Both the position numbers and the translations under genes were made by a program. Positions 1 through 64,000 of a DNA stretch of 64,000 nucleotides are shown piece by piece (positions within the stretch are counted from its first letter, which is position 1; the number at the start of each line of letters is the position of its first letter). Source of the stretch: Colwellia polaris (lineage in GTDB: Bacteria > Pseudomonadota > Gammaproteobacteria > Enterobacterales > Alteromonadaceae). The stretch is from NCBI RefSeq assembly GCF_002104515.1, contig NZ_NBOE01000005.1:1-64000 (forward strand), written 5' to 3'. A model generated the notes under the pieces. The model did no database searches. It saw only the letters and a program-made list of their open reading frames with translations, and was not told where the DNA came from.

Positions 1-2
1 TC

Positions 3-152
3 TCAGCTGAAAACTGGCTAATCATCACCACTGAATTTAAAACACAGTTTCATGGTGCAATAGGGCGCGAAGATGTACTCAGTGATTACTGCGAACATCA
101 ACAGCTCAAACGACGACAAAACTTAAGTCACTGCAAAAAACTCTTTGCCTAA
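3..152 (+). CDS. C-terminal end of an unidentified protein, cut by window edge
   Basis: An open frame runs from the left edge to a TAA at 150-152 and gives 49 residues ending in HCKKLFA. The peptide is rich in charged and polar residues, with two Cys near the end. I do not recognise the family. The start lies outside the window, so length and function cannot be judged, and a chance open frame at the edge is possible. Confidence 0.35.
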   Translation, partial: SAENWLIITTEFKTQFHGAIGREDVLSDYCEHQQLKRRQNLSHCKKLFA

Positions 153-282
153 GTTCACGATTTACCGATTTTAAACACCATAAAGTCAACAAGTCAGTAC
201 TTGAGGTTGATACTTGCCAGAAAATTGATGAATTAGTATAGCTTTGAGCTAAAGCGGTAGTTTCGTTTCTATTCTTTGTCAA

Positions 283-501
283 AAACTGTCATTTGGTCAT
301 GACAAAGAGCAAGATATTATCATATCGCTGCTATGTGATTAGGGTTTATTTGGAATGAGTGTCATTATTAATTTTTCAGAAACTGTCATTTGGTCATGAC
401 AAAGAGCAAGATATTATAATAATCGATGTTATGTGATGATGCTTTATTTAGAATGAGTGTCATTATTAATTCTTTATTTAGAATGAGTGTCATTATTAAT
501 T
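283..501. repeat. 97-bp direct tandem repeat plus 30-bp partial third copy
   Basis: Two near-identical units begin at 283 and 380 (period 97) with AAACTGTCATTTGGTCATGA. Each ends in a segment containing GAATGAGTGTCATTATTAAT. The last 30 bases of the unit are repeated a third time at 472-501. Similar ATGAGTGTCAT elements recur at 51458 and 52833 near other orphan genes. No function is known to me. Confidence 0.85.
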
Positions 502-905
502 GAAGCAGGTAAAGCTGATTACTCTAAAATATGGAAAAATATGAAACGCACTTGGAGTGATTATTGGGTTGGGGTTTCAGAAAGTGACCCCGCATCAGAG
601 CTAGCTATAACTATTGCTTCCAATCCATTGCAATTGCCAGTGGGTATGGTGGACTAGCTATGGGATCTGTGCGACTAGGTCAAATGGCAGTACGTTTTAG
701 CTTTTTTTCATGGACATTAAACCCTAGTGCTGATGGGGCTGGGTGGTTAGCTTTAGATATAGCTACAATGCGTATAGGATCATTATTTGATGGTACTTTA
801 CTACATGGAATAGACCATGTTGTAAATAGTTATAGCTTGTTACAACAAACAGCCAATACAACTCAAATCGCCAAACAAACGTGTCAAATTCCTATGAGGT
901 GTTAA
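487..905 (+). pseudogene. Frameshifted orphan ORF, possible toxin or effector fragment
   Basis: A frame beginning at GTG 487, inside the repeat, reads VSLLIEAGKADYSKIW and stays open to a TAG at 655. From 588 a second frame is open through ATG 660 to the TAA at 905 and reads GYGGLAMGSVRLGQMAVRF. The two frames overlap where both read like protein (ITIAS versus IAIASG), as expected from a one-base indel in a gene of about 140 codons. The second half is Gly- and hydrophobic-rich. The family is not recognised. The small membrane-protein gene follows three bases later, an arrangement seen in toxin-immunity modules, but that is inference. The segment 660-905 alone could also be an intact 81-residue ORF. 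Confidence 0.4.
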
Positions 906-908
906 TAA

Positions 909-1250
909 GTGAAGAAAATTAGTTCAAGAGAGTTTATGTATATTAGTGCTATGACAGTTTTACCTGTCGCGATGTTGTTTAAGGGAATGTATCTGTATTT
1001 CATGGGTGCACTAGCTCTATCTGTTTTACTAATTTACTTTGATCCGTTATTTAAACAATTTAGAAGGCAAGTAGCTGGTGCAAATCAATTCATTTTTTTT
1101 ACTTTATTAAGCGGTGGAATAATAGGTTTAGCTATTTATTTCTTACCGAATGTAGCTAATGCTCTAATATCAATCTGGTTTATCGTAGATATCGTATATG
1201 GGCTTAAAATAGCAAAGAAAATTGAACTAATTAATGAAAACCTTAATTAG
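909..1250 (+). CDS. Small membrane protein, unknown; immunity-like position
   Basis: This 113-residue protein starts at GTG 909, with a GAGGTG ribosome site about ten bases upstream. It has a charged N terminus and about four hydrophobic segments (roughly residues 10-24, 26-42, 62-80 and 84-98), then a Lys-rich tail. It follows the broken ORF by three bases and looks co-transcribed with it. Small polytopic proteins behind toxin fragments are often immunity proteins, but nothing in the sequence proves that here. I recognise no family. Confidence 0.6.
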   Translation: MKKISSREFMYISAMTVLPVAMLFKGMYLYFMGALALSVLLIYFDPLFKQFRRQVAGANQFIFFTLLSGGIIGLAIYFLPNVANALISIWFIVDIVYGLKIAKKIELINENLN

Positions 1251-1743
1251 AGTAAATAAAAGACACCTACTCAAATTGGTTATTAAAGGATCCTCATGTG
1301 GTATTTTGTTGATGAAAAAAAGCCAAACAATAGAGCATGAATGAAGTCCTTGAGCGTTGGCAGCGCTTACACACAGAGATTTAACTAGACATATATGGAC
1401 GCTTCCTTGATGTGAAGCCGAGTGAATACGAAAACATAACAAAACGGGCTTATGTTTTTGATTACTGAGCATTACTCTTTTCATACTTTTGTTCATGATG
1501 ACAGGCGCTTTCGCTTACTTAAAGCAAACTGTACTGACATATATTCGAGCTATGGTTTGTTATCCATGCTCCAGATAGGTTGCGAACTAGAAATACCTTA
1601 AAAACATTGTTCACCCAAACGTGATAGATACACTTGTCCTCTCACAGGCTTTGTTCTAGTTGGCTCGTTTAGCTGTTGTTATGTTATTCATCACCACATG
1701 AATATAACAAAAAAGCTTCCTCAATTTTATATCTTCGCCTATA
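1251..1743. other. Intergenic region with gene debris
   Basis: No intact gene is seen. On the plus strand, ATG 1337 opens 15 codons (MNEVLERWQRLHTEI), then TAA at 1382, and the same frame continues 27 protein-like codons (LDIYGRFLDVKPSEYE and on) to TGA 1466. This looks like the remnant of a coding sequence with an in-frame stop. The opposite-strand ORF over 1227-1496 has no family resemblance and is probably chance. Confidence 0.4.
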
Positions 1744-1759
1744 CTGTTTAAATATACAG
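1744..1759 (+). promoter_or_regulatory. LexA (SOS) box of umuDC
   Basis: The site is CTGTTTAAATATACAG, which keeps the CTG-N10-CAG framework of the gammaproteobacterial LexA operator. It ends 14 bases before the umuD start codon and sits within an AT-rich promoter. Its place before an error-prone polymerase operon makes SOS control very likely. Confidence 0.9.
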
Positions 1760-1773
1760 TATAGGCGCGTTTT

Positions 1774-2187
1774 ATGAAAGTTATTCCTATTTTTATTGAA
1801 GCTGGTATCTCTGGTTTTGAATCTCCTGCGGCTGAATACAAAGAGCTTGGTCTATCACTTGATCAGCTCCTAGTATCAAATCCTGATGCAACATTTATTG
1901 GTTTAGCGCAAGGGCCTTCAATGCAGGAGGTTGGTATTTTTGATGGTGATTTATTGTTAGTTGATCGCAGTGAGCCAGTAAAAGATGGCGATGTTATCGT
2001 TGCAAATTACAACGGTTGTTTTACTTGCAAGTTTATTGATAAAAAGAATGCTAGATTGTTATCTGCATCGTGTAAACACCAGCCAGTAAATATTACCCCA
2101 GAAGATGAGTTTCAAATAGAAGGGGTAGTTACACGCTCAATTCGTTTACATCGACAGGTTAAGGAGCTTAGTACATGTATGCGTTAG
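1774..2187 (+). CDS. umuD: UmuD, self-cleaving subunit of DNA polymerase V
   Basis: This 137-residue S24-family protein is the accessory subunit of translesion polymerase V. RecA-ssDNA filaments trigger its autocleavage to UmuD'. The catalytic Ser49 lies in GPSM and the general-base Lys86 in CFTCKF, matching Ser60 and Lys97 of E. coli. The cleavage region aligns as SGFESPAAEY against CGFPSPAADY, so the scissile bond would be Ser13-Gly14 instead of Cys-Gly. The pre-cleavage arm is about 11 residues shorter than in E. coli. The LexA box lies just upstream, and the gene overlaps umuC by 13 bases, which suggests translational coupling. Confidence 0.95.
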   Translation: MKVIPIFIEAGISGFESPAAEYKELGLSLDQLLVSNPDATFIGLAQGPSMQEVGIFDGDLLLVDRSEPVKDGDVIVANYNGCFTCKFIDKKNARLLSASCKHQPVNITPEDEFQIEGVVTRSIRLHRQVKELSTCMR

Positions 2188-3431
2188 TTGATGCGGTGTC
2201 TTTCTACGCATCTTGTGAGAAGGTTTTTGATCCATCAATTAGAAATAGGCCTGTCGTAGTGCTCACCAATAATGACGGTTGCATATGCGCAGTTTGCCCA
2301 ATGGGCCGACACTTAGGTATTCCTAAATTTAAGCCTTATTTTCAAATCAAACCGTTCTTGGCAAAGCATAATGTGGTGATTCGATCGTCTAATTATGAGT
2401 TATATGCGGATTTGAGCGAGAAAATGATGAATGTTATTGGCCGCTTTTGCGATAACCAATATGTATATTCGATTGATGAGTCATTTTTACAATTCAAAAA
2501 ATATAATCACATTATTAACGATTGGCAGCAATACGGCCATGATATACGCCGTGCTGTTTGGCAAGAAACACGTTTACCGGTTGGTGTTGGTTTTGGCACA
2601 ACACCAACATTAGCTAAAGCCGCTAATCATGCCGCTAAAAAATTACCGGGATATAATGGTGTAGCCGTTGTTAATAATGCCGCATCACGCAAAGAAGTAT
2701 TGTCAAAAATGACCGTGACTGACGTATGGGGTATTGGCAGCCGATTAGGAAAGCGTTTAAACGTGTTAGGTATAACTAGCGCCTGGGATCTCGCAAATCA
2801 ATCACCTAAAGCGATGCGTAGTCAGTTTAGTGTATTGGTTGAACGAACAGTTAACGAACTCAACGGTATTGTTTGTATAAATTGGGATGAAGTTAAACAG
2901 CCTAAACAAGAAATATTTTCAACCAGAAGCTTTGGGCAACGTATTAACGAAACTCATCAATTAAAAACAGCGCTAGTAAGCCATGGTGCAATTGTCGGTC
3001 GAAAATTAAGAAAGCAGCATTCACGGGTAAAGCGACTAGCTGTATTTGCCGCTAGCTCCCCTCATGATGATAATTACTATAACAAATCAATAATTTATGA
3101 GTTTGCTATTGCAACAGACAATACTCTTCATATTGCCAATGCAATATCAGCGGTTTTTAATCGCGTGTATGCAAGTGGTGTTAACTTTTACCGTTGTGGT
3201 GTTGGCGCTATTGAACTGGAGAATAGCCAGTTTCAACAACAGGATTTATTTTGGCCAAATAATGATGACCCGACATTAATGTACTGCTACGACGGCATAA
3301 ATAATCGCTACGGCAATGAAACATTACAACTAGCAGCACAGGGTCGCATTGAAAAGTGGCATATGCGACGCGAGTTTCTTTCACCTAGCTTTACCAGTAA
3401 ATGGCGCGATATACCTAAAATTAGTTGTTAA
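2175..3431 (+). CDS. umuC: UmuC, Y-family catalytic subunit of DNA polymerase V
   Basis: This 418-residue protein is near the E. coli length of 422. It is the error-prone polymerase that, with UmuD'2 and RecA, copies past DNA lesions. The palm motif with the first metal-binding Asp is near the N terminus (ALVDAVSFYASCE), and the second acidic pair is in YSIDESFLQF at about residues 98-107. The thumb helix-hairpin-helix (VWGIGSRLGKRL) and little-finger domain follow, with the usual C-terminal UmuC tail. It is the second gene of the SOS operon. No frameshift or missing catalytic residue is seen. Confidence 0.96.
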   Translation: MYALVDAVSFYASCEKVFDPSIRNRPVVVLTNNDGCICAVCPMGRHLGIPKFKPYFQIKPFLAKHNVVIRSSNYELYADLSEKMMNVIGRFCDNQYVYSIDESFLQFKKYNHIINDWQQYGHDIRRAVWQETRLPVGVGFGTTPTLAKAANHAAKKLPGYNGVAVVNNAASRKEVLSKMTVTDVWGIGSRLGKRLNVLGITSAWDLANQSPKAMRSQFSVLVERTVNELNGIVCINWDEVKQPKQEIFSTRSFGQRINETHQLKTALVSHGAIVGRKLRKQHSRVKRLAVFAASSPHDDNYYNKSIIYEFAIATDNTLHIANAISAVFNRVYASGVNFYRCGVGAIELENSQFQQQDLFWPNNDDPTLMYCYDGINNRYGNETLQLAAQGRIEKWHMRREFLSPSFTSKWRDIPKISC

Positions 3432-3543
3432 TGTGAGCAGAATAGGGCATCAACAACCGCTTAGCTGAAGTGTAAATATTTAAGAAAAGCGTTTCGATAT
3501 AAATAAAATTTTATGCCAGTGTTAGACATACGTTAGACAGAGA

Positions 3544-3588
3544 CAAAAAAGCCACTTGAACAGTTCATCGAACTATTGCTAAGTGGCT
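3544..3588 (-). terminator. Terminator of tRNA-Pro on the minus strand
   Basis: The stem AGCCACTT/AAGTGGCT encloses an inner GTTC/GAAC helix. Read on the minus strand it is followed by a run of six T, as expected for an intrinsic terminator just downstream of tRNA-Pro. It may also end umuC transcripts arriving from the other side. Confidence 0.75.
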
Positions 3589-3606
3589 AATTTATATTAC
3601 TTAATT

Positions 3607-3683
3607 TGGTCGGAGTAGCAAGATTCGAACTTGCGACCTCACGTCCCCCAGACGCACGCGCTACCAAGCTGCGCTATACCCCG
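3607..3683 (-). tRNA. tRNA-Pro (anticodon GGG)
   Basis: A 77-nt cloverleaf starts CGGGGTATAGCGCAGCTTGG, and the 3' CCA is encoded. The anticodon stem is TGCGT/ACGTG with loop CTGGGGG, giving anticodon GGG for CCC codons. The T-arm contains GTTCGAATC. The acceptor stem pairs CGGGGTA with TACTCCG, with one G-T pair. Confidence 0.96.
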
Positions 3684-3783
3684 AATGATAAGCTTAATGG
3701 GGATAAAAGCTTATGCGAGCTATATTAAAGATTTATCGGTCGAATGCAATTAAAAAACATCATTATACAAGCTAAGCGACTAA

Positions 3784-5493
3784 TTATTGTACGCTTTGTG
3801 CTTGCTTGCTGAATTGTTTAATAAAGTTAACTCCATCAATCATTAATGGGAAATCAGGTTTTGCCGTAATAGGTGCTGCAAGTTGAATAGAATAACTTTG
3901 GAAGTTACCATTTTGATCAACAAACATAGACTTATCTTTATTAAAAACGACTATGCCGTTATCCATAGTATTGGCAATAATTCGGTCATGATCTAATGCT
4001 TTAATATCCGTGCCATTACTGTAACTTTTCTCATTAATATCACAGTTTAACCAACGCTTAATTAATGTAGGTTGTACATCCATATGGCTTGTTAAATTGT
4101 TAATAAGCTTATTCTTACTTTCAGGCAAAATAAGTAATGCTGGTTTAATCGATAAACTGGTATCTACAGTGTTATTTCCTATTGAGCTAACCCAAAGAAT
4201 ATCGTTGCGCTTGTTATCGTTTTGTTGCTTATTTTGTGCAGACATTAAGGCATCTAAAAATAGTTCAAATTGATAACTATTGTCACCTTTAAAATAAAAT
4301 ACATGTAGTCCAGCTGAATAACTATTAAGTTTATCAGCAAAAATTAAACTAGAAATATCGTTGAGTTTAGTTGTAGTTGCGAATAGTTCATTAGTAATAC
4401 TTAATAAGCCATTTGAATTCGTAACAGATGATTCACTGGTATCTTCACCAATAATAGTAAAGGATTTCGCAAGATTTTTTTGCTCAATAATTTGGAATAA
4501 TAAAGGTTGAGCATGCTGTTCAATTAATGACTTTTTATAAATACTTGGCAGGCTATAAAAAAGATTAAACCAAGCATCTTTTGGTAACGCGTTATCAATG
4601 TGGTTTTCAAGCGAAAGCTTGCCACGCTTGACTCTTTGCTTAATTTTATCTAATTGTTGAGTTTGTAATGTTTTGTCTGTAATTACCATGAAAACTGATT
4701 GTTTTAAGGCTAACTCATTTGGGCATTGACCTTCATATTGAGGGTATGCTGGCACGGTATCGGTAAAGGCCAGTGGGCTTGTACGACGAGCAATATAATC
4801 AACTCGGTCGAACATGCCATATTTAGTTAATAAGGTTTTTGCGGTAGACGGATAGGTCAGTGGCAAAGTGGTGTCTTGGCGCAATACGTCGTACTCAAGA
4901 TTAGCATCTGCCCAAATATGTATAATGTGACTAAAAAAGAAAAAACACACCAAAGGGATAACGACAAAGCGTGCAAATATTGTTTTTTGAAGTGATTTTA
5001 AATGTTTCCAAGCATAGTTAGAGGTTATAAGTTCAAACGACAATATAACCATAGTTAATACTAAACTAACAAACCAAAAAACGCGGCTATTTTGCTGAAT
5101 TTCATTGGTAATAAGTTCGAGTATTGGTGCACTTGAAGAAATATTTAAATGATAACCTAAACGATTATAAATAAAGGCATCTAATAAAAGCAGTAATAAT
5201 TCAATGGTAAAAATAATTGACGCGGCAACACGTATAAATCGAGTACGAGGGAATAACAGCATTATCGGAAACAAAATGAGTACAAAACTCATAAACGTTA
5301 AGAAAGCCATATGACTTAGCCAAGTCGTTACTAAATACGTTTGGCCAAGTAACGTTTCGGGCATTGATTCACTAAAAACATAAATTGACGATAATAAAAT
5401 CGCCGCAATAATATTAAAAAAAGTGAACCAGTGGCTCCAACTAACTAACTGTAATAGGCGCTTACTATAGGGTTTAGATTCAAATGAAGCCAT
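3784..5493 (-). CDS. yejM: YejM/PbgA/LapC-like inner-membrane protein with sulfatase-fold domain
   Basis: This 569-residue protein (E. coli YejM has 586) has five transmembrane segments in about the first 190 residues and a periplasmic alkaline-phosphatase/sulfatase-fold domain. In enterobacteria YejM (PbgA, LapC) senses periplasmic LPS and restrains LapB-dependent degradation of LpxC, so it governs LPS synthesis. Family members lack true sulfatase catalysis. Assignment rests on the N-terminal DUF3413 signature (SWSHWFTFFNIIAAI) and on neighbouring yejL and divergent yejK, the conserved gammaproteobacterial order. It begins 56 bases after yejL and is probably co-transcribed. Confidence 0.92.
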   Translation of the reverse strand: MASFESKPYSKRLLQLVSWSHWFTFFNIIAAILLSSIYVFSESMPETLLGQTYLVTTWLSHMAFLTFMSFVLILFPIMLLFPRTRFIRVAASIIFTIELLLLLLDAFIYNRLGYHLNISSSAPILELITNEIQQNSRVFWFVSLVLTMVILSFELITSNYAWKHLKSLQKTIFARFVVIPLVCFFFFSHIIHIWADANLEYDVLRQDTTLPLTYPSTAKTLLTKYGMFDRVDYIARRTSPLAFTDTVPAYPQYEGQCPNELALKQSVFMVITDKTLQTQQLDKIKQRVKRGKLSLENHIDNALPKDAWFNLFYSLPSIYKKSLIEQHAQPLLFQIIEQKNLAKSFTIIGEDTSESSVTNSNGLLSITNELFATTTKLNDISSLIFADKLNSYSAGLHVFYFKGDNSYQFELFLDALMSAQNKQQNDNKRNDILWVSSIGNNTVDTSLSIKPALLILPESKNKLINNLTSHMDVQPTLIKRWLNCDINEKSYSNGTDIKALDHDRIIANTMDNGIVVFNKDKSMFVDQNGNFQSYSIQLAAPITAKPDFPLMIDGVNFIKQFSKQAQSVQ

Positions 5494-5549
5494 TGCGTCG
5501 TTTAATACTCTTATTTTTGTTGATGAATGTCGCTTTGTATTTATACTTT

Positions 5550-5771
5550 TTATTTAGAATTTTGTATAGATTGTTTTAAAGCCTTGGTAAAATTGTCTAT
5601 TAATGGCCCTTGTTCTTCTTTCGGGACATTATTTACAATAATTTCTGTTAAGGTATTTCCTAGGCACATTAGCGCTAGATCAGGGGTTGCAGACTCGTTG
5701 ACGAGAACATCAAGCAAATCTTTAATAATTTTTTCTACACGTTCGTTGGAATACTTGGATACAATAGGCAT
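5550..5771 (-). CDS. yejL: YejL, UPF0352 family small protein
   Basis: This is a small acidic helical protein of 73 residues. The ATG at 5771 is chosen because [15 protein letters not shown] aligns with the E. coli start MPQISRYSDEQVEQL; an in-frame GTG three codons upstream is unlikely to be used. The biochemical function of the family is unknown. It lies upstream of yejM on the same strand and back to back with yejK, with 78 bases between the two start codons that must hold both promoters. Confidence 0.93.
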
Positions 5772-5849
5772 CTTAAACACTTAATGGTAATTTAATAAAC
5801 AGACTTAAGTTTATCAAATGCCTGAACAATATAATACTGACCTTTAACT

Positions 5850-6968
5850 ATGAGCTTAATAATTTCGAATATTGCACTGCATTTTTTAACTAAAAAAGAA
5901 GAAACTGGTGAAGTTGTACTCAGGTTAGGACCTGAAAATGTTACAGCTAGCAGCAAAATAGAAAGTTTTGTTGATGCACTACATAAAATTTATAACAGCA
6001 AAGGCAGTAAGGCTTACGGGCACTTTTCATCGATGCCAGCTGAAGGCGATTCGGCCCGATTTGTTGATATAATGGAAAGCTATTTGGGCGATGCTCAAAC
6101 TTTTCATCAATTTAGTAGTCAAGCCGGTAATTTACTTAAAAATGAATTAGAAAAATATGATCTAGCTGAAACAGGCTATTTAATTGTTTGCCACTACGAA
6201 TATATGGGCGGTCGTTATTTATTGGCCGCAATAATTCCTATTTCTGAGCATTACACTGTTGACGGCGAATTAAATATTTCAGCAGATCAACATCTTGATA
6301 CTAATAAGTTACAGTTAGCCGCTCGTATTGATTTATTTGACTACCAAAATAATGCCGAAGGTAATCGTTATATCTCTTTTATTAAAGGTCGTGCAGGTAG
6401 AAAAGTGTCAGACTTTTTCTTAGACTTTTTAAGTTGTGAAGAAGGTTTAAATTCAAAAGAACAAACACAAACCTTAGTACAAGCTGTTGAAGATTATGTG
6501 TCGGTTAACCAGTTTGACGCTAATGAAAAGCAACAAACACGCAAAGAACTACTCAGTTATTGTAAAGAGCAAAAAGAGTCAGCCCAAGACGTTTCATTAC
6601 AAGAAATTGGCAACGTTATTAAAACAGAAGAAAGCGGGCAAGACTTTTATAAATTTTGCCAAGAGCAATCTTACCCAATAGAAGAATCGTTTCCGCATGA
6701 CCAAGCTGTGGTTAATAAAGTTACTAAATACTCGGGTTATGGTAATGGGATTAGCTTAAGTTTTGAGCGTAGCCATTTTGGTCAAGATGTTGTTTATAGT
6801 CCGGCTAACGAAAGTATTACTATTTATAAAGTACCACCGAATTTAAAAGATCAACTCTTAGCGTTAATGGAAAGTAATGCTCAACAAACTGCTAACTCTT
6901 CTCAGCCAGCGATGAGCAGCAATGCAGATACTGGTCAAATTCAAGTAGAAGATTCAGAACACGAATAG
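5850..6968 (+). CDS. yejK: YejK/NdpA nucleoid-associated protein
   Basis: This 372-residue protein belongs to the 37-kDa nucleoid-associated NdpA family, which co-purifies with the chromosome and has been linked to topoisomerase IV. The family N terminus (MSLIISNIALHFLTK) is clear, and the C-terminal part carries the conserved KVTKYSGYGNGISLSFE stretch. It has a Gln/Ser-rich tail of about 35 residues beyond the usual end. It is divergent from yejL-yejM, matching the E. coli arrangement. Confidence 0.93.
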   Translation: MSLIISNIALHFLTKKEETGEVVLRLGPENVTASSKIESFVDALHKIYNSKGSKAYGHFSSMPAEGDSARFVDIMESYLGDAQTFHQFSSQAGNLLKNELEKYDLAETGYLIVCHYEYMGGRYLLAAIIPISEHYTVDGELNISADQHLDTNKLQLAARIDLFDYQNNAEGNRYISFIKGRAGRKVSDFFLDFLSCEEGLNSKEQTQTLVQAVEDYVSVNQFDANEKQQTRKELLSYCKEQKESAQDVSLQEIGNVIKTEESGQDFYKFCQEQSYPIEESFPHDQAVVNKVTKYSGYGNGISLSFERSHFGQDVVYSPANESITIYKVPPNLKDQLLALMESNAQQTANSSQPAMSSNADTGQIQVEDSEHE

Positions 6969-7052
6969 CAGTGATATTCGGTTAGATAAGTAAAGTATAT
7001 AGCAGCTATTGCTGATTTTAAGTGATAGAAGATAACAAAATTAGGAAAGAAA

Positions 7053-8081
7053 ATGACCACATTAACAATTACTCGACCAGACGACTGGCATGTACATTTA
7101 CGCGATGGCGAAGCATTGAATAATACCGTTGCTGATATTAGCCGATACTTCGGACGCGCTATTATTATGCCAAACTTAGTGCCACCGGTAACTAATGCTG
7201 AATTAGCAACGCAATATCATCAACGTATTATGGCGGCTAAGCCAAGTAAACAATTTCAACCGTTAATGGTGTTGTATTTAACCGATCAAACTACCGCTGA
7301 AGATATTAAAGCAGCGAAAGCATCAGGTATTGTTTACGCGGCTAAACTTTATCCCGCTGGTGCTACCACTAACTCTTCATCAGGTGTTACTAATGTTGAT
7401 AACATTGCCTCTGTATTAGCGGCGATGGAAGCAGTGAACATGCCATTATTAGTGCATGGCGAAGTGACGGATCATGACATTGATATTTTCGACCGTGAAG
7501 CGGTTTTTATCGACACCATTTTACGTCCACTAGTGGCTAAATATCCAACATTGAAAATAGTGTTAGAACACATTACCACCAAAAATGCTGTTGATTTTGT
7601 TAAAGAAGCTAGCGAAAACGTTGCAGCAACTATTACAGTACACCACTTATTATTTAACCGTAATCACATGTTAGTTGGCGGTATTCGTCCTCATTTTTAT
7701 TGTTTACCTATATTAAAACGTAATATTCATCAGCAGGCTTTAATTGAAGCAGCAACAAGTGGTAGTGACAAATTCTTTCTAGGTACCGATTCAGCGCCGC
7801 ACCCACAACACGCTAAAGAAGCAGCTTGTGGTTGTGCGGGGGCTTATACTGCCCATGCTGCAATTGAGCTATACGCCGAGGCGTTCGAACAAGCAGGCGC
7901 ATTAGACAAACTTGAAGGCTTTGCCAGTTTACACGGACCTAAATTTTATAATTTACCGGTAAATAGCGACAAAATAACATTAGTAAAACAAGCGTGGAAT
8001 GTACCAGCGATTATGGCTTTTGGTCATGAAAAAGTAGTGCCAATTCGCGCAGATGAAACCATCGCTTGGCAAGTAAAGTAG
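7053..8081 (+). CDS. pyrC: Dihydroorotase, class II
   Basis: This 342-residue enzyme catalyses the reversible cyclisation of N-carbamoyl-aspartate to dihydroorotate in pyrimidine synthesis. The metal-binding HVHLRDG motif is at residues 13-19. The carboxylated Lys is in YAAKLYPAG, later zinc ligands are in LVHGE and LEHITT, and the catalytic Asp is in LGTDSAPH. Length and motifs match E. coli PyrC. Only 16 bases separate it from the pterin-synthase-like gene, with which it probably shares a transcript. Confidence 0.97.
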
Positions 8082-8097
8082 TAAGGATAAATAGAAA

Positions 8098-8979
8098 ATG
8101 CAGTTATTTGTAAATGACTTAACCGTTATCGACTTTTCTTATTGTTGTAGTACACGTGGCATTGTTGGTGAAAGCTGGATTGTAGATGTGTTACTTGATG
8201 GCAGCTTAAATGAAATGAGCATGGTGTTAGATTTTGCCGTGGTTAAAAAACAAATTAAAGCCATTATCGATGATGCCGTAGATCATAAATTATTGTTACC
8301 TATGCAAGATAAGGCTATTAGTGCAGAACTCTCCACGCAAAGAGCAGGTCACGAATTTGTAAACTTTGAATCAAAACAAGGTGCATATTATTTACAGTCA
8401 CCGAGCTGCGCGTTTGCTAAAATTGAAACACAAGAAATTGATCTCGCGTCGGTAACAGACTATTTAACGACTATAATTCTTTCGCATTTACCTAAAAATG
8501 TGCAAGGTTTAACGTTAAAACTACGTCCTGAAGTTATTGACGGTGCTTACTATCATTATACTCACGGTTTGAAACTTCATGATGGCAACTGTCAACGAAT
8601 TGCCCATGGTCATCGTTCGAAAATTCATATCTATAAAAATGGTAAACGCTCAACTGCTTTAGAAGAAGTGTGGAGTTTACGCTGGCAAGATATTTACTTA
8701 GCCACTGAAGCTGACCGAATCGCGTTAAATGATATCGAGTTATCTGACACAGCTATCGCTAATTTGACTCCCGATCACCAATTATTCTCTTACTATGCAC
8801 CGCAAGGAAGATTTGATATTGCAGTACCCAGTAACATTTTAGATGTGGTTGACTGCGATTCAACTGTTGAGTTACTGGCTGACTTTATTGTTCGCCAACT
8901 TAAAAAACAATCACCGTTAGATGAGTTTAAAGTTGTAGCTTTCGAAGGTGTAGCAAAAGGCGCTATTGCTCATGGATAA
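8098..8979 (+). CDS. 6-carboxytetrahydropterin synthase (QueD/PTPS)-like protein, two fused T-folds
   Basis: This 293-residue protein is about twice the size of QueD. The C-terminal half carries the zinc and catalytic elements of the PTPS family: H156 in YTHGL, C165 in DGNCQ, and H170/H172 in AHGHRSKI. A Thr-Val-Glu stretch and FEG motif follow near the end. The N-terminal half keeps PTPS features (MVLDF, residues 42-46; VDHKLLLP, 61-68) but has CSTRG in place of the HGH zinc motif. It therefore looks like an internal duplication with one degenerate half. Whether it serves queuosine synthesis or another pterin reaction is not shown, and no queC/queE is nearby. It overlaps the peptidase gene by eight bases. 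Confidence 0.8.
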   Translation: MQLFVNDLTVIDFSYCCSTRGIVGESWIVDVLLDGSLNEMSMVLDFAVVKKQIKAIIDDAVDHKLLLPMQDKAISAELSTQRAGHEFVNFESKQGAYYLQSPSCAFAKIETQEIDLASVTDYLTTIILSHLPKNVQGLTLKLRPEVIDGAYYHYTHGLKLHDGNCQRIAHGHRSKIHIYKNGKRSTALEEVWSLRWQDIYLATEADRIALNDIELSDTAIANLTPDHQLFSYYAPQGRFDIAVPSNILDVVDCDSTVELLADFIVRQLKKQSPLDEFKVVAFEGVAKGAIAHG

Positions 8980-9808
8980 AAAAACAATGTTATTAAGCAA
9001 ATTGCTTTTTTCGGCTTTATTACTGATGCAAGTGTGCTTTGTGCAAGCCGAAACAGTAAGCAGTGAGCAATATTTTCAAGGGGCACTTATTGTTGGTAAA
9101 ACTAAACCAGAAAATAAAGTTACCCTAAATGGCGAAGCGATTAAAGTCTCTAAAAATGGCGACTATGCACTGGGTTTTAGTCGAGATGAGAAAAACAACA
9201 GTGAGCTGTTAATTATTAGCCCAAATGGTGAAGCCGAAAAGCGCATATTAAAACCATTAAAACGAAAATATAACATTCAAAGAGTTAATGGTATTGCAAA
9301 AAAAATTATGAACCCAAACAAGAAAGCGATCAGTCGTGTTGGGGAAGATAATAAAAAAATAAGAGCTGCTCGAAAAACTGATAGCGACTTAACCGCTTTC
9401 GCGCAAGGCTTTATCTCACCTATAGATGGCATAATTACTGGCGTATATGGTAGCCAGCGTTATTATAATGGTGTACCAAAAACGCCACATTATGGTTTAG
9501 ATTATGCCGGTGATAAAGGTGATCCTGTAAAAGCGCCAGCTGATGGCGTAGTATTAATGTATGTAAGTGATATGTTTTACTCTGGCGGTACTATGATTAT
9601 TGATCATGGCCATGGAGTCACATCAACATTTTTACATTTGAGTGGTTCATACGTTAAAGAAGGCGATAAAGTTAGCCAAGGCCAAGTAGTTGCTGCCGTG
9701 GGTGCAAGTGGAAGGGCAACAGGACCACATTTAGATTGGCGAATAAATTGGTTTAGTATGAGATTAGATCCAGCACTGGTACTAAAACTCAAACCTTTAT
9801 TACGTTAA
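8972..9808 (+). CDS. M23 family zinc metallopeptidase (LytM-type), secreted
   Basis: The protein has 278 residues from ATG 8972, which overlaps the previous stop; a TTG two codons upstream is less likely. A signal peptide ends near CFVQA/ETV. The C-terminal LytM domain is complete: TPHYGLDYAG supplies the first His and Asp, HGHGVTSTFLHLSG the HxH region, and GPHLDWRI the last His. Such enzymes cleave peptidoglycan cross-links or regulate amidases in the periplasm. The middle 100 residues are basic and of unknown role. Functional intactness is inferred from the retained zinc ligands. Confidence 0.92.
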   Translation: MDKKTMLLSKLLFSALLLMQVCFVQAETVSSEQYFQGALIVGKTKPENKVTLNGEAIKVSKNGDYALGFSRDEKNNSELLIISPNGEAEKRILKPLKRKYNIQRVNGIAKKIMNPNKKAISRVGEDNKKIRAARKTDSDLTAFAQGFISPIDGIITGVYGSQRYYNGVPKTPHYGLDYAGDKGDPVKAPADGVVLMYVSDMFYSGGTMIIDHGHGVTSTFLHLSGSYVKEGDKVSQGQVVAAVGASGRATGPHLDWRINWFSMRLDPALVLKLKPLLR

Positions 9809-9852
9809 AGGCAATTATTCGCTAAGCTGATTAATTAAATATAGGGTATAAC

Positions 9853-10608
9853 ATGAAAAATTTATTTATCATTTTTGTACTAATTATAAGTTTTAATGTC
9901 AGCGCTAAAGCATTACAGATTGGATGGGAACTTTGGTTTCCTTATCAATACCGAAATAGCCAACAAGACCTTGTTGGCTTAGACTTTGAAATTCTCAATA
10001 CCATACTTGCCAAAACAGATTATAAAGTCGCTTATACTGAATTACCCTGGAAGCGACATTTACACTATATAAAAATAGGTCAACTAGATGTTGCAATGGG
10101 CGCATCGTATAATGAAGAAAGGTTACGTTATGCTATGTTCAGCCAAGCCTATAGACAAGAAACTGTAAATCTTTTTGTTAAAAAAGGAACCGTTAAAGCG
10201 ATTAAACTAAATTCTTTATCAGATCTTATAAACAGCGAATATATGATAGGTATAGAAAGTGGATATTATTATGGTGAAGAATATCAAGCTTTAATGAAAA
10301 AATCAGAGTTTCGAGAACATATTAGTGAAGTTGTTGATATCGAAGAAAATGTGACGCTACTTATGCAAGGCCATATCGATGGCTTTCTTGTTGATCCTGC
10401 TACGATAAAAGCCTTCTCTAAGAAATATCAAATGAATGATGAGTTTGAACAACACACATTAAGCATTTATCAGTCGGCAATACACTTCATGTTTAGCAAA
10501 GCGTCTGTATCACCGGAAACTGTTCAAACAATAGATAACATAATTACTGATTTAAAAGCCTCAGGAGAATTAGACACTATTATTCAAAAGTGGCAAACCA
10601 TGCAGTAG
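9853..10608 (+). CDS. Periplasmic amino-acid-type solute-binding protein (SBP_bac_3)
   Basis: This 251-residue protein has a signal peptide (MKNLFIIFVLIISFNVSAKA). Its family-3 binding fold shows FDFE-like GLDFEILNTIL, PWKRHLHYIKIGQLDVAMG and the hinge region IGIESGYYYGEEY. These proteins bind amino acids or similar small solutes in the periplasm. No ABC permease or ATPase is adjacent, so it may work alone or as a sensor-type binding protein. The ligand cannot be told from sequence. Confidence 0.85.
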   Translation: MKNLFIIFVLIISFNVSAKALQIGWELWFPYQYRNSQQDLVGLDFEILNTILAKTDYKVAYTELPWKRHLHYIKIGQLDVAMGASYNEERLRYAMFSQAYRQETVNLFVKKGTVKAIKLNSLSDLINSEYMIGIESGYYYGEEYQALMKKSEFREHISEVVDIEENVTLLMQGHIDGFLVDPATIKAFSKKYQMNDEFEQHTLSIYQSAIHFMFSKASVSPETVQTIDNIITDLKASGELDTIIQKWQTMQ

Positions 10609-10690
10609 CTTTACCCTCTGAACTAAACAATAAAAAATTTATTACTTTTGGTTTTTTAATTTCACTGCAAATAAAGCAACGGGAAAAATA

Positions 10691-11005
10691 ATGGCAGGTA
10701 ACTATCCAAGTAAAATTAAATCGCTACCGTTATTCGATGGTAGATTTGACGCATATAAACTAGCGGCGAATGGCAGTGATGTGTTGTTTGCTTCTTACCC
10801 CGCAGGTACTAATATTCCTTTACATAAACATGATACCGATAACTACGGTGTTATCACCCGTGGGGAATTAATTTTAACAATGCAGGGCAAAACTCAACAT
10901 ATCAAAATTGGCCAATGGTATCATGTACCCGCTAATGTCGAACATAGTGCTAAATTTTTAGAAGTTACAGATGAAATTGAAATTTGGTTTCATCCTGAAA
11001 AATAA
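10691..11005 (+). CDS. Small single-domain cupin protein
   Basis: This 104-residue protein has one cupin barrel. Motif 1 is present as PLHKHDTDNYGVITRGEL (two His and a Glu), and motif 2 as WYHVPANVEHSA (His). The metal site is therefore complete. The substrate is unknown; such small cupins are often sugar isomerases, dioxygenases or binding proteins. It lies 82 bases after the binding-protein gene and converges on the LysR gene. Confidence 0.85.
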   Translation: MAGNYPSKIKSLPLFDGRFDAYKLAANGSDVLFASYPAGTNIPLHKHDTDNYGVITRGELILTMQGKTQHIKIGQWYHVPANVEHSAKFLEVTDEIEIWFHPEK

Positions 11006-11078
11006 CAATAAGTTCGACTTACGACTTGAAGTATTAAACTTGCTGTTAGTACTTCTGCATACTCATAGCTAATATAAA

Positions 11079-11978
11079 TTAAATATTTGAAGCAGCCTGA
11101 ATAATTTGATTCCTAAGCCATTTATTTGCAGGGTCAAAGTCAACATTGGTATGCCAATATAAATGTACGTCAATATCATGCAAAGTTACAGGTAATGGGA
11201 ATACCACTAAATCTAGCACCTCACTGTACAATTTTGCCGTTGTTTCAATCAACGTTAATAGCATGTCGTTCTGAGCGATAACTTTACATGCAGAAAAAGC
11301 ATGCTGGCACCTAAGTCCAATCTTGCGTTGCATGCCCAACCGACCTAATTCAAAGTCTTCTATACTTGGTCCTATTGTACGCGATGAAACCAATACATGA
11401 TCTTGAGAAAGGTAAGTATCTAAATCAAGTGATGATTTTACAATAGGGTGATCTTTTCTAACGAGAACAACGAGTTTATTTTGATCTAATTGAGTGTGCA
11501 AAATGTTGTCGCTAACAGGTACTAAAGTATCTATTGCTAGATCTACATCACCACTAGCGAGTTTATTTTCTAATTCACTGCGGTTAACCCGTCGGCTACT
11601 TTGTAAATTTATCAGTGGGGCCTCTTTTTTAATTCGTTGCATAAGTGGCGGTAAAAATGAAGCTTCAAATCCACCATGCAGCGATATATTAAAGTTGTTT
11701 CTAGACACTAAAGGCTCAAACTGGCGAGCTTGTGCTAAGCAAACTTTTAATTGTTGTAGTGCCTCACGAACATCCGCAATAACATTATTGGCAACAGGCG
11801 TAGGTCTCATTTCGTTGCCTTGTCGGATAAACAAAGGATCTTCGAAATTATGACGAAGTTTACTTAATGAATGACTAACCGCAGGTTGTGATAAGTTTAA
11901 TGCAGATGCTGCTTTCGTAATATTCCCTTCACAATAAATGGCTTCGAATACGACAAATAAATTTAAATCAACCTTCAT
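11079..11978 (-). CDS. LysR-family transcriptional regulator
   Basis: This 299-residue regulator has an N-terminal winged helix-turn-helix (residues about 3-60, with ITKAASALNLSQPAVSHSLSKLR) and a PBP-like effector domain. It is divergent from the TonB-receptor gene, with 308 bases between the start codons. The 27-bp motif shared with two other catabolic promoters is in that gap. LysR proteins usually control the divergent gene and respond to a pathway metabolite, so it is the best candidate regulator of the lipid-catabolic genes. That link is inference. Confidence 0.93.
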   Translation of the reverse strand: MKVDLNLFVVFEAIYCEGNITKAASALNLSQPAVSHSLSKLRHNFEDPLFIRQGNEMRPTPVANNVIADVREALQQLKVCLAQARQFEPLVSRNNFNISLHGGFEASFLPPLMQRIKKEAPLINLQSSRRVNRSELENKLASGDVDLAIDTLVPVSDNILHTQLDQNKLVVLVRKDHPIVKSSLDLDTYLSQDHVLVSSRTIGPSIEDFELGRLGMQRKIGLRCQHAFSACKVIAQNDMLLTLIETTAKLYSEVLDLVVFPLPVTLHDIDVHLYWHTNVDFDPANKWLRNQIIQAASNI

Positions 11979-12046
11979 ATATTTTCACTCATTGTTGTTT
12001 ATTAATAAAAAATCCAACCCAAACTATGCACAATATAGATAGTGGG

Positions 12047-12073
12047 TTATTAAAACTATTCATTTGTTTAATT
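12047..12073 (+). promoter_or_regulatory. Shared regulatory motif, copy A (LysR / TonB receptor intergenic)
   Basis: The core TATTCATTTGTTT is preceded by ATTAAAAC and followed by AATT. The same 27-bp string, with one to a few changes, occurs at 15245 and 41835, each upstream of a lipid-catabolic gene. The flanks ATTAAAAC and GTTTAAT form an imperfect inverted repeat, consistent with an operator. It lies 214 bases before the receptor start. Confidence 0.7.
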
Positions 12074-12286
12074 TAATATCTCAACCTATCTTAGTCAAGT
12101 AGTACGAAAATTGTTCTACACTATTTAGTGTGACAACAAATACTATAATTAAGTCTTATTTAGCAATAAGTTAATAACAAGATTAAAAAGGCTTAAATAA
12201 TAATTCATGTTCGAACAATGTATTTGAACAGAATAACTTTAATGAATACGTGTGATTTGGTATGTATAGCAACTCGGGGATTCAAG

Positions 12287-14740
12287 ATGAAGCAAAAGTT
12301 AGCAACAAAGTTTTTTAAACGAGCAGTACTCGTTTCAGCAGTATTAACAGCAATCAATTCAACAGCCGTAAGCGCAGAGGAAGCAACTACTTCGGCACAA
12401 AATGATGATAAAGATGTAGAACGTATTATGATCACCGCCTCTAAGCGGCTAAAAGGTCTGCAGGAATCGCCGGTAGCTGTTACTGTTGTTAGCGGTCAAG
12501 CGATTGAACAAGCAAAAATACTAGATATAAACGACTTACAAACACTCGTACCTACCTTGCGTGTTACACCACTACAACGATCTGTTAATACCAATTTTGC
12601 CATACGAGGTTTCGGGAATGGTACAAACAATACCGGAATTGAGCCATCAGTTGGTGTATTTATAGATGGTGTTTATCGTTCACGTGCAGCTGCTCAAATT
12701 GGTGACTTACCACGCGTACAACAAATTGAGGTACTAAGTGGTCCGCAAAGTACTCTCTTTGGCAAAAATGCTTCAGCAGGGGTTATTAGTGTAAGAACAA
12801 TGGCACCATCGCATGAATTAGAAGGGAAAATTGAGTTAGGGGCCGGTAATTTCAACCAAAAACTTGTTAAAGGCTACATCACGAACGGGGTGACTGACGA
12901 ACTCGCATTAAGCTTATCAGGTGGTTATAACAAAAGAGATGGTTACACTGATAGCGTTGTTGGTTTAAATGAAATTAACAATCGCGATCGATGGAATGTT
13001 CGAGCGCAAGCATTATATGAACCAACAGAAGATGTTACCTTTAGATTAATAGCCGATTACAGCGAAATTGATGAGGCGTGTTGTACCGTAGACGATGTTA
13101 TAAATGGCCCAACTACTGGCGCGGTCAGAGCACTAGGCGGTGTTGTACTCGATGTTGACCCATTTTCTTATAAATCGTCATTGAATATTGACCCTGAAAA
13201 TACTGTTGAAGATGGCGGTATCTCGCTGCAAGTAGATGTAGACTATGAAGAGTTCACATTTACTTCAATTTCATCAGTGCGTCATAATGACTCAGAATTT
13301 TTAAATGATGTAGATTATACTTCACTCGATATTTTACGTGAGGGTGGTCACACTGAAATCGACACATTTACTCAAGAGTTTCGTTTAACATCAACAGGGA
13401 CAAGACAATTAGAGTGGATGGTCGGAGCCTACATATTTCAAGAAGAGGTAAAAACAGGCGATACGTTGTTTTACGGCGACGACATTAGGAGTTATTTTGA
13501 TGTCTTAATGGTTGCTGGTGGTGCAGCAGGTTTGTTAGACGGGGTTGAAGGTGTTTATGGCCTTGCACCAGGATCATTCTTTTCAAATCAATCAGCAGTA
13601 AATTCAGAATTTACACAAGATAATGATGCCTATTCTTTGTTTGCCAATTTTGATTATCATATTTCTGATAAGTTAACTGCTATTTTTGGTTTAAGCTTCA
13701 CGAAAGATGAGAAAAAAATCACCGCTAACCAAACAAATACTGATGTATTGTCGGGTATTGATTTAGATAACGACTTAACCGTATTTGGCGCGCCTTTGCC
13801 ATTTATTCCAACATTAGCTCCGGCAATTCCGACCTTAAAAGGTTTACAGTTTTTACCCCCTATGCCTGGCTTACCTAACTCAGTTGAAAAGAATAAAACG
13901 AATGATAGTAAAACAACTTGGTCAACACGTTTAGCATATGAAGTTAATGATAATATTAATGTATTTGCCTCAGCAGCTACCGGTTTTAAGGCATCTTCAT
14001 GGAACTTATCACGTAATAGTAACCCATTTGCCAGCGACCAAGCGGCACTAGAAAATGCCAATTTAGCTTTAGCTAACCAAAGCTATGGTGGCCGATTTGC
14101 TTCTCCAGAAGAGGCAAAAGTATATGAGCTTGGTCTTAAAGCAAGGTTTAAACAAGGTGCCTTCAATGTCACTTTGTTTGACCAAACAATTAAAGGCTTT
14201 CAATCATCAATATTTATTGGTACTGGTTATATCTTAGCTAATGCGGGTAAACAAAGTACGAAAGGAATTGAATTTGACTCTGTTTATAATCCAACTGAAA
14301 ACTGGTCTTTTACTTTAGCGGGTACTTTTCTTGACCCAATTTATGACTCATTCCAGGGGGCTACAGGGCTTGATGGTCCGGTGGATTTATCAGGAGAAAA
14401 GCCTGCAGGCATTCATGAACGTAGTATAACCGCAGGGGTTACTTACAGTTATGAACTGGACAATGGTGCTTATGGTTATGTTCGTGCTGATTACCTTTAC
14501 GAAAGTGAAGTTCACCTTGTTGAAAACGTGCCGGAGTCAGAAACACGTGAGGTTGGCACCTTGAATGCGAGCGCTGGATTGAATTTCGAAAATGGCATTC
14601 ATGTACAACTTTGGGTACGAAACCTTAATAATGACGAATATCATCTGTCATCATTCCCGCCACCAATTCAAGCAGGCAGCTTTAATTCATACCCTAACCA
14701 ACCACGTACATTCGGTGCAACAGTTTCTTATGAATTTTAA
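12287..14740 (+). CDS. TonB-dependent outer-membrane receptor
   Basis: The protein has 817 residues from ATG 12287, chosen because it is directly followed by a signal peptide (MKQKLATKFFKRAVLVSAVL); the frame extends 23 codons upstream without a signal. A TonB-box-like segment (VERIMITASKR) precedes the plug domain (LQESPVAVTVV to about residue 190), and the 22-strand barrel ends with the typical aromatic VSYEF. It imports bulky substrates across the outer membrane using TonB energy. It resembles non-siderophore receptors that sit beside catabolic clusters. The divergent LysR gene and shared motif point to uptake of the substrate degraded by the 15.4-35.4 kb genes, which is inference. Confidence 0.93.
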   Translation: MKQKLATKFFKRAVLVSAVLTAINSTAVSAEEATTSAQNDDKDVERIMITASKRLKGLQESPVAVTVVSGQAIEQAKILDINDLQTLVPTLRVTPLQRSVNTNFAIRGFGNGTNNTGIEPSVGVFIDGVYRSRAAAQIGDLPRVQQIEVLSGPQSTLFGKNASAGVISVRTMAPSHELEGKIELGAGNFNQKLVKGYITNGVTDELALSLSGGYNKRDGYTDSVVGLNEINNRDRWNVRAQALYEPTEDVTFRLIADYSEIDEACCTVDDVINGPTTGAVRALGGVVLDVDPFSYKSSLNIDPENTVEDGGISLQVDVDYEEFTFTSISSVRHNDSEFLNDVDYTSLDILREGGHTEIDTFTQEFRLTSTGTRQLEWMVGAYIFQEEVKTGDTLFYGDDIRSYFDVLMVAGGAAGLLDGVEGVYGLAPGSFFSNQSAVNSEFTQDNDAYSLFANFDYHISDKLTAIFGLSFTKDEKKITANQTNTDVLSGIDLDNDLTVFGAPLPFIPTLAPAIPTLKGLQFLPPMPGLPNSVEKNKTNDSKTTWSTRLAYEVNDNINVFASAATGFKASSWNLSRNSNPFASDQAALENANLALANQSYGGRFASPEEAKVYELGLKARFKQGAFNVTLFDQTIKGFQSSIFIGTGYILANAGKQSTKGIEFDSVYNPTENWSFTLAGTFLDPIYDSFQGATGLDGPVDLSGEKPAGIHERSITAGVTYSYELDNGAYGYVRADYLYESEVHLVENVPESETREVGTLNASAGLNFENGIHVQLWVRNLNNDEYHLSSFPPPIQAGSFNSYPNQPRTFGATVSYEF

Positions 14741-14807
14741 AGTTTATAATACTGTTCGATTGATATTTTGCTAATCGGTAGTACAAGCGATTAGCAACGC
14801 AATAAAT

Positions 14808-14841
14808 AAAATGCCTTGTAATTCATACAAGGCATTTTTTT
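14808..14841 (+). terminator. Intrinsic terminator after the TonB receptor
   Basis: The 12-bp stem AAATGCCTTGTA/TACAAGGCATTT with a short loop is followed by a T run. It starts 68 bases after the receptor stop. Confidence 0.9.
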
Positions 14842-14889
14842 ATCTAATTTAATCGATTTGAAAGTAAATTATAAAAGACTTTATTAAGT

Positions 14890-15120
14890 AACCTGAACTC
14901 TGGATAAGCAGCACTTGCTCAATGTTCCCTTTTAAGCCATTTTCTGCGTTAAAACGTCGATAAATAGCGCGCTATTCATAAACGTTTTGCCTTGGAAATG
15001 GCATAAAATGAAGCATTGATGATATCTATTCGTGATGTTCACTTGGCTATAGCATTTACTTTATTACCTAAGCTTTTGGTTCACTTGATTTTCAAGCACT
15101 CATTATCCAGAGTTCAGGTT
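14890..15120. mobile_element. 231-bp MITE-like inverted-repeat element
   Basis: The ends are a perfect 18-bp inverted repeat, AACCTGAACTCTGGATAA and its complement. Both ends are flanked by the direct repeat AAGT (14886-14889 and 15121-15124), as left by transposition. The interior is also palindromic: GCCATTT/AAATGGC and AAAACG/CGTTTT arms surround a central AATAGCGCGCTATT. It holds no ORF, so it would depend on a transposase elsewhere. It lies between the receptor terminator and the promoter of the catabolic run. Confidence 0.8.
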
Positions 15121-15244
15121 AAGTAGCAAATAACAGTTAATCCACGATCATTGTTCACATAATACGACCGCTTAATAACCAATTACCTTTATTGATTAGT
15201 CACAATTACGTACCACACGCAGTATTCGTAATAAGAATGTAAGG

Positions 15245-15271
15245 TTATTAGAACTATTCATTTGTTTAATT
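15245..15271 (+). promoter_or_regulatory. Shared regulatory motif, copy B (upstream of catabolic run)
   Basis: This copy matches copy A at 26 of 27 positions (one A-to-G change) over TTATTAGAACTATTCATTTG and the next seven bases. It lies 134 bases upstream of the histidine phosphatase start. Apart from the repeat element and this motif, 14842-15404 holds no gene. Confidence 0.7.
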
Positions 15272-15404
15272 GTTTGCGGGCTATTAGGATAAGGATATTA
15301 GTGTATTTTAACACCATGAAGAGTCATTAATTCCGCTATGGAAAAACTAAGTGAATACTTAAATATGATATATAAACAATATGTTATGGTAAAGGTGTAA
15401 AACA

Positions 15405-16127
15405 ATGGCAGCTATTTATTTGATTCGCCATGGTCAAGCATCTTTTGGTAAAGCCGACTATGATCAACTGTCTGATAAAGGTGCTCAGCAATCGCAACAC
15501 TTGGGCAAATTTTGGCGTACATTAGCGAGCCCAAATAAAGTATTCACTGGCGATTTATTACGTCATGAACAAACCCTCGAAAACTTTCTTATTGGTTACC
15601 AAGGCAATAAACCTTCCACGGTATTACATTCTGGTTTTAACGAATTTAACCATGTTGATTTGTTAACGCGTTCAGATGCACGTTGGAAAAGCTTTGCGCA
15701 TATGGCATCACTAATTAGTAAGTCACCTGATGGAAATAAAGCTTTTCAAAAAGAGTTTGCTCAAGCGCTTAATCGTTGGGTTGAAGGTAAACACGATGGC
15801 GATTATTTAGAGAGTTGGCCAATGTTTAAAAAACGCTGTATAGCCGCACTTTACGATGTAATTAATCACGAACTTGCTGCTAAAAAATTATCAAGTAAGG
15901 CAGAGCCTTCAAAAGATATTTGTATTTTTACTTCAGGCGGTACTATTTCAGTTCTTATTCAACATGTTCTTGATTTAACGGATCAAAACACTTTAGCCGT
16001 TAATCAACAACTGCGTAACACTAGCGTTACTAAGTTGTTGTTTTCGGAAGGTAAGATAAGCATAGATTATTTAAATAACTATGCGCATTTAGCCGATAAG
16101 CCGGCAGATTGGGTAACTTTTAGATAA
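15405..16127 (+). CDS. Histidine phosphatase family protein, second catalytic His replaced
   Basis: This 240-residue protein has the phosphoglycerate-mutase fold. The phospho-accepting His9 is in LIRHGQ and the arginine of the phosphate pocket is in LLRHEQT (residues 51-57). The usual second histidine motif (SHG) appears as FTSGG at 175-179, with Ser177 in its place. It is the first gene of the lipid-catabolic run, 63 bases before the SDR gene. It may act on a phosphorylated or CoA intermediate, or be regulatory. A phosphatase beside a gene for an acyl-CoA kinase is suggestive but unproven. Confidence 0.85.
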   Translation: MAAIYLIRHGQASFGKADYDQLSDKGAQQSQHLGKFWRTLASPNKVFTGDLLRHEQTLENFLIGYQGNKPSTVLHSGFNEFNHVDLLTRSDARWKSFAHMASLISKSPDGNKAFQKEFAQALNRWVEGKHDGDYLESWPMFKKRCIAALYDVINHELAAKKLSSKAEPSKDICIFTSGGTISVLIQHVLDLTDQNTLAVNQQLRNTSVTKLLFSEGKISIDYLNNYAHLADKPADWVTFR

Positions 16128-16190
16128 CTTGCTAAAGAATTTATTAGAAAATTTTTAGATTGTAAAACGACATTAAATAGGAAGATTATA

Positions 16191-16958
16191 ATGAGCAATA
16201 ATTTGTTTGATTTAACAGGAAAAGTTGCATTAGTAACCGGTGCAAGTCGTGGTATAGGTGAGCATATAGCAAAATTACTGGCCGAAAATGGTGCGCACGT
16301 TATTGTATCAAGTAGAAAAATTGACGGTTGCCAAGCGGTAGTAGAACAAATCATTGCTGCAGGCGGAAGTGCACAAGCTATTGCTTGTCATATTGGTGAA
16401 ATGGACCAAATTGAAGCCATCTTTGCACAAATATCATCGGAGCACGGTAAGTTAGATATTTTAGTTAACAATGCAGCTGCAAACCCTTATTTCGGCCATG
16501 TGCTTGATACTGACTTAGCTGCTTTTCAAAAAACCGTTGATGTAAACATCAGAGGCTACTTCTTTATGTCAACCATGGGTGCAAAACTTATGAAAGCTAA
16601 TGAAGGCGGTGCCATTGTCAACGTTGCTTCAATAAACGGTGTTATTCCTGGCGACTACCAAGGTATTTATTCAATTACCAAAGCTGCTGTTATTTCGATG
16701 ACCAAAACATTCGCCAAAGAATGTGCACAGTTTAATATTCGAGTGAATGCACTTTTACCGGGTGGTACCGACACCAAATTTGCCTCAACGTTAGTTAATA
16801 ATCCGAAAATTTTAGAACAAATGATGCATCACGTACCAATGAAACGTGTTGCTCAACCAGAGGAAATGGCTGGCACTGTGTTGTATTTAGTGTCAAACGC
16901 CTCAAGTTACACAACAGGTACAGCTATTAATGTTGATGGCGGCTATTTAATTGGCTAA
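16191..16958 (+). CDS. SDR family oxidoreductase (FabG-like)
   Basis: This 255-residue classical short-chain dehydrogenase carries the NAD(P) motif TGASRGIG (residues 17-24), the NNAAAN stretch, and the catalytic Tyr-Lys in YSITKAAV. The C terminus INVDGGYLIG is typical. It would oxidise or reduce a hydroxy/keto group on a pathway intermediate. It is the second gene of the run, with 78 bases before the flavin oxidoreductase. The substrate is not evident. Confidence 0.9.
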   Translation: MSNNLFDLTGKVALVTGASRGIGEHIAKLLAENGAHVIVSSRKIDGCQAVVEQIIAAGGSAQAIACHIGEMDQIEAIFAQISSEHGKLDILVNNAAANPYFGHVLDTDLAAFQKTVDVNIRGYFFMSTMGAKLMKANEGGAIVNVASINGVIPGDYQGIYSITKAAVISMTKTFAKECAQFNIRVNALLPGGTDTKFASTLVNNPKILEQMMHHVPMKRVAQPEEMAGTVLYLVSNASSYTTGTAINVDGGYLIG

Positions 16959-17036
16959 GTAACCTAAAAAAGATAATGGCTATTTTATTATCTTTATCAA
17001 GTTTTAAACAAAAATTCAGAATATTTAGGAAGTTAT

Positions 17037-18152
17037 ATGAGTAACAGTAATTCAGCAAAACTTTTTCAGTCATTTTCAACTGGTGGTTTAACATTAAAAA
17101 ACCGTACCGTAATGGCACCGATGACACGTACATTTTCACCTAATAATGTTCCCTCAAATGATGTAGCTCAATACTACCGTCGTAGAGCAGAAGGTAATGT
17201 GGGTTTAATTATTACCGAAGGTACTTTTATCTCACATAAAGCGGCGAATGGTTATGAAAATGTTCCGGCTATTTTTGGTGAAGAAGCATTAGCAGGATGG
17301 AAACATGTAGTCGACGAAGTACATGCAGCAGGTGGCAAAATTGCACCACAGCTATGGCATGTAGGTTCGGTTCGTAAAGAAGGCGTAGGGCCAGATAAAT
17401 CAGTGCCGGGTTATAGCCCGTCTGGTTTATATAAGCCAGGTGCACCAAACGGTGTTGCTATGAGCCAAAGTGACATTGATGAAGTTGTTGCTTCATTTGC
17501 CCAAGCCGCTGCTGACTCTAAAGCCATTGGCTTTGACGCCATTGAAATTCATGGCGCGCACGGTTACCTTGTTGATCAATTTTTATGGGAAGGCACCAAC
17601 CAACGTACTGATGAATATGGTGGTTCTTTAGAAAATCGCGCTCGATTTGCTGTGGAAATTATTGCCGCTATTCGCGCTGCCGTTGGTGAAGACTTCCCCA
17701 TTATTTTCAGGTTCTCACAATGGAAACAACAAGATTATAACGCCAAACTTTGCCAAACACCGGCTGAATTAGAGCGTTTATTGACGTTACTTAGTGATGC
17801 AGGCGTTGACGTATTTCATGCCAGCACTCGTCGTTTTTGGTTGCCTGAATTTGAAGGTTCAGATCTTAATCTTGCGGGTTGGACTAAAAAAATCACCAAT
17901 AAGCCTGTTATTACTGTTGGCAGTGTAGGGCTTGATAGTGACTTTACAGGTGAAGGCAGTGTTGACCTTGGTGGTACATCAAACCCAACAGGTATTGAAG
18001 GTTTACTTACTCGATTAAATAATGATGAATTTGATCTTGTGGCTATTGGTCGAGCGTTATTAGTTGATCCTCAATGGGTTAATAAAATTGAGCAAAACAA
18101 AGAAGATGAAATAGCGCCATTTAATAAAGCAGCATTAATGAAATTAAGCTAA
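17037..18152 (+). CDS. Old Yellow Enzyme-type NADH:flavin oxidoreductase
   Basis: This 371-residue single-domain FMN enzyme has the OYE signatures: MAPMTRTFSP near the N terminus, the substrate-binding pair in HGAHGYLVDQFLWEG, and the following DEYGGSLENR. It lacks the C-terminal iron-sulfur/FAD domains of full 2,4-dienoyl-CoA reductase. Such enzymes reduce activated C=C bonds of enones, enals or enoyl groups. Within this run it probably saturates an unsaturated or keto-conjugated intermediate. A hairpin follows its stop codon. Confidence 0.92.
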   Translation: MSNSNSAKLFQSFSTGGLTLKNRTVMAPMTRTFSPNNVPSNDVAQYYRRRAEGNVGLIITEGTFISHKAANGYENVPAIFGEEALAGWKHVVDEVHAAGGKIAPQLWHVGSVRKEGVGPDKSVPGYSPSGLYKPGAPNGVAMSQSDIDEVVASFAQAAADSKAIGFDAIEIHGAHGYLVDQFLWEGTNQRTDEYGGSLENRARFAVEIIAAIRAAVGEDFPIIFRFSQWKQQDYNAKLCQTPAELERLLTLLSDAGVDVFHASTRRFWLPEFEGSDLNLAGWTKKITNKPVITVGSVGLDSDFTGEGSVDLGGTSNPTGIEGLLTRLNNDEFDLVAIGRALLVDPQWVNKIEQNKEDEIAPFNKAALMKLS

Positions 18153-18165
18153 CCAAACATCAAAG

Positions 18166-18187
18166 GAGCCAATAATGTTATTGGCTC
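18166..18187 (+). terminator. Intercistronic hairpin between OYE and acyl-CoA dehydrogenase
   Basis: The perfect stem GAGCCAATAA/TTATTGGCTC has almost no loop and is followed by only a weak T stretch. It may attenuate transcription or protect mRNA ends within the run more than it terminates. Confidence 0.5.
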
Positions 18188-18219
18188 TTCATTGAAAATA
18201 ACAACAATAAGGACTTCTC

Positions 18220-19431
18220 ATGGATTTTGAATACAGTGACAAGGTTAAAGATTTAATTCAACGTGTAACAGCATTTATGGACGAGCATGTATACCCTGTT
18301 GAACAAAAAATGCATGAGCAAGTCGCCGAAAACCAATGGACTACACCGCCATTAATGGAAGAGTTAAAAGCCAAGGCAAAAGCCCAAGGCTTATGGAATT
18401 TATTTTTGCCCGTAAGTTACGGTAAATACAGTGCAGGCTTAACCAACCTAGAATACGCACCACTGGCTGAAATCATGGGTAAAGTTATGTGGGCACCTGA
18501 AGTGTTTAACTGTGCGGCACCAGATACCGGAAACATGGAAGTATTAGCTAAATACGGTAACGAAGCACAAAAGAAACAATGGTTAGAGCCGTTACTTGAG
18601 GGGAAAATTCGTTCGGCTTTTGCGATGACCGAGCCAGAAGTTGCTTCAAGTGATGCAACCAACATTGAATTACGTATTGAACGTGATGGCGATGAGTATG
18701 TTATCAACGGTCGTAAATTCTATATTAGTGGTGCTTGTCGCCAGCAATGCGAAATTATGATCGTCATGGGGAAAACAGATCCCGACAATAGCAATCGCTA
18801 CATTCAGCAATCTCAAGTTCTTGTTCCAATGAATACACCAGGTGTAACAAAAGTGCGTCCGATGCAAGTGTTTGGTTATAACGATGCACCAGAAGGGCAT
18901 GCAGAAATCACCTTTGAAAATGTACGTGTACCCGTTGAAAATATTATTGTTGGTGAAGGTAAAGGTTTTGAAATTGCCCAAGGTCGTTTAGGGCCAGGCC
19001 GTATTCATCATTGCATGCGTTCAATTGGCGTTGCTCAACGTGCACTTGATCTTATGTGTAGGCGAGTAAACGAGCGTGTGGTATTTGGTCGTCCTATGAT
19101 CAAGCAACAATCTATTCGTGAAGATATTGCTATCTCTGCTTGTCAAATTGAACAAGCACGACTAATGACTTTAAAAGCCGCTCACAAGATGGACACAGAA
19201 GGCAATAAAGCCGCAAAAGATATCATTGCGATGATAAAAATTGTTGCTCCTAATATGTCACTCGATGTGCTCGATCGCGCCATTCAATGTCATGGCGCCG
19301 TTGGTGTTAGCCAAGATACTTTCTTAGCGCATGCTTATGCTGGCCAACGTACGTTACGTTTAGCTGATGGTCCAGATCAAGTTCACATGATGCAATTAGG
19401 CCGTGACTTAGTTAAAAAAACGGTCGGCTAG
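18220..19431 (+). CDS. Acyl-CoA dehydrogenase, ACAD10/11-like
   Basis: This 403-residue flavoprotein has the standard acyl-CoA dehydrogenase domain order: helical N domain, beta domain with [11 protein letters not shown] at about 137-147, and C-terminal helical domain with the RVVFGRPM and [10 protein letters not shown] motifs. It resembles the dehydrogenase domain of ACAD10/ACAD11. The next gene, 40 bases downstream, encodes a kinase resembling their other domain. In that family the pair converts 4-hydroxyacyl-CoA to enoyl-CoA through a 4-phospho intermediate. Assignment of that substrate here is inference from the pairing. Confidence 0.9.
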
Positions 19432-19471
19432 CTTTGTCTAGTTTAACAATTAAGTGAGAGCGTAGTTACAA

Positions 19472-20533
19472 ATGGAAGAAATGGATAAAACAACGAAAAC
19501 AGCAGCTAATGTTCCTTTTGACATGGAAACGTTAGCGCAATACCTAACATTGCATGTAAAGGGTTTTGCTGGGCCACTTACAGTGGAGAAATTCCCTGGT
19601 GGCCAATCAAACCCAACGTATAAGTTAACTGCTGCATCAGGTGTTTATGTATTACGCAGTCAACCAGCAGGTAAATTATTAAAGTCTGCGCATGCCGTTG
19701 ACCGGGAGTATCAAGTACTTGATGCTTTGAAAAATACGGATGTACCTGTGGCACAAGTTTATCATCTGTGCCGCGACACCAGTATTATCGGCACAATGTT
19801 TTATCTGATGGAGTTTTGTGATGGCACTGTTTATTGGAGTGCCTCGTTAGCTGAAGTTTCATCAAATAATGAAAGAACACAAATATACGATCAAATGAAT
19901 AAAGCACTAGTTGCGCTGCATAGTGTTGATATTAACACCACAGGCTTGTCTGAATACGGCAAAGCCGGTAATTATTTTCAACGCCAGTTTACTCGATGGC
20001 ACTCACAATATCGCGCGACACAATTAACAGAAATTCCTGCAATGGAATCGTTAATGTCATGGCTTGAAAGCCATTTACCTGAAGACGACGGACGTGTTTG
20101 CCTTGTTCATGGCGACTTTCGTTTGGACAATATTATGTTCGAACATAACAGTAGCAAAGTGATCGCGGTTTTAGATTGGGAGCTATCTACGCTTGGTCAT
20201 CCGTTTTCTGATCTCGCTTATCAATGTATGCAACTACGTATGCCCCAAGGCATGGGCACCATAGACGGACTAAAAGGTGTTGACCGTACAAGCATAGGTA
20301 TTCCGAGTGAAGAAGAATATGTTGCTGCGTATTGTCAACGCATGGGTATTGATCGAATAGAAAACTGGAGCTTTTATCTCGCGTTTAGTTTTTTCAGGCT
20401 AGCAGCCATTGTACAAGGCGTGGCAAAACGCGCATCACAAGGCAATGCTTCTAATGAACAAGCGAATAAAGTGGGTGCTTTTGTAGAACCACTAGCACAA
20501 ATGGCTTTAAGTATTATTGAAGAAGCGGATTAA
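19472..20533 (+). CDS. APH-fold kinase, ACAD10/11 kinase-domain / LvaA-like
   Basis: This 353-residue phosphotransferase of the aminoglycoside-phosphotransferase/choline-kinase fold shows the nucleotide-binding GGQSNPTYKL, the catalytic loop LVHGDFRLDNIMF and the metal-binding LDWELSTLGHP. All three are characteristic of the ACAD10/11 kinase domain and of LvaA of levulinate catabolism, which phosphorylate a 4-hydroxyacyl-CoA. It is not expected to be an antibiotic-resistance enzyme. It follows the acyl-CoA dehydrogenase by 40 bases, reproducing the two-domain eukaryotic protein as two genes. A start three codons downstream (ATG 19481) is possible. Confidence 0.9.
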   Translation: MEEMDKTTKTAANVPFDMETLAQYLTLHVKGFAGPLTVEKFPGGQSNPTYKLTAASGVYVLRSQPAGKLLKSAHAVDREYQVLDALKNTDVPVAQVYHLCRDTSIIGTMFYLMEFCDGTVYWSASLAEVSSNNERTQIYDQMNKALVALHSVDINTTGLSEYGKAGNYFQRQFTRWHSQYRATQLTEIPAMESLMSWLESHLPEDDGRVCLVHGDFRLDNIMFEHNSSKVIAVLDWELSTLGHPFSDLAYQCMQLRMPQGMGTIDGLKGVDRTSIGIPSEEEYVAAYCQRMGIDRIENWSFYLAFSFFRLAAIVQGVAKRASQGNASNEQANKVGAFVEPLAQMALSIIEEAD

Positions 20534-20665
20534 CATGAAAATTTAAGCGATATTTCAGCTGTATTTTAGCTAATTAATCAAATAAGTAATCAAACTATCG
20601 AGAAATAAAGGTAGTTACTATAACAACAATAACTGTTCAGACATCATGTGCTGTAAGGAAATAAA

Positions 20666-21427
20666 ATGGATCCATTATTAGATTTTACAGGAAAAGTAGC
20701 GGTAATCACGGGCGCTGCACAAGGTTTTGGTAAATTACTGGCAGAAGAGCTAGCCAAACGCGGTGCTAAGTTAGTCATTAGTGATATTAAAGATGACGCG
20801 GTACAAGCAGTCGCAAAAGCTATTTCTGCAACAGGCGCAGAAGTCATTGCCTTAGCAAGTGACGTATCTAAAAATGATGACTGTAAAGCTATGGTTGAAA
20901 CCGCAGTCAAAAATTTTGGTCGTGTTGATATTGGTGTTAATAATGCCGGTGTCGCACATGAGTTTATGCCACTGCACGATATTGATGAATCTATTATGGA
21001 CAGCCAATTTGCCATTAATGTTAAAGGTGTGCAATTTGGCATGCGCCATCAAATACAACAAATGTTAACACAAGGCGAAGGCGCAATTCTAAATGTGAGT
21101 TCTATGGCAGGACTAAATGGAGCAGCTAGAGGCAGTGCTTATGCTATGGCAAAGCACGCTGTAATTGGTTTAACTAAAACCGGTGCGGTTGAGTATGGTC
21201 GTAACAACATTCGTATCAATGCTATTTGCCCGTTTTTTACCTTAACACCTATGGTGACTAACTTTGCTGACGAAGTGCAACAACAAAAAATGAGCCGTGG
21301 TGCCCCTATGCACCGCTTAGGCGAGCCAAAAGAAATTGTTGCCATGATGCTCATGATGTTATCACCAGCGAATACCTATATGACAGGCCAATGTATCGCG
21401 ATAGATGGCGGCGTTTCGGCTCAATAG
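20666..21427 (+). CDS. SDR family oxidoreductase
   Basis: This 253-residue short-chain dehydrogenase has the cofactor motif TGAAQGFG (residues 16-23), NNAG, a catalytic Ser in LNVSSMAGL and Tyr-Lys in YAMAKHAV. It ends in AIDGGVSAQ. AAGGAAATAAA before the ATG gives a clear ribosome site. It would handle another hydroxyl/ketone step of the pathway; which one cannot be deduced. It shares only the family signatures with the SDRs at 16191 and 24035, so the three are not recent tandem duplicates. Confidence 0.9.
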   Translation: MDPLLDFTGKVAVITGAAQGFGKLLAEELAKRGAKLVISDIKDDAVQAVAKAISATGAEVIALASDVSKNDDCKAMVETAVKNFGRVDIGVNNAGVAHEFMPLHDIDESIMDSQFAINVKGVQFGMRHQIQQMLTQGEGAILNVSSMAGLNGAARGSAYAMAKHAVIGLTKTGAVEYGRNNIRINAICPFFTLTPMVTNFADEVQQQKMSRGAPMHRLGEPKEIVAMMLMMLSPANTYMTGQCIAIDGGVSAQ

Positions 21428-21551
21428 TACTGAATAGTGAGTAATCAATATTTTTATGTAAGATGTTGATTTTAAGTAAGTATGTTAACCATGGTGTGTT
21501 ATCAATTATGGTTGATATGACTGATAAGTTAAAAGATAAGAAGAGAAAAGT

Positions 21552-23357
21552 ATGACAGCTACATTAATGAATGAACGAGATCTTGAATTTATGCTCTATG
21601 AGCTTTTTGATAGTGAGTCATTGATCGAAAGATCCCGTTATCAAGACCATGATCGTCAGACTTTTAATGAAGTCATTAATACTGCTAAGGCGATAGCTGA
21701 AAAGCATTTTTTACCTATTCGTCAAAAACTCGATACTCATCAGCCGACCTTTGATGGTAAAAAAGTCACACTTATTCCTGAGCTTAAACCCGCTATTGAA
21801 GCCGTTATAGCCTCAGGCATTTCTTCAGCAACCGCAGACTACGAATTAAATGGTATGCAATTGCCTCCTATTGTTGCCAGTGTTGCAAGTACGTATTTAA
21901 CAGCAGCTGGTGGTGTTGGTTTAGGCTATAACATGCTCACGAATGCCAATGCTAATTTACTAGAAGCCCATGGCAGTGAAGCCCTGATTGAAAAATGGGT
22001 CAAGCCAATGCGCTCAGGTCGCTTCATGGGTACTATGGCGATGACAGAGCCAGGTAGTGGCTCAGGCTTGGGTGATTTAATTACAAAAGCCGTGAAAGCT
22101 GAAGATGGAACTTACCGTATAAGCGGCAATAAAATTTATATATCGGGTGGCGATCATAATTTAAGTGAAAATATCGTTCATTTAGTTTTGGCGCGAGTTC
22201 AAGGTGCACCTAAAGGTGTCAAAGGTATATCACTGTTTGTGGTACCTAAAATTTTAGTCAACGATGACGGTACGTTAGGTGCTGATAATGAAGTAGCACT
22301 CGCGGGGTTATTTCATAAAATGGGTGGCCGTGCACAAACGTCAACGGCGTTAAGTTTTGGTGAAAAAGACGGTGCCATAGGTTACTTAGTGGGTGAAGAA
22401 AACCAAGGTCTTAAGTACATGTTTCATATGATGAATGAAGCACGCATTATGGTAGGTACAAGTGGGGCGACCTTGGCGGTTGCGGGCTATCAATATGCTG
22501 TTGACTACGCAAAAAACCGACCACAAGGGCGGTTACCTTCATGTAAAGATCCTTTATCTCCTATGGTTAATATTATTGAACATGCTGATGTGCGCCGTAT
22601 GTTACTGGCACAAAAAGCATATGCAGAAGGTGCACTTGCACTTGTCTTGTATGGCACACAATTAAGTGATGACGAAAAAACGGCTCCAAGCCAAGAAGCA
22701 CGCGAGTATGCGCATACGTTATTAGACTTTCTAACGCCTATCATCAAAACATGGCCATCAGAGTACGGCACAAAAGCTAATGATTTCGCCATTCAAGTAC
22801 TTGGTGGACATGGCTATATTAATGAACATCCTGTCGAACTGTTTTATCGTGACAACCGCTTAAACGCCATTCATGAAGGAACAACTGGTATTCAATCACT
22901 GGATTTACTGACCCGAAAAGTGCCGATGAATAAAATGGCGGGTTACGCTGCCACCTTAAATGAAATTTACAAAACCATCGAGCAAGCCAAACAACACAGT
23001 AATTTAACGGAATTTTCAGCACAGCTTGCTGATGCAGTTGAAACCCTGAAAAAAACCACAGATGTTGTATTAACCGCTATGCAAACCAGCCATATCGATT
23101 TAGCACTGGCAAATTCAGTTAAATATTTAGAGCTGTTTGGTCACGTTATTGTGGGTTGGTTATGGTTAAAGCAGGGCATAGTAGCCAGTAAAGCGTTAAG
23201 CCAGCAGCCACACCAAGCTGACGAAGACTTTTATCACGGGAAACTACAAGCATTACAATATTTCTATCGTTTTGAACTACCAGAAATAGCGCTGTGGTCG
23301 AGTATTCTAAGAAAAAGTGATAGCACAACCTATGACATGAAAGTCGCTTGGTTCTAA
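21552..23357 (+). CDS. Acyl-CoA dehydrogenase, long DmdC/FadE-like type
   Basis: This 601-residue member is of the long acyl-CoA dehydrogenase subfamily that includes 3-methylmercaptopropionyl-CoA dehydrogenase (DmdC). It shows the AMTEPGSGSGLGD substrate/FAD loop, RISGNKIYISGGDH, and the catalytic Glu region HEGTTGIQSLDLL at about residues 435-447, plus the extra C-terminal helical domain. It is similar in length and layout to the acyl-CoA dehydrogenase at 41962. It probably introduces the alpha-beta double bond into an acyl-CoA of this pathway. No DMSP genes are nearby, so a DmdC role is not claimed. Confidence 0.92.
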   Translation: MTATLMNERDLEFMLYELFDSESLIERSRYQDHDRQTFNEVINTAKAIAEKHFLPIRQKLDTHQPTFDGKKVTLIPELKPAIEAVIASGISSATADYELNGMQLPPIVASVASTYLTAAGGVGLGYNMLTNANANLLEAHGSEALIEKWVKPMRSGRFMGTMAMTEPGSGSGLGDLITKAVKAEDGTYRISGNKIYISGGDHNLSENIVHLVLARVQGAPKGVKGISLFVVPKILVNDDGTLGADNEVALAGLFHKMGGRAQTSTALSFGEKDGAIGYLVGEENQGLKYMFHMMNEARIMVGTSGATLAVAGYQYAVDYAKNRPQGRLPSCKDPLSPMVNIIEHADVRRMLLAQKAYAEGALALVLYGTQLSDDEKTAPSQEAREYAHTLLDFLTPIIKTWPSEYGTKANDFAIQVLGGHGYINEHPVELFYRDNRLNAIHEGTTGIQSLDLLTRKVPMNKMAGYAATLNEIYKTIEQAKQHSNLTEFSAQLADAVETLKKTTDVVLTAMQTSHIDLALANSVKYLELFGHVIVGWLWLKQGIVASKALSQQPHQADEDFYHGKLQALQYFYRFELPEIALWSSILRKSDSTTYDMKVAWF

Positions 23358-23495
23358 AGGATCATGACGCACTCTAATGTTCTTTAAGGCTTTAGCTGTT
23401 GCAAGTATCAGGCTTTAAGGATTTAAGGGTATTAATTAACATAATTAGTTTTACTAACTGATTTAAAAACAATTTTAGCTAAATAGGGATTTACT

Positions 23496-23957
23496 ATGCC
23501 AACAATAATAAAAAAAGACCAAATAGCCGATTACATAGGCTTTCAAGCCGAGCCAACCCCTTGGCACGAAATCACTCAATCACAAATTAATCAATTTGCT
23601 GATTGTACGCTCGATCATCAATTTATTCATGTTGATGAAGAAAAGGCTAAAGCTACACCGTTTGGTTCGACCATCGCACACGGGTTTTTGTCGTTGTCTA
23701 TGTTGTCGCATTTTGCTGAAGACTTCAGCATTATTATCGAAGGCTTTTATATGGGCTTAAATGCTGGCTTCGATAAAGTTAGATTTTTACAACCGGTTAA
23801 AGTTAATAGCCGTGTTCGTGCACACGCAAAAACACTGGTTATCGAAGAGAAAAAGCCGGGTCAGTATCGTTTATGTACTGAAGTTACCGTGGAAATAGAA
23901 GGTTGTGATACACCAGCGCTTGTTGCCGAGTGGGTATCAGTACAAATGGTTAAATAA
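23496..23957 (+). CDS. MaoC-like (R)-specific enoyl-CoA hydratase
   Basis: This 153-residue hot-dog protein carries the hydratase-2 motif: Asp and His in TLDHQFIHVDEEKA, followed by STIAHGFLSLS. It hydrates trans-2-enoyl-CoA to (3R)-3-hydroxyacyl-CoA. The next gene encodes a (3R)-hydroxyacyl-CoA dehydrogenase-like SDR, so the two reproduce the two activities of peroxisomal multifunctional enzyme 2. It is preceded by a 138-base gap that could hold a secondary promoter, though none is clear. Confidence 0.92.
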   Translation: MPTIIKKDQIADYIGFQAEPTPWHEITQSQINQFADCTLDHQFIHVDEEKAKATPFGSTIAHGFLSLSMLSHFAEDFSIIIEGFYMGLNAGFDKVRFLQPVKVNSRVRAHAKTLVIEEKKPGQYRLCTEVTVEIEGCDTPALVAEWVSVQMVK

Positions 23958-24034
23958 TTTTAGTTAGCTAGTTTTCATTAGTTAGATTTCATTAGATAGT
24001 TTCGATTAGAAAAAGAACATTTTAAGGAAGTATT

Positions 24035-24955
24035 ATGTCAATCAGTTTTGAAGGTAAAGTTGCCATTGTTACTGGCGCTGGTAATGGTTTAGGGCGGTCT
24101 CACGCATTAGCGCTTGCTGCGCGTGGTGCAAAAGTTGTCGTTAATGATTTAGGCGGTGCTCGTGATGGTAGTGGCGCTTCGTCAGAAGCTTCTCAAGAAG
24201 TGGTACGTTTAATTGAAGAAAACGGCGGTGAAGCAATCAGCCATGGCGCTAATGTCGCCAACTTTGATGAAGTACAAGACATGGTAAACCAAACCATGGA
24301 AAAGTGGGGCCGTGTTGATATCCTTATCAATAATGCGGGTATTTTACGCGATAAATCGTTCTCAAAAATGACACTTGATGACTTTAAATTAGTCATGGAT
24401 GTGCATGTTATGGGCTCTGTAAACTGTACGAAAGCTGTATGGGAAATTATGCGTGAGCAAAATTATGGTCGTATTGTCATGACTACCTCGTCGAGTGGTA
24501 TGTACGGAAACTTTGGTCAATCGAATTACGGTGCAGCCAAAATGGCCGTATTAGGTTTGATGAATACCTTAGTACTCGAAGGCGCAAAAAATAACATTCG
24601 TATTAACGCTCTCGCACCCACTGCTGGTACACGAATGACCGAAGATTTAATGCCACCAGAGATTGTTCGCGCCTTTGCACCAGAGGCTGTTACTGCTGGT
24701 ATGTTAACACTATGTGATGACGATGCCCCCAATCGTTTTATTTTATGTGCCGGTGCCGGTGGTTATTCTAGTGCGAGTATTTTTGAAACAGAAGGGTGCT
24801 TTATTCCACAACATCAGCAAAGCCCTGAAGCTGTTCGAGAGCACTGGGAAGCGCTAACAGATATCTCACAGCACGCAGAATTACCTTCAGGTGCAAAACA
24901 AGGTGAAAAGTTTGTTTTAAAGGCAATGGCGTTTATGAAATCACAACAAAAGTAG
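24035..24955 (+). CDS. HSD17B4/MFE-2-type (3R)-hydroxyacyl-CoA dehydrogenase
   Basis: This 306-residue SDR of the peroxisomal MFE-2 N-terminal type has TGAGNGLGRSHAL, the characteristic VVNDLGGARDGSG, NNAGILRDKSF, and Tyr-Lys in YGAAKMAVLGL. The extra 50 residues at the C terminus are normal for this subfamily. It oxidises (3R)-hydroxyacyl-CoA to 3-ketoacyl-CoA with NAD. It follows MaoC and precedes thiolase, giving a complete hydratase-dehydrogenase-thiolase order. Confidence 0.93.
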   Translation: MSISFEGKVAIVTGAGNGLGRSHALALAARGAKVVVNDLGGARDGSGASSEASQEVVRLIEENGGEAISHGANVANFDEVQDMVNQTMEKWGRVDILINNAGILRDKSFSKMTLDDFKLVMDVHVMGSVNCTKAVWEIMREQNYGRIVMTTSSSGMYGNFGQSNYGAAKMAVLGLMNTLVLEGAKNNIRINALAPTAGTRMTEDLMPPEIVRAFAPEAVTAGMLTLCDDDAPNRFILCAGAGGYSSASIFETEGCFIPQHQQSPEAVREHWEALTDISQHAELPSGAKQGEKFVLKAMAFMKSQQK

Positions 24956-25030
24956 TTACGCGTTACCAAGTTGTTTTTATTAAACTAATTATTTATCAAT
25001 AGATTATAAAAAAATCAATAGGAAATCATC

Positions 25031-26212
25031 ATGAGAGAAGCAGTAATTGTATCCGTCGCTCGAACACCCATTGGTAAAGCATATCGTGGGGCATTTAATG
25101 ATTTATCGGCACCAACTTTGGCGGCAGTTGCAGTAAAAGCCGCTGTTGAACGCGCAGGGATAGACGCCAATGAAATTGAAGATTGTATTTTCGGCGCTGC
25201 CTTAACACAAGGCAATCAAGGGATGAACTTTGGACGTCAAGTTGCCATGGCAGCACAGTTACCCGTGTCAGTTGCTGGTATGACAATCGACCGACAATGT
25301 TCTTCTGGTTTAATGTCAATCGCTACAGCAGCCAACCATATTGTTTGTGATGGCGCACAAGTAATGGTAGCCGGTGGTTGTGATTCAATCAGTTTAGTGC
25401 AGAACGATAAAATGAACATGTACCGTGCTGTTGACCCAAGTGTAAAAGCATATCGTCCAGCGACTTACATGCCAATGCTTGATACCGCAGAAGTTGTCGC
25501 AAACCGCTATAACATTTCAAGAGCAGAACAAGACGCCTATGCACTAAAGTCTCAACAACGCACAGCAGCAGCGCAAGCAGCAAATAAGTTTGATGACGAA
25601 ATTGTACCAGTAACCGCAACGAAACTGGTTATGGATAAAGCTACTGGTGATATAAGTAAAGAAGACGTTACTTTAACGAAAGACGAAGGTAACCGTCCTT
25701 CAACAAACCTCGAGGGCTTATCTGCACTTAAAGCCGTAAAAGAAAACGGTTCAATTACTGGCGGTAACGCTTCGCAGTTGTCTGATGGCGCAGCCGCAGT
25801 GGTCATGATGGAAGCTGAACTTGCCAAAGAACGTGGTCTTAAACCTTTAGGTGCATACCGAGGTATGGTTGTTGCTGGTTGTGAACCTGATGAAATGGGC
25901 ATCGGGCCAATCTTCGCCATTCCCAAGTTACTTGAGCGTAATAACCTCACCATGGACGATATTGGTTTATGGGAAATAAACGAAGCCTTTGCAGTACAAG
26001 TTTTATACTGTGCAGAAAAACTAGGTATTCCTGAAGATCGCCTTAACGTCAATGGTGGGGCAATATCTATTGGTCATCCTTATGGTATGAGCGGCACGCG
26101 TATGGTTATGCATGCCTTAATTGAAGGAAAACGCCGTGGTGTTAAATATGTTGTCATCAGTATGTGTATTGGTGGTGGACAAGGTGCTGCAGGATTATTT
26201 GAAGTACTGTAA
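25031..26212 (+). CDS. Thiolase (acetyl-CoA C-acyltransferase)
   Basis: This 393-residue thiolase has the nucleophile Cys90 in DRQCSSGL, the His in [15 protein letters not shown] and the second Cys in [11 protein letters not shown]. Length and motifs are those of degradative thiolases. It would cleave the 3-ketoacyl-CoA made by the SDR encoded 75 bases upstream. The start fits the family N terminus ([15 protein letters not shown]). Confidence 0.95.
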
Positions 26213-26284
26213 TGATTAGCGCAATATAGAACGGCAAAAAAATAATAACATTGTCGTAATAACAAGTAGTTGGGGGATAAATAA

Positions 26285-27943
26285 ATGGATAAAATTTGGC
26301 TTGAAAAGAGTTACCCGTCGGGTGTTGAGTTTGAAATAAACCCAGATAAATATAGTTCAATAGCAGATTTATTTTTTAAATATACGAAACAATATAGTAG
26401 TAACACTGCATTCATCAACATGGGTTCAAGTATTACTTACCAAGAGTTATTAGAGCAAGCAACAGCTTTTGCTGCCTATTTACAAAAAGACTTAGGCTTA
26501 GTAAAAGGCGATAAGTTTGCCATTATGATCCCAAATCTTTTGCAATATCCAATTGCATTATTTGGTGCGTTAATTTCAGGGTTAACCGTTGTTAATGTTA
26601 ACCCTTTGTACACTCCGCGAGAATTGCAGCATCAATTAAAAGATTCAGGTGCAAAATCTATTTTGATCTTAGAAAATTTCGCTAATGTACTTGAAACCGT
26701 TATAGCTAAAACAGATGTACAGCAAGTTATTATTACCCGTGTTGGCGACCGCTTAAGTGCTGTTAAAGGTGCTATCGTTAATAGCGTCATTAAATATGTA
26801 AAAAAACAAGTCCCTTCTTACCATTTGCCTGGCGCGATTAAGTTTAATCAAGCTATGGCTAAAGGCGCAGCATTAAACTTTACACCTGTTAATGTTGTTG
26901 GCGAAGATTTAGCTTTTTTACAGTATACCGGTGGTACTACAGGACCTTCGAAAGGTGCAATGTTAACGCACCGAAATTTAATTGCTAACGTTGAGCAATC
27001 AAACGCCTCAACAAAAAATGTTTACGAAGTGGGTAATGAAATGATGGTTACCGCATTGCCGCTTTATCATATTTTTGCACTTACCTCGAACTGCCTTTGT
27101 TTTATTCCTTTTGGTGGCGCTAATTTATTGATCACCAATCCAAGAGATATGCCTGGTTTTGTTAAAGAATTAGGTAAATATCCTTTTACCGCTATTACCG
27201 GTGTAAATACCTTATTCAATGGTTTATTACATACACCTGGCTTCGATAAACTCGATTTTAGTACCTTAAAACTTGGTTTTGGTGGTGGCATGGCCGTGCA
27301 ACGTCCTGTTGCTGAACTTTGGGAGAAAGTTACCGGTACACGTTTACTCGAAGGTTACGGCTTAACGGAATGTTCTCCATTAGTTACCATGAGCCCGTAT
27401 ACCCAAGAAAGTTACAATGGATCAATTGGTGTGCCTGCTCCATCTACTGATGTTCGTTTAATTGGTGATGACGGTGAAGAAGTCGCAATAGGGCAACCAG
27501 GCGAAATGTGGGTAAAAGGGCCACAAGTCATGAAAGGCTACTACAATCGCCAAGATGCCACTGATGAAGTGTTAAAAGATGGTTGGTTAGCTACAGGTGA
27601 TATTGCTACGGTTGACGAGGAAGGGTTCTTTAGAATTGTTGATCGTAAAAAAGACATGATAATCGTTTCGGGATTTAACGTTTTCCCAAATGAAATCGAA
27701 GAAGTGCTTGTTATGCATGCAGGTATACTTGAGGCCGCGGCTATTGGCGTTAAAAACGATGCAACTGGCGAAGCTGTTAAAGTATTTATCGTGAAAAAGG
27801 ATCCTGACTTAACTGAACAAGATGTATTTGATCACTGCAACGAAATGCTAACAAACTATAAACGACCTAAGTTTGTTGAGTTTATGGTTGAGTTACCTAA
27901 AACCAATGTGGGTAAAGTATTGCGCAAAGAGCTTAGAAAGTAG
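26285..27943 (+). CDS. Long-chain fatty-acid-CoA ligase, FadD-like
   Basis: This 552-residue AMP-forming ligase has the P-loop [14 protein letters not shown] (about residues 219-232), the GYGLTECSP adenylate motif, [12 protein letters not shown], the hinge region [15 protein letters not shown], and the catalytic Lys in [10 protein letters not shown] at the extreme C terminus. It activates a carboxylic acid to its CoA ester, which is the entry step of the pathway. It is similar to FadD, but a narrower substrate is likely given the specialised neighbours. Confidence 0.95.
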
Positions 27944-27968
27944 CGCAATAGATTATCGTTAAGTTAAT

Positions 27969-28034
27969 GTTAAGTTAACGATAACTTAACACAACCTTAC
28001 AGCCACCTTCTTAGCGCTTACTTAGGCTAAGAAG
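27969..28034 (+). promoter_or_regulatory. Two adjacent hairpins between ligase and reductase genes
   Basis: GTTAAGTTA/TAACTTAAC at 27969-27990 and CTTCTTAGC/GCTAAGAAG at 28007-28034 form two stems in the 117-base gap. Neither is followed by a strong T run. They may process or stabilise the long transcript, or mark partial termination. Confidence 0.45.
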
Positions 28035-28060
28035 AAACTGAAATATCAAAGAGAAATATA

Positions 28061-29059
28061 ATGACAACTTATACCGCAATTAACTTAATCGCCCGTCCTA
28101 GCGGCGGTCCTATTGGTCCTGATCTATTTGAAGTAGTAGAAAAAGAATTACCGCATGTTGGCGAAGGACAATTTTTAGTTAAACAAAATCACATGTCACT
28201 CGACCCTGCAATGTTTGGCTGGATGAGCCCTGACACTGAAAGTTATATTCCACCTGTAGCCTTAGGCGATGTTATGCGCAGCTCCGGTATTGGTGAAGTT
28301 GTAGAAAGTAATCATCCAGGCTTTCAGGTTGGCGATCGCGTTATGGGTATGATGGGCTGGACTCAATATCATCTTAGTGACGGTACAGGACTAAATAAAG
28401 TTGCTGCACCTTTGCCTGACGAAGCTATTTTATCTGTGTTTGCACTACCTGGACTAACTGCAACGCAAGGGCTGTACAGTATAGGTAAACCACAAAAGGG
28501 CGAAACGCTTGTTGTTTCAGGTGCTGCGGGCTCAGTAGGTTCAATTGTTGGGCAATTAGCCAAAGCAGATGGTTTAACCGTTATTGGAGTTGTGGGTAGC
28601 GAAGAAAAAGCACAGTGGATAGTTGATGAGCTTGGTTTTGACGGCGCAGTTAATTATAAATCTGACAACGTAGCAGAACAATTAGCCGCGCTAACACCAA
28701 AAGGTATTGACGTATATTTTGAAAATACAGGCGGACCTATTCAGCATCATGTATTTGATCGTATGAATGCTCATGGTCGTGTCGCCGTTTGTGGTTTAAT
28801 TGCTGACTATGCTAAACAAACACCTGATTTAGCACCTAACTGGATCCCAATCATCAAAAAGCGTTTAACCATTCAAGGTTTTACTATGCCTGATCATTTT
28901 GGTGAAATTCCTGCATTACTCGAAAAACTTACGCCTTATGTAATGCAAGGTAAAATAAAGCATCGTGCTCATGTATTAAACGGCTTGGAATCAGCGATGA
29001 CAGGCTTAAATTTGTTCTTTACAGGACAAAACAAAGGCAAGTTAATTGTAAAACTTTAA
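28061..29059 (+). CDS. CurA/prostaglandin-reductase-like NADPH oxidoreductase (MDR)
   Basis: This 332-residue zinc-independent medium-chain reductase is of the leukotriene B4 dehydrogenase/CurA group. It shows the cofactor motif GAAGSVGSIVGQLAK, the family signature DVYFENTGGPIQHHVFD, and GRVAVCGLI. It reduces the C=C bond of alpha-beta-unsaturated ketones or aldehydes with NADPH. It is the second ene-reductase of the run besides the OYE, suggesting that the substrate yields conjugated ketones. A hairpin follows the stop. Confidence 0.9.
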   Translation: MTTYTAINLIARPSGGPIGPDLFEVVEKELPHVGEGQFLVKQNHMSLDPAMFGWMSPDTESYIPPVALGDVMRSSGIGEVVESNHPGFQVGDRVMGMMGWTQYHLSDGTGLNKVAAPLPDEAILSVFALPGLTATQGLYSIGKPQKGETLVVSGAAGSVGSIVGQLAKADGLTVIGVVGSEEKAQWIVDELGFDGAVNYKSDNVAEQLAALTPKGIDVYFENTGGPIQHHVFDRMNAHGRVAVCGLIADYAKQTPDLAPNWIPIIKKRLTIQGFTMPDHFGEIPALLEKLTPYVMQGKIKHRAHVLNGLESAMTGLNLFFTGQNKGKLIVKL

Positions 29060-29072
29060 CCTGTTATCAAAG

Positions 29073-29098
29073 CCGTCGGACGTTAAACATTCCGGCGG
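29073..29098 (+). terminator. Weak hairpin after the CurA-like gene
   Basis: The GC-rich stem CCGTCGGA/TCCGGCGG (one G-T pair) has no T run after it. With the 216-base gap that follows, it may separate the beta-oxidation genes from the molybdoenzyme genes. Confidence 0.45.
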
Positions 29099-29275
29099 TA
29101 AATTACGCATAAAGTATCTTTGTATCTTGGTAAATTTTGCAACACGTTTTGCAGATTTTAGGTTCAACGATAGCCTTTTTTTCAGTGTTTAGTTATTAGC
29201 GACTTTATCGTAATTAAATTGCTTTTTTATAAAATACAGTCATCGGGTTTTCATTTATTTAGTTGGGTAATATTT

Positions 29276-31402
29276 ATGAGCGAAGTAAAAACGCATTATC
29301 GAAATTGTAATATCTGTGAAGCCATGTGTGGCTTAGAAATCAAATACCAAGATAAACAAATACTTTCCATTAAAGGGGATAAAGAAGACCCTTTTAGTAA
29401 AGGTTACAATTGCCCTAAAGCCACAGCACTGCAAGATTTTTACGAAGACGGCGAACGTTTAAAAACACCAATTAAACGAACCGAAAATGGTTGGCAAGCA
29501 ATTAGCTGGGAAGACGCTTTTAATGAAATTACTGAAAAATTTAAAGCTATTCAAGGCGAGCACGGCAAGCATGCTTTAGCAGTATACTTAGGTAATCCTA
29601 ATGCCCATAATTTAGGTAATTCTTTATTTTTAAAGCCGTTTATGAAGTCTCTAGGTACCATAAACCGCTTTAGCTCGGCTTCAACTGATCAAATGCCTCA
29701 TCATGTTGCCTCAAATTTTATGTTTGGTGCCGGTATGCTTATTCCTGTTCCTGATATCGATCGTACCGATTTTATGTTAATTATTGGCGGAAACCCTGTA
29801 GTGTCAAATGGCAGTATGATGACCGCACCCAATGTAATTGGTCGCTTAAAATCCATACAAAAGCGTGGTGGTAAAGTGGTTGTAGTAGACCCTCGTCGCA
29901 CGCATACCGCTAAAGTTGCCGATCAGCATTTATTTATTCGACCGGAAAAAGATGCATTGTTATTGCTGGCGATGATCCATCGTGTTTTTCAGCAAAAGGC
30001 GGTAAATTTAGGCAATTTAAAAGCTAAAGTGCATGATGTAGATACACTTGAAAGCCTAGTGTCAGCTTATTCTCCTAGAGCAGTAGCCGAGTTTATTGGT
30101 ATTTCTGCAGACGAAATATCAGCATTGGCTGATGAATTTTGTCATGCAAAATCAGCAGTATGTTATAGCCGTATGGGCGCTTCAACGCAAACCTTTGGTG
30201 GCTTATGTCAATGGCTTACCAATGCGTTGAATATTATAACCGGTAATTTTGATAGCGAAGGCGGAGCGATGTTCCCACAACCTGCTTTTGATTTATTGAG
30301 AAACCATAAACGCGGCCATCAATCTTCGTTTGGCCAACACCATACTCGGGTAAGAAAACTGCCATTTTTTAATGGTGAGTTTCCAGTGGCCACTCTAGCA
30401 GAAGAAATTCAAACGCCTGGCGAAGGACAAATAAAAAGCCTAATTACTGTTGCTGGCAATCCGGTGCTTTCTAGTCCCAGTGGCCATAAACTGGCTGAAG
30501 CATTTACTGGTCTTGAGTATATGGTGAGTGTTGATATTTATTTAAACGAAACTACCAAATATGCCAATATTATTTTGCCTGGTACTACTGGGGTAGAAAA
30601 CCCACAATACGATATTTTCTTTAACTCTTTTTCAGTACGTAATACGGTAAAATATTCTCCACCGTTATTTGAGAAAACTGCTGAGCAACGCAGTGACGCT
30701 GAAATTTTACAAACCATTTCAGCTCGCATGAGTGACACGCCAATTCCCGCACATTTACAAAACATTGCGCCTGAAGTCATTTTAGATATGGAACTTAAAA
30801 AAGGGCCATACGGTGAACAGGGCTTAAGTTTACAAAAGTTGCTTGATAATCCTCATGGCATCGACATTGGGCCATTAATGCCATGCCTTGATGAACGCAT
30901 AAAAACCGCTGATGGTAAAATTGATTTGGTACCAAAACTCTATAGTGATGATTTACCTCGTCTTGACGCTGTTATGTCAAAGCCTGCTCGAGACAATGAC
31001 TATCCTTTTGATCTTATCGGCCGTCGTTTAGTTAAAAGCCATAATACTTGGACACAAAATTCAGCCCGTTTAGTTAAAGGCAAAAACCCTTGTACCTTAG
31101 AAGTGCATCCTGAAGATGCTCAACAGCTTGGTATTACTAATGGCGCATTACTTAAGATCAGTTCGGTGTCAGGTTCAATAGAGATCACGGCTGTGGTTAC
31201 TGACGATATTCAAAAAGGTGTTGTCAGCATGCCACAAGGGTGGGGGCATAATCAAAAAGGCACCAAAATGTCGGTTGCTGCCACTCAACCTGGGGTAAGT
31301 ATTAACGATTTAACGGATACCAACCGTGTTGATACGTTAACAGGTAACGCAGCGCTAAATGGTACGCCTGTTTCACTTCATGTGATTGAAAATAATAATT
31401 AA
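29276..31402 (+). CDS. Molybdopterin (bis-MGD) oxidoreductase with [4Fe-4S] site
   Basis: The protein has 708 residues from ATG 29276, chosen because the conserved domain begins there; the frame extends 19 codons upstream from an ATT-like region without homology. The N terminus binds a [4Fe-4S] cluster (CNICEAMC and Cys in YNCPKA). The DMSO-reductase-family domains and the C-terminal molydopterin-dinucleotide-binding domain (LVKSHNTWTQNSARL, MPQGWGHNQKG) follow. No Tat signal, partner iron-sulfur subunit or membrane anchor is encoded nearby, so a soluble cytoplasmic enzyme is likely. The position that carries Cys or Sec in formate dehydrogenases reads SASTDQMP, so it is not a typical FDH. The reaction is unknown. 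Confidence 0.9.
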   Translation: MSEVKTHYRNCNICEAMCGLEIKYQDKQILSIKGDKEDPFSKGYNCPKATALQDFYEDGERLKTPIKRTENGWQAISWEDAFNEITEKFKAIQGEHGKHALAVYLGNPNAHNLGNSLFLKPFMKSLGTINRFSSASTDQMPHHVASNFMFGAGMLIPVPDIDRTDFMLIIGGNPVVSNGSMMTAPNVIGRLKSIQKRGGKVVVVDPRRTHTAKVADQHLFIRPEKDALLLLAMIHRVFQQKAVNLGNLKAKVHDVDTLESLVSAYSPRAVAEFIGISADEISALADEFCHAKSAVCYSRMGASTQTFGGLCQWLTNALNIITGNFDSEGGAMFPQPAFDLLRNHKRGHQSSFGQHHTRVRKLPFFNGEFPVATLAEEIQTPGEGQIKSLITVAGNPVLSSPSGHKLAEAFTGLEYMVSVDIYLNETTKYANIILPGTTGVENPQYDIFFNSFSVRNTVKYSPPLFEKTAEQRSDAEILQTISARMSDTPIPAHLQNIAPEVILDMELKKGPYGEQGLSLQKLLDNPHGIDIGPLMPCLDERIKTADGKIDLVPKLYSDDLPRLDAVMSKPARDNDYPFDLIGRRLVKSHNTWTQNSARLVKGKNPCTLEVHPEDAQQLGITNGALLKISSVSGSIEITAVVTDDIQKGVVSMPQGWGHNQKGTKMSVAATQPGVSINDLTDTNRVDTLTGNAALNGTPVSLHVIENNN

Positions 31403-31437
31403 AATAAATTTCATGCAGAAATAAGGTAGGTCCTTAA

Positions 31438-32352
31438 ATGAAGTACTTTTCGCCCTTGTTTTTATTCATTGCTGGCTGGGCTTTATTATTATTATCAGCT
31501 AGCTTTGGTGTTATTAGTTTAATCAATGGCTTATTGCAGCTGTTACTCTTTGCTTTAGTTGTGTGTTTACCAACCTGGCGCACCGGACGAATGTCTTATG
31601 TCGACATTGGCTGGCCATGGGGGTTAACCCTCATTGGTGTTATTACTTGGCTTTACAGCGATGGAGATTCAGTTCGTGTAGCGCTAGTGAGCATCGCTTA
31701 CATATTTGCCGGTAGTCGAATGGGTTTAGGCGCATTAAAAATGTGGCGAATTGGCCATTTAAAAACAGAATTTCCGCGATACGAGTATCAAAAGCGTCGT
31801 TGGCAACGTGACGGAAAAACTAATACTGCGCTAGCCATGCAAGTTGAGGCCGTTTTACAAGGTTTCGCTAACGCTTCGTTTCTTGCAATGCCAGCGTTGA
31901 TTATTGCTAGTAACCCAAGTTCAACTATTTCCGTATTCGAAATTATCGGTATAATTGTTTGGTTAGGCGCGTTTGTAATGGAAAGTATTGCCGACAGCCA
32001 AAAGTTACGTTTTTTAAGAAAGATGAAAACTTTAGGTGAAAAAAACACCGTGTGTAATGTTGGCTTATGGCGATACTCTCGTCATCCGAATTACTTTGCT
32101 GAATGGATGGTTTGGAATGGGCTGGTAATCGCCGCTATTCCTTCATGGTTAGCGTTATACCAGCAAGAATCAACGATTATTTGGTTATTACTTGGCGTAG
32201 GTGTATTACTCGCTTCAAGAATGATGTACACCACGTTAGTTTTTTACACCGGCGCGGTGCCTGCCGAGTTTTACTCGGTGCAGAAACGTCCGCAATATAA
32301 AGAGTACCAGCGAACAACCAATATATTTTTCCCAGGGCCTAACAAACGCTAA
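31438..32352 (+). CDS. DUF1295 family membrane protein (steroid 5-alpha-reductase-like)
   Basis: This 304-residue polytopic protein has about seven hydrophobic segments. The C-terminal DUF1295 signature WRYSRHPNYFAEWMVW and the later FPGPNKR end relate it to steroid 5-alpha-reductase/isoprenylcysteine methyltransferase-type membrane enzymes. It lies 35 bases after the molybdoenzyme gene. A reductase acting on a membrane-soluble lipid or sterol-like compound would fit the context; this is inference. Confidence 0.88.
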   Translation: MKYFSPLFLFIAGWALLLLSASFGVISLINGLLQLLLFALVVCLPTWRTGRMSYVDIGWPWGLTLIGVITWLYSDGDSVRVALVSIAYIFAGSRMGLGALKMWRIGHLKTEFPRYEYQKRRWQRDGKTNTALAMQVEAVLQGFANASFLAMPALIIASNPSSTISVFEIIGIIVWLGAFVMESIADSQKLRFLRKMKTLGEKNTVCNVGLWRYSRHPNYFAEWMVWNGLVIAAIPSWLALYQQESTIIWLLLGVGVLLASRMMYTTLVFYTGAVPAEFYSVQKRPQYKEYQRTTNIFFPGPNKR

Positions 32353-32413
32353 TTAACTGATTAATTTTCTATGATGCTTGTAATATATAAGTATCATCTA
32401 TATAGGTAAAAAA

Positions 32414-33247
32414 ATGTTTAATTCTACAGATAACTACATCGCATCCGACGAACTTCGTTTAGCCGTAAATGCCGCAATAGCACTCGAAAAACCTTTACTT
32501 ATAAAAGGTGAGCCGGGAACAGGTAAAACACAATTGGCTGAAGAGTTAGCAAAATCGCTTAACTGTAAATTGTATCAATGGCATATAAAATCAACCACCA
32601 AAGCGCAACAAGGCTTATACGAATATGATGCGGTATCGCGCTTACGTGATAGCCAATTAGGCGATGAGCGTGTGCACGATATTTCAAATTACATTGTTAA
32701 AGGTAAACTTTGGCAAGCGTTTGAAGAAGAACAACGTCCTATTCTATTGATTGATGAAATTGACAAAGCTGATATAGAGTTCCCTAATGATTTATTACAA
32801 GAACTCGATAAAATGGAATTCTTTGTTTATGAAACTCAACAAGTTATTAAAGCAAAGCAACGCCCTATCATTATTATTACTTCAAACAACGAAAAAGAAT
32901 TACCTGACGCATTTTTAAGACGTTGTTTTTTCCATTATATAAAATTTCCAAATAAAGCCGAAATGGAACAAATTATTGCTGTGCATCATCCAAAGGTTAA
33001 GCAAGATTTATTAGCACAAACACTCGAAGTATTTTTCGATCTGCGTGAACTGCCTGGCATTAAGAAAAAACCATCTACCTCAGAGCTAATCGACTGGTTG
33101 AAGTTACTGGTTGCTGATGATGTTGCACAAGATGTACTGGTGAACAAAAAATCAGACATTATTCCGCTATTTGGTGCCTTGCTTAAAAATGAGCAAGATG
33201 TATCTCTACTTGAAAAACTGGCTTTTCTTAATCGTAGAAACAGGTAA
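32414..33247 (+). CDS. MoxR/CoxD-type AAA+ ATPase
   Basis: This 277-residue AAA+ ATPase shows Walker A KGEPGTGKTQLAEEL (residues 36-50), Walker B ILLIDEIDKAD, and sensor ITSNNEKELPDAFLRRC. MoxR-type ATPases act as chaperones with VWA partners to mature enzymes or insert metals; CoxD and CoxE do this for the molybdenum CO dehydrogenase. The VWA gene begins five bases downstream and a molybdoenzyme gene lies two genes upstream. Confidence 0.93.
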   Translation: MFNSTDNYIASDELRLAVNAAIALEKPLLIKGEPGTGKTQLAEELAKSLNCKLYQWHIKSTTKAQQGLYEYDAVSRLRDSQLGDERVHDISNYIVKGKLWQAFEEEQRPILLIDEIDKADIEFPNDLLQELDKMEFFVYETQQVIKAKQRPIIIITSNNEKELPDAFLRRCFFHYIKFPNKAEMEQIIAVHHPKVKQDLLAQTLEVFFDLRELPGIKKKPSTSELIDWLKLLVADDVAQDVLVNKKSDIIPLFGALLKNEQDVSLLEKLAFLNRRNR

Positions 33248-33252
33248 GCACT

Positions 33253-34425
33253 GTGTTTATAGATTTATTTTTAACCCTAAAAAAGCACAAAGTGCCGTGT
33301 AGCTTACGTGAACTACTCGATTTAATTGCCGTGTTAAAAAAGGGTGTTGTTTTTGCCAACGTTGAAGACTTTTATCATTTAGCGAAAGTCGTTATGGTCA
33401 AAGATGAAATTCATTACGACAAATACGATAGTGCTTTTGCTGAATACTTTGACGGTGTTCAAAAAATCGATATTTTCGATAATCTTGTGCCTGATGAATG
33501 GCTTAGAAAAGAGTTTGAAAGCCAATTAAGCCAAGAAGAAAAAGACAAATTAAAAGCACTCGGCGGTTTAGAAGCGTTAATGAAAACCTTAAAGGAACGC
33601 CTAGCAGAGCAAGAAAAACGCCATGCTGGCGGTAACAAATGGGTAGGTACTGGTGGCAAATCACCGTTTGGTGCTTATGGCTATAACCCTGAAGGTATAC
33701 GAGTAGGTCAAGACGGTAATCGCAATAATCGTGCAGTAAAAGTATGGGATAAGCGTGAGTTTAAAAACTTCGATCAAGACCGAGAACTCGGCACACGAAA
33801 TATTAAACTTGCACTCAAAAAATTACGAAAATTTGCTCGTACCGGTGCCAGTGAAAAGCTTGATATTAACACGACTATTCGCTCGACCGCTCAAAATGGT
33901 GGTTTGCTTGATGTGCATATGGAGCCAGAACGCCATAATGCTGTAAAAGTGCTGATGTTTTTCGATATTGGTGGCTCAATGGATGAATATATTCATACTT
34001 GTGAAGAATTGTTTTCTGCAGCGCATACCGAATTCAAGCACTTAGAGTTTTATTATTTTCATAATTGTGTTTACGAGAGTTTATGGAAAGATAACACGCG
34101 ACGTAGAACTAATACCGTTGATTTAGCAGAAGTTATTCGAACTTTCGGCAGTGATTACAAAGTACTGTTTGTTGGCGATGCAACCATGGGGCCTTATGAA
34201 ATTACCGCCCCTGGTGGTAGTGTTGAACATTGGAATAAAAAGCCTGGTGTTGAATACATGCAGTGTATTACCAATCACTTTAATAAAGTGGCTTGGCTAA
34301 ACCCACAACCAGAAATCCATTGGGAATATCATCATTCAATTTCAATAATGAAACGTTTAGTTGATGATCGCATGTTTCCATTAACCGTAGATGGCATTGG
34401 GCGAGCAATTAAGGAGCTTAGCTAA
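33253..34425 (+). CDS. VWA domain protein, CoxE-like (COG3825 type)
   Basis: This 390-residue protein starts at GTG 33253, five bases after the MoxR stop. It has an N-terminal helical region, a Gly-rich linker (about 120-155), and a VWA-like domain with metal-site motif MFFDIGGSMDEY near residue 240. The second position is Gly instead of Ser, which I believe is usual in this family. It would act with the MoxR ATPase as an activation complex. The likely client is the molybdopterin oxidoreductase of the same run, by analogy with CoxDE. Confidence 0.9.
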   Translation: MFIDLFLTLKKHKVPCSLRELLDLIAVLKKGVVFANVEDFYHLAKVVMVKDEIHYDKYDSAFAEYFDGVQKIDIFDNLVPDEWLRKEFESQLSQEEKDKLKALGGLEALMKTLKERLAEQEKRHAGGNKWVGTGGKSPFGAYGYNPEGIRVGQDGNRNNRAVKVWDKREFKNFDQDRELGTRNIKLALKKLRKFARTGASEKLDINTTIRSTAQNGGLLDVHMEPERHNAVKVLMFFDIGGSMDEYIHTCEELFSAAHTEFKHLEFYYFHNCVYESLWKDNTRRRTNTVDLAEVIRTFGSDYKVLFVGDATMGPYEITAPGGSVEHWNKKPGVEYMQCITNHFNKVAWLNPQPEIHWEYHHSISIMKRLVDDRMFPLTVDGIGRAIKELS

Positions 34426-34494
34426 CGTTTAGTATAAATAACCCACAAGTTGGCAACGCATAGTAAACATAACAATAATAAGTAAAGGGCATGT

Positions 34495-35406
34495 ATGGAA
34501 TATTTAAGAACTGATGATAGCTGTTTTTCAGCACTAGAAGATTACGATTTTTCAGCTAATTATTTAACTGTTGATGACACTGAAGGTGGTCAACTCAGAG
34601 TGCATTATGTAGATGAAGGCCCTAAAACGGCAACACCTATATTACTTATGCACGGAGAGCCTACGTGGAGTTATCTGTATCGTAAAATGATCCCTTTGCT
34701 TGTTGCCGCAGGTTACCGTGTTATCGCTCCCGATCTTATAGGTTTTGGTCGCTCAGACAAACCCACTAAGCGTTCTGATTACACTTATCAGCGCCATGTA
34801 GACTGGATGCGCAGTTTGCTAGAACAACTAGAACTCACAGACATTACACTGTTTTGTCAAGATTGGGGTGGTTTAATCGGTTTGCGCTTAGTCGCTGAAG
34901 AAGGACAACGTTTTGCACGTGTGGTTGCAGGAAATACTATGTTACCTACGGGTGAACATGCGCCAGGCGAAGCATTTGTTCAGTGGCAAAAGTATTCCCA
35001 AGAGGTGGCTGAATTCCCCACTGGCGCTATAATCAATGGCGGTGCAGTAATGCCATTGTCAGAAAGTACTATTGCCGCCTATAACGCTCCTTATCCAAGC
35101 GAAGCATATAAAGAGGGCGCTCGACAGTTTCCGTTATTAGTGCCAACTCGACCGACTGATCCCGCATCGAAAAGTAATAAAGCGGCGTGGCAAATGTTAG
35201 CTAAATGGCAAAAACCTTTTTTAACAGCGTTTAGTGATAGCGATCCTATCACCAAAGGCGGTGATAAAATAATGCAAAAACTTATTCCAGGTACGAAAGG
35301 GCAAGCACATATCACGATAGAAGCTGCTGGACATTTTTTACAGGAAGATCAACCTGAGCAGCTTGCGCAAGTTATTCAAGCGTTTATAGAATCGACCAGC
35401 GCATAA
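34495..35406 (+). CDS. Haloalkane dehalogenase, HLD-I type
   Basis: This 303-residue alpha/beta hydrolase fits subfamily HLD-I. The HGEPTWSYLYRKM motif (residues 53-65, with oxyanion/halide Glu55), the nucleophile Asp123 with halide-binding Trp124 in CQDWGG, an acid in FSDSDPIT, and His280 in AAGHFLQED are all present. It hydrolyses carbon-halogen bonds to alcohol and halide. It closes the same-strand run, 69 bases after the VWA gene. It may remove halogen from the substrate or be a promiscuous hydrolase. Epoxide hydrolase is the main alternative, made less likely by Trp124. Confidence 0.88.
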   Translation: MEYLRTDDSCFSALEDYDFSANYLTVDDTEGGQLRVHYVDEGPKTATPILLMHGEPTWSYLYRKMIPLLVAAGYRVIAPDLIGFGRSDKPTKRSDYTYQRHVDWMRSLLEQLELTDITLFCQDWGGLIGLRLVAEEGQRFARVVAGNTMLPTGEHAPGEAFVQWQKYSQEVAEFPTGAIINGGAVMPLSESTIAAYNAPYPSEAYKEGARQFPLLVPTRPTDPASKSNKAAWQMLAKWQKPFLTAFSDSDPITKGGDKIMQKLIPGTKGQAHITIEAAGHFLQEDQPEQLAQVIQAFIESTSA

Positions 35407-35478
35407 TACCAATTGATATAAACAATCGATCATTCTAAAGCGGTTTAAAATTGATCGATTCATTAAATCAATTGGTAT
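35406..35478. repeat. 73-bp imperfect inverted repeat (REP/MITE-like)
   Basis: The ends ATACCAATTGAT and ATCAATTGGTAT are perfect inverted repeats. The inner arms AATCGATCA and TGATCGATT also pair, making one long hairpin. It lies just after the dehalogenase stop and before a separate terminator. It has no ORF. Short elements of this kind are common in Alteromonadales intergenic regions, to my knowledge. Confidence 0.75.
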
Positions 35479-35527
35479 AAGAGATACTTTTTATAAATAG
35501 TATATAGATACTATATAAATTTCTGAT

Positions 35528-35557
35528 AAAAAAAGAGCACATGTAGTGCTCTTTTTT
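35528..35557. terminator. Bidirectional terminator between dehalogenase and crotonase genes
   Basis: The stem AAAAGAGCAC/GTGCTCTTTT is flanked by A and T runs, so it can work in both directions. It lies between convergent genes. Confidence 0.88.
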
Positions 35558-35580
35558 CTCTACGCTAAATAAAAAACTGA

Positions 35581-36273
35581 CTATAAAGACAAAATCATAT
35601 TTGCATCAAGTGCAATTGCTTCATCAAGTGCGGCTAAAATATCTTTACGCTCTTTTAATTTAGTACCGTGATGCGCTTTCATATTTAAAGTTTGCATTTG
35701 TAGTGCTGCATTTTTGGCTGTTTCTAATAGCAACTCAGGCTCAACAGCAGCATCTAAAAATCCTGCAACAATGGCCGCTTCTGGTGAAAACAACTCAGCA
35801 TTTATTACCGAACGCGTTAAGTAATTAATGGGTAGGCGATTGCGTGCTATTTCAATGCCGGCTTGGTGCATGGTCATGCCAATAGCCACTTCATTTAAAC
35901 CTATTTTGAATTTTCCTAAGCTACCAATACGGTAATCACAACTAAGTAATAAAAATGCGCCTTTAGCAATAGCATGGCCTGTACAGGCACCAATAATAGG
36001 CATAGGGAACGACAACATACGGCGCGATAACGTTGAACCAGCCGTTACAAGAGCAACAGCAGATTCAGAGCTTTCTTTCATGGTTTTTAAATCAAAGCCA
36101 CCCGAGAAAATCCCTGGCTGCCCGGTTAAAATAACCACAGCGCTAGCTGCTTCAGCTTGATCTAAAGCGTCGTTAATTTCAGCAATTACCTGATGCGAGA
36201 TAGCATTAACTTTGCCATTTTTAAGCGTTATTGTTGCAATATTTTCATTAATATCAAAATCGATTAATTCCAC
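35581..36273 (-). CDS. Crotonase/enoyl-CoA hydratase family protein
   Basis: This 230-residue crotonase-fold protein starts at GTG 36273, with AGGA upstream. The oxyanion-hole segments are GQPGIFSGGFDLK (about residues 51-63) and CTGHAIAKGAF. It lacks a clear pair of catalytic Glu residues in the second segment, so hydratase activity is uncertain. It converges on the catabolic run. It may add an (S)-type hydration or another crotonase reaction to lipid breakdown. Confidence 0.88.
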   Translation of the reverse strand: MELIDFDINENIATITLKNGKVNAISHQVIAEINDALDQAEAASAVVILTGQPGIFSGGFDLKTMKESSESAVALVTAGSTLSRRMLSFPMPIIGACTGHAIAKGAFLLLSCDYRIGSLGKFKIGLNEVAIGMTMHQAGIEIARNRLPINYLTRSVINAELFSPEAAIVAGFLDAAVEPELLLETAKNAALQMQTLNMKAHHGTKLKERKDILAALDEAIALDANMILSL

Positions 36274-36827
36274 AGTTCTTCCTATTTTCAGTGTTTTTAT
36301 GACGGTATTAAATTAGAAATCACACTTCAACCTACAATAAAGCTAATTGAGTGATCTTTGTGTATTAATAACCTAGTTGTTGTATTTTTCGCTAAGAATA
36401 CAAAATTTAAAAATAACCACACCATAGTAACAAAGGTAGTGAAACAATCATCAAAAATTAAGACAATTCATAAATTATTTTTCTATTTCGCGACAGTTAG
36501 ACCACTTTTTGCATTATATCTCTGCAATATAGTAATAATTAGCCGATTTTATCAACAATTAAGTTATATAAGTTGCCATTACAAATTAAGTTTTTTAACA
36601 AAAATTAAACTTTTTACTAAAAAATAATATGGATCGCTTTTTTTTTTGAAAACACTAACTACTATTACTTATGTAAGTGTCTGCATTATCGATATATTTA
36701 TTAAAAAATCATCAGTTGTTTAATTTTAATATCATTAATAAATTTCACAGCAAAGTTATATAAGCTAACAAGAAAAAATTTACTTTACTGGATAAGTTTA
36801 TATTTTATGAATAGAGAGAAGTAACTA
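36274..36827. other. Very AT-rich intergenic region
   Basis: It must hold promoters for the crotonase gene and for the receiver/hemerythrin gene, but no clear operator or RNA is visible. An 89-codon GTG-started frame at 36358-36627 is low-complexity and not convincing. Confidence 0.5.
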
Positions 36828-38417
36828 ATGAAGCCTGCGAAAATCACCAATCAACCCGATATTGTTATGATTTATCAAGAGCGAGAGACTGTTGAGGCTG
36901 CTATTGAACAAATAACAGAGTTGGGTTTAGATTTTAAAACTTACAAGTTTAACCCCAGTAAGTTACATAGCCTAACGGCATTAAAGCCTAAAGTTTTATT
37001 ACTTTCTTCTAATAACATTAAAAACACAATTGAATTCTATATCAATTATTTAGAAGAGTATGAGCAAAATATTGCTGCTCATAGTGCTATTTTGTTGATT
37101 AACAATCGTGAAACCTACCGAGCATATTTAGCTTGTGAAAATGGTTTATTTGATGACTATGCGATTATTAACCCATTAAATGAACCCTATCGCTTAAAGT
37201 TAGTGCTACTAAAAGAGCTAAAGCTGATAGAAGAAAATACAAAAGATGGATTAGACCAACTTGTTAATAACGGTGAAGACGAACTTGCATCTTGTATTGA
37301 ACATGGCATAGCACTTAAAAAAACATTTATTGCAGGTGTTAGCCAATGCGAAAATACTATTCTTAATGCGACTAATACGGCTGTTGAAAATCAAAAAGCT
37401 AAGGCTATTTTACAAAATTTAGTGGGCTTATCTTTAGAGCAAATGAACGATAAAGTTTCAACTCAAATAGAGGGGATTTTAGATCAGCTTCTGGCATTAA
37501 AAGACAATAATGAAGCCGTTAAAGAAAAACTGATACAAAGTGCAACTCAAGATAAAATAGGCGTTAATACTGCGCTGTTAAATGTTGATGAACAAGATAT
37601 AGAGCACTTGCAAACTACATGTTACAAGATTCTTGTTGCTGAACCTTCGGATATGTTTACTCGGGTAATAGATAAAATATTTTCAGACACCTTTTTTAAA
37701 CATGTATTGGTTAATGACGGTAAAGTAGCCCTTGATACAATACATAGCTTTCAACCCGACGTTGTACTATTAGCCTATGATTTACCGACATTAAATGGCA
37801 TTGAAATTACAAAAATTATTCGTGATAAAGGAAACCAAGTCCCGATTATTGCTTACACACAACATCGTGATAGAGAAGCGATAAAACGTTGGTTTCCACT
37901 CGGCTTAAGTGGTTACTTAATTAAACCTTCTAAGAAAAGTGCTATTTTAAAAAGTATTCTTAAGGCCATAAAGTTACCCAATGAAGTACTTGAATATCAT
38001 GAAAAAGATAAAACCAAACTCTTTAAATGGTCGCCTAAATATCTATTAGGTAATAAAGATATTGATGAAAAACATGAGATTATTTTTACCATGTTAAATG
38101 ACTTTTATCATAAAGAAAACAAACAGTCTGCCATTATGCTTGCGCAACATTTATCTTCATACATAGATTTACAATTGTCATCAGAAGAGAGTTTACTTAG
38201 GCAAATAAACTATCCCGATACAGAAAATCATGTAAAAGAACACCAAGAATTTAGAGAAAACTTTAAATCGTTAATCAAGAAGCTAGAACATTATAACGTT
38301 GATTTACAACATAAAATAGCTATGTATATTTTCAACTGGCTCAGTAATCATATATTAAAGTCAGATATATCTATTAAAGACTATGCATTGTCTATTGAAG
38401 ATGAGAGCTTTAGTTGA
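36828..38417 (+). CDS. Pseudo-receiver plus hemerythrin-like signalling protein
   Basis: This 529-residue protein has three parts. Residues 1-140 look like a degenerate receiver-type alpha/beta domain; 150-250 is helical; about 268-390 is a second receiver domain followed by a C-terminal hemerythrin domain (about 400-520). In the second receiver the phospho-accepting Asp is replaced by Ala316 (LLAYDLPTLNG), although the conserved Thr and Lys (YTQHR, LIKPSK) remain. The hemerythrin motifs are DEKHE, SSEES, ENHVKEH and NHILKSD, but the His of the usual HFxxEE motif is Gln449. It may sense oxygen, NO or redox without phosphorylation. No kinase or output domain is adjacent. Confidence 0.85.
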   Translation: MKPAKITNQPDIVMIYQERETVEAAIEQITELGLDFKTYKFNPSKLHSLTALKPKVLLLSSNNIKNTIEFYINYLEEYEQNIAAHSAILLINNRETYRAYLACENGLFDDYAIINPLNEPYRLKLVLLKELKLIEENTKDGLDQLVNNGEDELASCIEHGIALKKTFIAGVSQCENTILNATNTAVENQKAKAILQNLVGLSLEQMNDKVSTQIEGILDQLLALKDNNEAVKEKLIQSATQDKIGVNTALLNVDEQDIEHLQTTCYKILVAEPSDMFTRVIDKIFSDTFFKHVLVNDGKVALDTIHSFQPDVVLLAYDLPTLNGIEITKIIRDKGNQVPIIAYTQHRDREAIKRWFPLGLSGYLIKPSKKSAILKSILKAIKLPNEVLEYHEKDKTKLFKWSPKYLLGNKDIDEKHEIIFTMLNDFYHKENKQSAIMLAQHLSSYIDLQLSSEESLLRQINYPDTENHVKEHQEFRENFKSLIKKLEHYNVDLQHKIAMYIFNWLSNHILKSDISIKDYALSIEDESFS

Positions 38418-38626
38418 TTTACAACAAATGAAGTAACGTAGACTACTAACGGGTGTAAATGTTGGTTATTTTTTTATAGGCCATACTTTGGCTAACTTTG
38501 ACTAACTCTGATTAATTATCGCTATGATCTCTAGTCATAATAATTCTAAGTGTTCAGGCACTTAATTAAGCATAATTGTTAGAATGTGTTTTATAACTTT
38601 TATTTATAATTTTATTTATGACTAAA

Positions 38627-38676
38627 TGATAGGTTCGACATTATTACCTAACTAATGTTGAACCTATCAGTATTTT
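38627..38676. terminator. Terminator between convergent genes
   Basis: The long stem TGATAGGTTC/GAACCTATCA with inner ACATTA/TAATGT pairing is followed by TATTTTT on the plus strand. It can end transcripts from both sides. Confidence 0.8.
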
Positions 38677-38693
38677 TATGACATTTTAGCTCG

Positions 38694-39599
38694 TTAGACT
38701 TTAGCTTGTGTAGTTTGAGTTGCCAGCAAGTTAACTCTTGCACGCAAAAACCTCACCAATACACCTGCGGTAAACAACATTACCAAAGTATATATAGCAG
38801 GTGTAAATGACATTTTATAATTCGCTAATAATGTTAACGCCATAAACATTGATAAGGTACTGTTTTGTAAGCCTACTTCAATAGTAACCGAGGTGGTTTG
38901 TGCGGCATTTAAGCCAAACCAGCGGCTTGAATAATAGCCTAGCGCCATTGTTGAAATATTTAAAATCAGAGACACAGGACCTGTAGCGATAAAAGCGGAT
39001 ACAACAATATCTTGTTGGACATAAGTTAAAAATATTATCAATAAAGTTAAAAACAAAATACCAAACCTAGAAACCAACACTTGGCTGCTGTCAGCAAATC
39101 GAGGAGCAAAAGCCTTAATAAGCATACCTATAGCAATAGGAATAATAGTTAAGCTCATTAAGCTGATAATTGTCGGTATTAGCGGTAATTGAAATGCATT
39201 ACCTTCGCCCATAAAATGCACAAGTGATAAATTTAACACGATAGGAATAGTAAATACGGTAATTAAGCTTGCCACCGCCGTCATGGTAACTGAAAGGGCA
39301 ACATCGCCTTTTGCGATATGTGAAAACATGTTTGACGTTGTACCGCCAGGGCAAAGCACTAACAACATAACACCAACCGCATATTCCGGCTCTAACGGCA
39401 TAACATTAGCAAGCGTAAAGCCAATAATAGGCAGTAATATTAGTTGATTGAGCAAACCAATCGACACAGCTTTAGGGTATTTTACGATACGTTTAAAATC
39501 ATTCGGTACCAGCGATAACCCCATACCCATCATAATCAAAAATATACATACTGGAACCACTTGTGTATTTACAAATGTAACTAATTCTGTGCCTTGCAT
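38694..39599 (-). CDS. Bile acid:sodium symporter (BASS) family transporter
   Basis: This polytopic protein has about 301 residues and nine to ten membrane segments. It shows family features such as LCPGGTTSNMFSHIAKGD and EVGLQNSTLSMF. It imports organic anions with sodium; bile-acid, pantothenate, pyruvate and other substrates are known for the family. ATG 39599 is chosen because GGAG lies six bases before it; in-frame ATGs at 39605 and 39611 are alternatives. It stands alone between convergent and same-strand neighbours. Confidence 0.9.
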   Translation of the reverse strand: MQGTELVTFVNTQVVPVCIFLIMMGMGLSLVPNDFKRIVKYPKAVSIGLLNQLILLPIIGFTLANVMPLEPEYAVGVMLLVLCPGGTTSNMFSHIAKGDVALSVTMTAVASLITVFTIPIVLNLSLVHFMGEGNAFQLPLIPTIISLMSLTIIPIAIGMLIKAFAPRFADSSQVLVSRFGILFLTLLIIFLTYVQQDIVVSAFIATGPVSLILNISTMALGYYSSRWFGLNAAQTTSVTIEVGLQNSTLSMFMALTLLANYKMSFTPAIYTLVMLFTAGVLVRFLRARVNLLATQTTQAKV

Positions 39600-39945
39600 A
39601 TTCATCTCCATTAGAGGCTATTGAACGTTCTTGTTTAAATTTATTTTAATAACTGCGTTAAACTAATCTTGGTTTAACGTTAACTGGCTTAACTCGCTAA
39701 ACGAATAACGACACAGTTACTTGGTATAAATTGCTTTGGCTTGCATTCTTCTCGCTATACTTACTTTCCTATAAATTCAAAATAACGTACTTTTTACTAT
39801 TTTTTGGTTCAACACCCATACCGCGACGGTGTTTGAGCATGTCTCTAGCTATATTTATTAAGCTTTCATTTACCTTTATCTTAATTTTTTTTAGCTTTAC
39901 GCCGTTATCTAAGTAAATTTCTAACAGCAATTATTAAGAGACAAC
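39600..39945. other. Intergenic region, nothing recognised
   Basis: The gap is AT-rich with no convincing gene. A 61-codon plus-strand frame at 39731-39916 is Phe/Leu-rich, has no ribosome site and is probably chance. The region should contain the promoter of the BASS gene. Confidence 0.4.
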
Positions 39946-40878
39946 TTAAGTGTTTATAAAGTTTTCAATCGCAATATTTATCTGGGCAGACTTTTCATGC
40001 ATTAACCAGTGACTCGCATCTTTGAAGCGTTCAATCGTGCAGTTGGGCACATATTGCTCAAGGTTATTTAAATTCTCCACAACAAAGGCTTCGTCTTGTT
40101 CTCCCCATAATATTAAGGTTGGAACATTGACTCGAATATTAGGTATTTTCATTTCACTAACGTGCTTTACTTGCTGGTTTGCCTTCTCATCGCTTTTAGC
40201 AGCAAGTTGCGGCATCGCACGATAGTACTGAAGCATGCCATTAATAACCCCCGTTTGCTGCCAAGCAGCAATATAGTTAGCTTTAGTGTCAGCATTCAAT
40301 ACGGCAGAACCGTCAGCAAAAAGCATTTTCTCACATAAGTATTGGTAATTATTTGCTTGCAATAAATCTTCCGCATTAAGGTCAATTAATTGGTGAATGT
40401 AGTCACTTTTATTACGTTGTAATGGGTTGTTGATCATTTCACGAGTGAAAGTACTTGGGTGCGCTGCATTTAAAATAACTAGCTTATCAATATACTGGGA
40501 ATAAAATGCTGCTAATGGCCATGCAATAGCGCCACCCCAATCATGCGCCACTAATAATACTTTTTGGTTTTGACTTACCGCAGCGATAAATTTACTGAAA
40601 AAGTTAATTAAATTTGGCACCTGATAAAAACTAATATCATCGGGCTTGTCGCTTAAATTATAACCGGGTAGATCGGGGGCAATGACACGATAATTATCTG
40701 AGAAATAGCTCAGTTGATGTTGCCAGGCCTGCCAGTACTCAGGAAAACCATGAAGAAAAACCAATGTGGGCTTGTTGTTGGAATTGTTTTTTTTATTTAA
40801 ATCTGGTTCGGCGCTAACATAATGTATGTTAACACCTTCAATATCTATATAGTGGCTAGTAAGCGACATAGCTGGCAT
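39946..40878 (-). CDS. Alpha/beta hydrolase, epoxide-hydrolase-like
   Basis: The protein has about 310 residues with an alpha/beta-hydrolase fold. HGFPEYWQAWQHQL carries the oxyanion motif, DLPGYNLSDKP follows, the nucleophile Asp is in VAHDWGGAIAW and the base His in DASHWLMHE. This set is typical of epoxide hydrolases, but dehalogenases and other esterases share it. It begins five bases after the nitroreductase stop and is co-transcribed with it. The frame also permits TTG 40881 or ATG 40869 as start. Confidence 0.87.
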   Translation of the reverse strand: MPAMSLTSHYIDIEGVNIHYVSAEPDLNKKNNSNNKPTLVFLHGFPEYWQAWQHQLSYFSDNYRVIAPDLPGYNLSDKPDDISFYQVPNLINFFSKFIAAVSQNQKVLLVAHDWGGAIAWPLAAFYSQYIDKLVILNAAHPSTFTREMINNPLQRNKSDYIHQLIDLNAEDLLQANNYQYLCEKMLFADGSAVLNADTKANYIAAWQQTGVINGMLQYYRAMPQLAAKSDEKANQQVKHVSEMKIPNIRVNVPTLILWGEQDEAFVVENLNNLEQYVPNCTIERFKDASHWLMHEKSAQINIAIENFINT

Positions 40879-40883
40879 CAATA

Positions 40884-41546
40884 TTAGCTAAAAAATTTAA
40901 CGGCATTTGATACAGCTTCTCGTTCGGTACGAGTGGTGTTAACTGCAGCACTTTCGTCAGCGTAACCAAACGACATACCAAATAAAATTCCACGCTGTTC
41001 AGGTAGGTTCAGCGCTGCTTTAACGGGATCTGGAAATTGCCCTAAAGCACCTTGCATACAACATGAAAGACCATGTTCAGCTAATATTAGTGCTAACGAC
41101 TGCGCGTAAATCCCTAAATCAACGGCACCCATAATATCTAGGTATTTGTCCATAGTAAAAAATACGACATGCGGTGCATCAAAAAATTGCCAGTTGCGTA
41201 TCATCGCCATTTGTCGGCCGCGTTTATCCTCTCGAGCGACACCGATTGCGCTATATAAGGCATTTGCAGAGCCAAATTGACGATCGCGATGAATACCTTC
41301 GTATTTGGGTAGCCAGTTAAAGTCTGGGTTTGGCGCTTCGCCTTTCATTACCGTGGCAACAAGATCTTGCTTCAGCTGGTCTTTCATTGCCCCTGAAACA
41401 ACACAGGTTTGCCAAGGCTGCACATTACAGTTAGATGGTGATTGTTGTGCTTGTTCAAAAATAGTATCGAGCAATGCTTGAGAAACAGGTTTATCTAAAT
41501 AAGCACGAGCTGAGTAACGTTTTTCTAATAAAGCAATAACAGACAT
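40884..41546 (-). CDS. Nitroreductase family FMN oxidoreductase
   Basis: This 220-residue protein has the N-terminal motif RYSARAYLDKPVS, the FMN-binding QSPSNCNVQPWQT and the later LSCCMQGALGQFP. Such enzymes reduce nitro compounds, quinones or enones with NAD(P)H. AAGGA precedes the ATG at 41546. It is divergent from the acyl-CoA dehydrogenase gene across a 415-base gap containing a perfect palindrome and the shared motif. Confidence 0.9.
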   Translation of the reverse strand: MSVIALLEKRYSARAYLDKPVSQALLDTIFEQAQQSPSNCNVQPWQTCVVSGAMKDQLKQDLVATVMKGEAPNPDFNWLPKYEGIHRDRQFGSANALYSAIGVAREDKRGRQMAMIRNWQFFDAPHVVFFTMDKYLDIMGAVDLGIYAQSLALILAEHGLSCCMQGALGQFPDPVKAALNLPEQRGILFGMSFGYADESAAVNTTRTEREAVSNAVKFFS

Positions 41547-41739
41547 AACAGAGATCCTTTTTAAAATCGTAAGGTAATTTTATATAGTTAACTTTAACAA
41601 CGAGTTATCACAAACTCGGGGTAAGTTTATCTTGTCATGCTAAAGCTGATATTTTTATAACGCCAATGAATAATTATAATGGCGCTGTATTCAAATAACA
41701 TATACTAGTGGAATAATTGTCACATTTTTATTCGTTATC

Positions 41740-41753
41740 TTGACAATTGTCAA
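41740..41753. promoter_or_regulatory. Perfect 14-bp palindrome, candidate operator
   Basis: TTGACAATTGTCAA lies midway between the divergent nitroreductase and acyl-CoA dehydrogenase genes. TTGACA is repeated at 41771 and ATTGTCA at 41716, so it may overlap -35 elements. It looks like a TetR- or MarR-type operator site. Confidence 0.55.
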
Positions 41754-41834
41754 ATATCATAAAATCAATCTTGACAGCAGTAAAATTATCGATATATTTG
41801 TTTGGCTTGCTGTATACGAATAGTTAATAGTGAG

Positions 41835-41861
41835 TGATTAAAAATATTCATTTGTTTTATA
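41835..41861 (+). promoter_or_regulatory. Shared regulatory motif, copy C (upstream of acyl-CoA dehydrogenase)
   Basis: The core TATTCATTTGTTT is identical to copies A and B. The upstream ATAGTGAGTGATTAAAAA matches copy A (ATAGTGGGTTATTAAAAC) beyond the core. It ends 100 bases before the start of the acyl-CoA dehydrogenase gene. Confidence 0.68.
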
Positions 41862-41961
41862 ACTGCCTTGTGATTAGCATAGAATTTATAAAATCTTACT
41901 AGAAATGATTAAGCGTAAAACAACATAAAGTTTGTTAAAAAATAATTTGGAGAATGACATA

Positions 41962-43758
41962 ATGCCTGAGTATAAAGCACCGATCCGTGATATTAAGTTT
42001 GTTATGAAAGAGTTGTTAAACTGTGATGAGCACTATCAACAACTTGGTTATAGCGATGCAAGCGACGATATGATCGACGCTATTCTTGGCGAAGCAGCAA
42101 AATTTACTGAACAAGTTATAGCGCCGCTTAATCAAATTGGTGACCAACAGGGCTGTACTTGGACCGATGGCGTGGTAACAACACCTGACGGTTTTAAAGA
42201 AGCATACAAGCAATATGTTGAAGGCGGATGGCCAACATTATCACAATCTGTAGAATTTGGCGGTCAAGGCTTACCACATTCACTCAATGGTGCCATTAGC
42301 GAAATGATGTCGGCGGCGAATCACAGTTTTGCCATGTATCCTGGCTTAAGCCACGGCGCATTAGCAACCATTGAAGCGCATGGTACTGACATGCAAAAAC
42401 AACAATTTATGCCTAAGTTGGTTGAAGGTAGCTGGACAGGCACTATGTGCTTAACTGAACCTCACTGTGGTACTGATTTAGGCATGTTACGTACTAAAGC
42501 AGAACTAAATAACGATGGTAGCTACTCGTTAACAGGTACAAAAATATTCATTTCTGCTGGTGAACATGATTTATCTGACAACATTGTCCATATTGTTATT
42601 GCCCGTATTCCAGGTTCTCCTGAAGGTAGTAAAGGTATTTCGCTTTTCATCGTACCTAAATTTAACGTTAACGACGACGGAACTATTGCTGATAGAAACG
42701 GCGTAACTTGTGGAACAATTGAACACAAAATGGGCATTAATGCCAACGCGACATGTGTGATCAATTTTGACAGTGCAAAAGGTTATTTAATAGGTGAAGT
42801 TAACCGTGGCTTAAACTGCATGTTTACTTTTATGAATGCTGCTCGTTTAGGTGTGGCTTTAGAAGGTACTGCGGCAACTGAGGCTTCTTTTCAAGGTGCA
42901 TTAGCGTATGCAAAAGATCGCTTACAAATGCGTTCTATTAGTGGTGTAAAAAATCCTAATGGTCCTGCAGATCCAATTATTGTTCATCCCGATGTACGTC
43001 GTATGCTATTAACGCAAAAGTCGATTGCTGAAGGTGGTCGCGCATTGGTTGCTTATTTATCGCAATTAGTTGATATAACACATGCTGAAAAAGACGCTGA
43101 CAAAGTTGCACAAGCAGATACCAAACTTGCGTTACTTACGCCGATTGCCAAAGCTTTGCTGAGTGAACTTGGTTTTGAGTGTACTAGTCACGGTGTACAA
43201 ATTTTTGGTGGTCATGGTTTTATCAAAGAGTGGGGCATGGAACAACTGATGCGCGATACTAAAATCAGTTGTCTTTATGAAGGCACTACAGGTATTCAAG
43301 CATTAGATTTATTGGCGCGCAAAATTTTAGGGAGTAAAGGGGCTATTTTAAAGCCATTTATGACCGATGTTGGTGCTTTTTGCCAAGCAAACGCAAGCAA
43401 CCCAGCTTTAGCAGAGCATGTTAAAACACTAGCGAGTTATTGTGAACAATGGCAGAGCATTACTGGCGATGTTGGTAAAAAAGCCATGAGTAACCCAGAT
43501 GAAATTGGTGGTGCCTCAGTTGATTACTTAATGTTTGCTGGTTACGTTACTTTGGCCTACTTTTGGGCGCAAATGGCGTCAGTTGCACAAAGTAAGTTAG
43601 CCAGTGGTGCAGATGATGAAGCGTTTTATCAAGCTAAACTTCAAACCTGTGAGTTTTACTTTAAGCGCATATTACCACGCGCACAAGGACACGCAGCCTG
43701 TATTGAAGGCGGTGTAGACTCTATGATGTCTTTAGATAGCGAAGACTTTGCATTTTAA
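41962..43758 (+). CDS. Acyl-CoA dehydrogenase, long DmdC/FadE-like type
   Basis: The protein has 598 residues from ATG 41962, preceded by TTTGGAGA; a TTG ten codons upstream opens the frame but lacks a ribosome site. It shows the substrate loop CLTEPHCGTDLG, SLTGTKIFISAGEHD, and the catalytic Glu in LYEGTTGIQALDLL, plus the extended C-terminal domain. It is of the same subfamily as the 21552 gene. It is monocistronic and carries the motif shared with the catabolic run, so it is probably co-regulated. Confidence 0.94.
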   Translation: MPEYKAPIRDIKFVMKELLNCDEHYQQLGYSDASDDMIDAILGEAAKFTEQVIAPLNQIGDQQGCTWTDGVVTTPDGFKEAYKQYVEGGWPTLSQSVEFGGQGLPHSLNGAISEMMSAANHSFAMYPGLSHGALATIEAHGTDMQKQQFMPKLVEGSWTGTMCLTEPHCGTDLGMLRTKAELNNDGSYSLTGTKIFISAGEHDLSDNIVHIVIARIPGSPEGSKGISLFIVPKFNVNDDGTIADRNGVTCGTIEHKMGINANATCVINFDSAKGYLIGEVNRGLNCMFTFMNAARLGVALEGTAATEASFQGALAYAKDRLQMRSISGVKNPNGPADPIIVHPDVRRMLLTQKSIAEGGRALVAYLSQLVDITHAEKDADKVAQADTKLALLTPIAKALLSELGFECTSHGVQIFGGHGFIKEWGMEQLMRDTKISCLYEGTTGIQALDLLARKILGSKGAILKPFMTDVGAFCQANASNPALAEHVKTLASYCEQWQSITGDVGKKAMSNPDEIGGASVDYLMFAGYVTLAYFWAQMASVAQSKLASGADDEAFYQAKLQTCEFYFKRILPRAQGHAACIEGGVDSMMSLDSEDFAF

Positions 43759-43896
43759 ATAACGCTTAAATGGTTATTTAATAATAGAGTTGGCTTTATC
43801 ATATCAGCAGGATATTAAAGTAGGATAGAGGTAGTAAACATACCGTAATATCCTACTGATTTAACGTTTGATGATGCGATAACGCTAATATATAAA

Positions 43897-43935
43897 AATG
43901 GCGATGATTTACTCTTATAGTAAATTATCGCCATT
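43897..43935. terminator. Strong hairpin between convergent genes
   Basis: The 17-bp stem AATGGCGATGATTTACT/AGTAAATTATCGCCATT has a five-base loop, then CTTGTTTTG on the plus strand. Another inverted pair, AGTAGGATA/TATCCTACT (43820-43857), lies just upstream. Confidence 0.8.
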
Positions 43936-43996
43936 CTTGTTTTGTATCATGTTTTGTACCTGATTCAGTGCTGGTATTTTTTATTAAAAAGTCACT

Positions 43997-44707
43997 TCAG
44001 CGTATCCCGCTAACTAACTCTCTAACTTTTGCTATTGATTTACCGTCAAAAATAAATTCAAAATGCTTAGTTTGAATTGCACTATTAACATAAAGAGGGG
44101 AAAACAAACCCCAGCAAGTAGCATTGTTATTTCTAACTGAATGATAATGAATACCCTGAGCATTATTTTTTTTAAGTTGTGCACCTAATTCTCTGGGCTT
44201 TATATAATCGTCAGACTCATAAATACCTGCAACATCAGTACAATCTATAACCTCAGCACTAAATATGACTTTTAAGCAGCGCATATCTATGGTGTCGTAA
44301 TGCAAGCCGCTAACATTCTTAAAATACTTTTCTTGATGATACAGCGTTTCTTTAATTGCGGTTTCAATGGTATCGGCAAGGTAAAGTATGCCAAAAGTAC
44401 CGTCACTAAAGCGAGAGCCATCTACATTTATGTGCGTAAAAGGGGCAGTAACGTAATTTACACCATCAATGCCAAACGGAATTTCATTACTCGGCAGCAG
44501 CGATAAATCACCCAGTTCATTTAATATTCTCGGGTTTGTTAATGCTTGAATAGCGTAAACGGCATCAAAATCTTCATGACTTATTACATCATCAAAAAGT
44601 GTGATCGGTGGGAACTTTGAATTGACCAAGCGGTACGACACTTTATCGACTAATTTAATGATGTCATTGGGAAGTTTCACGTTACCATTGACCATTGCGC
44701 ATAGCAT
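43997..44707 (-). CDS. RES-domain toxin (NAD+ phosphorylase family)
   Basis: This protein of up to 236 residues has the RES fold: YRLVNSKFPP near the N terminus, GSRFSDGTFGILYLADTIETAIKE with the conserved Arg, Tyr and Glu, and HSVRN...CWGLFSP near the end. RES toxins deplete NAD+ and arrest growth unless bound by their Xre/MbcA-type antitoxin. The gene overlaps the upstream antitoxin gene; the start is ATG 44707 or ATG 44695 (14-base overlap). It is longer than many RES toxins, with about 60 extra N-terminal residues. Confidence 0.9.
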   Translation of the reverse strand: MLCAMVNGNVKLPNDIIKLVDKVSYRLVNSKFPPITLFDDVISHEDFDAVYAIQALTNPRILNELGDLSLLPSNEIPFGIDGVNYVTAPFTHINVDGSRFSDGTFGILYLADTIETAIKETLYHQEKYFKNVSGLHYDTIDMRCLKVIFSAEVIDCTDVAGIYESDDYIKPRELGAQLKKNNAQGIHYHSVRNNNATCWGLFSPLYVNSAIQTKHFEFIFDGKSIAKVRELVSGIR

Positions 44708-45077
44708 CTATGCGTTTAAATACTTCGTATAAAGTGCCAAACTTTCCCGTTGAAATAAGTGCTAGTGGTGAATTACCATTAAAATATGGGTTATTGTTTT
44801 TCATCGCCATAAAACCATAAATGTTGTCTGGGTTTGAAAAAATCATTTTTAACGCTTGATGAATATTAGCGATATAACTAATACGCTCTAGTTGATCGCT
44901 TGATAGCGTTGCACTTTCGTTATTTTGAAAACGATAATAGCTACTTTTGGTTAAACCGAGTATTGCTTGCTTGTCGCTCGCGCTACATTGCCATTTTTCT
45001 AGAATATTACTACCAAGCTTAAATGCCACCGAACTATTGATTTTCGGTGGGGTATTTTGATGTTTTGAAACCGTCAT
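44682..45077 (-). CDS. Xre/MbcA/ParS-type antitoxin
   Basis: This 131-residue protein has an N-terminal Xre-like helix-turn-helix (ILGLTKSSYYRFQNN) and a C-terminal DUF2384 toxin-binding domain (ISYIANIHQALKMIFSN, then a LISTGKFGTLYEVFKRID helix). It neutralises the RES toxin encoded downstream and probably autoregulates the operon. AGGACA precedes the ATG. The antitoxin-first order and overlap are usual for this type II system. Confidence 0.9.
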   Translation of the reverse strand: MTVSKHQNTPPKINSSVAFKLGSNILEKWQCSASDKQAILGLTKSSYYRFQNNESATLSSDQLERISYIANIHQALKMIFSNPDNIYGFMAMKNNNPYFNGNSPLALISTGKFGTLYEVFKRIDAMRNGQW

Positions 45078-45160
45078 TAAATTGTCCTAGTCGCTTTTGA
45101 AAACATAATGTAATTGTAGTCCCAAAATAAACTATTTTCAATTGTTCGTGCTAAATGAAA

Positions 45161-45904
45161 CTAATCGTTTGCCGGTTTTGAATTATTACTTGCCATTAAC
45201 GTTATGGTTTTCTCTGATAAAATTAAAAATATTACCGCTGATATAATGGCAGAGGCAAATATCATACACATAACAATTATTTGATATCTAGCCGCAATTA
45301 ACGGTGAAACACCAGAGAGAATTTGGCCTGTCATCATGCCAGGTATAGACACTAAGCCAACAGCAAATAAAGTATTAATAACCGGTATAGTGGCTGCATT
45401 GAGCGCACTTTTTCTGGCTTGTTGATACGGTATTTTATTACTCATTTCAGCATATAGCCGCTCTGCGCACAAACTAATGCTGTTCATCGCGGTGGCAAAT
45501 ATCATTCCACCTAGCGGGATAATTACTTGTGCTTGATACCAAGGACTTATCGATAATGCTCCTTGGGTAATTAAACATAATGTAAAACCACCACCACAAA
45601 AAATGGCAATAAAGCCATGTTTAAATAACAGTAATCGATAACTGGCAAGGGTGCGTAACGCTATCCAACAAGAAATGCCAACCATAGCGAATAATATTGC
45701 CGTTATTAACCAAGCATTATCCGAAAAAAATATATAACTCAATGCATAGCCAATGAGTAATAACTGTATTAACATTCGAGAAATTGCATAACTCGCTTGT
45801 TTAGCATTTAAAGACCATAAATAGAGAAAAAATAAAGCGACACCTACTGGAATAAAAGCAATAGCAAGGTCGATTAAGCTGATTAATTGCGGTGAATTGT
45901 TCAT
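45161..45904 (-). CDS. fetB: FetB-like UPF0014 ABC permease
   Basis: This 247-residue protein has about seven membrane segments and the UPF0014 signature NTLFAVGLVSIPGMMTGQILSG. E. coli FetB with ATPase FetA exports iron and gives resistance to oxidative stress. No fetA-type ATPase gene is adjacent: upstream lies the divergent HupE gene and downstream the toxin-antitoxin pair. It is either served by a distant ATPase or the operon was split. The family assignment is firm, the substrate less so. Confidence 0.85.
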   Translation of the reverse strand: MNNSPQLISLIDLAIAFIPVGVALFFLYLWSLNAKQASYAISRMLIQLLLIGYALSYIFFSDNAWLITAILFAMVGISCWIALRTLASYRLLLFKHGFIAIFCGGGFTLCLITQGALSISPWYQAQVIIPLGGMIFATAMNSISLCAERLYAEMSNKIPYQQARKSALNAATIPVINTLFAVGLVSIPGMMTGQILSGVSPLIAARYQIIVMCMIFASAIISAVIFLILSEKTITLMASNNSKPAND

Positions 45905-46022
45905 GAGTATGAATAATATTTTTAATGATAAAGCTATTATTTATTATATTTCCAAGAGATACAATTATAGAATTACTCAGGCCAAACTCCTGTTTAAAAG
46001 CATTAATAACAAGGAACATACA

Positions 46023-46718
46023 TTGAAGAGTGCCAGTCAGAAACTGATTCAGACGTTATTGGTTGTAATAACCATTTTTACTTCATTTTCACTTTTAGCG
46101 CATGGCGTAGACGAAGCAACAAAACAATTTTTAGAGAGCAACCAAGGAGCAGCAATATTTCCCTTTATCTATATTGGCGCCAAGCACATGCTAACGGGTT
46201 ACGATCATTTATTGTTTCTGATTGGCGTGGTGTTCTTTTTATTTCGCAGCAAAGATGTTCTGCTATATGTTAGCTTATTTACCTTAGGGCATAGCTTAAC
46301 TTTACTTTATGGCGTGTTTAGTCATATTGCGATAAATCCTTATATAATTGATGCCATTATTGGTTTATCAGTCGTTTACAAAGGTTTTGATAACTTAGGG
46401 GGCTTTCAACGGTTATTTAATTGCCAACCTAATACAAAAATTGCGGTGATCATATTTGGTCTCTTCCATGGTTTTGGCTTAGCAACAAAATTACAAGAGT
46501 TTAAATTACCGGAGGAAGGATTAATCACCAACATAATTTCATTTAATATTGGCGTTGAAATAGGTCAATTCTTAGCCCTAACAATAGTATTAATCGTTTT
46601 GAATATATGGCGAAAATATCCAAGTTATCTGAGTTTTTCAGTTGCTACTAATACTGCATTAATCAGTGCTGGTTTCATGCTTATAGGCATGCAACTTACT
46701 GGTTATTTTGTCAATTAA
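46023..46718 (+). CDS. HupE/UreJ-2 family membrane protein
   Basis: The protein has 232 residues from TTG 46023, chosen because AAGGA lies seven bases upstream and a signal-like segment (LIQTLLVVITIFTSFSLLAHG) follows. The frame extends 42 codons upstream, but that part overlaps the divergent fetB start and looks non-coding. Several membrane segments carry the family motifs HMLTGYDHLLFLIGV, TLGHSLTL and FGLFHGFGLA, rich in conserved His. The family is related to nickel/hydrogenase-associated HupE and probably handles a metal or small gas. No hydrogenase or urease is nearby. Confidence 0.87.
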   Translation: MKSASQKLIQTLLVVITIFTSFSLLAHGVDEATKQFLESNQGAAIFPFIYIGAKHMLTGYDHLLFLIGVVFFLFRSKDVLLYVSLFTLGHSLTLLYGVFSHIAINPYIIDAIIGLSVVYKGFDNLGGFQRLFNCQPNTKIAVIIFGLFHGFGLATKLQEFKLPEEGLITNIISFNIGVEIGQFLALTIVLIVLNIWRKYPSYLSFSVATNTALISAGFMLIGMQLTGYFVN

Positions 46719-46793
46719 TAATACTTAATAGCGCGCAAAGTAATGTGTTGCAAATAAACGCTTAAAGACCAATTTAAACTAATAGGATCGCCC

Positions 46794-47333
46794 GTGAACG
46801 AATTTAGTATTCCAGTACAGAGCAATAAAACATTAATTAAAGCAGGAGTTATAGCATCTGTGGTGGCTATAATTTTACTTATCACTTGTATTTTACCTGC
46901 AGAATATAATATTGACCCAACAGGGGTAGGAAATAAACTAGGCCTTACGGCGATAGCTAATGTAGATCAAACACCAACAGAAAAGGTTGTCATCGAACGT
47001 GGAGCACAAAGTGATGTATTACGGAGCGACACTATAACCATTACTATTCCTGCAGGCAAAGGACTAGAGTATAAACTGAATATGGCTAAGCATGCGCATG
47101 TAGAGTATGAATGGCAAACTGATGGCACAGCGCTTTATTTTGACTTTCATGGAGAGCCCGCAGGTGACACCACTGGCTATTACGAAAGTTTTTCTATTAC
47201 AACATCAAACAATATGAAGGGCTCGCTAACTACACCATTTAACGGCTCACACGGCTGGTATTGGAAAAACAATAGTTCGAATGATGTAGATGTATCATTA
47301 ACAACTAAAGGCTACTACACCATAAAAGGCTAA
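46794..47333 (+). CDS. Single-span membrane-anchored periplasmic protein
   Basis: This 179-residue protein starts at GTG 46794, with AGGA upstream. One transmembrane helix (residues about 16-38) is followed by a beta-rich periplasmic domain with His/Tyr/Trp-rich HGEPAGDTTGYYE and GSHGWYWKNNSS. It lies 75 bases after the HupE-like gene and before the SulP gene, suggesting a joint role. I know it only as a HupE-associated anchor-type protein; function is unknown. Confidence 0.75.
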   Translation: MNEFSIPVQSNKTLIKAGVIASVVAIILLITCILPAEYNIDPTGVGNKLGLTAIANVDQTPTEKVVIERGAQSDVLRSDTITITIPAGKGLEYKLNMAKHAHVEYEWQTDGTALYFDFHGEPAGDTTGYYESFSITTSNNMKGSLTTPFNGSHGWYWKNNSSNDVDVSLTTKGYYTIKG

Positions 47334-47549
47334 TGTAGTGCTTCACAAAGCTCACGTTTACTTAGGTTTTATCAGCGAAAATTCATTTAAATGAATAACC
47401 ATAAAAATATGGGGGAAATGATACATGTCAGCTTCAAGTTTGGCCTTAACCAAAACATTAAATTCATACAATTTGTACATTTACTCACTATATTTTATTA
47501 CTTTCTAGCCTTATTATTAGGGTATTAGCAGCTTACTAAGGAAATAGCT

Positions 47550-49262
47550 TTGTTGTCCCGTTTATATAATTTCATGCCTGGTTTACAAGTGCTATTTAAC
47601 TATGAACGTACTTGGTTTGCTGATGACGTAAAAGCTGCATTGTCAGTAGCAGCTGTGGCGTTACCTGTTGCAATAGCGTACGCACAACTTACCGGCGTTA
47701 ATGCTGCTGTTGGCTTATATTCTTGTATTTTGCCTATGGTGATATATGCGCTATTTGGCACTTCTAAACAATTAATTGTTGGTCCTGATGCAGCAACCTG
47801 CGCAGTAATTGCTGCCGTTGTAACACCTTTGGCAGCAGGTGATATTGTTAAGCATTGGCAATTAGTTATTACCATGACAATCATGACCGGTTTTTGGTGT
47901 ATTATAGCCAGTCGCTTTAAACTCGGTGTATTGGCAGATTTTTTATCAAAACCTATTTTAATGGGGTTATTAAATGGTGTTGCTATTACCATTATTGTTG
48001 GTCAATTCTCTAAAATATTTGGCTTTACCTTTGACGAAAAGTATTTATTAGAGCGATTAGGCGGTGTACCTCAGTATCTTTCACAAGCCCACGTACCAAC
48101 GTTATTAATGGCCTTGCTTACCGTTAGCATTTATTTTTTCCTTAAGCGTATGAAACCTACTTGGCCTGCTTCTATGTTCGCCATTACTATTGCCTCGGCG
48201 TTAGTGTGGCTTTTTAACCTAGAACAATTCCAAATTAAAACCATTGGGATTGTAGACGGGGGATTACCATTATTTAAAGCGCCCGAGTTTAATGTCGGTA
48301 TTATTCGAGAATTAGTCATGCCAGCACTTAACTTAGCTATTGTCAGCTTTGTTAGTTTAATGCTTACCGCTCGTAGTTTTGCCGCCAAAAATGGTTACGA
48401 AATTGATGCAGATAAAGAATTTATGGCCTTAGGGCTAGCTAACTTTGCTTCAGCACTTTCTCAAGGTTTTGCCGTTAGTGGCGCAGCCTCTCGTACTGCA
48501 GTAAACGATGTTAACGGCGGTAAAACTCAGTTAGTTTCTATTATTGCTGCAATTATTATTGGCGTTATTGCTGTTTATATCACAGCGCCACTTGAATATA
48601 TTCCAAGTGCCGCCTTGGGTATTGTGTTAATTATTGCTTCTGCGCATCTGTTAGATTTAAAGTCTGTTTGGCAACTAAGATTAAAAGATAAACAAGCCTT
48701 TTACTTAACCTTAACAACTTTATTTGCTGTACTTTTTATTGGTGTTATTCCTGGTATTACGCTGGCTGTATTATTAGGTTTATTTCAATTTATTAGAACA
48801 GTCATGAGACCTACAGATCACATACTTGGTGTTGATATAAAAGGCGTTGTAAGAAGTTTAGATACTACCGATAAAGCCAAGCCAATAGATGGTATTTTTA
48901 TCTATCGCTTTAATTCACCGCTTACGTACTTCAATTCAAGCTTTTTCAAGCGCAGGTTATTAGAGCAATACGCAAGACAAAAAGATGATATTGAATGCGT
49001 AATTATCGATGCAGTACCGTGTTTTACTCATTTAGATTTAAGTGTCATGGCAATGTTAGCCGATTTAGACACCATTTTTAGAAAACGTGGCGTACGCCTA
49101 GAAATTGCAGGAAGGAAAAGACAACTGTTAGCGTGGTTTAAAACTACAGACATAAAATCAGGCAATGAAGGAATATACGTTCACTCAGATTTGTACTTAG
49201 CATTAAGGATTAATCAAGCTAAACAAATTACTGCCAGAGAAGAGCAAGTTGAGGTAATCTAA
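47550..49262 (+). CDS. SulP family anion transporter with STAS domain
   Basis: This 570-residue protein begins TTG-TTG at 47550, with TAAGGAAA upstream; ATG 47574 is the alternative. The membrane domain contains the SulP motif AIAYAQLTGVNAAVGLYS and about 12-14 spans. The C-terminal STAS domain spans about residues 445-550 (DAVPCFTHLDLSVMAML). The family moves sulfate, bicarbonate or other anions, often with sodium or protons. It follows the HupE-like and anchor genes on the same strand. Substrate is not deducible. Confidence 0.93.
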   Translation: MLSRLYNFMPGLQVLFNYERTWFADDVKAALSVAAVALPVAIAYAQLTGVNAAVGLYSCILPMVIYALFGTSKQLIVGPDAATCAVIAAVVTPLAAGDIVKHWQLVITMTIMTGFWCIIASRFKLGVLADFLSKPILMGLLNGVAITIIVGQFSKIFGFTFDEKYLLERLGGVPQYLSQAHVPTLLMALLTVSIYFFLKRMKPTWPASMFAITIASALVWLFNLEQFQIKTIGIVDGGLPLFKAPEFNVGIIRELVMPALNLAIVSFVSLMLTARSFAAKNGYEIDADKEFMALGLANFASALSQGFAVSGAASRTAVNDVNGGKTQLVSIIAAIIIGVIAVYITAPLEYIPSAALGIVLIIASAHLLDLKSVWQLRLKDKQAFYLTLTTLFAVLFIGVIPGITLAVLLGLFQFIRTVMRPTDHILGVDIKGVVRSLDTTDKAKPIDGIFIYRFNSPLTYFNSSFFKRRLLEQYARQKDDIECVIIDAVPCFTHLDLSVMAMLADLDTIFRKRGVRLEIAGRKRQLLAWFKTTDIKSGNEGIYVHSDLYLALRINQAKQITAREEQVEVI

Positions 49263-49316
49263 CAGTGTTCTGTTCACACTATTTATCCACGTTGATTAGC
49301 TAGCGTTTCGTTTACT

Positions 49317-49356
49317 AGCATGTTGTACACTCGTTAATAGCAACAACATGCTTTTC
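49317..49356. terminator. Terminator after the SulP gene
   Basis: The stem AGCATGTTGT/ACAACATGCT is followed by TTTTCTATTT on the plus strand. The neighbouring MATE gene converges from the other side. Confidence 0.8.
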
Positions 49357-49401
49357 TATTTAGATAAACTTAAACAGAAGCAATAACATAAAACATCAAA
49401 G

Positions 49402-50862
49402 CTAATCAGGTTTAGATGTTTTCGGGTCGGGTTCATCTGAATTTAAAACATCAAAACAGTCATTTGCTTCTTGGCAATCTACACTTTCATTAATGCTCGG
49501 CTCATTTAACAATACATCATCAGCATATATCCCTTTAGTTCGCCATACACCGCTTTGCCAGCGTTTAAAGCCAATAACACCACGAATACATTCGTCTAAG
49601 CTTGTTGCAAACCAAATACCGATTAAACCAAAGGCAAAATGAAGCCCTAAAAGCCAAGATAAAGGTAGGGCGATAAACCACATTAAGACAAAACCGATAG
49701 TTGACACATACCGAGCATCGCCAGAAGCCCTTAAAGACGCGCCAACAATAAGATTAATGCTGCGACCAAACTCTCCCATAATGGCCACCCAAAGTATTAA
49801 TCGACCTAAGGCCCATATGTCGGTATTTGAGGTAAAGATACTAAAAAGGTGTTCAGAAAAGGTTAATAACGTAAATACAAAGAACATCGCACCAGCAAGG
49901 CCTATCTTAAGACCTAACATTAATTGTTCATGTGCTTCATTGTATCGTTTCGCACCTATAAAGTGAGCTACTTTAATTTGTACCCCAGCACTGATCGCAA
50001 AACCATAAAGAATCGCTGTAAATAACAAGTTAAAGGTATAAATGCGAGTAGCCAATGCTAATTCGCCCATAGTAACGATCATCACCGTCATCACTATTTG
50101 CGTAAGCTGCCACGACATAGGCTCTAACACAGAAGGAAGTGCTATTTTTAATATCGGCGTACTGTCTTTTTTAAACAGCAGCCAATTACTGGGCAAAGTT
50201 ATTTTAATATGTAAATGCTTAATAATAATTAAGGTAAAACATAAGCTTACAACCCATGCTATTACAGAAGCATAAGCCACGCCTTGCACACCAAGCGCAG
50301 GAAAACCGAACTTTCCATCAACTAATAAATAATTAAAAAGTATGTTAACTATGGTCATGATAAAAGTAGACCACATGTTCCAGTGCGTTTTACCTTGCGA
50401 AGTTAAAACGGCAGCGGCAGCAAAACGAATTGCCAGCACCCAAGTGCCCATACCAATAGTACTTAAATAAATACTTGCCATGGCTGACATATCGTCTTGC
50501 AAACCCATCCACTGAGCAAAAGTAGGGGCAAAACTCATCATCATAACGGTTAGAAAAACACCACCGAAAAGCAAGACCGCAAAAAGAGCGCCATAAGTAG
50601 AAGCTAACTTACTATAATCTCCAGCACCAATTCTTTGTGAGGCAACACTGCTACCGCCTTGATGCAGTGTACTATATAGTGCAAATGCTATACCCAAAAT
50701 CGGCATAACAGCGCCAATAGATGCCGCTGCAGTATCAGATATACGACTTAAAAACCAAGCATCGGTAACATTAATCATAAAAATGAAAAACAGATCAATA
50801 AAAATTGGCCAAGTTAAACGAAGTAAACTTCGATCAGCAACCGACGGGCTTGATTTTTGCAC
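49402..50862 (-). CDS. MATE family efflux transporter
   Basis: This 486-residue protein has about 12 membrane segments. It starts at GTG 50862 with an excellent AAGGAG seven bases upstream. The N-terminal LTWPIFIDLFFIFMINVTDAWFLS and the internal repeat at about residues 235-260 (LKIALPSVLEPMSWQL) are typical. It exports cationic drugs or metabolites with sodium or protons. A Ser/Asp-rich tail of about 35 residues follows the last helix. Confidence 0.92.
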   Translation of the reverse strand: MQKSSPSVADRSLLRLTWPIFIDLFFIFMINVTDAWFLSRISDTAAASIGAVMPILGIAFALYSTLHQGGSSVASQRIGAGDYSKLASTYGALFAVLLFGGVFLTVMMMSFAPTFAQWMGLQDDMSAMASIYLSTIGMGTWVLAIRFAAAAVLTSQGKTHWNMWSTFIMTIVNILFNYLLVDGKFGFPALGVQGVAYASVIAWVVSLCFTLIIIKHLHIKITLPSNWLLFKKDSTPILKIALPSVLEPMSWQLTQIVMTVMIVTMGELALATRIYTFNLLFTAILYGFAISAGVQIKVAHFIGAKRYNEAHEQLMLGLKIGLAGAMFFVFTLLTFSEHLFSIFTSNTDIWALGRLILWVAIMGEFGRSINLIVGASLRASGDARYVSTIGFVLMWFIALPLSWLLGLHFAFGLIGIWFATSLDECIRGVIGFKRWQSGVWRTKGIYADDVLLNEPSINESVDCQEANDCFDVLNSDEPDPKTSKPD

Positions 50863-51149
50863 GCTATCTCCTTAAAAATTGCAATAAAACAGTATAACAG
50901 TTGAGCACATAAATACTGTTGCATACGTTTGTTACAAATCGTAATAAATAATTTATTAGATAAAAATTGAAAACATAAACAACTGCAAGCGTGAGTAGGG
51001 CAGTAAAAAAAGCTATATTTGATGGTTTATTCAGCACTCGGTAATAAAAATTAAATAAAATGGCTATTATTAGCAATTAGCACTTTACAAAGGCGTTAAC
51101 AGTATTTATTATTCGCCCCGTTCTGAAGCAGCAATGCTTTTGAACTTCA

Positions 51150-51240
51150 GGTGAGATGGCTGAGTGGTCGAAAGCACCGGTCTTGAAAACCGGCAAGGGT
51201 TTGTAGCCCTTCTAGAGTTCAAATCTCTATCTCACCGCCA
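51150..51240 (+). tRNA. tRNA-Ser (anticodon TGA)
   Basis: The 91-nt class II tRNA has acceptor stem GGTGAGA/TCTCACC and encoded CCA. The anticodon stem-loop is CCGGT-CTTGAAA-ACCGG, giving TGA for UCA codons. A long variable arm (AAGGGTTTGTAGCCCTT) is present, and the T-loop reads GTTCAAATC. Confidence 0.97.
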
Positions 51241-51250
51241 CATTAAGAAG

Positions 51251-51283
51251 AGCCCGTTAATCGAAAGATTAGCGGGCTTTTTG
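51251..51283 (+). terminator. Terminator of tRNA-Ser
   Basis: The stem AGCCCGTTAATC/GATTAGCGGGCT closed by a GAAA tetraloop is followed by TTTTTGC, ten bases after the tRNA end. Confidence 0.92.
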
Positions 51284-51301
51284 CATTTCAGGAATGAATA
51301 A

Positions 51302-51450
51302 AAAGGGTTTGTAGCGCTAATCCTTCGAGTAGAGTTCAAATCTCTATCTCTAGGTTTTTATTACATCACTGTAAAACCGCATAACTTCATCCTTGAAGTT
51401 AAGAGAAACATTAAGAGAATCAGAAACCGGTTAACCGAAAGGTCGATTGA
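51302..51450 (+). repeat. Decayed duplication of tRNA-Ser 3' end and its downstream region
   Basis: 51302-51351 repeats the variable arm and T-arm of the tRNA (AAGGGTTTGTAG, then AGAGTTCAAATCTCTATCTC), but the acceptor end and the variable-arm pairing are lost. 51408-51450 then resembles the sequence after the tRNA (ACATTAAGA, GTTAACCGAAAGGT against GTTAATCGAAAGAT). It is not a functional tRNA. It could be left by an integrated element that used the tRNA as attachment site, or by tandem duplication. Confidence 0.7.
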
Positions 51451-51457
51451 ATTTATT

Positions 51458-51480
51458 ATGAGTGTCATCTTAAACTTTTC
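51458..51480 (+). repeat. Dispersed ATGAGTGTCAT repeat, copy
   Basis: ATGAGTGTCATCTTAAACTT and the next bases TTCTAAAACGGT resemble the left-edge copy ATGAGTGTCATTATTAATTT followed by TTCAGAAACTGT. It lies between the tRNA remnant and the end of the orphan Sel1-like gene. Confidence 0.6.
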
Positions 51481-51500
51481 TAAAACGGTGCGGATCCTTT

Positions 51501-52484
51501 TTACTCATCACCTTCTAAGTACAAAGTCCCGTTTGCTTTAATCACTGCTAACCACTTTTCAGACATTACAAATGCATGCTCAATTTCTTCTGGTGTTAGC
51601 TGTAGATAAAGTTTTTCTTGAAGCCATGCATAACGGTTATATATTTCGTTATTTGGAGTCAGTTCTAGAATTAATTGATTAAATGCTGCAGATTTAACAT
51701 TATTATTTTTGCCAAACTTCTGTGTATTACCAATATGAGACAACCTCGTTAATGCTTTGATACTGCCATTTTGTGCAGCTTGTTGTAAAAACTTTATTTG
51801 TTGTGCAAGAAAATTATCGCGCGTTGTTATAAAGTCTTCTCGTTCAAGGCTTTGATAGCCTTGAGACGTCATAAAAAACTCAGGTGTAATAGTGCCAATA
51901 TATTCTTGTGCGGCTACATATCCATTGTTTGCAGCGACTTTCGAGTAATTGTAAAACTCGTCACGCTGATTTTGTTCAATGCCAATACAATACTCATATT
52001 TCTCTGATATTCTACTTATTGTAAGGGCGCTATCGCTATAATCGAGGGCTTGCGTTAGTTTTATATCAAGTGCGGTTTTATCTATGGGACTGTTAAAACA
52101 ATAGTTAAGGTTCCTCGCAAGAATATACCTTGCTTTATTATCTCCATTTTCAGCAGCGTTTGTAAGTTCTTCAAACTTACTCAATAAATTGTTGGAAAAT
52201 TTCCATTCAGGCCTCTGCATAACAACCATTTCAGCACTTTTTCTACTTGTAGTATGTAATGAGTGAGGAGCGTTAATACTTTTTACATCGACTATAGGTT
52301 TTGTGGACTTGGCATTTTTGCCTAGAGTGTCAATTACTTGGTTATTTTCGGTGTTAAATACATTTGTAGTTACGCTTTCCGTTTCCGTATCATCGATAAA
52401 GTTGAAGATAAATAAGGCTAAGCCAATATTCAACAATATTAATAGTAAGACTGACGTCGTGAAATTTTTTCTACGTTGAAACAT
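51501..52484 (-). CDS. Hypothetical membrane-anchored protein with Sel1/TPR-like repeats
   Basis: This 327-residue protein has one N-terminal transmembrane helix (residues about 10-27), a low-complexity linker to residue 90, then helical repeats. Segments such as AENGDNKARYILARNL, AANNGYVAAQEYIG and AQNGSIKALTRLSH have the Sel1-like pattern of alternating Ala/Gly. It is probably a periplasmic scaffold. It lies alone beside the tRNA remnant and repeat copies, which suggests accessory origin. No partner is evident. Confidence 0.7.
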   Translation of the reverse strand: MFQRRKNFTTSVLLLILLNIGLALFIFNFIDDTETESVTTNVFNTENNQVIDTLGKNAKSTKPIVDVKSINAPHSLHTTSRKSAEMVVMQRPEWKFSNNLLSKFEELTNAAENGDNKARYILARNLNYCFNSPIDKTALDIKLTQALDYSDSALTISRISEKYEYCIGIEQNQRDEFYNYSKVAANNGYVAAQEYIGTITPEFFMTSQGYQSLEREDFITTRDNFLAQQIKFLQQAAQNGSIKALTRLSHIGNTQKFGKNNNVKSAAFNQLILELTPNNEIYNRYAWLQEKLYLQLTPEEIEHAFVMSEKWLAVIKANGTLYLEGDE

Positions 52485-52876
52485 GAGTTTATTGTGTCCT
52501 TACATCAATATCGAGTGTTAGGTATATATTTTTCTAATTGGCTTCTTAACAGATTATTAATTATTTCCGATGAAGCAGGTTAAATTAAATGGTATCCGCA
52601 TACAATAGCTTGTTATTTAAAGATAAAAAATTAGCAAAACACTCAACCTAAATTAAGAAGTATACTTATCGGGCAATAGTATTTGGTGTGAATTGAGATA
52701 CTACTAGTAATCTTCCAATGCTAATAATCAATCGCGTAATTTGTTAATGGCAACAACAGTACACTGTTAAAATTTTTATGCTATGTATCTGATTGTATTT
52801 ATTTTGGTGTATTTAAATTGATTGTATTTAAAATGAGTGTCATGATTAAATTTTATATAAGCATTTAAGGTATACC
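52485..52876. repeat. Intergenic region with an ATGAGTGTCAT repeat copy (52833-52855)
   Basis: No gene is seen. Near its right end TATTTAAAATGAGTGTCATG matches the dispersed repeat found at the left edge of the window. It stands 33 bases before the small membrane-protein gene, so it might carry that gene's promoter. The rest is AT-rich and unstructured by eye. Confidence 0.5.
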
Positions 52877-53164
52877 ATGGAAGGAATATTAAACGTTGTA
52901 GTCCCATCAATTGTAATCGTTTTAATTATACATTTATTGAGATGGAGGTCGTTATTTCGATTTGTACTATTAATTTGTTTAGCTATTTCATCCACGTTCT
53001 TTGTCGCCTTTTTCTATTGTGAAATCCTTAAGTCTAGTTGTTCATCAGATCCATTAGTCGGCTTAGGCTATATAATCCATTCAATTTTAGTGATAGTTAT
53101 GTCATTTACGCTTGAAATAATTCGGACGAATTTGATAATTAACCTTAAAAATAAATCCAACTGA
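52877..53164 (+). CDS. Small membrane protein, unknown
   Basis: This 95-residue protein has an AAGG site eight bases before the ATG. It has three hydrophobic segments (residues about 4-22, 27-47 and 60-85) with basic loops and a basic tail. I recognise no family. It resembles the small membrane protein at 909 in size, in hydrophobicity and in following an ATGAGTGTCAT repeat, though not in sequence that I can align. Confidence 0.6.
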   Translation: MEGILNVVVPSIVIVLIIHLLRWRSLFRFVLLICLAISSTFFVAFFYCEILKSSCSSDPLVGLGYIIHSILVIVMSFTLEIIRTNLIINLKNKSN

Positions 53165-53389
53165 CAATTGAATATGGTCTTAAAATGTAATTTTATAATT
53201 TATTTTAATAGCTCAATAATCACCACTTCTCACTATCAAACTTAGGTAGAATGGTAGAATTAAAAGAACGCTGATCTTAAATTGAAATATCTAAACGCTA
53301 CGCTAAATTAAAATATCCCAACTGCTTCATCTTAGGTAAGTTAAAAAGCTAAAAGCACATTCAATGTAATTATTATTTTTGTAATTTTT

Positions 53390-53407
53390 CTGTCACCTTA
53401 AAGTCAT
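53390..53407 (+). promoter_or_regulatory. Candidate Pho box (PhoB site)
   Basis: CTGTCACCTTAAAGTCAT has two 7-base half-repeats (CTGTCAC and AAGTCAT) spaced 11 bases apart, as in PhoB sites. A -10-like CATAAA begins ten bases after it, the spacing used in PhoB promoters. It lies 57 bases before the lipoprotein start. Confidence 0.55.
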
Positions 53408-53464
53408 TTTTTTGCCACATAAACTCCCTAGTCTTATTTCATTTTTAAATAACGAGACTAAAAG

Positions 53465-55330
53465 ATGTTAAAAATTAATAAGTATAAAGTAGGGTTACTT
53501 ACTGTTGCATTATCGATGGCGTTAAGCGGATGTAACCTAGACGGCGATAATGGCGAGCAAGGTGTTGAAGGCGAACAAGGCATTCCAGGTGTTGTTGGAA
53601 CTGACGGCAGCGACGGTAAAAGTTTACCTCGTGAATTAAATGTTGAAGTGGTTGGCCGTTTTGCTACCGGTATTTATGGCAAAAGCGCGGCAGAAATTGT
53701 TCAATTTCATAAAAATTCAAACTCTGCTTTTGCTATTAATGGCGCTGCTAATCAAATAGAGGTTATTAACTTAACTGATCTTTCAACAACAGAAGTAGGT
53801 AACCCTGTCGCAGATGAAAGCTTAAGCTCAAGTGCTTTTACTTTTCCCTTAAGCGTTTCAGTAAAGAACAGCTCTGGCGTTGAAAATACCATTTTGTTAG
53901 GTGCGGTTAATTCAATTGCCATTAAAGATGACTTGTTAGCCATTGCTGTTGAAGGTGAGGTTAAACAAACATCCGGCGCTATTTTATTTTATAGCTTAAA
54001 TGCGCTGGGCGAAGGTACGTTTATTAAAGCAGTGGAGGCGGGTGCTTTGCCAGATATGGTTACTTTTACGCCCGATGGTAAAAAGCTATTAGTAGCAAAT
54101 GAAGGTGAACCCAATGCTGATTACTCAAATGATCCTGAGGGATCAATATCAGTTATTGATGTTACTGAAATGATGCCAGCTGATGTTGCAGTTACAATTA
54201 ATTTGAGTTCAGACATAGTCTTTAGTGATGATAATTTATCTCCTGAAGATTACGATACCGATGAAAAACGTCTCGCTATTTTAACAAAAGCAGGAGTTAA
54301 GTTTGCTGGACCGATAGGTAATACAGTCGCGAAAGATTTAGAACCTGAATATATTACCACTGCCAGTAACAGCGAAATAGCGTATGTGTCTCTGCAAGAA
54401 AATAATGCAATCGGCATAATAAACCTGAAAGATTTAACCATTGAAGTGAAAGCGCTGGGTTATAAAGATTGGGGTAAATATCAATTAGACTTTACTAATA
54501 AAGACGAAGTTCCTCAGTTTAAAAGCATACAAGGGTTGTATGGCATGTATCAACCCGATACTATTGCTTCATATTCGTGGAATGGTTCGACATTTATTGT
54601 TTCTGCTAATGAAGGTGATGCCAGAGATTACGACGGATATTCTGAAGAGGTACGCGTTAAAGATATTATTGATCCCGATGAGCTCAATCAAACACTGTCA
54701 ACCGCGTTACAAAGTCAGTATGACGAAACGGGCGGTAGTGACTATTTAGGACGTTTAAAAGTTACCACAGCTTTAGGTGATAAAGACCAAGATGGTGAGT
54801 ATGAAGAGTTATTTGCTTATGGCGCGCGCTCATTCTCTATTTGGGATCAAAACGTTAATTTAGTTTTTGATTCAGGCGATGATTTCGGCAAAATTTCATC
54901 GGCCATTCTTGGTAACAACTTTAATGCCGCACATACCGAAAATAAAGGTGATAACCGCTCTGATGATAAGGGTGGTGAGCCTGAAGCGATTGATGTTGGA
55001 GAAATAGCAGGAAGAACTTACGCTTTTATTTCTCAAGAACGAGCAGGGGATTTATTTGTCTACGACATTACAAACCCTTTTAATACTGCTTTTGTTACCC
55101 ATTACAATAACCGTGACTTTAGTGTTGATTACGAAATGGATGATGATTTAGCTAACCCTTGTGATAGCAATGAAGGCATGGATTGCACTGAAGTGAATAT
55201 GGCCGGTGACTTAGGTCCTGAAAGTATTAAGTTTATATCAGCAGCAGACAGCCCAACAAATACGCCATTATTAGTGATTGGTAATGAAGTATCTGGAACC
55301 GTTACGGTTTACCAAGTTACTGAGCAATAA
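53465..55330 (+). CDS. Choice-of-anchor I domain lipoprotein
   Basis: This 621-residue protein has a lipobox with Cys23 (ALSGC), then a short collagen-like linker of Gly-X-Y triplets (residues about 30-50: GEQGVEGEQGIPG). A long beta-propeller-like domain of the choice-of-anchor I type follows, starting VVGRFATGIYGKSAAEIVQF. Motifs include LLVANEGEPNADYSNDPEGS, VSANEGDARDYDGY and the end GNEVSGTVTVYQV. The domain occurs in secreted proteins annotated as alkaline-phosphatase-like. Together with the upstream Pho-box-like site this suggests a role in phosphate scavenging, which is inference. Confidence 0.87.
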   Translation: MLKINKYKVGLLTVALSMALSGCNLDGDNGEQGVEGEQGIPGVVGTDGSDGKSLPRELNVEVVGRFATGIYGKSAAEIVQFHKNSNSAFAINGAANQIEVINLTDLSTTEVGNPVADESLSSSAFTFPLSVSVKNSSGVENTILLGAVNSIAIKDDLLAIAVEGEVKQTSGAILFYSLNALGEGTFIKAVEAGALPDMVTFTPDGKKLLVANEGEPNADYSNDPEGSISVIDVTEMMPADVAVTINLSSDIVFSDDNLSPEDYDTDEKRLAILTKAGVKFAGPIGNTVAKDLEPEYITTASNSEIAYVSLQENNAIGIINLKDLTIEVKALGYKDWGKYQLDFTNKDEVPQFKSIQGLYGMYQPDTIASYSWNGSTFIVSANEGDARDYDGYSEEVRVKDIIDPDELNQTLSTALQSQYDETGGSDYLGRLKVTTALGDKDQDGEYEELFAYGARSFSIWDQNVNLVFDSGDDFGKISSAILGNNFNAAHTENKGDNRSDDKGGEPEAIDVGEIAGRTYAFISQERAGDLFVYDITNPFNTAFVTHYNNRDFSVDYEMDDDLANPCDSNEGMDCTEVNMAGDLGPESIKFISAADSPTNTPLLVIGNEVSGTVTVYQVTEQ

Positions 55331-55343
55331 TAAAGAAAATTGC

Positions 55344-55375
55344 TAACGGGGACACATTTTATTGTAACCCCGTTA
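55344..55375. terminator. Hairpin after the lipoprotein gene
   Basis: The stem TAACGGGG/CCCCGTTA encloses a 16-base loop and starts 14 bases after the stop codon. There is no strong T run, so efficiency is uncertain. Confidence 0.6.
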
Positions 55376-55529
55376 TGCGATATAAAGCGTAATGTTAAGT
55401 GTAATGAAAAGATAGCTACTCTATATTTTAAATATCAATTAGCCGGTATTTATACTCAAGGTTTACCGTAAATCGATTAGCTTACCTATGAACTTAACTA
55501 TGAATTTAACTTTGAGCTTTCTTAGAACG

Positions 55530-57482
55530 CTATTTAAGCTCGTTAGCTTTTCGATACTTACCTTGATAGTCAAAAATTCGGTCTTTAATTCGCCAGTAAT
55601 ATTTTTGTTTTCTGGCAATAACAAAGTCAGGGCACGGCAGTATGTTAGCTAGCTTTAATGCTTGTTCAAGGGTAGTGACTTCATACGACTCAGTAGCGCC
55701 TAGTTGTAGACTTATTTTAGCGCTAAGGCGTTTAGAAAAAATATCATTGAAGGCTTTTACTTGATTCAACTGAGTAAAATCAAACGATTCAGTAAGCTCA
55801 GTACCTTCCTCATCATGGTAAGTGATTTTTAACTTATCAGATCCCTTATCACTAGCTTTGCCATTATTTCTGCCATTACCTCTGCCATTACTTCTGCTTA
55901 AATTAAGGCCTGCACAACGTATAACTTTTGAATCTTTAAGTTTTAGTGCCTTTTTTAACATATCATCAGGGTCAACCAAAACCTCAAGGCATTGTATACA
56001 GTTACGAGCTGCTATGTCATTTTCACCACCGCAGTGCGGACATTCTTTAAATACAAAGCGATAGTCACATTGGCGCTGGCTTTCTACTAGATATGCTTGC
56101 TCGTCAGTGGGATCATCAACAAGACCTTTGCATCGTCGACCGTAGTGCTCAACTAAATAACCGTCGTCATCACAAATGCCCCAAAATACATTGGGAAATT
56201 CACAGCTGGGGCAAACAACTTGCACAGGCTGGCTTTTACTATTGGGTTTTTTCTCGCCAACTTCGGGGTGATAAAGGTCAAAATCATTACCGGTATAATC
56301 AATCACCAAACAATCTTTTTTGTTCTCACTTAAACGCAAACCGCGACCGATAATTTGTTGATAAAGACTAACCGATTGTGTTGGGCGTAATATGGCGATC
56401 ATATCAACATGCGGAGCGTCAAAGCCGGTGGTTAATACCGAAACATTCACTAGGTATTTAATCTCTTTGTGCTTGAATGCTTTAATTAACTTGTCGCGTT
56501 CGGCGTTGTCGGTAGCGCCGGTAATTAATGCACTTAACTGTGAAGGTAAATAACTAAAAACCTCCTTTGCATGTTCAACGGTGGCGGCAAATATCATAAC
56601 ACCTTGACGTTGTTCACTTAACTCAACAACCTGCTCAATAATACTTTGAGTCACTCGAGGGTTTTTGTTCAACAGATGATTCATATCCGCAGGACTATAA
56701 TCGCCATAGGCGTTTGCACGCAAGCTACTAAAATCGTAATGCTCTATGGTAGCATCAACGAGTTTAGGCTCGGTTAAATACTCGCGTTTAATTAAGTAAC
56801 GAATGGGGAGTTCATAAATGCAGTGCTCAAAAGGTCGCTTTTCTTCGCTGCGCATAAAACCACGGTAATGCTTTTTATAAATCCAGCCCATGCCTAAGCG
56901 ATAAGGTGTCGCGGTTAACCCTAATAGCTTTACATCGGGATTAACTTGCATCAACTTTTCAATAATTTGTTGATATTGATTACTATTAGTCTGCTTGTTT
57001 GTTGTTTCTGGTGATTTTTCTTCGTGCTGTGTTTTATCTTGGAGTGGTTTATTCGGTTTTGTGTTCAACACAGCATTCGATTGTTCACCAGACAAGTCAG
57101 GGTTAGGCAAATTAACTCGATGACATTCGTCAATAATAATTAAAGAGTAGGGCTCATTAAAGTCGTCCAGATTCCGCGCTGCTGATTGTATGCTAGCAAA
57201 TGTGACTTGGTGTTGAGTTTCTTTAAGTTTTAAGCCCGCAGAATAAATACCAGCGGCAACACCGTAGCTTTCAAATTTTTGATGGTTTTGCTCAACTAAT
57301 TCTTTTACATGGGTTAGCACGAGTATTTTACGTTTGGCTAAACGTGCAAGTTCAGCAATGACCAAACTTTTACCTGAGCCAGTTGGTAACACAATCACCG
57401 CAGATTCGTTGGTTTTTCGAAAGTGTTTTAGCACTGAAGAAACAGCGTCTTGTTGATAATCTCTAAGTTGAAAAACTGCCAC
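55530..57482 (-). CDS. radD: RadD/YejH superfamily II DNA helicase
   Basis: This 650-residue protein is longer than E. coli RadD (586). Helicase motifs are I (LPTGSGKS, residues 32-39), II (IIIDECHR), III (LGLTATPYRLG), and VI (QQIIGRGLRLSE). The C-terminal zinc region has CPSCEFPNVFWG and CPHCGGENDIAARNC. RadD helps process recombination intermediates after DNA damage and works with RecA and SSB. Two insertions explain the length: a polar stretch of about 50 residues after the DECH box and an Asn/Gly/Ser stretch near residue 545. It starts at GTG 57482. It is monocistronic. Confidence 0.93.
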   Translation of the reverse strand: MAVFQLRDYQQDAVSSVLKHFRKTNESAVIVLPTGSGKSLVIAELARLAKRKILVLTHVKELVEQNHQKFESYGVAAGIYSAGLKLKETQHQVTFASIQSAARNLDDFNEPYSLIIIDECHRVNLPNPDLSGEQSNAVLNTKPNKPLQDKTQHEEKSPETTNKQTNSNQYQQIIEKLMQVNPDVKLLGLTATPYRLGMGWIYKKHYRGFMRSEEKRPFEHCIYELPIRYLIKREYLTEPKLVDATIEHYDFSSLRANAYGDYSPADMNHLLNKNPRVTQSIIEQVVELSEQRQGVMIFAATVEHAKEVFSYLPSQLSALITGATDNAERDKLIKAFKHKEIKYLVNVSVLTTGFDAPHVDMIAILRPTQSVSLYQQIIGRGLRLSENKKDCLVIDYTGNDFDLYHPEVGEKKPNSKSQPVQVVCPSCEFPNVFWGICDDDGYLVEHYGRRCKGLVDDPTDEQAYLVESQRQCDYRFVFKECPHCGGENDIAARNCIQCLEVLVDPDDMLKKALKLKDSKVIRCAGLNLSRSNGRGNGRNNGKASDKGSDKLKITYHDEEGTELTESFDFTQLNQVKAFNDIFSKRLSAKISLQLGATESYEVTTLEQALKLANILPCPDFVIARKQKYYWRIKDRIFDYQGKYRKANELK

Positions 57483-58060
57483 GCAGTACTGCTACCTTAT
57501 CGGAAAAATTAAAGTAGCCATAATAGCAAAATAATGGCTAAGTCTTAAACTTTACATTTTAGTATTTAACCTTTTATATCTAACATTTAGCCAACAGCGA
57601 CTGATAGCGACTATTTCTAAATTTAAACGTCAACAAATGGTATCGCGTTACCGATATTTTGTAAGTATTTTCTTTTAATACAGGTGGATAGGAAAATTTA
57701 ATGTTTTACCTGTTTTAGACGCTGAATTGTAAGTTTTGTTGTTGTTTTTGTTGTAAATTGACGAATCTACAGTTTTAAAGTTAATGCTTCAGGCTATGTT
57801 AAAAAATGATTATCAATAACTATAGGGTTTAAGACCAAGCCGTTTACCTGCAACAAATAACCAACAAACTTTGTTATTACAATCGAATTAAAGTAAGTTC
57901 GATTGTAATAATGTTGTATTATCAATAATACATTAGGACTTGTATGCAAAGGCAAGTAAGCATGGGTAAGTAAGCATATTTTTCCTGAGATGAAATCATA
58001 TAGTTATGCATAATTACGAAGTTAATTATTTTGTGAAGTTGTTTAAAGGTAAGTAACGTT
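57483..58060. promoter_or_regulatory. Intergenic region with a perfect 12-bp inverted repeat at 57876-57909
   Basis: ATTACAATCGAA and TTCGATTGTAAT flank a 10-base spacer. There is no T run, so an operator or RNA stem-loop is likelier than a terminator. It stands about 150 bases before the cytochrome gene and is the only structure I see in this 578-base divergent gap, which must hold promoters for both radD and the cytochrome gene. Confidence 0.5.
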
Positions 58061-60256
58061 TTGAAGTTTTATCATTTGTTTTATTTGGCTTTAATCGGCT
58101 TATTCTCAGTAGTAAATGTACAAGCTTTTGAGATCGAACAGCACAGTTTTCAAAAGGCTAACGCTATATCAAATCAGCAGTGCATTTCATGCCATGAGCA
58201 ATCACAACATGATTGGCAACAATCTGATCACAGTAAAGCCATGGCGCTTGCCGATGAAACGACAGTATTAGCTGATTTTGATAATAAACAGGTTGAGCAT
58301 TACGGTCAAAAAGCGTTATTTTTCGTTGAAGATAATAGTTACCAAGTCACTATTTCCTATGATGATAAAACAGATACTTATCTAATAAAATATACCTTTG
58401 GTCATTTTCCGCTTCAGCAATATTTAGTTGAAACTGAGCCAGGAAAATTACAGGTGTTACCCTTTGCTTGGGATGCAAGAGAAAAATCTGACGGCGGGCA
58501 GCGGTGGTATCACAACTATAGTCATGAAGAAATACGACCTGAAGATAGGTTACATTGGCGTCAACCATTACAAAACTGGAATGGCATGTGTGCCGATTGT
58601 CATTCTGACGGCTTAGTCAGAAACTATCAGGCAAAAGACAATAGTTTTGACACACAGTTCGATAATATCAACGTTGGTTGCTTATCCTGTCATGATGATA
58701 TGTCTGCTCATGTAAAAAAAGCGACAAAACCAAAAAAGGATAATAATTTTACAGCGTCTAACCACCGCACTGGGCTATGGCTAAGAAGCATTGGCGACAA
58801 AACTGCACATTGGCAAGGTGAAAAACGTGATAATGAGTTTATGGATGGTTGTTTTGCTTGTCATTCATTACGTGCACCATTAAACGATGGTATTAACCCT
58901 AACACGCCGTTTTTAGATCAATTTACCCCACAACTATTAGCAGCACCCAATTACTATGCCGATGGCCAGATCAAAGAAGAAGTGTATGTTTATGGCTCAT
59001 TTTTACAGAGTAAAATGTTTGCCGTAGGGGTTAATTGCCTCGATTGTCATGACAAACACACCATGAAATTAAAGGTAGAAGGTAACGGGTTATGCCTGCA
59101 GTGTCATGGTAGCGAGGTTTATAATGTAAAAGAACATCATCAACATGACGATAATACGAGTGGCGCACAATGTGTTAATTGCCATATGCCTGAAAATACC
59201 TATATGGGCGTTGATAATAGGCGTGATCATAGTTTTAAAATTCCTCGCCCTGATATCTCTCAAGCGTATAACACACCTAATGCCTGTACAAAGTGTCATG
59301 ATAACAAATCGAATCAATGGGCAAGTGAGAGTTTAGTAAAATGGCATGGTCAACCTAAACCATTACCGACGAGCAAAGAATATTTACTGGCATTAAATTC
59401 AGGACAAGCCATCGATATTGAACAACATTTAGCGATAATTGCTGATGTTCAACTTGATATCATCAGTAGAGCCACCGCTCTACAATTACTGAGTTACACT
59501 ACGCAAACAATAACTGCCGAAATTTTAGCGCCTTATCTTCGTCATTCTGAAGGGTTGATCAGGTTAAGTGCTGCGAATATCGCTACATTATTACCTCCTA
59601 ACGATAAGGTAAAATACCTTTCACCATTGCTACAAGATCAATACAAATCAGTAAGAATTGCTGCGGCACGCGGTTTAATTACCAGTAAAATATCCGCTGT
59701 AGATCAGCCGCTATTCGATAAAGCGTTCAAAGCATTAACTCATTCAAACACAATTAGCAGTTGGCGCGGTGAAGGCCTGGCTAACCAAGGTGTTATTGCG
59801 ATTGAATTGAATAAGTTAAGTGATGCAGAGAAATCATTTATAAAGGCAATTAAAGTAGATCCTTACTTTTTAACAGGCTACATTAATTTGGCCGATATTT
59901 ACCGTGCTCAACAAAAGCCATTTCAAGTAGCTTCAGTGCTGTCAAAGGGGCTCAAAAACAATCCTAAATCAGCCGATTTACATTACTCTTACGGATTGCA
60001 CTTTGTACGTCAGAAACAATTAGCTAAAGGGATCGAACATTTTGACAAAGCCATGGCCTTAATGCCTGATAATGCGCAATATGCTTATACTTATATATTA
60101 GCGTTAGATGGTGTCGGGCAGAGTGAAGCAGCCTTAACTAAATTAAAAACGTTAATCGTAAGTTATCAAAACAAGGCACAATTGAAAGAGCTAGGTTTGT
60201 ATTTGTCTCAAAAATTAGCGAATAAAGCTGACTTTGATTGGTTTATGGCTATTTAA
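58061..60256 (+). CDS. Octaheme c-type cytochrome with HEAT/TPR C-terminal region
   Basis: This 731-residue secreted protein starts at TTG 58061; AAAGG is upstream and the signal peptide ends near NVQAFEIE. Eight CXXCH heme sites lie between C41 and H413 (CISCH, CADCH, CLSCH, CFACH, CLDCH, CLQCH, CVNCH, CTKCH). From about residue 440 come HEAT-like helices, then TPR repeats (about 570-700). The first part resembles multiheme nitrite/hydroxylamine-type cytochromes, but no catalytic CXXCK site is seen. It is probably a periplasmic electron carrier or reductase. No membrane quinol oxidase or partner is encoded nearby. Confidence 0.88.
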   Translation: MKFYHLFYLALIGLFSVVNVQAFEIEQHSFQKANAISNQQCISCHEQSQHDWQQSDHSKAMALADETTVLADFDNKQVEHYGQKALFFVEDNSYQVTISYDDKTDTYLIKYTFGHFPLQQYLVETEPGKLQVLPFAWDAREKSDGGQRWYHNYSHEEIRPEDRLHWRQPLQNWNGMCADCHSDGLVRNYQAKDNSFDTQFDNINVGCLSCHDDMSAHVKKATKPKKDNNFTASNHRTGLWLRSIGDKTAHWQGEKRDNEFMDGCFACHSLRAPLNDGINPNTPFLDQFTPQLLAAPNYYADGQIKEEVYVYGSFLQSKMFAVGVNCLDCHDKHTMKLKVEGNGLCLQCHGSEVYNVKEHHQHDDNTSGAQCVNCHMPENTYMGVDNRRDHSFKIPRPDISQAYNTPNACTKCHDNKSNQWASESLVKWHGQPKPLPTSKEYLLALNSGQAIDIEQHLAIIADVQLDIISRATALQLLSYTTQTITAEILAPYLRHSEGLIRLSAANIATLLPPNDKVKYLSPLLQDQYKSVRIAAARGLITSKISAVDQPLFDKAFKALTHSNTISSWRGEGLANQGVIAIELNKLSDAEKSFIKAIKVDPYFLTGYINLADIYRAQQKPFQVASVLSKGLKNNPKSADLHYSYGLHFVRQKQLAKGIEHFDKAMALMPDNAQYAYTYILALDGVGQSEAALTKLKTLIVSYQNKAQLKELGLYLSQKLANKADFDWFMAI

Positions 60257-60293
60257 AAAATTTCAGCACTCGAATTACGAACAGTTCCATAAA

Positions 60294-60331
60294 TAAAGCC
60301 AGTTAATCATAAAATTAACTGGCTTTATTTT
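60294..60331. terminator. Bidirectional terminator between cytochrome and sugar dehydrogenase genes
   Basis: The 14-bp stem TAAAGCCAGTTAAT/ATTAACTGGCTTTA is followed by TTTTAAAT on the plus strand and has A-rich flanks for the minus strand. The genes converge here. Confidence 0.88.
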
Positions 60332-60361
60332 AAATGGACCAAATTAAACATACACACGATT

Positions 60362-61480
60362 TTATTGCACGGGTGATATCTTCAATAATTCGCCTTCTAT
60401 GCTATCCGTTAACACATAAATATAACCGTCTGGGCCGGTTCGAATGTCTCTTAATCGTTGGTTACGATCGCCAAGCATAGTTTCTTGTTCGACTACGTTA
60501 TTGTTTTCTAGGCTTAAACGTCTAACACTTTTACCGGCAAGCGCTGCCACGAATAAGTTACCTTGCCACTGCGGAAACATAGTTCCTTGGTATTCTGTCA
60601 TCCCTGCAGGAGCGATTGAAGGCACCCAATAGGTTACGGGTTGTTCCATACCTTGTGCTTCTTTAAATGGTGAAATAATAGCGCCTGAATAATCTTCGCC
60701 ATAGGTAATGGCAGGCCAGCCATAATTAAGCCCAGGTTTAATTAAATTTAATTCATCGCCACCTTTTGGACCATGCTCATGTAGCCAAACCTGTTTAGCT
60801 TTACTGACTAAAATTGCTTGTGGGTTACGGTGTCCATAAGTGTATATTTCTGCTCTAGCGTTAGCTTGACCAATAAATGGGTTATCTTTTGGAATACTGC
60901 CATCAGTGTTAATGCGCAGAACTTTCCCTAATAAACTCTCAAGCGATTGTGCTTGGTCGCGAAAATTAAAACCATCGCCAGCTGTTATTAACAGGGTGTT
61001 ATCGGGCAGAAATGTCATTCTTGCGCCATGATGATGCGGCGTATTTCTGCTTGAGCCTTGAAATATAACTTGCGTTTGCTGCAGCGACATACCTTGTAGG
61101 GTAGCGCTGATCACTTCAACATAATTGTTACTCGGCGTGCCAGCACTATAAGATATATACAATTTTTTATTTTTAACGAAGTTTGGGTCTAGCACCACAT
61201 CAAATAAGCCCGCTGGGCCCGATACATAAATATCTGGCAGTCCGGTAACTTTTTCTTCAAGTAACTTACCATCGCTAACTAACCTTAAATTACCGCTACG
61301 TTCGGTTATCAACATATCATTGTTAGGTAAAAAGGCGATTGACCAAGGAAAATTTAAGTTTTTAACAACAGTTGATACTTTATAATCTTGTGCGTTTGCG
61401 TTGATAAGTATCAAGCTGTTAGTCATTATTAAAAACAAACTGAATCGAACTTTTCTAAAAAACGGGTAACTACTTTTCAT
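60362..61480 (-). CDS. PQQ-dependent sugar dehydrogenase-type beta-propeller protein
   Basis: This 372-residue secreted protein has a signal peptide ending near NANAQDYK. It belongs to the soluble glucose/aldose dehydrogenase (GSDH, YliI-type) family: LNFPWSIAFLPNNDMLITER, the HHHGARMTF catalytic-His region, YGHRNPQAI and HEHGPKGGDELN are conserved. It oxidises aldose sugars with pyrroloquinoline quinone in the periplasm. No pqq synthesis genes are in the window. It overlaps the upstream membrane-protein gene by 11 bases, so the two are co-translated. Confidence 0.92.
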   Translation of the reverse strand: MKSSYPFFRKVRFSLFLIMTNSLILINANAQDYKVSTVVKNLNFPWSIAFLPNNDMLITERSGNLRLVSDGKLLEEKVTGLPDIYVSGPAGLFDVVLDPNFVKNKKLYISYSAGTPSNNYVEVISATLQGMSLQQTQVIFQGSSRNTPHHHGARMTFLPDNTLLITAGDGFNFRDQAQSLESLLGKVLRINTDGSIPKDNPFIGQANARAEIYTYGHRNPQAILVSKAKQVWLHEHGPKGGDELNLIKPGLNYGWPAITYGEDYSGAIISPFKEAQGMEQPVTYWVPSIAPAGMTEYQGTMFPQWQGNLFVAALAGKSVRRLSLENNNVVEQETMLGDRNQRLRDIRTGPDGYIYVLTDSIEGELLKISPVQ

Positions 61481-61934
61481 TTTGAATACCTGATTTATTG
61501 TTTGTTAGCGTCTTCGTGGTTAGCAAAGCAAAAAGCCACGCTGAAAATATACAACAGAGTGTTGCGAGTAAAAGGCCTATTGGCGTTCGCACTGAAGCTA
61601 TTATGGTTAAGCCCATACTATATTGAATGATATACGTTGTTATTGGGAAGGTCGTGCAACCTGAGGCAACATACCAAAGCGTTCTATTACCACCGATATA
61701 TTTATGTGCGTATTTAGCAACAATAAAACCGATTAAAAAACCTACCGAAATCAATATATATAGTACAGGCCCTAAACCAATTAAATCATCTAGCGTTGCA
61801 TTTAAACGTACATCATTCGTAACGTTAAGGCCAAATGACTGCACGTCTGCTAATACAATTTGAGTAGACACAATACACACAAGTAGTGTGGCAATAAGTG
61901 TGGTGAAAATAAACACTACAATGGTTTTGAGCAT
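61470..61934 (-). CDS. Four-helix membrane protein, unknown, paired with sugar dehydrogenase
   Basis: This 154-residue protein has four hydrophobic segments (about residues 5-27, 53-73, 84-104 and 112-138) and a polar tail. I do not recognise a named family, but small membrane proteins of this layout are sometimes found before PQQ sugar dehydrogenases. The overlap of its stop with the next start suggests coupled expression and perhaps electron transfer or anchoring. Function is not shown. Confidence 0.75.
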   Translation of the reverse strand: MLKTIVVFIFTTLIATLLVCIVSTQIVLADVQSFGLNVTNDVRLNATLDDLIGLGPVLYILISVGFLIGFIVAKYAHKYIGGNRTLWYVASGCTTFPITTYIIQYSMGLTIIASVRTPIGLLLATLCCIFSAWLFALLTTKTLTNNKSGIQNEK

Positions 61935-62286
61935 ATAGAACCTTATTTAAGTCGAGACAATCTAGCTAGTCTATAGAAACAAGTTATTACTTTACACTGC
62001 TTTATAATAAACCGTACGACGCTAGTAAACTGCTGATGATAATTATCATGGTCAAAATCATCTGTAATAAAGCTTCGATTATAATCGCGTTATAATAGCC
62101 AAAAGCAGCAACTTTACTTAATGTCGACTTGAAGGGGTAAAATCAAAGATGCTATTTATTCTGCGATATTGTTATGAGTTTAATAACTAACAACATTAAA
62201 ACAGCGGTTAAAAATGGTAACGAGCAGCGTAAGTGTTTACCATATAGTTATAGCGACAAATTAATATTGATTTAACCGGAATTTAC
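61935..62286. other. Divergent intergenic region with small palindrome
   Basis: It holds the promoters of two divergent genes. A perfect 14-bp palindrome ATGATAATTATCAT at 62036-62049 resembles part of a Fur box but lacks the full 19-bp pattern. A second AT-rich stretch with GATTATAATCGCGTTATAAT near 62078 may be promoter DNA. No gene is seen. Confidence 0.35.
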
Positions 62287-63255
62287 ATGAATTTAGAACA
62301 AGCTTTGCTGGCAATAGGTAATGCACATGGTAACGATTTACCTGTTGCAGCGCTCGAAACAGTTAAAAAACACTGGACAGAATTTTACCCACAGTTAGAA
62401 AAATTAATTGATCAATTTATTACTGACGAGACATCATTAACTGATGAGCAAAATGCGTTGCTATTTTTTGGCACCTTATTTATTGCCGAATTTAAATATT
62501 CGCAAGCTTTAACAAAGTGTTTAACGTTATTTTCACGTAGCGATTCGTTTTTAACGCCTCTTGAAAAAGTATTCGGTGATGCGCTTACTGAGTTAACGCC
62601 AACAATCTTTTATAATGTTGCTAACGGGAAAACTCAGGCCTTATCTGATTATATTGTTGCTGGCCATCAAGCTATGTATTGCAAAGCATCAGCAATGGAA
62701 GCGGTGTTTGCGCAATATGAAGTAGGTACAATAGATTTAAACGAACTAACCGCACATGTAACACATTGGCTAACAACATTTTTAGCTATGCCAAGTACTA
62801 TCAATAGTTTTTTGCTTAGTGCTTTAGCAAATTACTGTATTGATTATCAACTTGATAACTTTAAAGACAAATTTGTTGGCTTAGCTGACAAGAATCTATT
62901 TGACGACGACAGATTTAGTCAAGAAGAAGTCGTTGAATGGAATAACCGTTTTGCACGTAAACTGATCGCGTCTGACATTATTCAACCTAACTTTGATGCT
63001 ATTGAAACATTAAGTGAGTGGGCTGAAGATGAAATTTCGAGCCTTGAAGATAACTCATTAGAAGGTTTACTACCTGACGACACTGGCGCTTTTGATGCTC
63101 TAATGGGAGACGGTGGTTTATTGTCTGATATTTTATACGACGAACAAACGATTCTCGACAATAGTGTACCGGTTAGCTCATTGCCTACCGTTGGTCGCAA
63201 TGAACCTTGCCCGTGTGGCAGTGGTAAAAAATATAAAAAGTGTTGTTTACAGTAA
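62287..63255 (+). CDS. DUF1186-like protein with C-terminal SEC-C zinc motif
   Basis: This 322-residue protein is mostly helical and acidic. The N-terminal 200 residues resemble the DUF1186/UPF0149-like group (LLFFGTLFIAEFKYSQAL). The extreme C terminus is a complete SEC-C motif, GRNEPCPCGSGKKYKKCC, which binds zinc and often mediates protein or ribosome contacts, as in SecA. The biological role is unknown. It is monocistronic on present evidence. Confidence 0.85.
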   Translation: MNLEQALLAIGNAHGNDLPVAALETVKKHWTEFYPQLEKLIDQFITDETSLTDEQNALLFFGTLFIAEFKYSQALTKCLTLFSRSDSFLTPLEKVFGDALTELTPTIFYNVANGKTQALSDYIVAGHQAMYCKASAMEAVFAQYEVGTIDLNELTAHVTHWLTTFLAMPSTINSFLLSALANYCIDYQLDNFKDKFVGLADKNLFDDDRFSQEEVVEWNNRFARKLIASDIIQPNFDAIETLSEWAEDEISSLEDNSLEGLLPDDTGAFDALMGDGGLLSDILYDEQTILDNSVPVSSLPTVGRNEPCPCGSGKKYKKCCLQ

Positions 63256-63410
63256 ACATAGTAGCTGCATTACCAATACTATATATATCTTTTTACTATT
63301 AAGTCTTTAGTGACAAAGCCTAAGGGTATGTCACTTAAGGTACTCAACTTGGTTAACTCGATTAACACTACCAACCATAACTAACATAACTAAATTAAAA
63401 GTAATAAATA

Positions 63411-63746
63411 ATGTCAAACCCTGCATGCCCAAATTGCCAGTCTAAATACGTATACCAAGATCAACAGTTATTCATATGTCCAGAATGCGACTTCGAGTGG
63501 AACCCCCAAGAAGTTGAGCAAGATGCTGTAATTAAAGTGAAAGATGCTAATGGTGCATTACTTGCTGATGGTGACAAGGTAACAGTGGTTAAAGACTTAA
63601 AAATTAAAGGTAGCTCTCAAGTTATTAAAATTGGCACTAAGGCTCAAATTAGGCGAGTGCTTAATAAAAAAGATCATGAGCTTGACTGTAAGGTTGCTGG
63701 TGTTGGCGAGATGATGGTAACAGCTAAGTTTGTAAAAAAAGCCTAA
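63411..63746 (+). CDS. yjdM: YjdM/PhnA family zinc-ribbon protein
   Basis: This 111-residue protein has an N-terminal zinc ribbon (CPNCQSKYVYQDQQLFICPEC) and the family core VKDANGALLADGDKV and KDLKIKGSSQVIKIGTK, almost as in E. coli YjdM. The family was named for phosphonate utilisation, but that role is doubtful and the function is open. It lies 155 bases after the SEC-C gene on the same strand. The remaining 254 bases to the window end show no gene. Confidence 0.95.
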   Translation: MSNPACPNCQSKYVYQDQQLFICPECDFEWNPQEVEQDAVIKVKDANGALLADGDKVTVVKDLKIKGSSQVIKIGTKAQIRRVLNKKDHELDCKVAGVGEMMVTAKFVKKA

Positions 63747-64000
63747 CTGAAAATATCTATCATCATGTATTTACTTTATAACATTTGTGAAGCTAAAACT
63801 GATATTGAGACTGCATCTTCCTGTTCGTAATTTAGTTTATGTAAGAACTGCAGCAAATTAACAAAATTACCAAGACTCTCGTTCCAAATTGAAATTAATG
63901 AACCCTACGCAAACTTTAGATGAGTATCATAAAATAATTTTTTGTTACGTCACAAATGGTACTGTTTTTTTTGTACAGTTCTGTGCGATTTCCTGCTTTC

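Follow-up and report, generated by a model that had tools for sequence, protein, structure and literature searches.

The window, by which we mean the whole 64,000-nucleotide stretch of Colwellia polaris DNA analysed here, contains a LysR-type regulator gene, a TonB receptor gene divergent from it, a long run of catabolic genes and, further on, genes on both strands that lie around two closely spaced sites. The features that matter here are as follows:

11079 to 11978, minus strand: LysR-type regulator, predicted reader of the promoter module (HTH_1 and LysR_substrate domains, both above the Pfam cut-off)
12036 to 12092, plus strand: site A module (box 12036-12073; -35 TTGTTT; TATCTT at the -10 place, 12087-12092; matrix score 49.4; E 5.0e-10)
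12287 to 14740, plus strand: TonB-dependent outer-membrane receptor (PF00593, PF07715), predicted to be served by site A
15234 to 15290, plus strand: site B module (-10 TAGGAT, 15285-15290; matrix score 40.6; profile E 2.9e-10)
15405 to 35406, plus strand: 17-gene run (Pfam and PDB comparisons), predicted to be served by site B
18220 to 19431, plus strand: ACAD1, acyl-CoA dehydrogenase of the ACAD10/11-LvaC type (RIHHCMR stretch, aligned catalytic Asp)
19472 to 20533, plus strand: APH-family kinase of the ACAD11/LvaA type (catalytic motif HGDFRLDN)
38694 to 39611, minus strand: SBF-family transporter, 334 bp after the alpha/beta hydrolase gene
39946 to 40881, minus strand: alpha/beta hydrolase, directly after the nitroreductase gene
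40884 to 41546, minus strand: nitroreductase-family protein (Pfam), first gene after site D
41637 to 41693, minus strand: site D module, new and weaker (-10 TAGCAT, 41637-41642; matrix score 15.7; profile E 4.2e-7)
41824 to 41880, plus strand: site C module (-10 TAGCAT, 41875-41880; matrix score 34.6; profile E 3.2e-11)
41962 to 43758, plus strand: ACAD3, acyl-CoA dehydrogenase with an Acyl-CoA_dh_C domain (Pfam), predicted to be served by site C

The run from 15405 does hold the 17 genes counted in the first-pass annotation: histidine phosphatase, SDR, OYE, ACAD1, APH-type kinase, SDR, ACAD2, MaoC and SDR, followed by thiolase, AMP ligase, an alkenal/prostaglandin-reductase-like enzyme and a molybdopterin oxidoreductase, and then DUF1295, MoxR-like AAA, CoxE-like and alpha/beta hydrolase proteins. 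It is probably a single operon, and the nitroreductase, hydrolase and SBF-family transporter genes are likewise probably co-transcribed. The TonB receptor reading frame has an alternative start at 12218. As judged by enzyme families (Pfam and PDB comparisons), the label "lipid-catabolic" first given to the targets appears sound.

That annotation had described a 27-bp motif at 12047 (A), 15245 (B) and 41835 (C), and all three copies are present where it located them. Over 27 bases a single position separates A from B, as claimed; C departs from the 20-base core at two positions and has the upstream ATAGTG in common with A. Allowing up to 3 mismatches, the window has 3 matches against 0.20 expected, a number reached in 1 of 100 shuffled windows. 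Perfect matches to ATTANAANTATTCATTTG in the whole genome (4.43 Mb) are A, B and C only; with up to 2 mismatches there are 24 matches in total, as against 29 for a reversed-pattern control, and the genome matches beyond A, B and C are therefore background. The motif is thus real, but it is part of a longer conserved unit of about 57 bp that extends through the -10 hexamer. The inverted repeat proposed for the ends of the 27-mer gives way to a different conserved symmetry, GAATAGT-N11-ACTATTC, which begins upstream of it, and the three sites are joined by a fourth, weaker one on the opposite strand (D). Symmetry alone is unspecific, because 6 of the 8 window matches to the palindrome ATAGT-N11-ACTAT (1 mismatch allowed) are unrelated. 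An RNA or hairpin reading of the three sites was dropped, single-strand folding having found no structure in them beyond that of shuffles (z 0.33, 0.47 and -0.20).

The module consists of the GAATAGT-N11-ACTATTC dyad, a -35 TTGTTT and, 17 bp on, a -10 TAGCAT. The dyad contains a LysR-type T-N11-A box within the inverted repeat, with T in 27 and A in 23 of the 28 training sites. Removal of 7 exact duplicates from 86 sites left 79 distinct ones scoring at least 20, and every one lies on the same strand as the next downstream gene and outside ORFs, meaning those that match a window protein or reach 200 codons. TANNAT stands exactly 17 bp after the -35 in 77/79, and no other offset between 40 and 75 has it in more than 5/79. 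TTGTTT occurs at the -35 in 44/79 and TAGCAT at the -10 in 61/79, with TATAAT in none. Between different targets in one genome, flank identity is 0.35 and 0.27, compared with 0.76 in the box (32 pairs). Counting from TANNAT taken as the -10 (start sites are unmapped), the dyad would be centred at about -50. Among the C. polaris sites, A has TATCTT in place of TANNAT, and its profile alignment reaches only as far as the -10's first base; the left arm of B is degenerate and its right arm intact.

How far does the module extend beyond these promoters? The window, its genome and relatives were scanned with a matrix from related loci or with a profile, both made with the window excluded. The matrix (28 distinct training rows, with L056, L062, L088 and L090 of 37 left out) ranks A, B, C and D, in that order, as the window's top four. 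One training row, L058, scores only 14.3; it is probably out of register, with its site at the edge of the scanned stretch. Applied genome-wide, the profile (62 positions, 75 sites) returns C, B, A and D (E 3.2e-11 to 4.2e-7), matches that are free of training overlap, and its next match has E 0.124. Hence in this genome the module is restricted to four promoters rather than scattered at random, and it recurs in relatives, preceding orthologous genes in Colwellia, Cognaticolwellia, Shewanella and Thalassotalea, so that it is not absent from orthologous promoters. Sites orthologous to C occur in L122-L126, and those orthologous to D in L122, L123, L124 and L187 and, by profile, in G008 (1.2e-5) and G005 (2.0e-4).

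The module also tracks the regulator gene. In the window the LysR gene is divergent from the TonB receptor gene, with the operator between them, and a site (matrix score of at least 18) upstream of the LysR gene and reading away from it is found in 34 of 37 related loci, 33 of the 37 being training loci as well. A search with site A alone gives at least 29/38 matching bases upstream of the gene in 30 of the 37. Near the LysR gene no site was found in L062, L088 (Marinobacter) or L090 (Rhodobacteraceae); the L088 and L090 genomes have no site at E below 0.02, and L062 (G522), whose LysR gene sits on another contig, keeps four sites, before the TBDR, HisPhos, ACAD3 and nitroreductase genes. At profile E <= 0.001, the module is present in 18/18 of the 60 relatives with the LysR protein (at least 53% identity) and in 0/42 without it, and in 10/10 against 1/285 among 295 genomes of the order; many of these genomes also supplied training sites, so that recall is not independent, while the absences from LysR-less genomes are free of such overlap. 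Among 246 family genomes the pattern, at up to 2 mismatches, matches 28/38 with the LysR gene and 0/208 without, related genomes in all these counts being mutually non-independent. At 3 mismatches it matches 14 of the 208, exactly as the reversed control does, and misses 2 of the 38 (G112 and G140), whose sites are found by profile or matrix (E 1.1e-8; score 37.2). LysR-less genomes with a match include G381 (82% complete), with a site at E 3.6e-5, and, of the 60 relatives, G007 (66% complete), with a pattern match at 3 mismatches. In 45 genomes with ACAD1 and without such a LysR gene there are no matches at up to 2 mismatches and two at 3, which counts against hitch-hiking of the module on the enzymes.

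Eight off-regulon pattern matches in relatives, each with 3 mismatches, were taken as chance: five lie within ORFs (L130, L186, L188, L192, L203) and three between unrelated genes (L131, L132, L133). Lower matrix scores give chance matches too (18.0 within an ORF of L188; 14.2 in L132), and G040 has a partial match (E 2.7e-4, model positions 3-34) that lies outside the regulon.

The protein encoded at 11079 has an N-terminal HTH_1 and a C-terminal LysR_substrate domain, and its nearest solved structures are LysR-type, for example 1uth (E 1.5e-47), which we take to be DntR, presumably of the NahR/NagR/DntR class. Its HTH is more conserved than its effector domain in all 11 relatives listed (of 37). 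The best NCBIfam family is BsrA (NF050187), at 223.2 bits against a cut-off of 480; identity with BsrA is therefore ruled out.

Because the module occurs at just four promoters of the genome, is found in orthologous promoters and co-occurs with the LysR orthologue, comparative evidence supports well the earlier proposal of an operator for one regulator, most simply this LysR protein, that defines a regulon. We put at about 0.8 the probability that the protein reads the 57-bp module as an activator-dependent promoter and co-activates four transcription units. It would bind the dyad together with the adjoining conserved TTTGTTTAATT, sitting immediately upstream of and over the poor -35, and in its inducer-bound form would bring RNA polymerase to the non-consensus -10 at a fixed phase. 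The module would then be a portable promoter of sigma-70 type, with the motif as its operator part, and the units activated together would be that of the TonB receptor, for uptake, and those comprising the 17-gene run, ACAD3 and the genes for the nitroreductase, the hydrolase and perhaps the SBF-family transporter.

The same protein and sites could serve repression, the protein covering the -35 and departing when inducer arrives. The conserved stretch does extend over the -35, where bound protein could block polymerase; yet both hexamers are poor and conserved as poor, as expected of activator-dependent promoters, and the spacing from box to -10 is all but invariant, and we consider repression unlikely. 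It is very unlikely that the module instead represents promoters recognised by an alternative sigma factor or a global factor, unlinked to the LysR gene. Elements resembling a -35 and a -10 at fixed spacing would suit such a factor, but the four genome sites fall within one gene region, the dyad is a T-N11-A box, and the module accompanies one LysR orthologue, nearly all genomes without that orthologue lacking the module too.

Another regulator might read the sites, and the genome does encode two LysR paralogues at 36-37% identity (E <= 1e-40). However, 12 of the 60 relatives have only LysR proteins at 29-39% identity (e.g. G018, G020, G021, G024, G026, G031) and lack the module at E <= 0.001, and we give this option correspondingly little credence. 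The remaining option is that the module is a chance resemblance or a mobile repeat. Site B does have a repeat next to it, present in about 70 copies, which ends at about 15120-15130 without including the site. The module, with four genome copies and unrelated flanks at different targets, is thus not part of a transposable element, and this explanation is already refuted.

What might the predicted regulon break down? The best PDB matches of ACAD1 are to ACAD11 (2wbi and 8v3u, E ~1e-131), and the kinase matches 3dxp (E 8.3e-114) and the ACAD11 kinase domain 8v3v (E 9.5e-85). ACAD1 has the residues taken as diagnostic of the ACAD10/11-LvaC type (their meaning as given in PMC12440821, in excerpt): the HCMR motif, an upstream Arg and the catalytic Asp (RLADGPD). 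These align with R626, R631, H634, R637 and D753 of mouse ACAD11, and HGDFRLDN of the kinase aligns with HGDFKLDN, containing the catalytic D220 and N225 of ACAD11; all positions were counted by hand, the chain numbering being one lower throughout, which we took as a missing first residue. The pair therefore points to 4-hydroxyacyl-CoA breakdown, in which the kinase would phosphorylate 4-hydroxyacyl-CoA and ACAD1 would remove the phosphate to give an enoyl-CoA for ordinary beta-oxidation. Most likely, going by these families and residues, the regulon takes an acyl substrate that is oxygenated or unsaturated through 4-hydroxyacyl-CoA.

Only tentatively, and with some doubt, would we go further and see a regulon for scavenging marine oxylipins or 4-oxo- or 4-hydroxy-lipids. 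At least one TonB receptor would import oxidised or furan-derived fatty acids, the OYE and prostaglandin-reductase-like ene-reductases, perhaps with the nitroreductase, would saturate enones, and the ACAD11-like kinase/lyase pair would take off the 4-hydroxyl. As the regulon grew in different genera, the cassette, its weak -10 kept by selection, would have originated in non-homologous promoters, or been copied into them, as one piece (those of the TonB receptor, the operon head, the operon middle, ACAD3 and the nitroreductase). A search of the furan-fatty-acid literature gave nothing useful among the matches listed.

For an uncharacterised LysR protein these results supply, at once, a precise prediction of its binding site, its promoter and its target genes, and they connect a TonB receptor with a pathway that uses ACAD11-type chemistry. 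The substrate question becomes testable, since one regulator and four promoters make a ready biosensor. In addition, a nearly invariant non-consensus -10, held at a constant distance across unrelated promoters, offers a natural set for the interplay of a LysR activator with polymerase at a nearer-than-usual position.

As far as our literature search reached, this is a LysR regulon of a known kind that is itself undescribed; no description was found in the literature searched, which for PMC3223726 comprised excerpts and section 8. The system resembles the NahR/NagR/DntR class in its nearest structures, its T-N11-A dyad and a regulator gene divergent from presumed targets, but that class targets aromatic degradation, whereas here the targets are acyl-CoA and TonB genes. 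LysR-type regulators usually have a high-affinity site near -65 (PMC4730206, in excerpt), with activation sites nearer the promoter, a usual though not strictly defining feature; here the dyad is centred at about -50, and in the aligned sites no conserved sequence was found upstream of it. BsrA (PA2121) of Pseudomonas aeruginosa, the best NCBIfam family, also has T-N11-A boxes, but in the excerpted text of PMC8407307 it has 765 bound regions of low sequence conservation, as against four tightly conserved copies here. The PsrA, FadR, FadP and LiuR regulons similarly control fatty-acid or branched-chain acyl-CoA catabolism, and PsrA, FadR and LiuR act in Shewanella (PMC3223726 and PMC5343134, both in excerpt). 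Their regulators are, by the partial sources, TetR, GntR, TetR and MerR proteins respectively, unlike the LysR-type protein with its own box found here. Closest in chemistry are the lva operon of Pseudomonas putida and mammalian ACAD10/11, which share the kinase, the atypical acyl-CoA dehydrogenase and the diagnostic residues. The C. polaris run is longer, with ene-reductases, a thiolase, a molybdoenzyme and a TonB receptor, and its regulator differs from the LvaR of the lva operon (PMC10164729, in excerpt).

Here, we establish by computation a DNA box, its phase relative to a promoter, its targets and its co-occurrence with a LysR-type regulator gene. The first-pass annotation had claimed motif copies at 12047, 15245 and 41835 on the + strand, before a TonB receptor (site A), a 17-gene run (site B) and the acyl-CoA dehydrogenase ACAD3 (site C), and all three are present in the window sequence. 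Allowing up to 3 mismatches, TTATTANAACTATTCATTTG has 3 matches in the window against 0.20 expected, a number reached in 1 of 100 shuffles. Genome-wide (4.43 Mb, 28 contigs), the only 3 perfect matches to ATTANAANTATTCATTTG are sites A, B and C; at up to 2 mismatches it gives 24 matches, against 29 for the reversed-pattern control. The regulator gene and a further site, before a nitroreductase, are:

11079-11978, - strand: LysR-type regulator gene (sequence-family match)
41656-41693, - strand: site D, new (matrix score 15.7)

A scan of genome contigs found LysR relatives at 37 loci, from Colwellia, Cognaticolwellia, Shewanella, Thalassotalea, Alteromonadaceae and Kangiellaceae assemblies, Marinobacter and one Rhodobacteraceae genome. 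With site A as the query and only 400 bases ahead of each LysR start searched, 30 of the 37 loci matched at 29 or more of the 38 positions. The consensus common to the sites is TGAATAGT-AGGTTATTAGA-ACTATTCATTTGTTTAATTTA, and its dyad, GAATAGT-N11-ACTATTC, is, as judged from sequence, a T-N11-A box. A 38-base matrix built from 28 distinct sites in 33 of the 37 loci (L056, L062, L088 and L090 left out, window unused) scores 49.4 at A, 40.6 at B, 34.6 at C and 15.7 at D, with all else in the window below 8. A 62-position profile from 75 sites, again excluding the window, ranks the same four in the window's genome (C, E 3.2e-11; B, 2.9e-10; A, 5.0e-10; D, 4.2e-7; next 0.124), so that the full-genome scan suggested in the first-pass annotation returned four significant sites and no random scatter. 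A mobile-element origin, tested at site B, is not borne out either: a MITE-like element stops short of site B and does not include it. This 231-bp element (14890-15120, region 14880-15130), in the gap that separates the TonB receptor from site B, has terminal inverted repeats AACCTGAACTCTGGATAA. With 1 mismatch allowed, the repeat end has 141 genome copies (69 + 72; reversed control 0), which often face each other in pairs, 213 bases from start to start; assuming two ends per element, they would make up a MITE-like family of about 70 members.

In related genomes, the motif is present before orthologous genes and co-occurs with the LysR orthologue, as the regulon reading of the first-pass annotation had anticipated. 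Of 60 related genomes, 18 encode a LysR relative with an identity of at least 53%, and the module (box plus promoter) is in 18/18 at E 2e-9 or better; among 295 genomes of the order, the profile at E 0.001 finds it in 10/10 with LysR versus 1/285 without (G381, 82% complete, E 3.6e-5), many genomes in both counts having also supplied training sites, an overlap that leaves hits in the window's genome and absences elsewhere unaffected. In the 42 relatives without such a LysR, the profile search gave nothing better than E 0.002, and the pattern at 3 mismatches matched in one (G007, 66% complete). In 246 genomes of the family (LysR presence set at E 1e-75 or better), the pattern at up to 2 mismatches occurs in 28/38 with LysR versus 0/208 without, and at up to 3 in 36/38 versus 14/208, the reversed control also giving 14/208; in all these counts, related genomes are not independent of one another. 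G040 has one partial profile match elsewhere (E 2.7e-4). Among the 246 family genomes, 45 that lack the LysR orthologue have an orthologue of the acyl-CoA dehydrogenase ACAD1, and the pattern is in 0/45 of these at up to 2 mismatches and 2/45 at 3. Seven such ACAD1 loci (L196-L202), with a gene order different from the window, have no site scoring 14 or more in a matrix scan. Thus, the module tracks the regulator, not the enzymes. The L196-L202 cassettes, without the module, mostly include the kinase, the histidine phosphatase (HisPhos) and an alkenal-reductase-like gene.

What does the box control? In 34/37 loci, LysR is preceded by a site that scores at least 18 and points away from it, and LysR is directly divergent from the HisPhos gene in 28/37; in L059, L060, L061, L063 and the window, TonB receptors (one or two) intervene, with a separate site at each promoter. 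An extra site within the gene run, before MaoC, is found in 13/37 loci (Cognaticolwellia, Shewanella, uncultured Colwellia), and in other genomes sites also precede a second TonB receptor, ACAD3 and the nitroreductase. C-type sites precede ACAD3 in 5/5 loci fetched for comparison (L122-L126), and D-type sites scoring at least 14 precede the nitroreductase in three of these (L122, L123, L124), with those of the remaining two genomes found by profile only (G008, E 1.2e-5; G005, E 2.0e-4) and another in L187. When the window and 72 loci were scanned together, 86 sites (79 distinct) scored at least 20, and 79/79 lie outside ORFs (matching a window protein, or at least 200 codons) with the next downstream gene on the same strand: HisPhos 32 (2 at ~600 bp), TonB receptor 14, MaoC 12, ACAD3 10, nitroreductase 5, ACAD1 2, and OYE, SDR1, SDR2 and an unnamed gene 1 each.

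L055 (9476-9940) and L065 (9483-9975) each have a pair of module sites, and no TonB receptor was found in between, an arrangement that looks like loss of the receptor gene with retention of the two promoters. Tandem TonB receptors in L063 (3606-9915; also L194) have a site each, one with its left spacing shorter by one base. A variant right arm, ACAATTGATTGG (L127 6956, L128 4630, L129 6898), is common to the TonB-receptor and nitroreductase promoters of G014, G015 and G040, and may be read differently by the regulator. Between the two catabolic groups of the window, 36828-38417 encodes a 529-aa protein with response-regulator receiver and hemerythrin domains, a gene whose position relative to ACAD3 differs among relatives.

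Across the 79 sites, the sole further conserved block outside the box is six bases, 17 bp past TTGTTT (T 79, A 78, G 67, C 68, A 78, T 78). TANNAT occurs at this offset in 77/79 sites, no other offset between 40 and 75 has it in more than 5/79, and TAGCAT is exact in 61/79; the window sequences are TATCTT (A), TAGGAT (B) and TAGCAT (C and D). Where one locus has sites with different targets (32 pairs), box identity is 0.76 and six-base identity 0.92, but the value falls to 0.33 for the spacer, 0.35 for the upstream 80 bases and 0.27 for the downstream 80; the unit is thus a box plus a sigma-70 type promoter in fixed phase and not a copy of some longer stretch. Taking the six bases as the -10 would put the dyad centre near -50 and the conserved stretch at about -63 to -26. 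The LysR protein is placed by prediction beside and over a weak -35, where, once inducer-bound, it would lift polymerase onto the weak -10. Repression by the same protein is less likely, since both hexamers are conserved as non-consensus across sites.

The box-to-(-10) distance is fixed and the box-to-LysR-start distance varies from 25 to several hundred bases; on this arrangement, how the catabolic genes are controlled is conserved, and how lysR is controlled is not. In L062 (15.4 kb), LysR stands without any window gene alongside and the upstream match is weak (24/38), and four significant module sites lie elsewhere in that genome, on a separate contig, before HisPhos, a TonB receptor, ACAD3 and nitroreductase. 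Genome profile searches gave no significant site for the Marinobacter relative (46% identity, best 0.02) and no site for the Rhodobacteraceae relative (33%); hence the box is confined to closer LysR orthologues.

Which pathway is controlled can be suggested from the enzymes. ACAD1 matches ACAD11 in the PDB (2wbi, 8v3u, 8v3v) at E ~1e-131, followed by an unnamed relative (4hr3, 1.5e-124) and other dehydrogenases from 1.6e-43, and aligned with ACAD11 it retains the RIHHCMR stretch and the catalytic aspartate. The APH-type protein, which has an HGDFRLDN motif, aligns with 3dxp (8.3e-114) and with the kinase domain of ACAD11 (9.5e-85). In the portions consulted of two papers (PMC12440821, PMC11342911), the domains of mouse ACAD11 phosphorylate 4-hydroxyacyl-CoA and convert the phosphorylated product to enoyl-CoA, and LvaA/LvaC of Pseudomonas putida split the same chemistry over two proteins; by sequence, ACAD1 and the APH-type kinase resemble the ACAD11 domains and the LvaA/LvaC pair. 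The OYE and a prostaglandin/alkenal-reductase-like protein suggest unsaturated carbonyl substrates, and MaoC, SDR, thiolase and AMP ligase would serve for activation and beta-oxidation, though the identity of the substrate is a guess.

How does this regulon compare with known ones? In the parts consulted of PMC3223726 and PMC5343134, fatty-acid and branched-chain regulons of Shewanella and other Proteobacteria are under PsrA, FadR, FadP and LiuR (TetR, GntR, TetR and MerR proteins, respectively), whereas the regulator in the window is LysR-type. A literature search, which took in passages and one section of PMC3223726, found no description of the present LysR regulon. Within that search, the regulon is a new case of a kind already known, LysR regulators with T-N11-A boxes, as in the sections consulted of PMC8407307 and PMC4730206.
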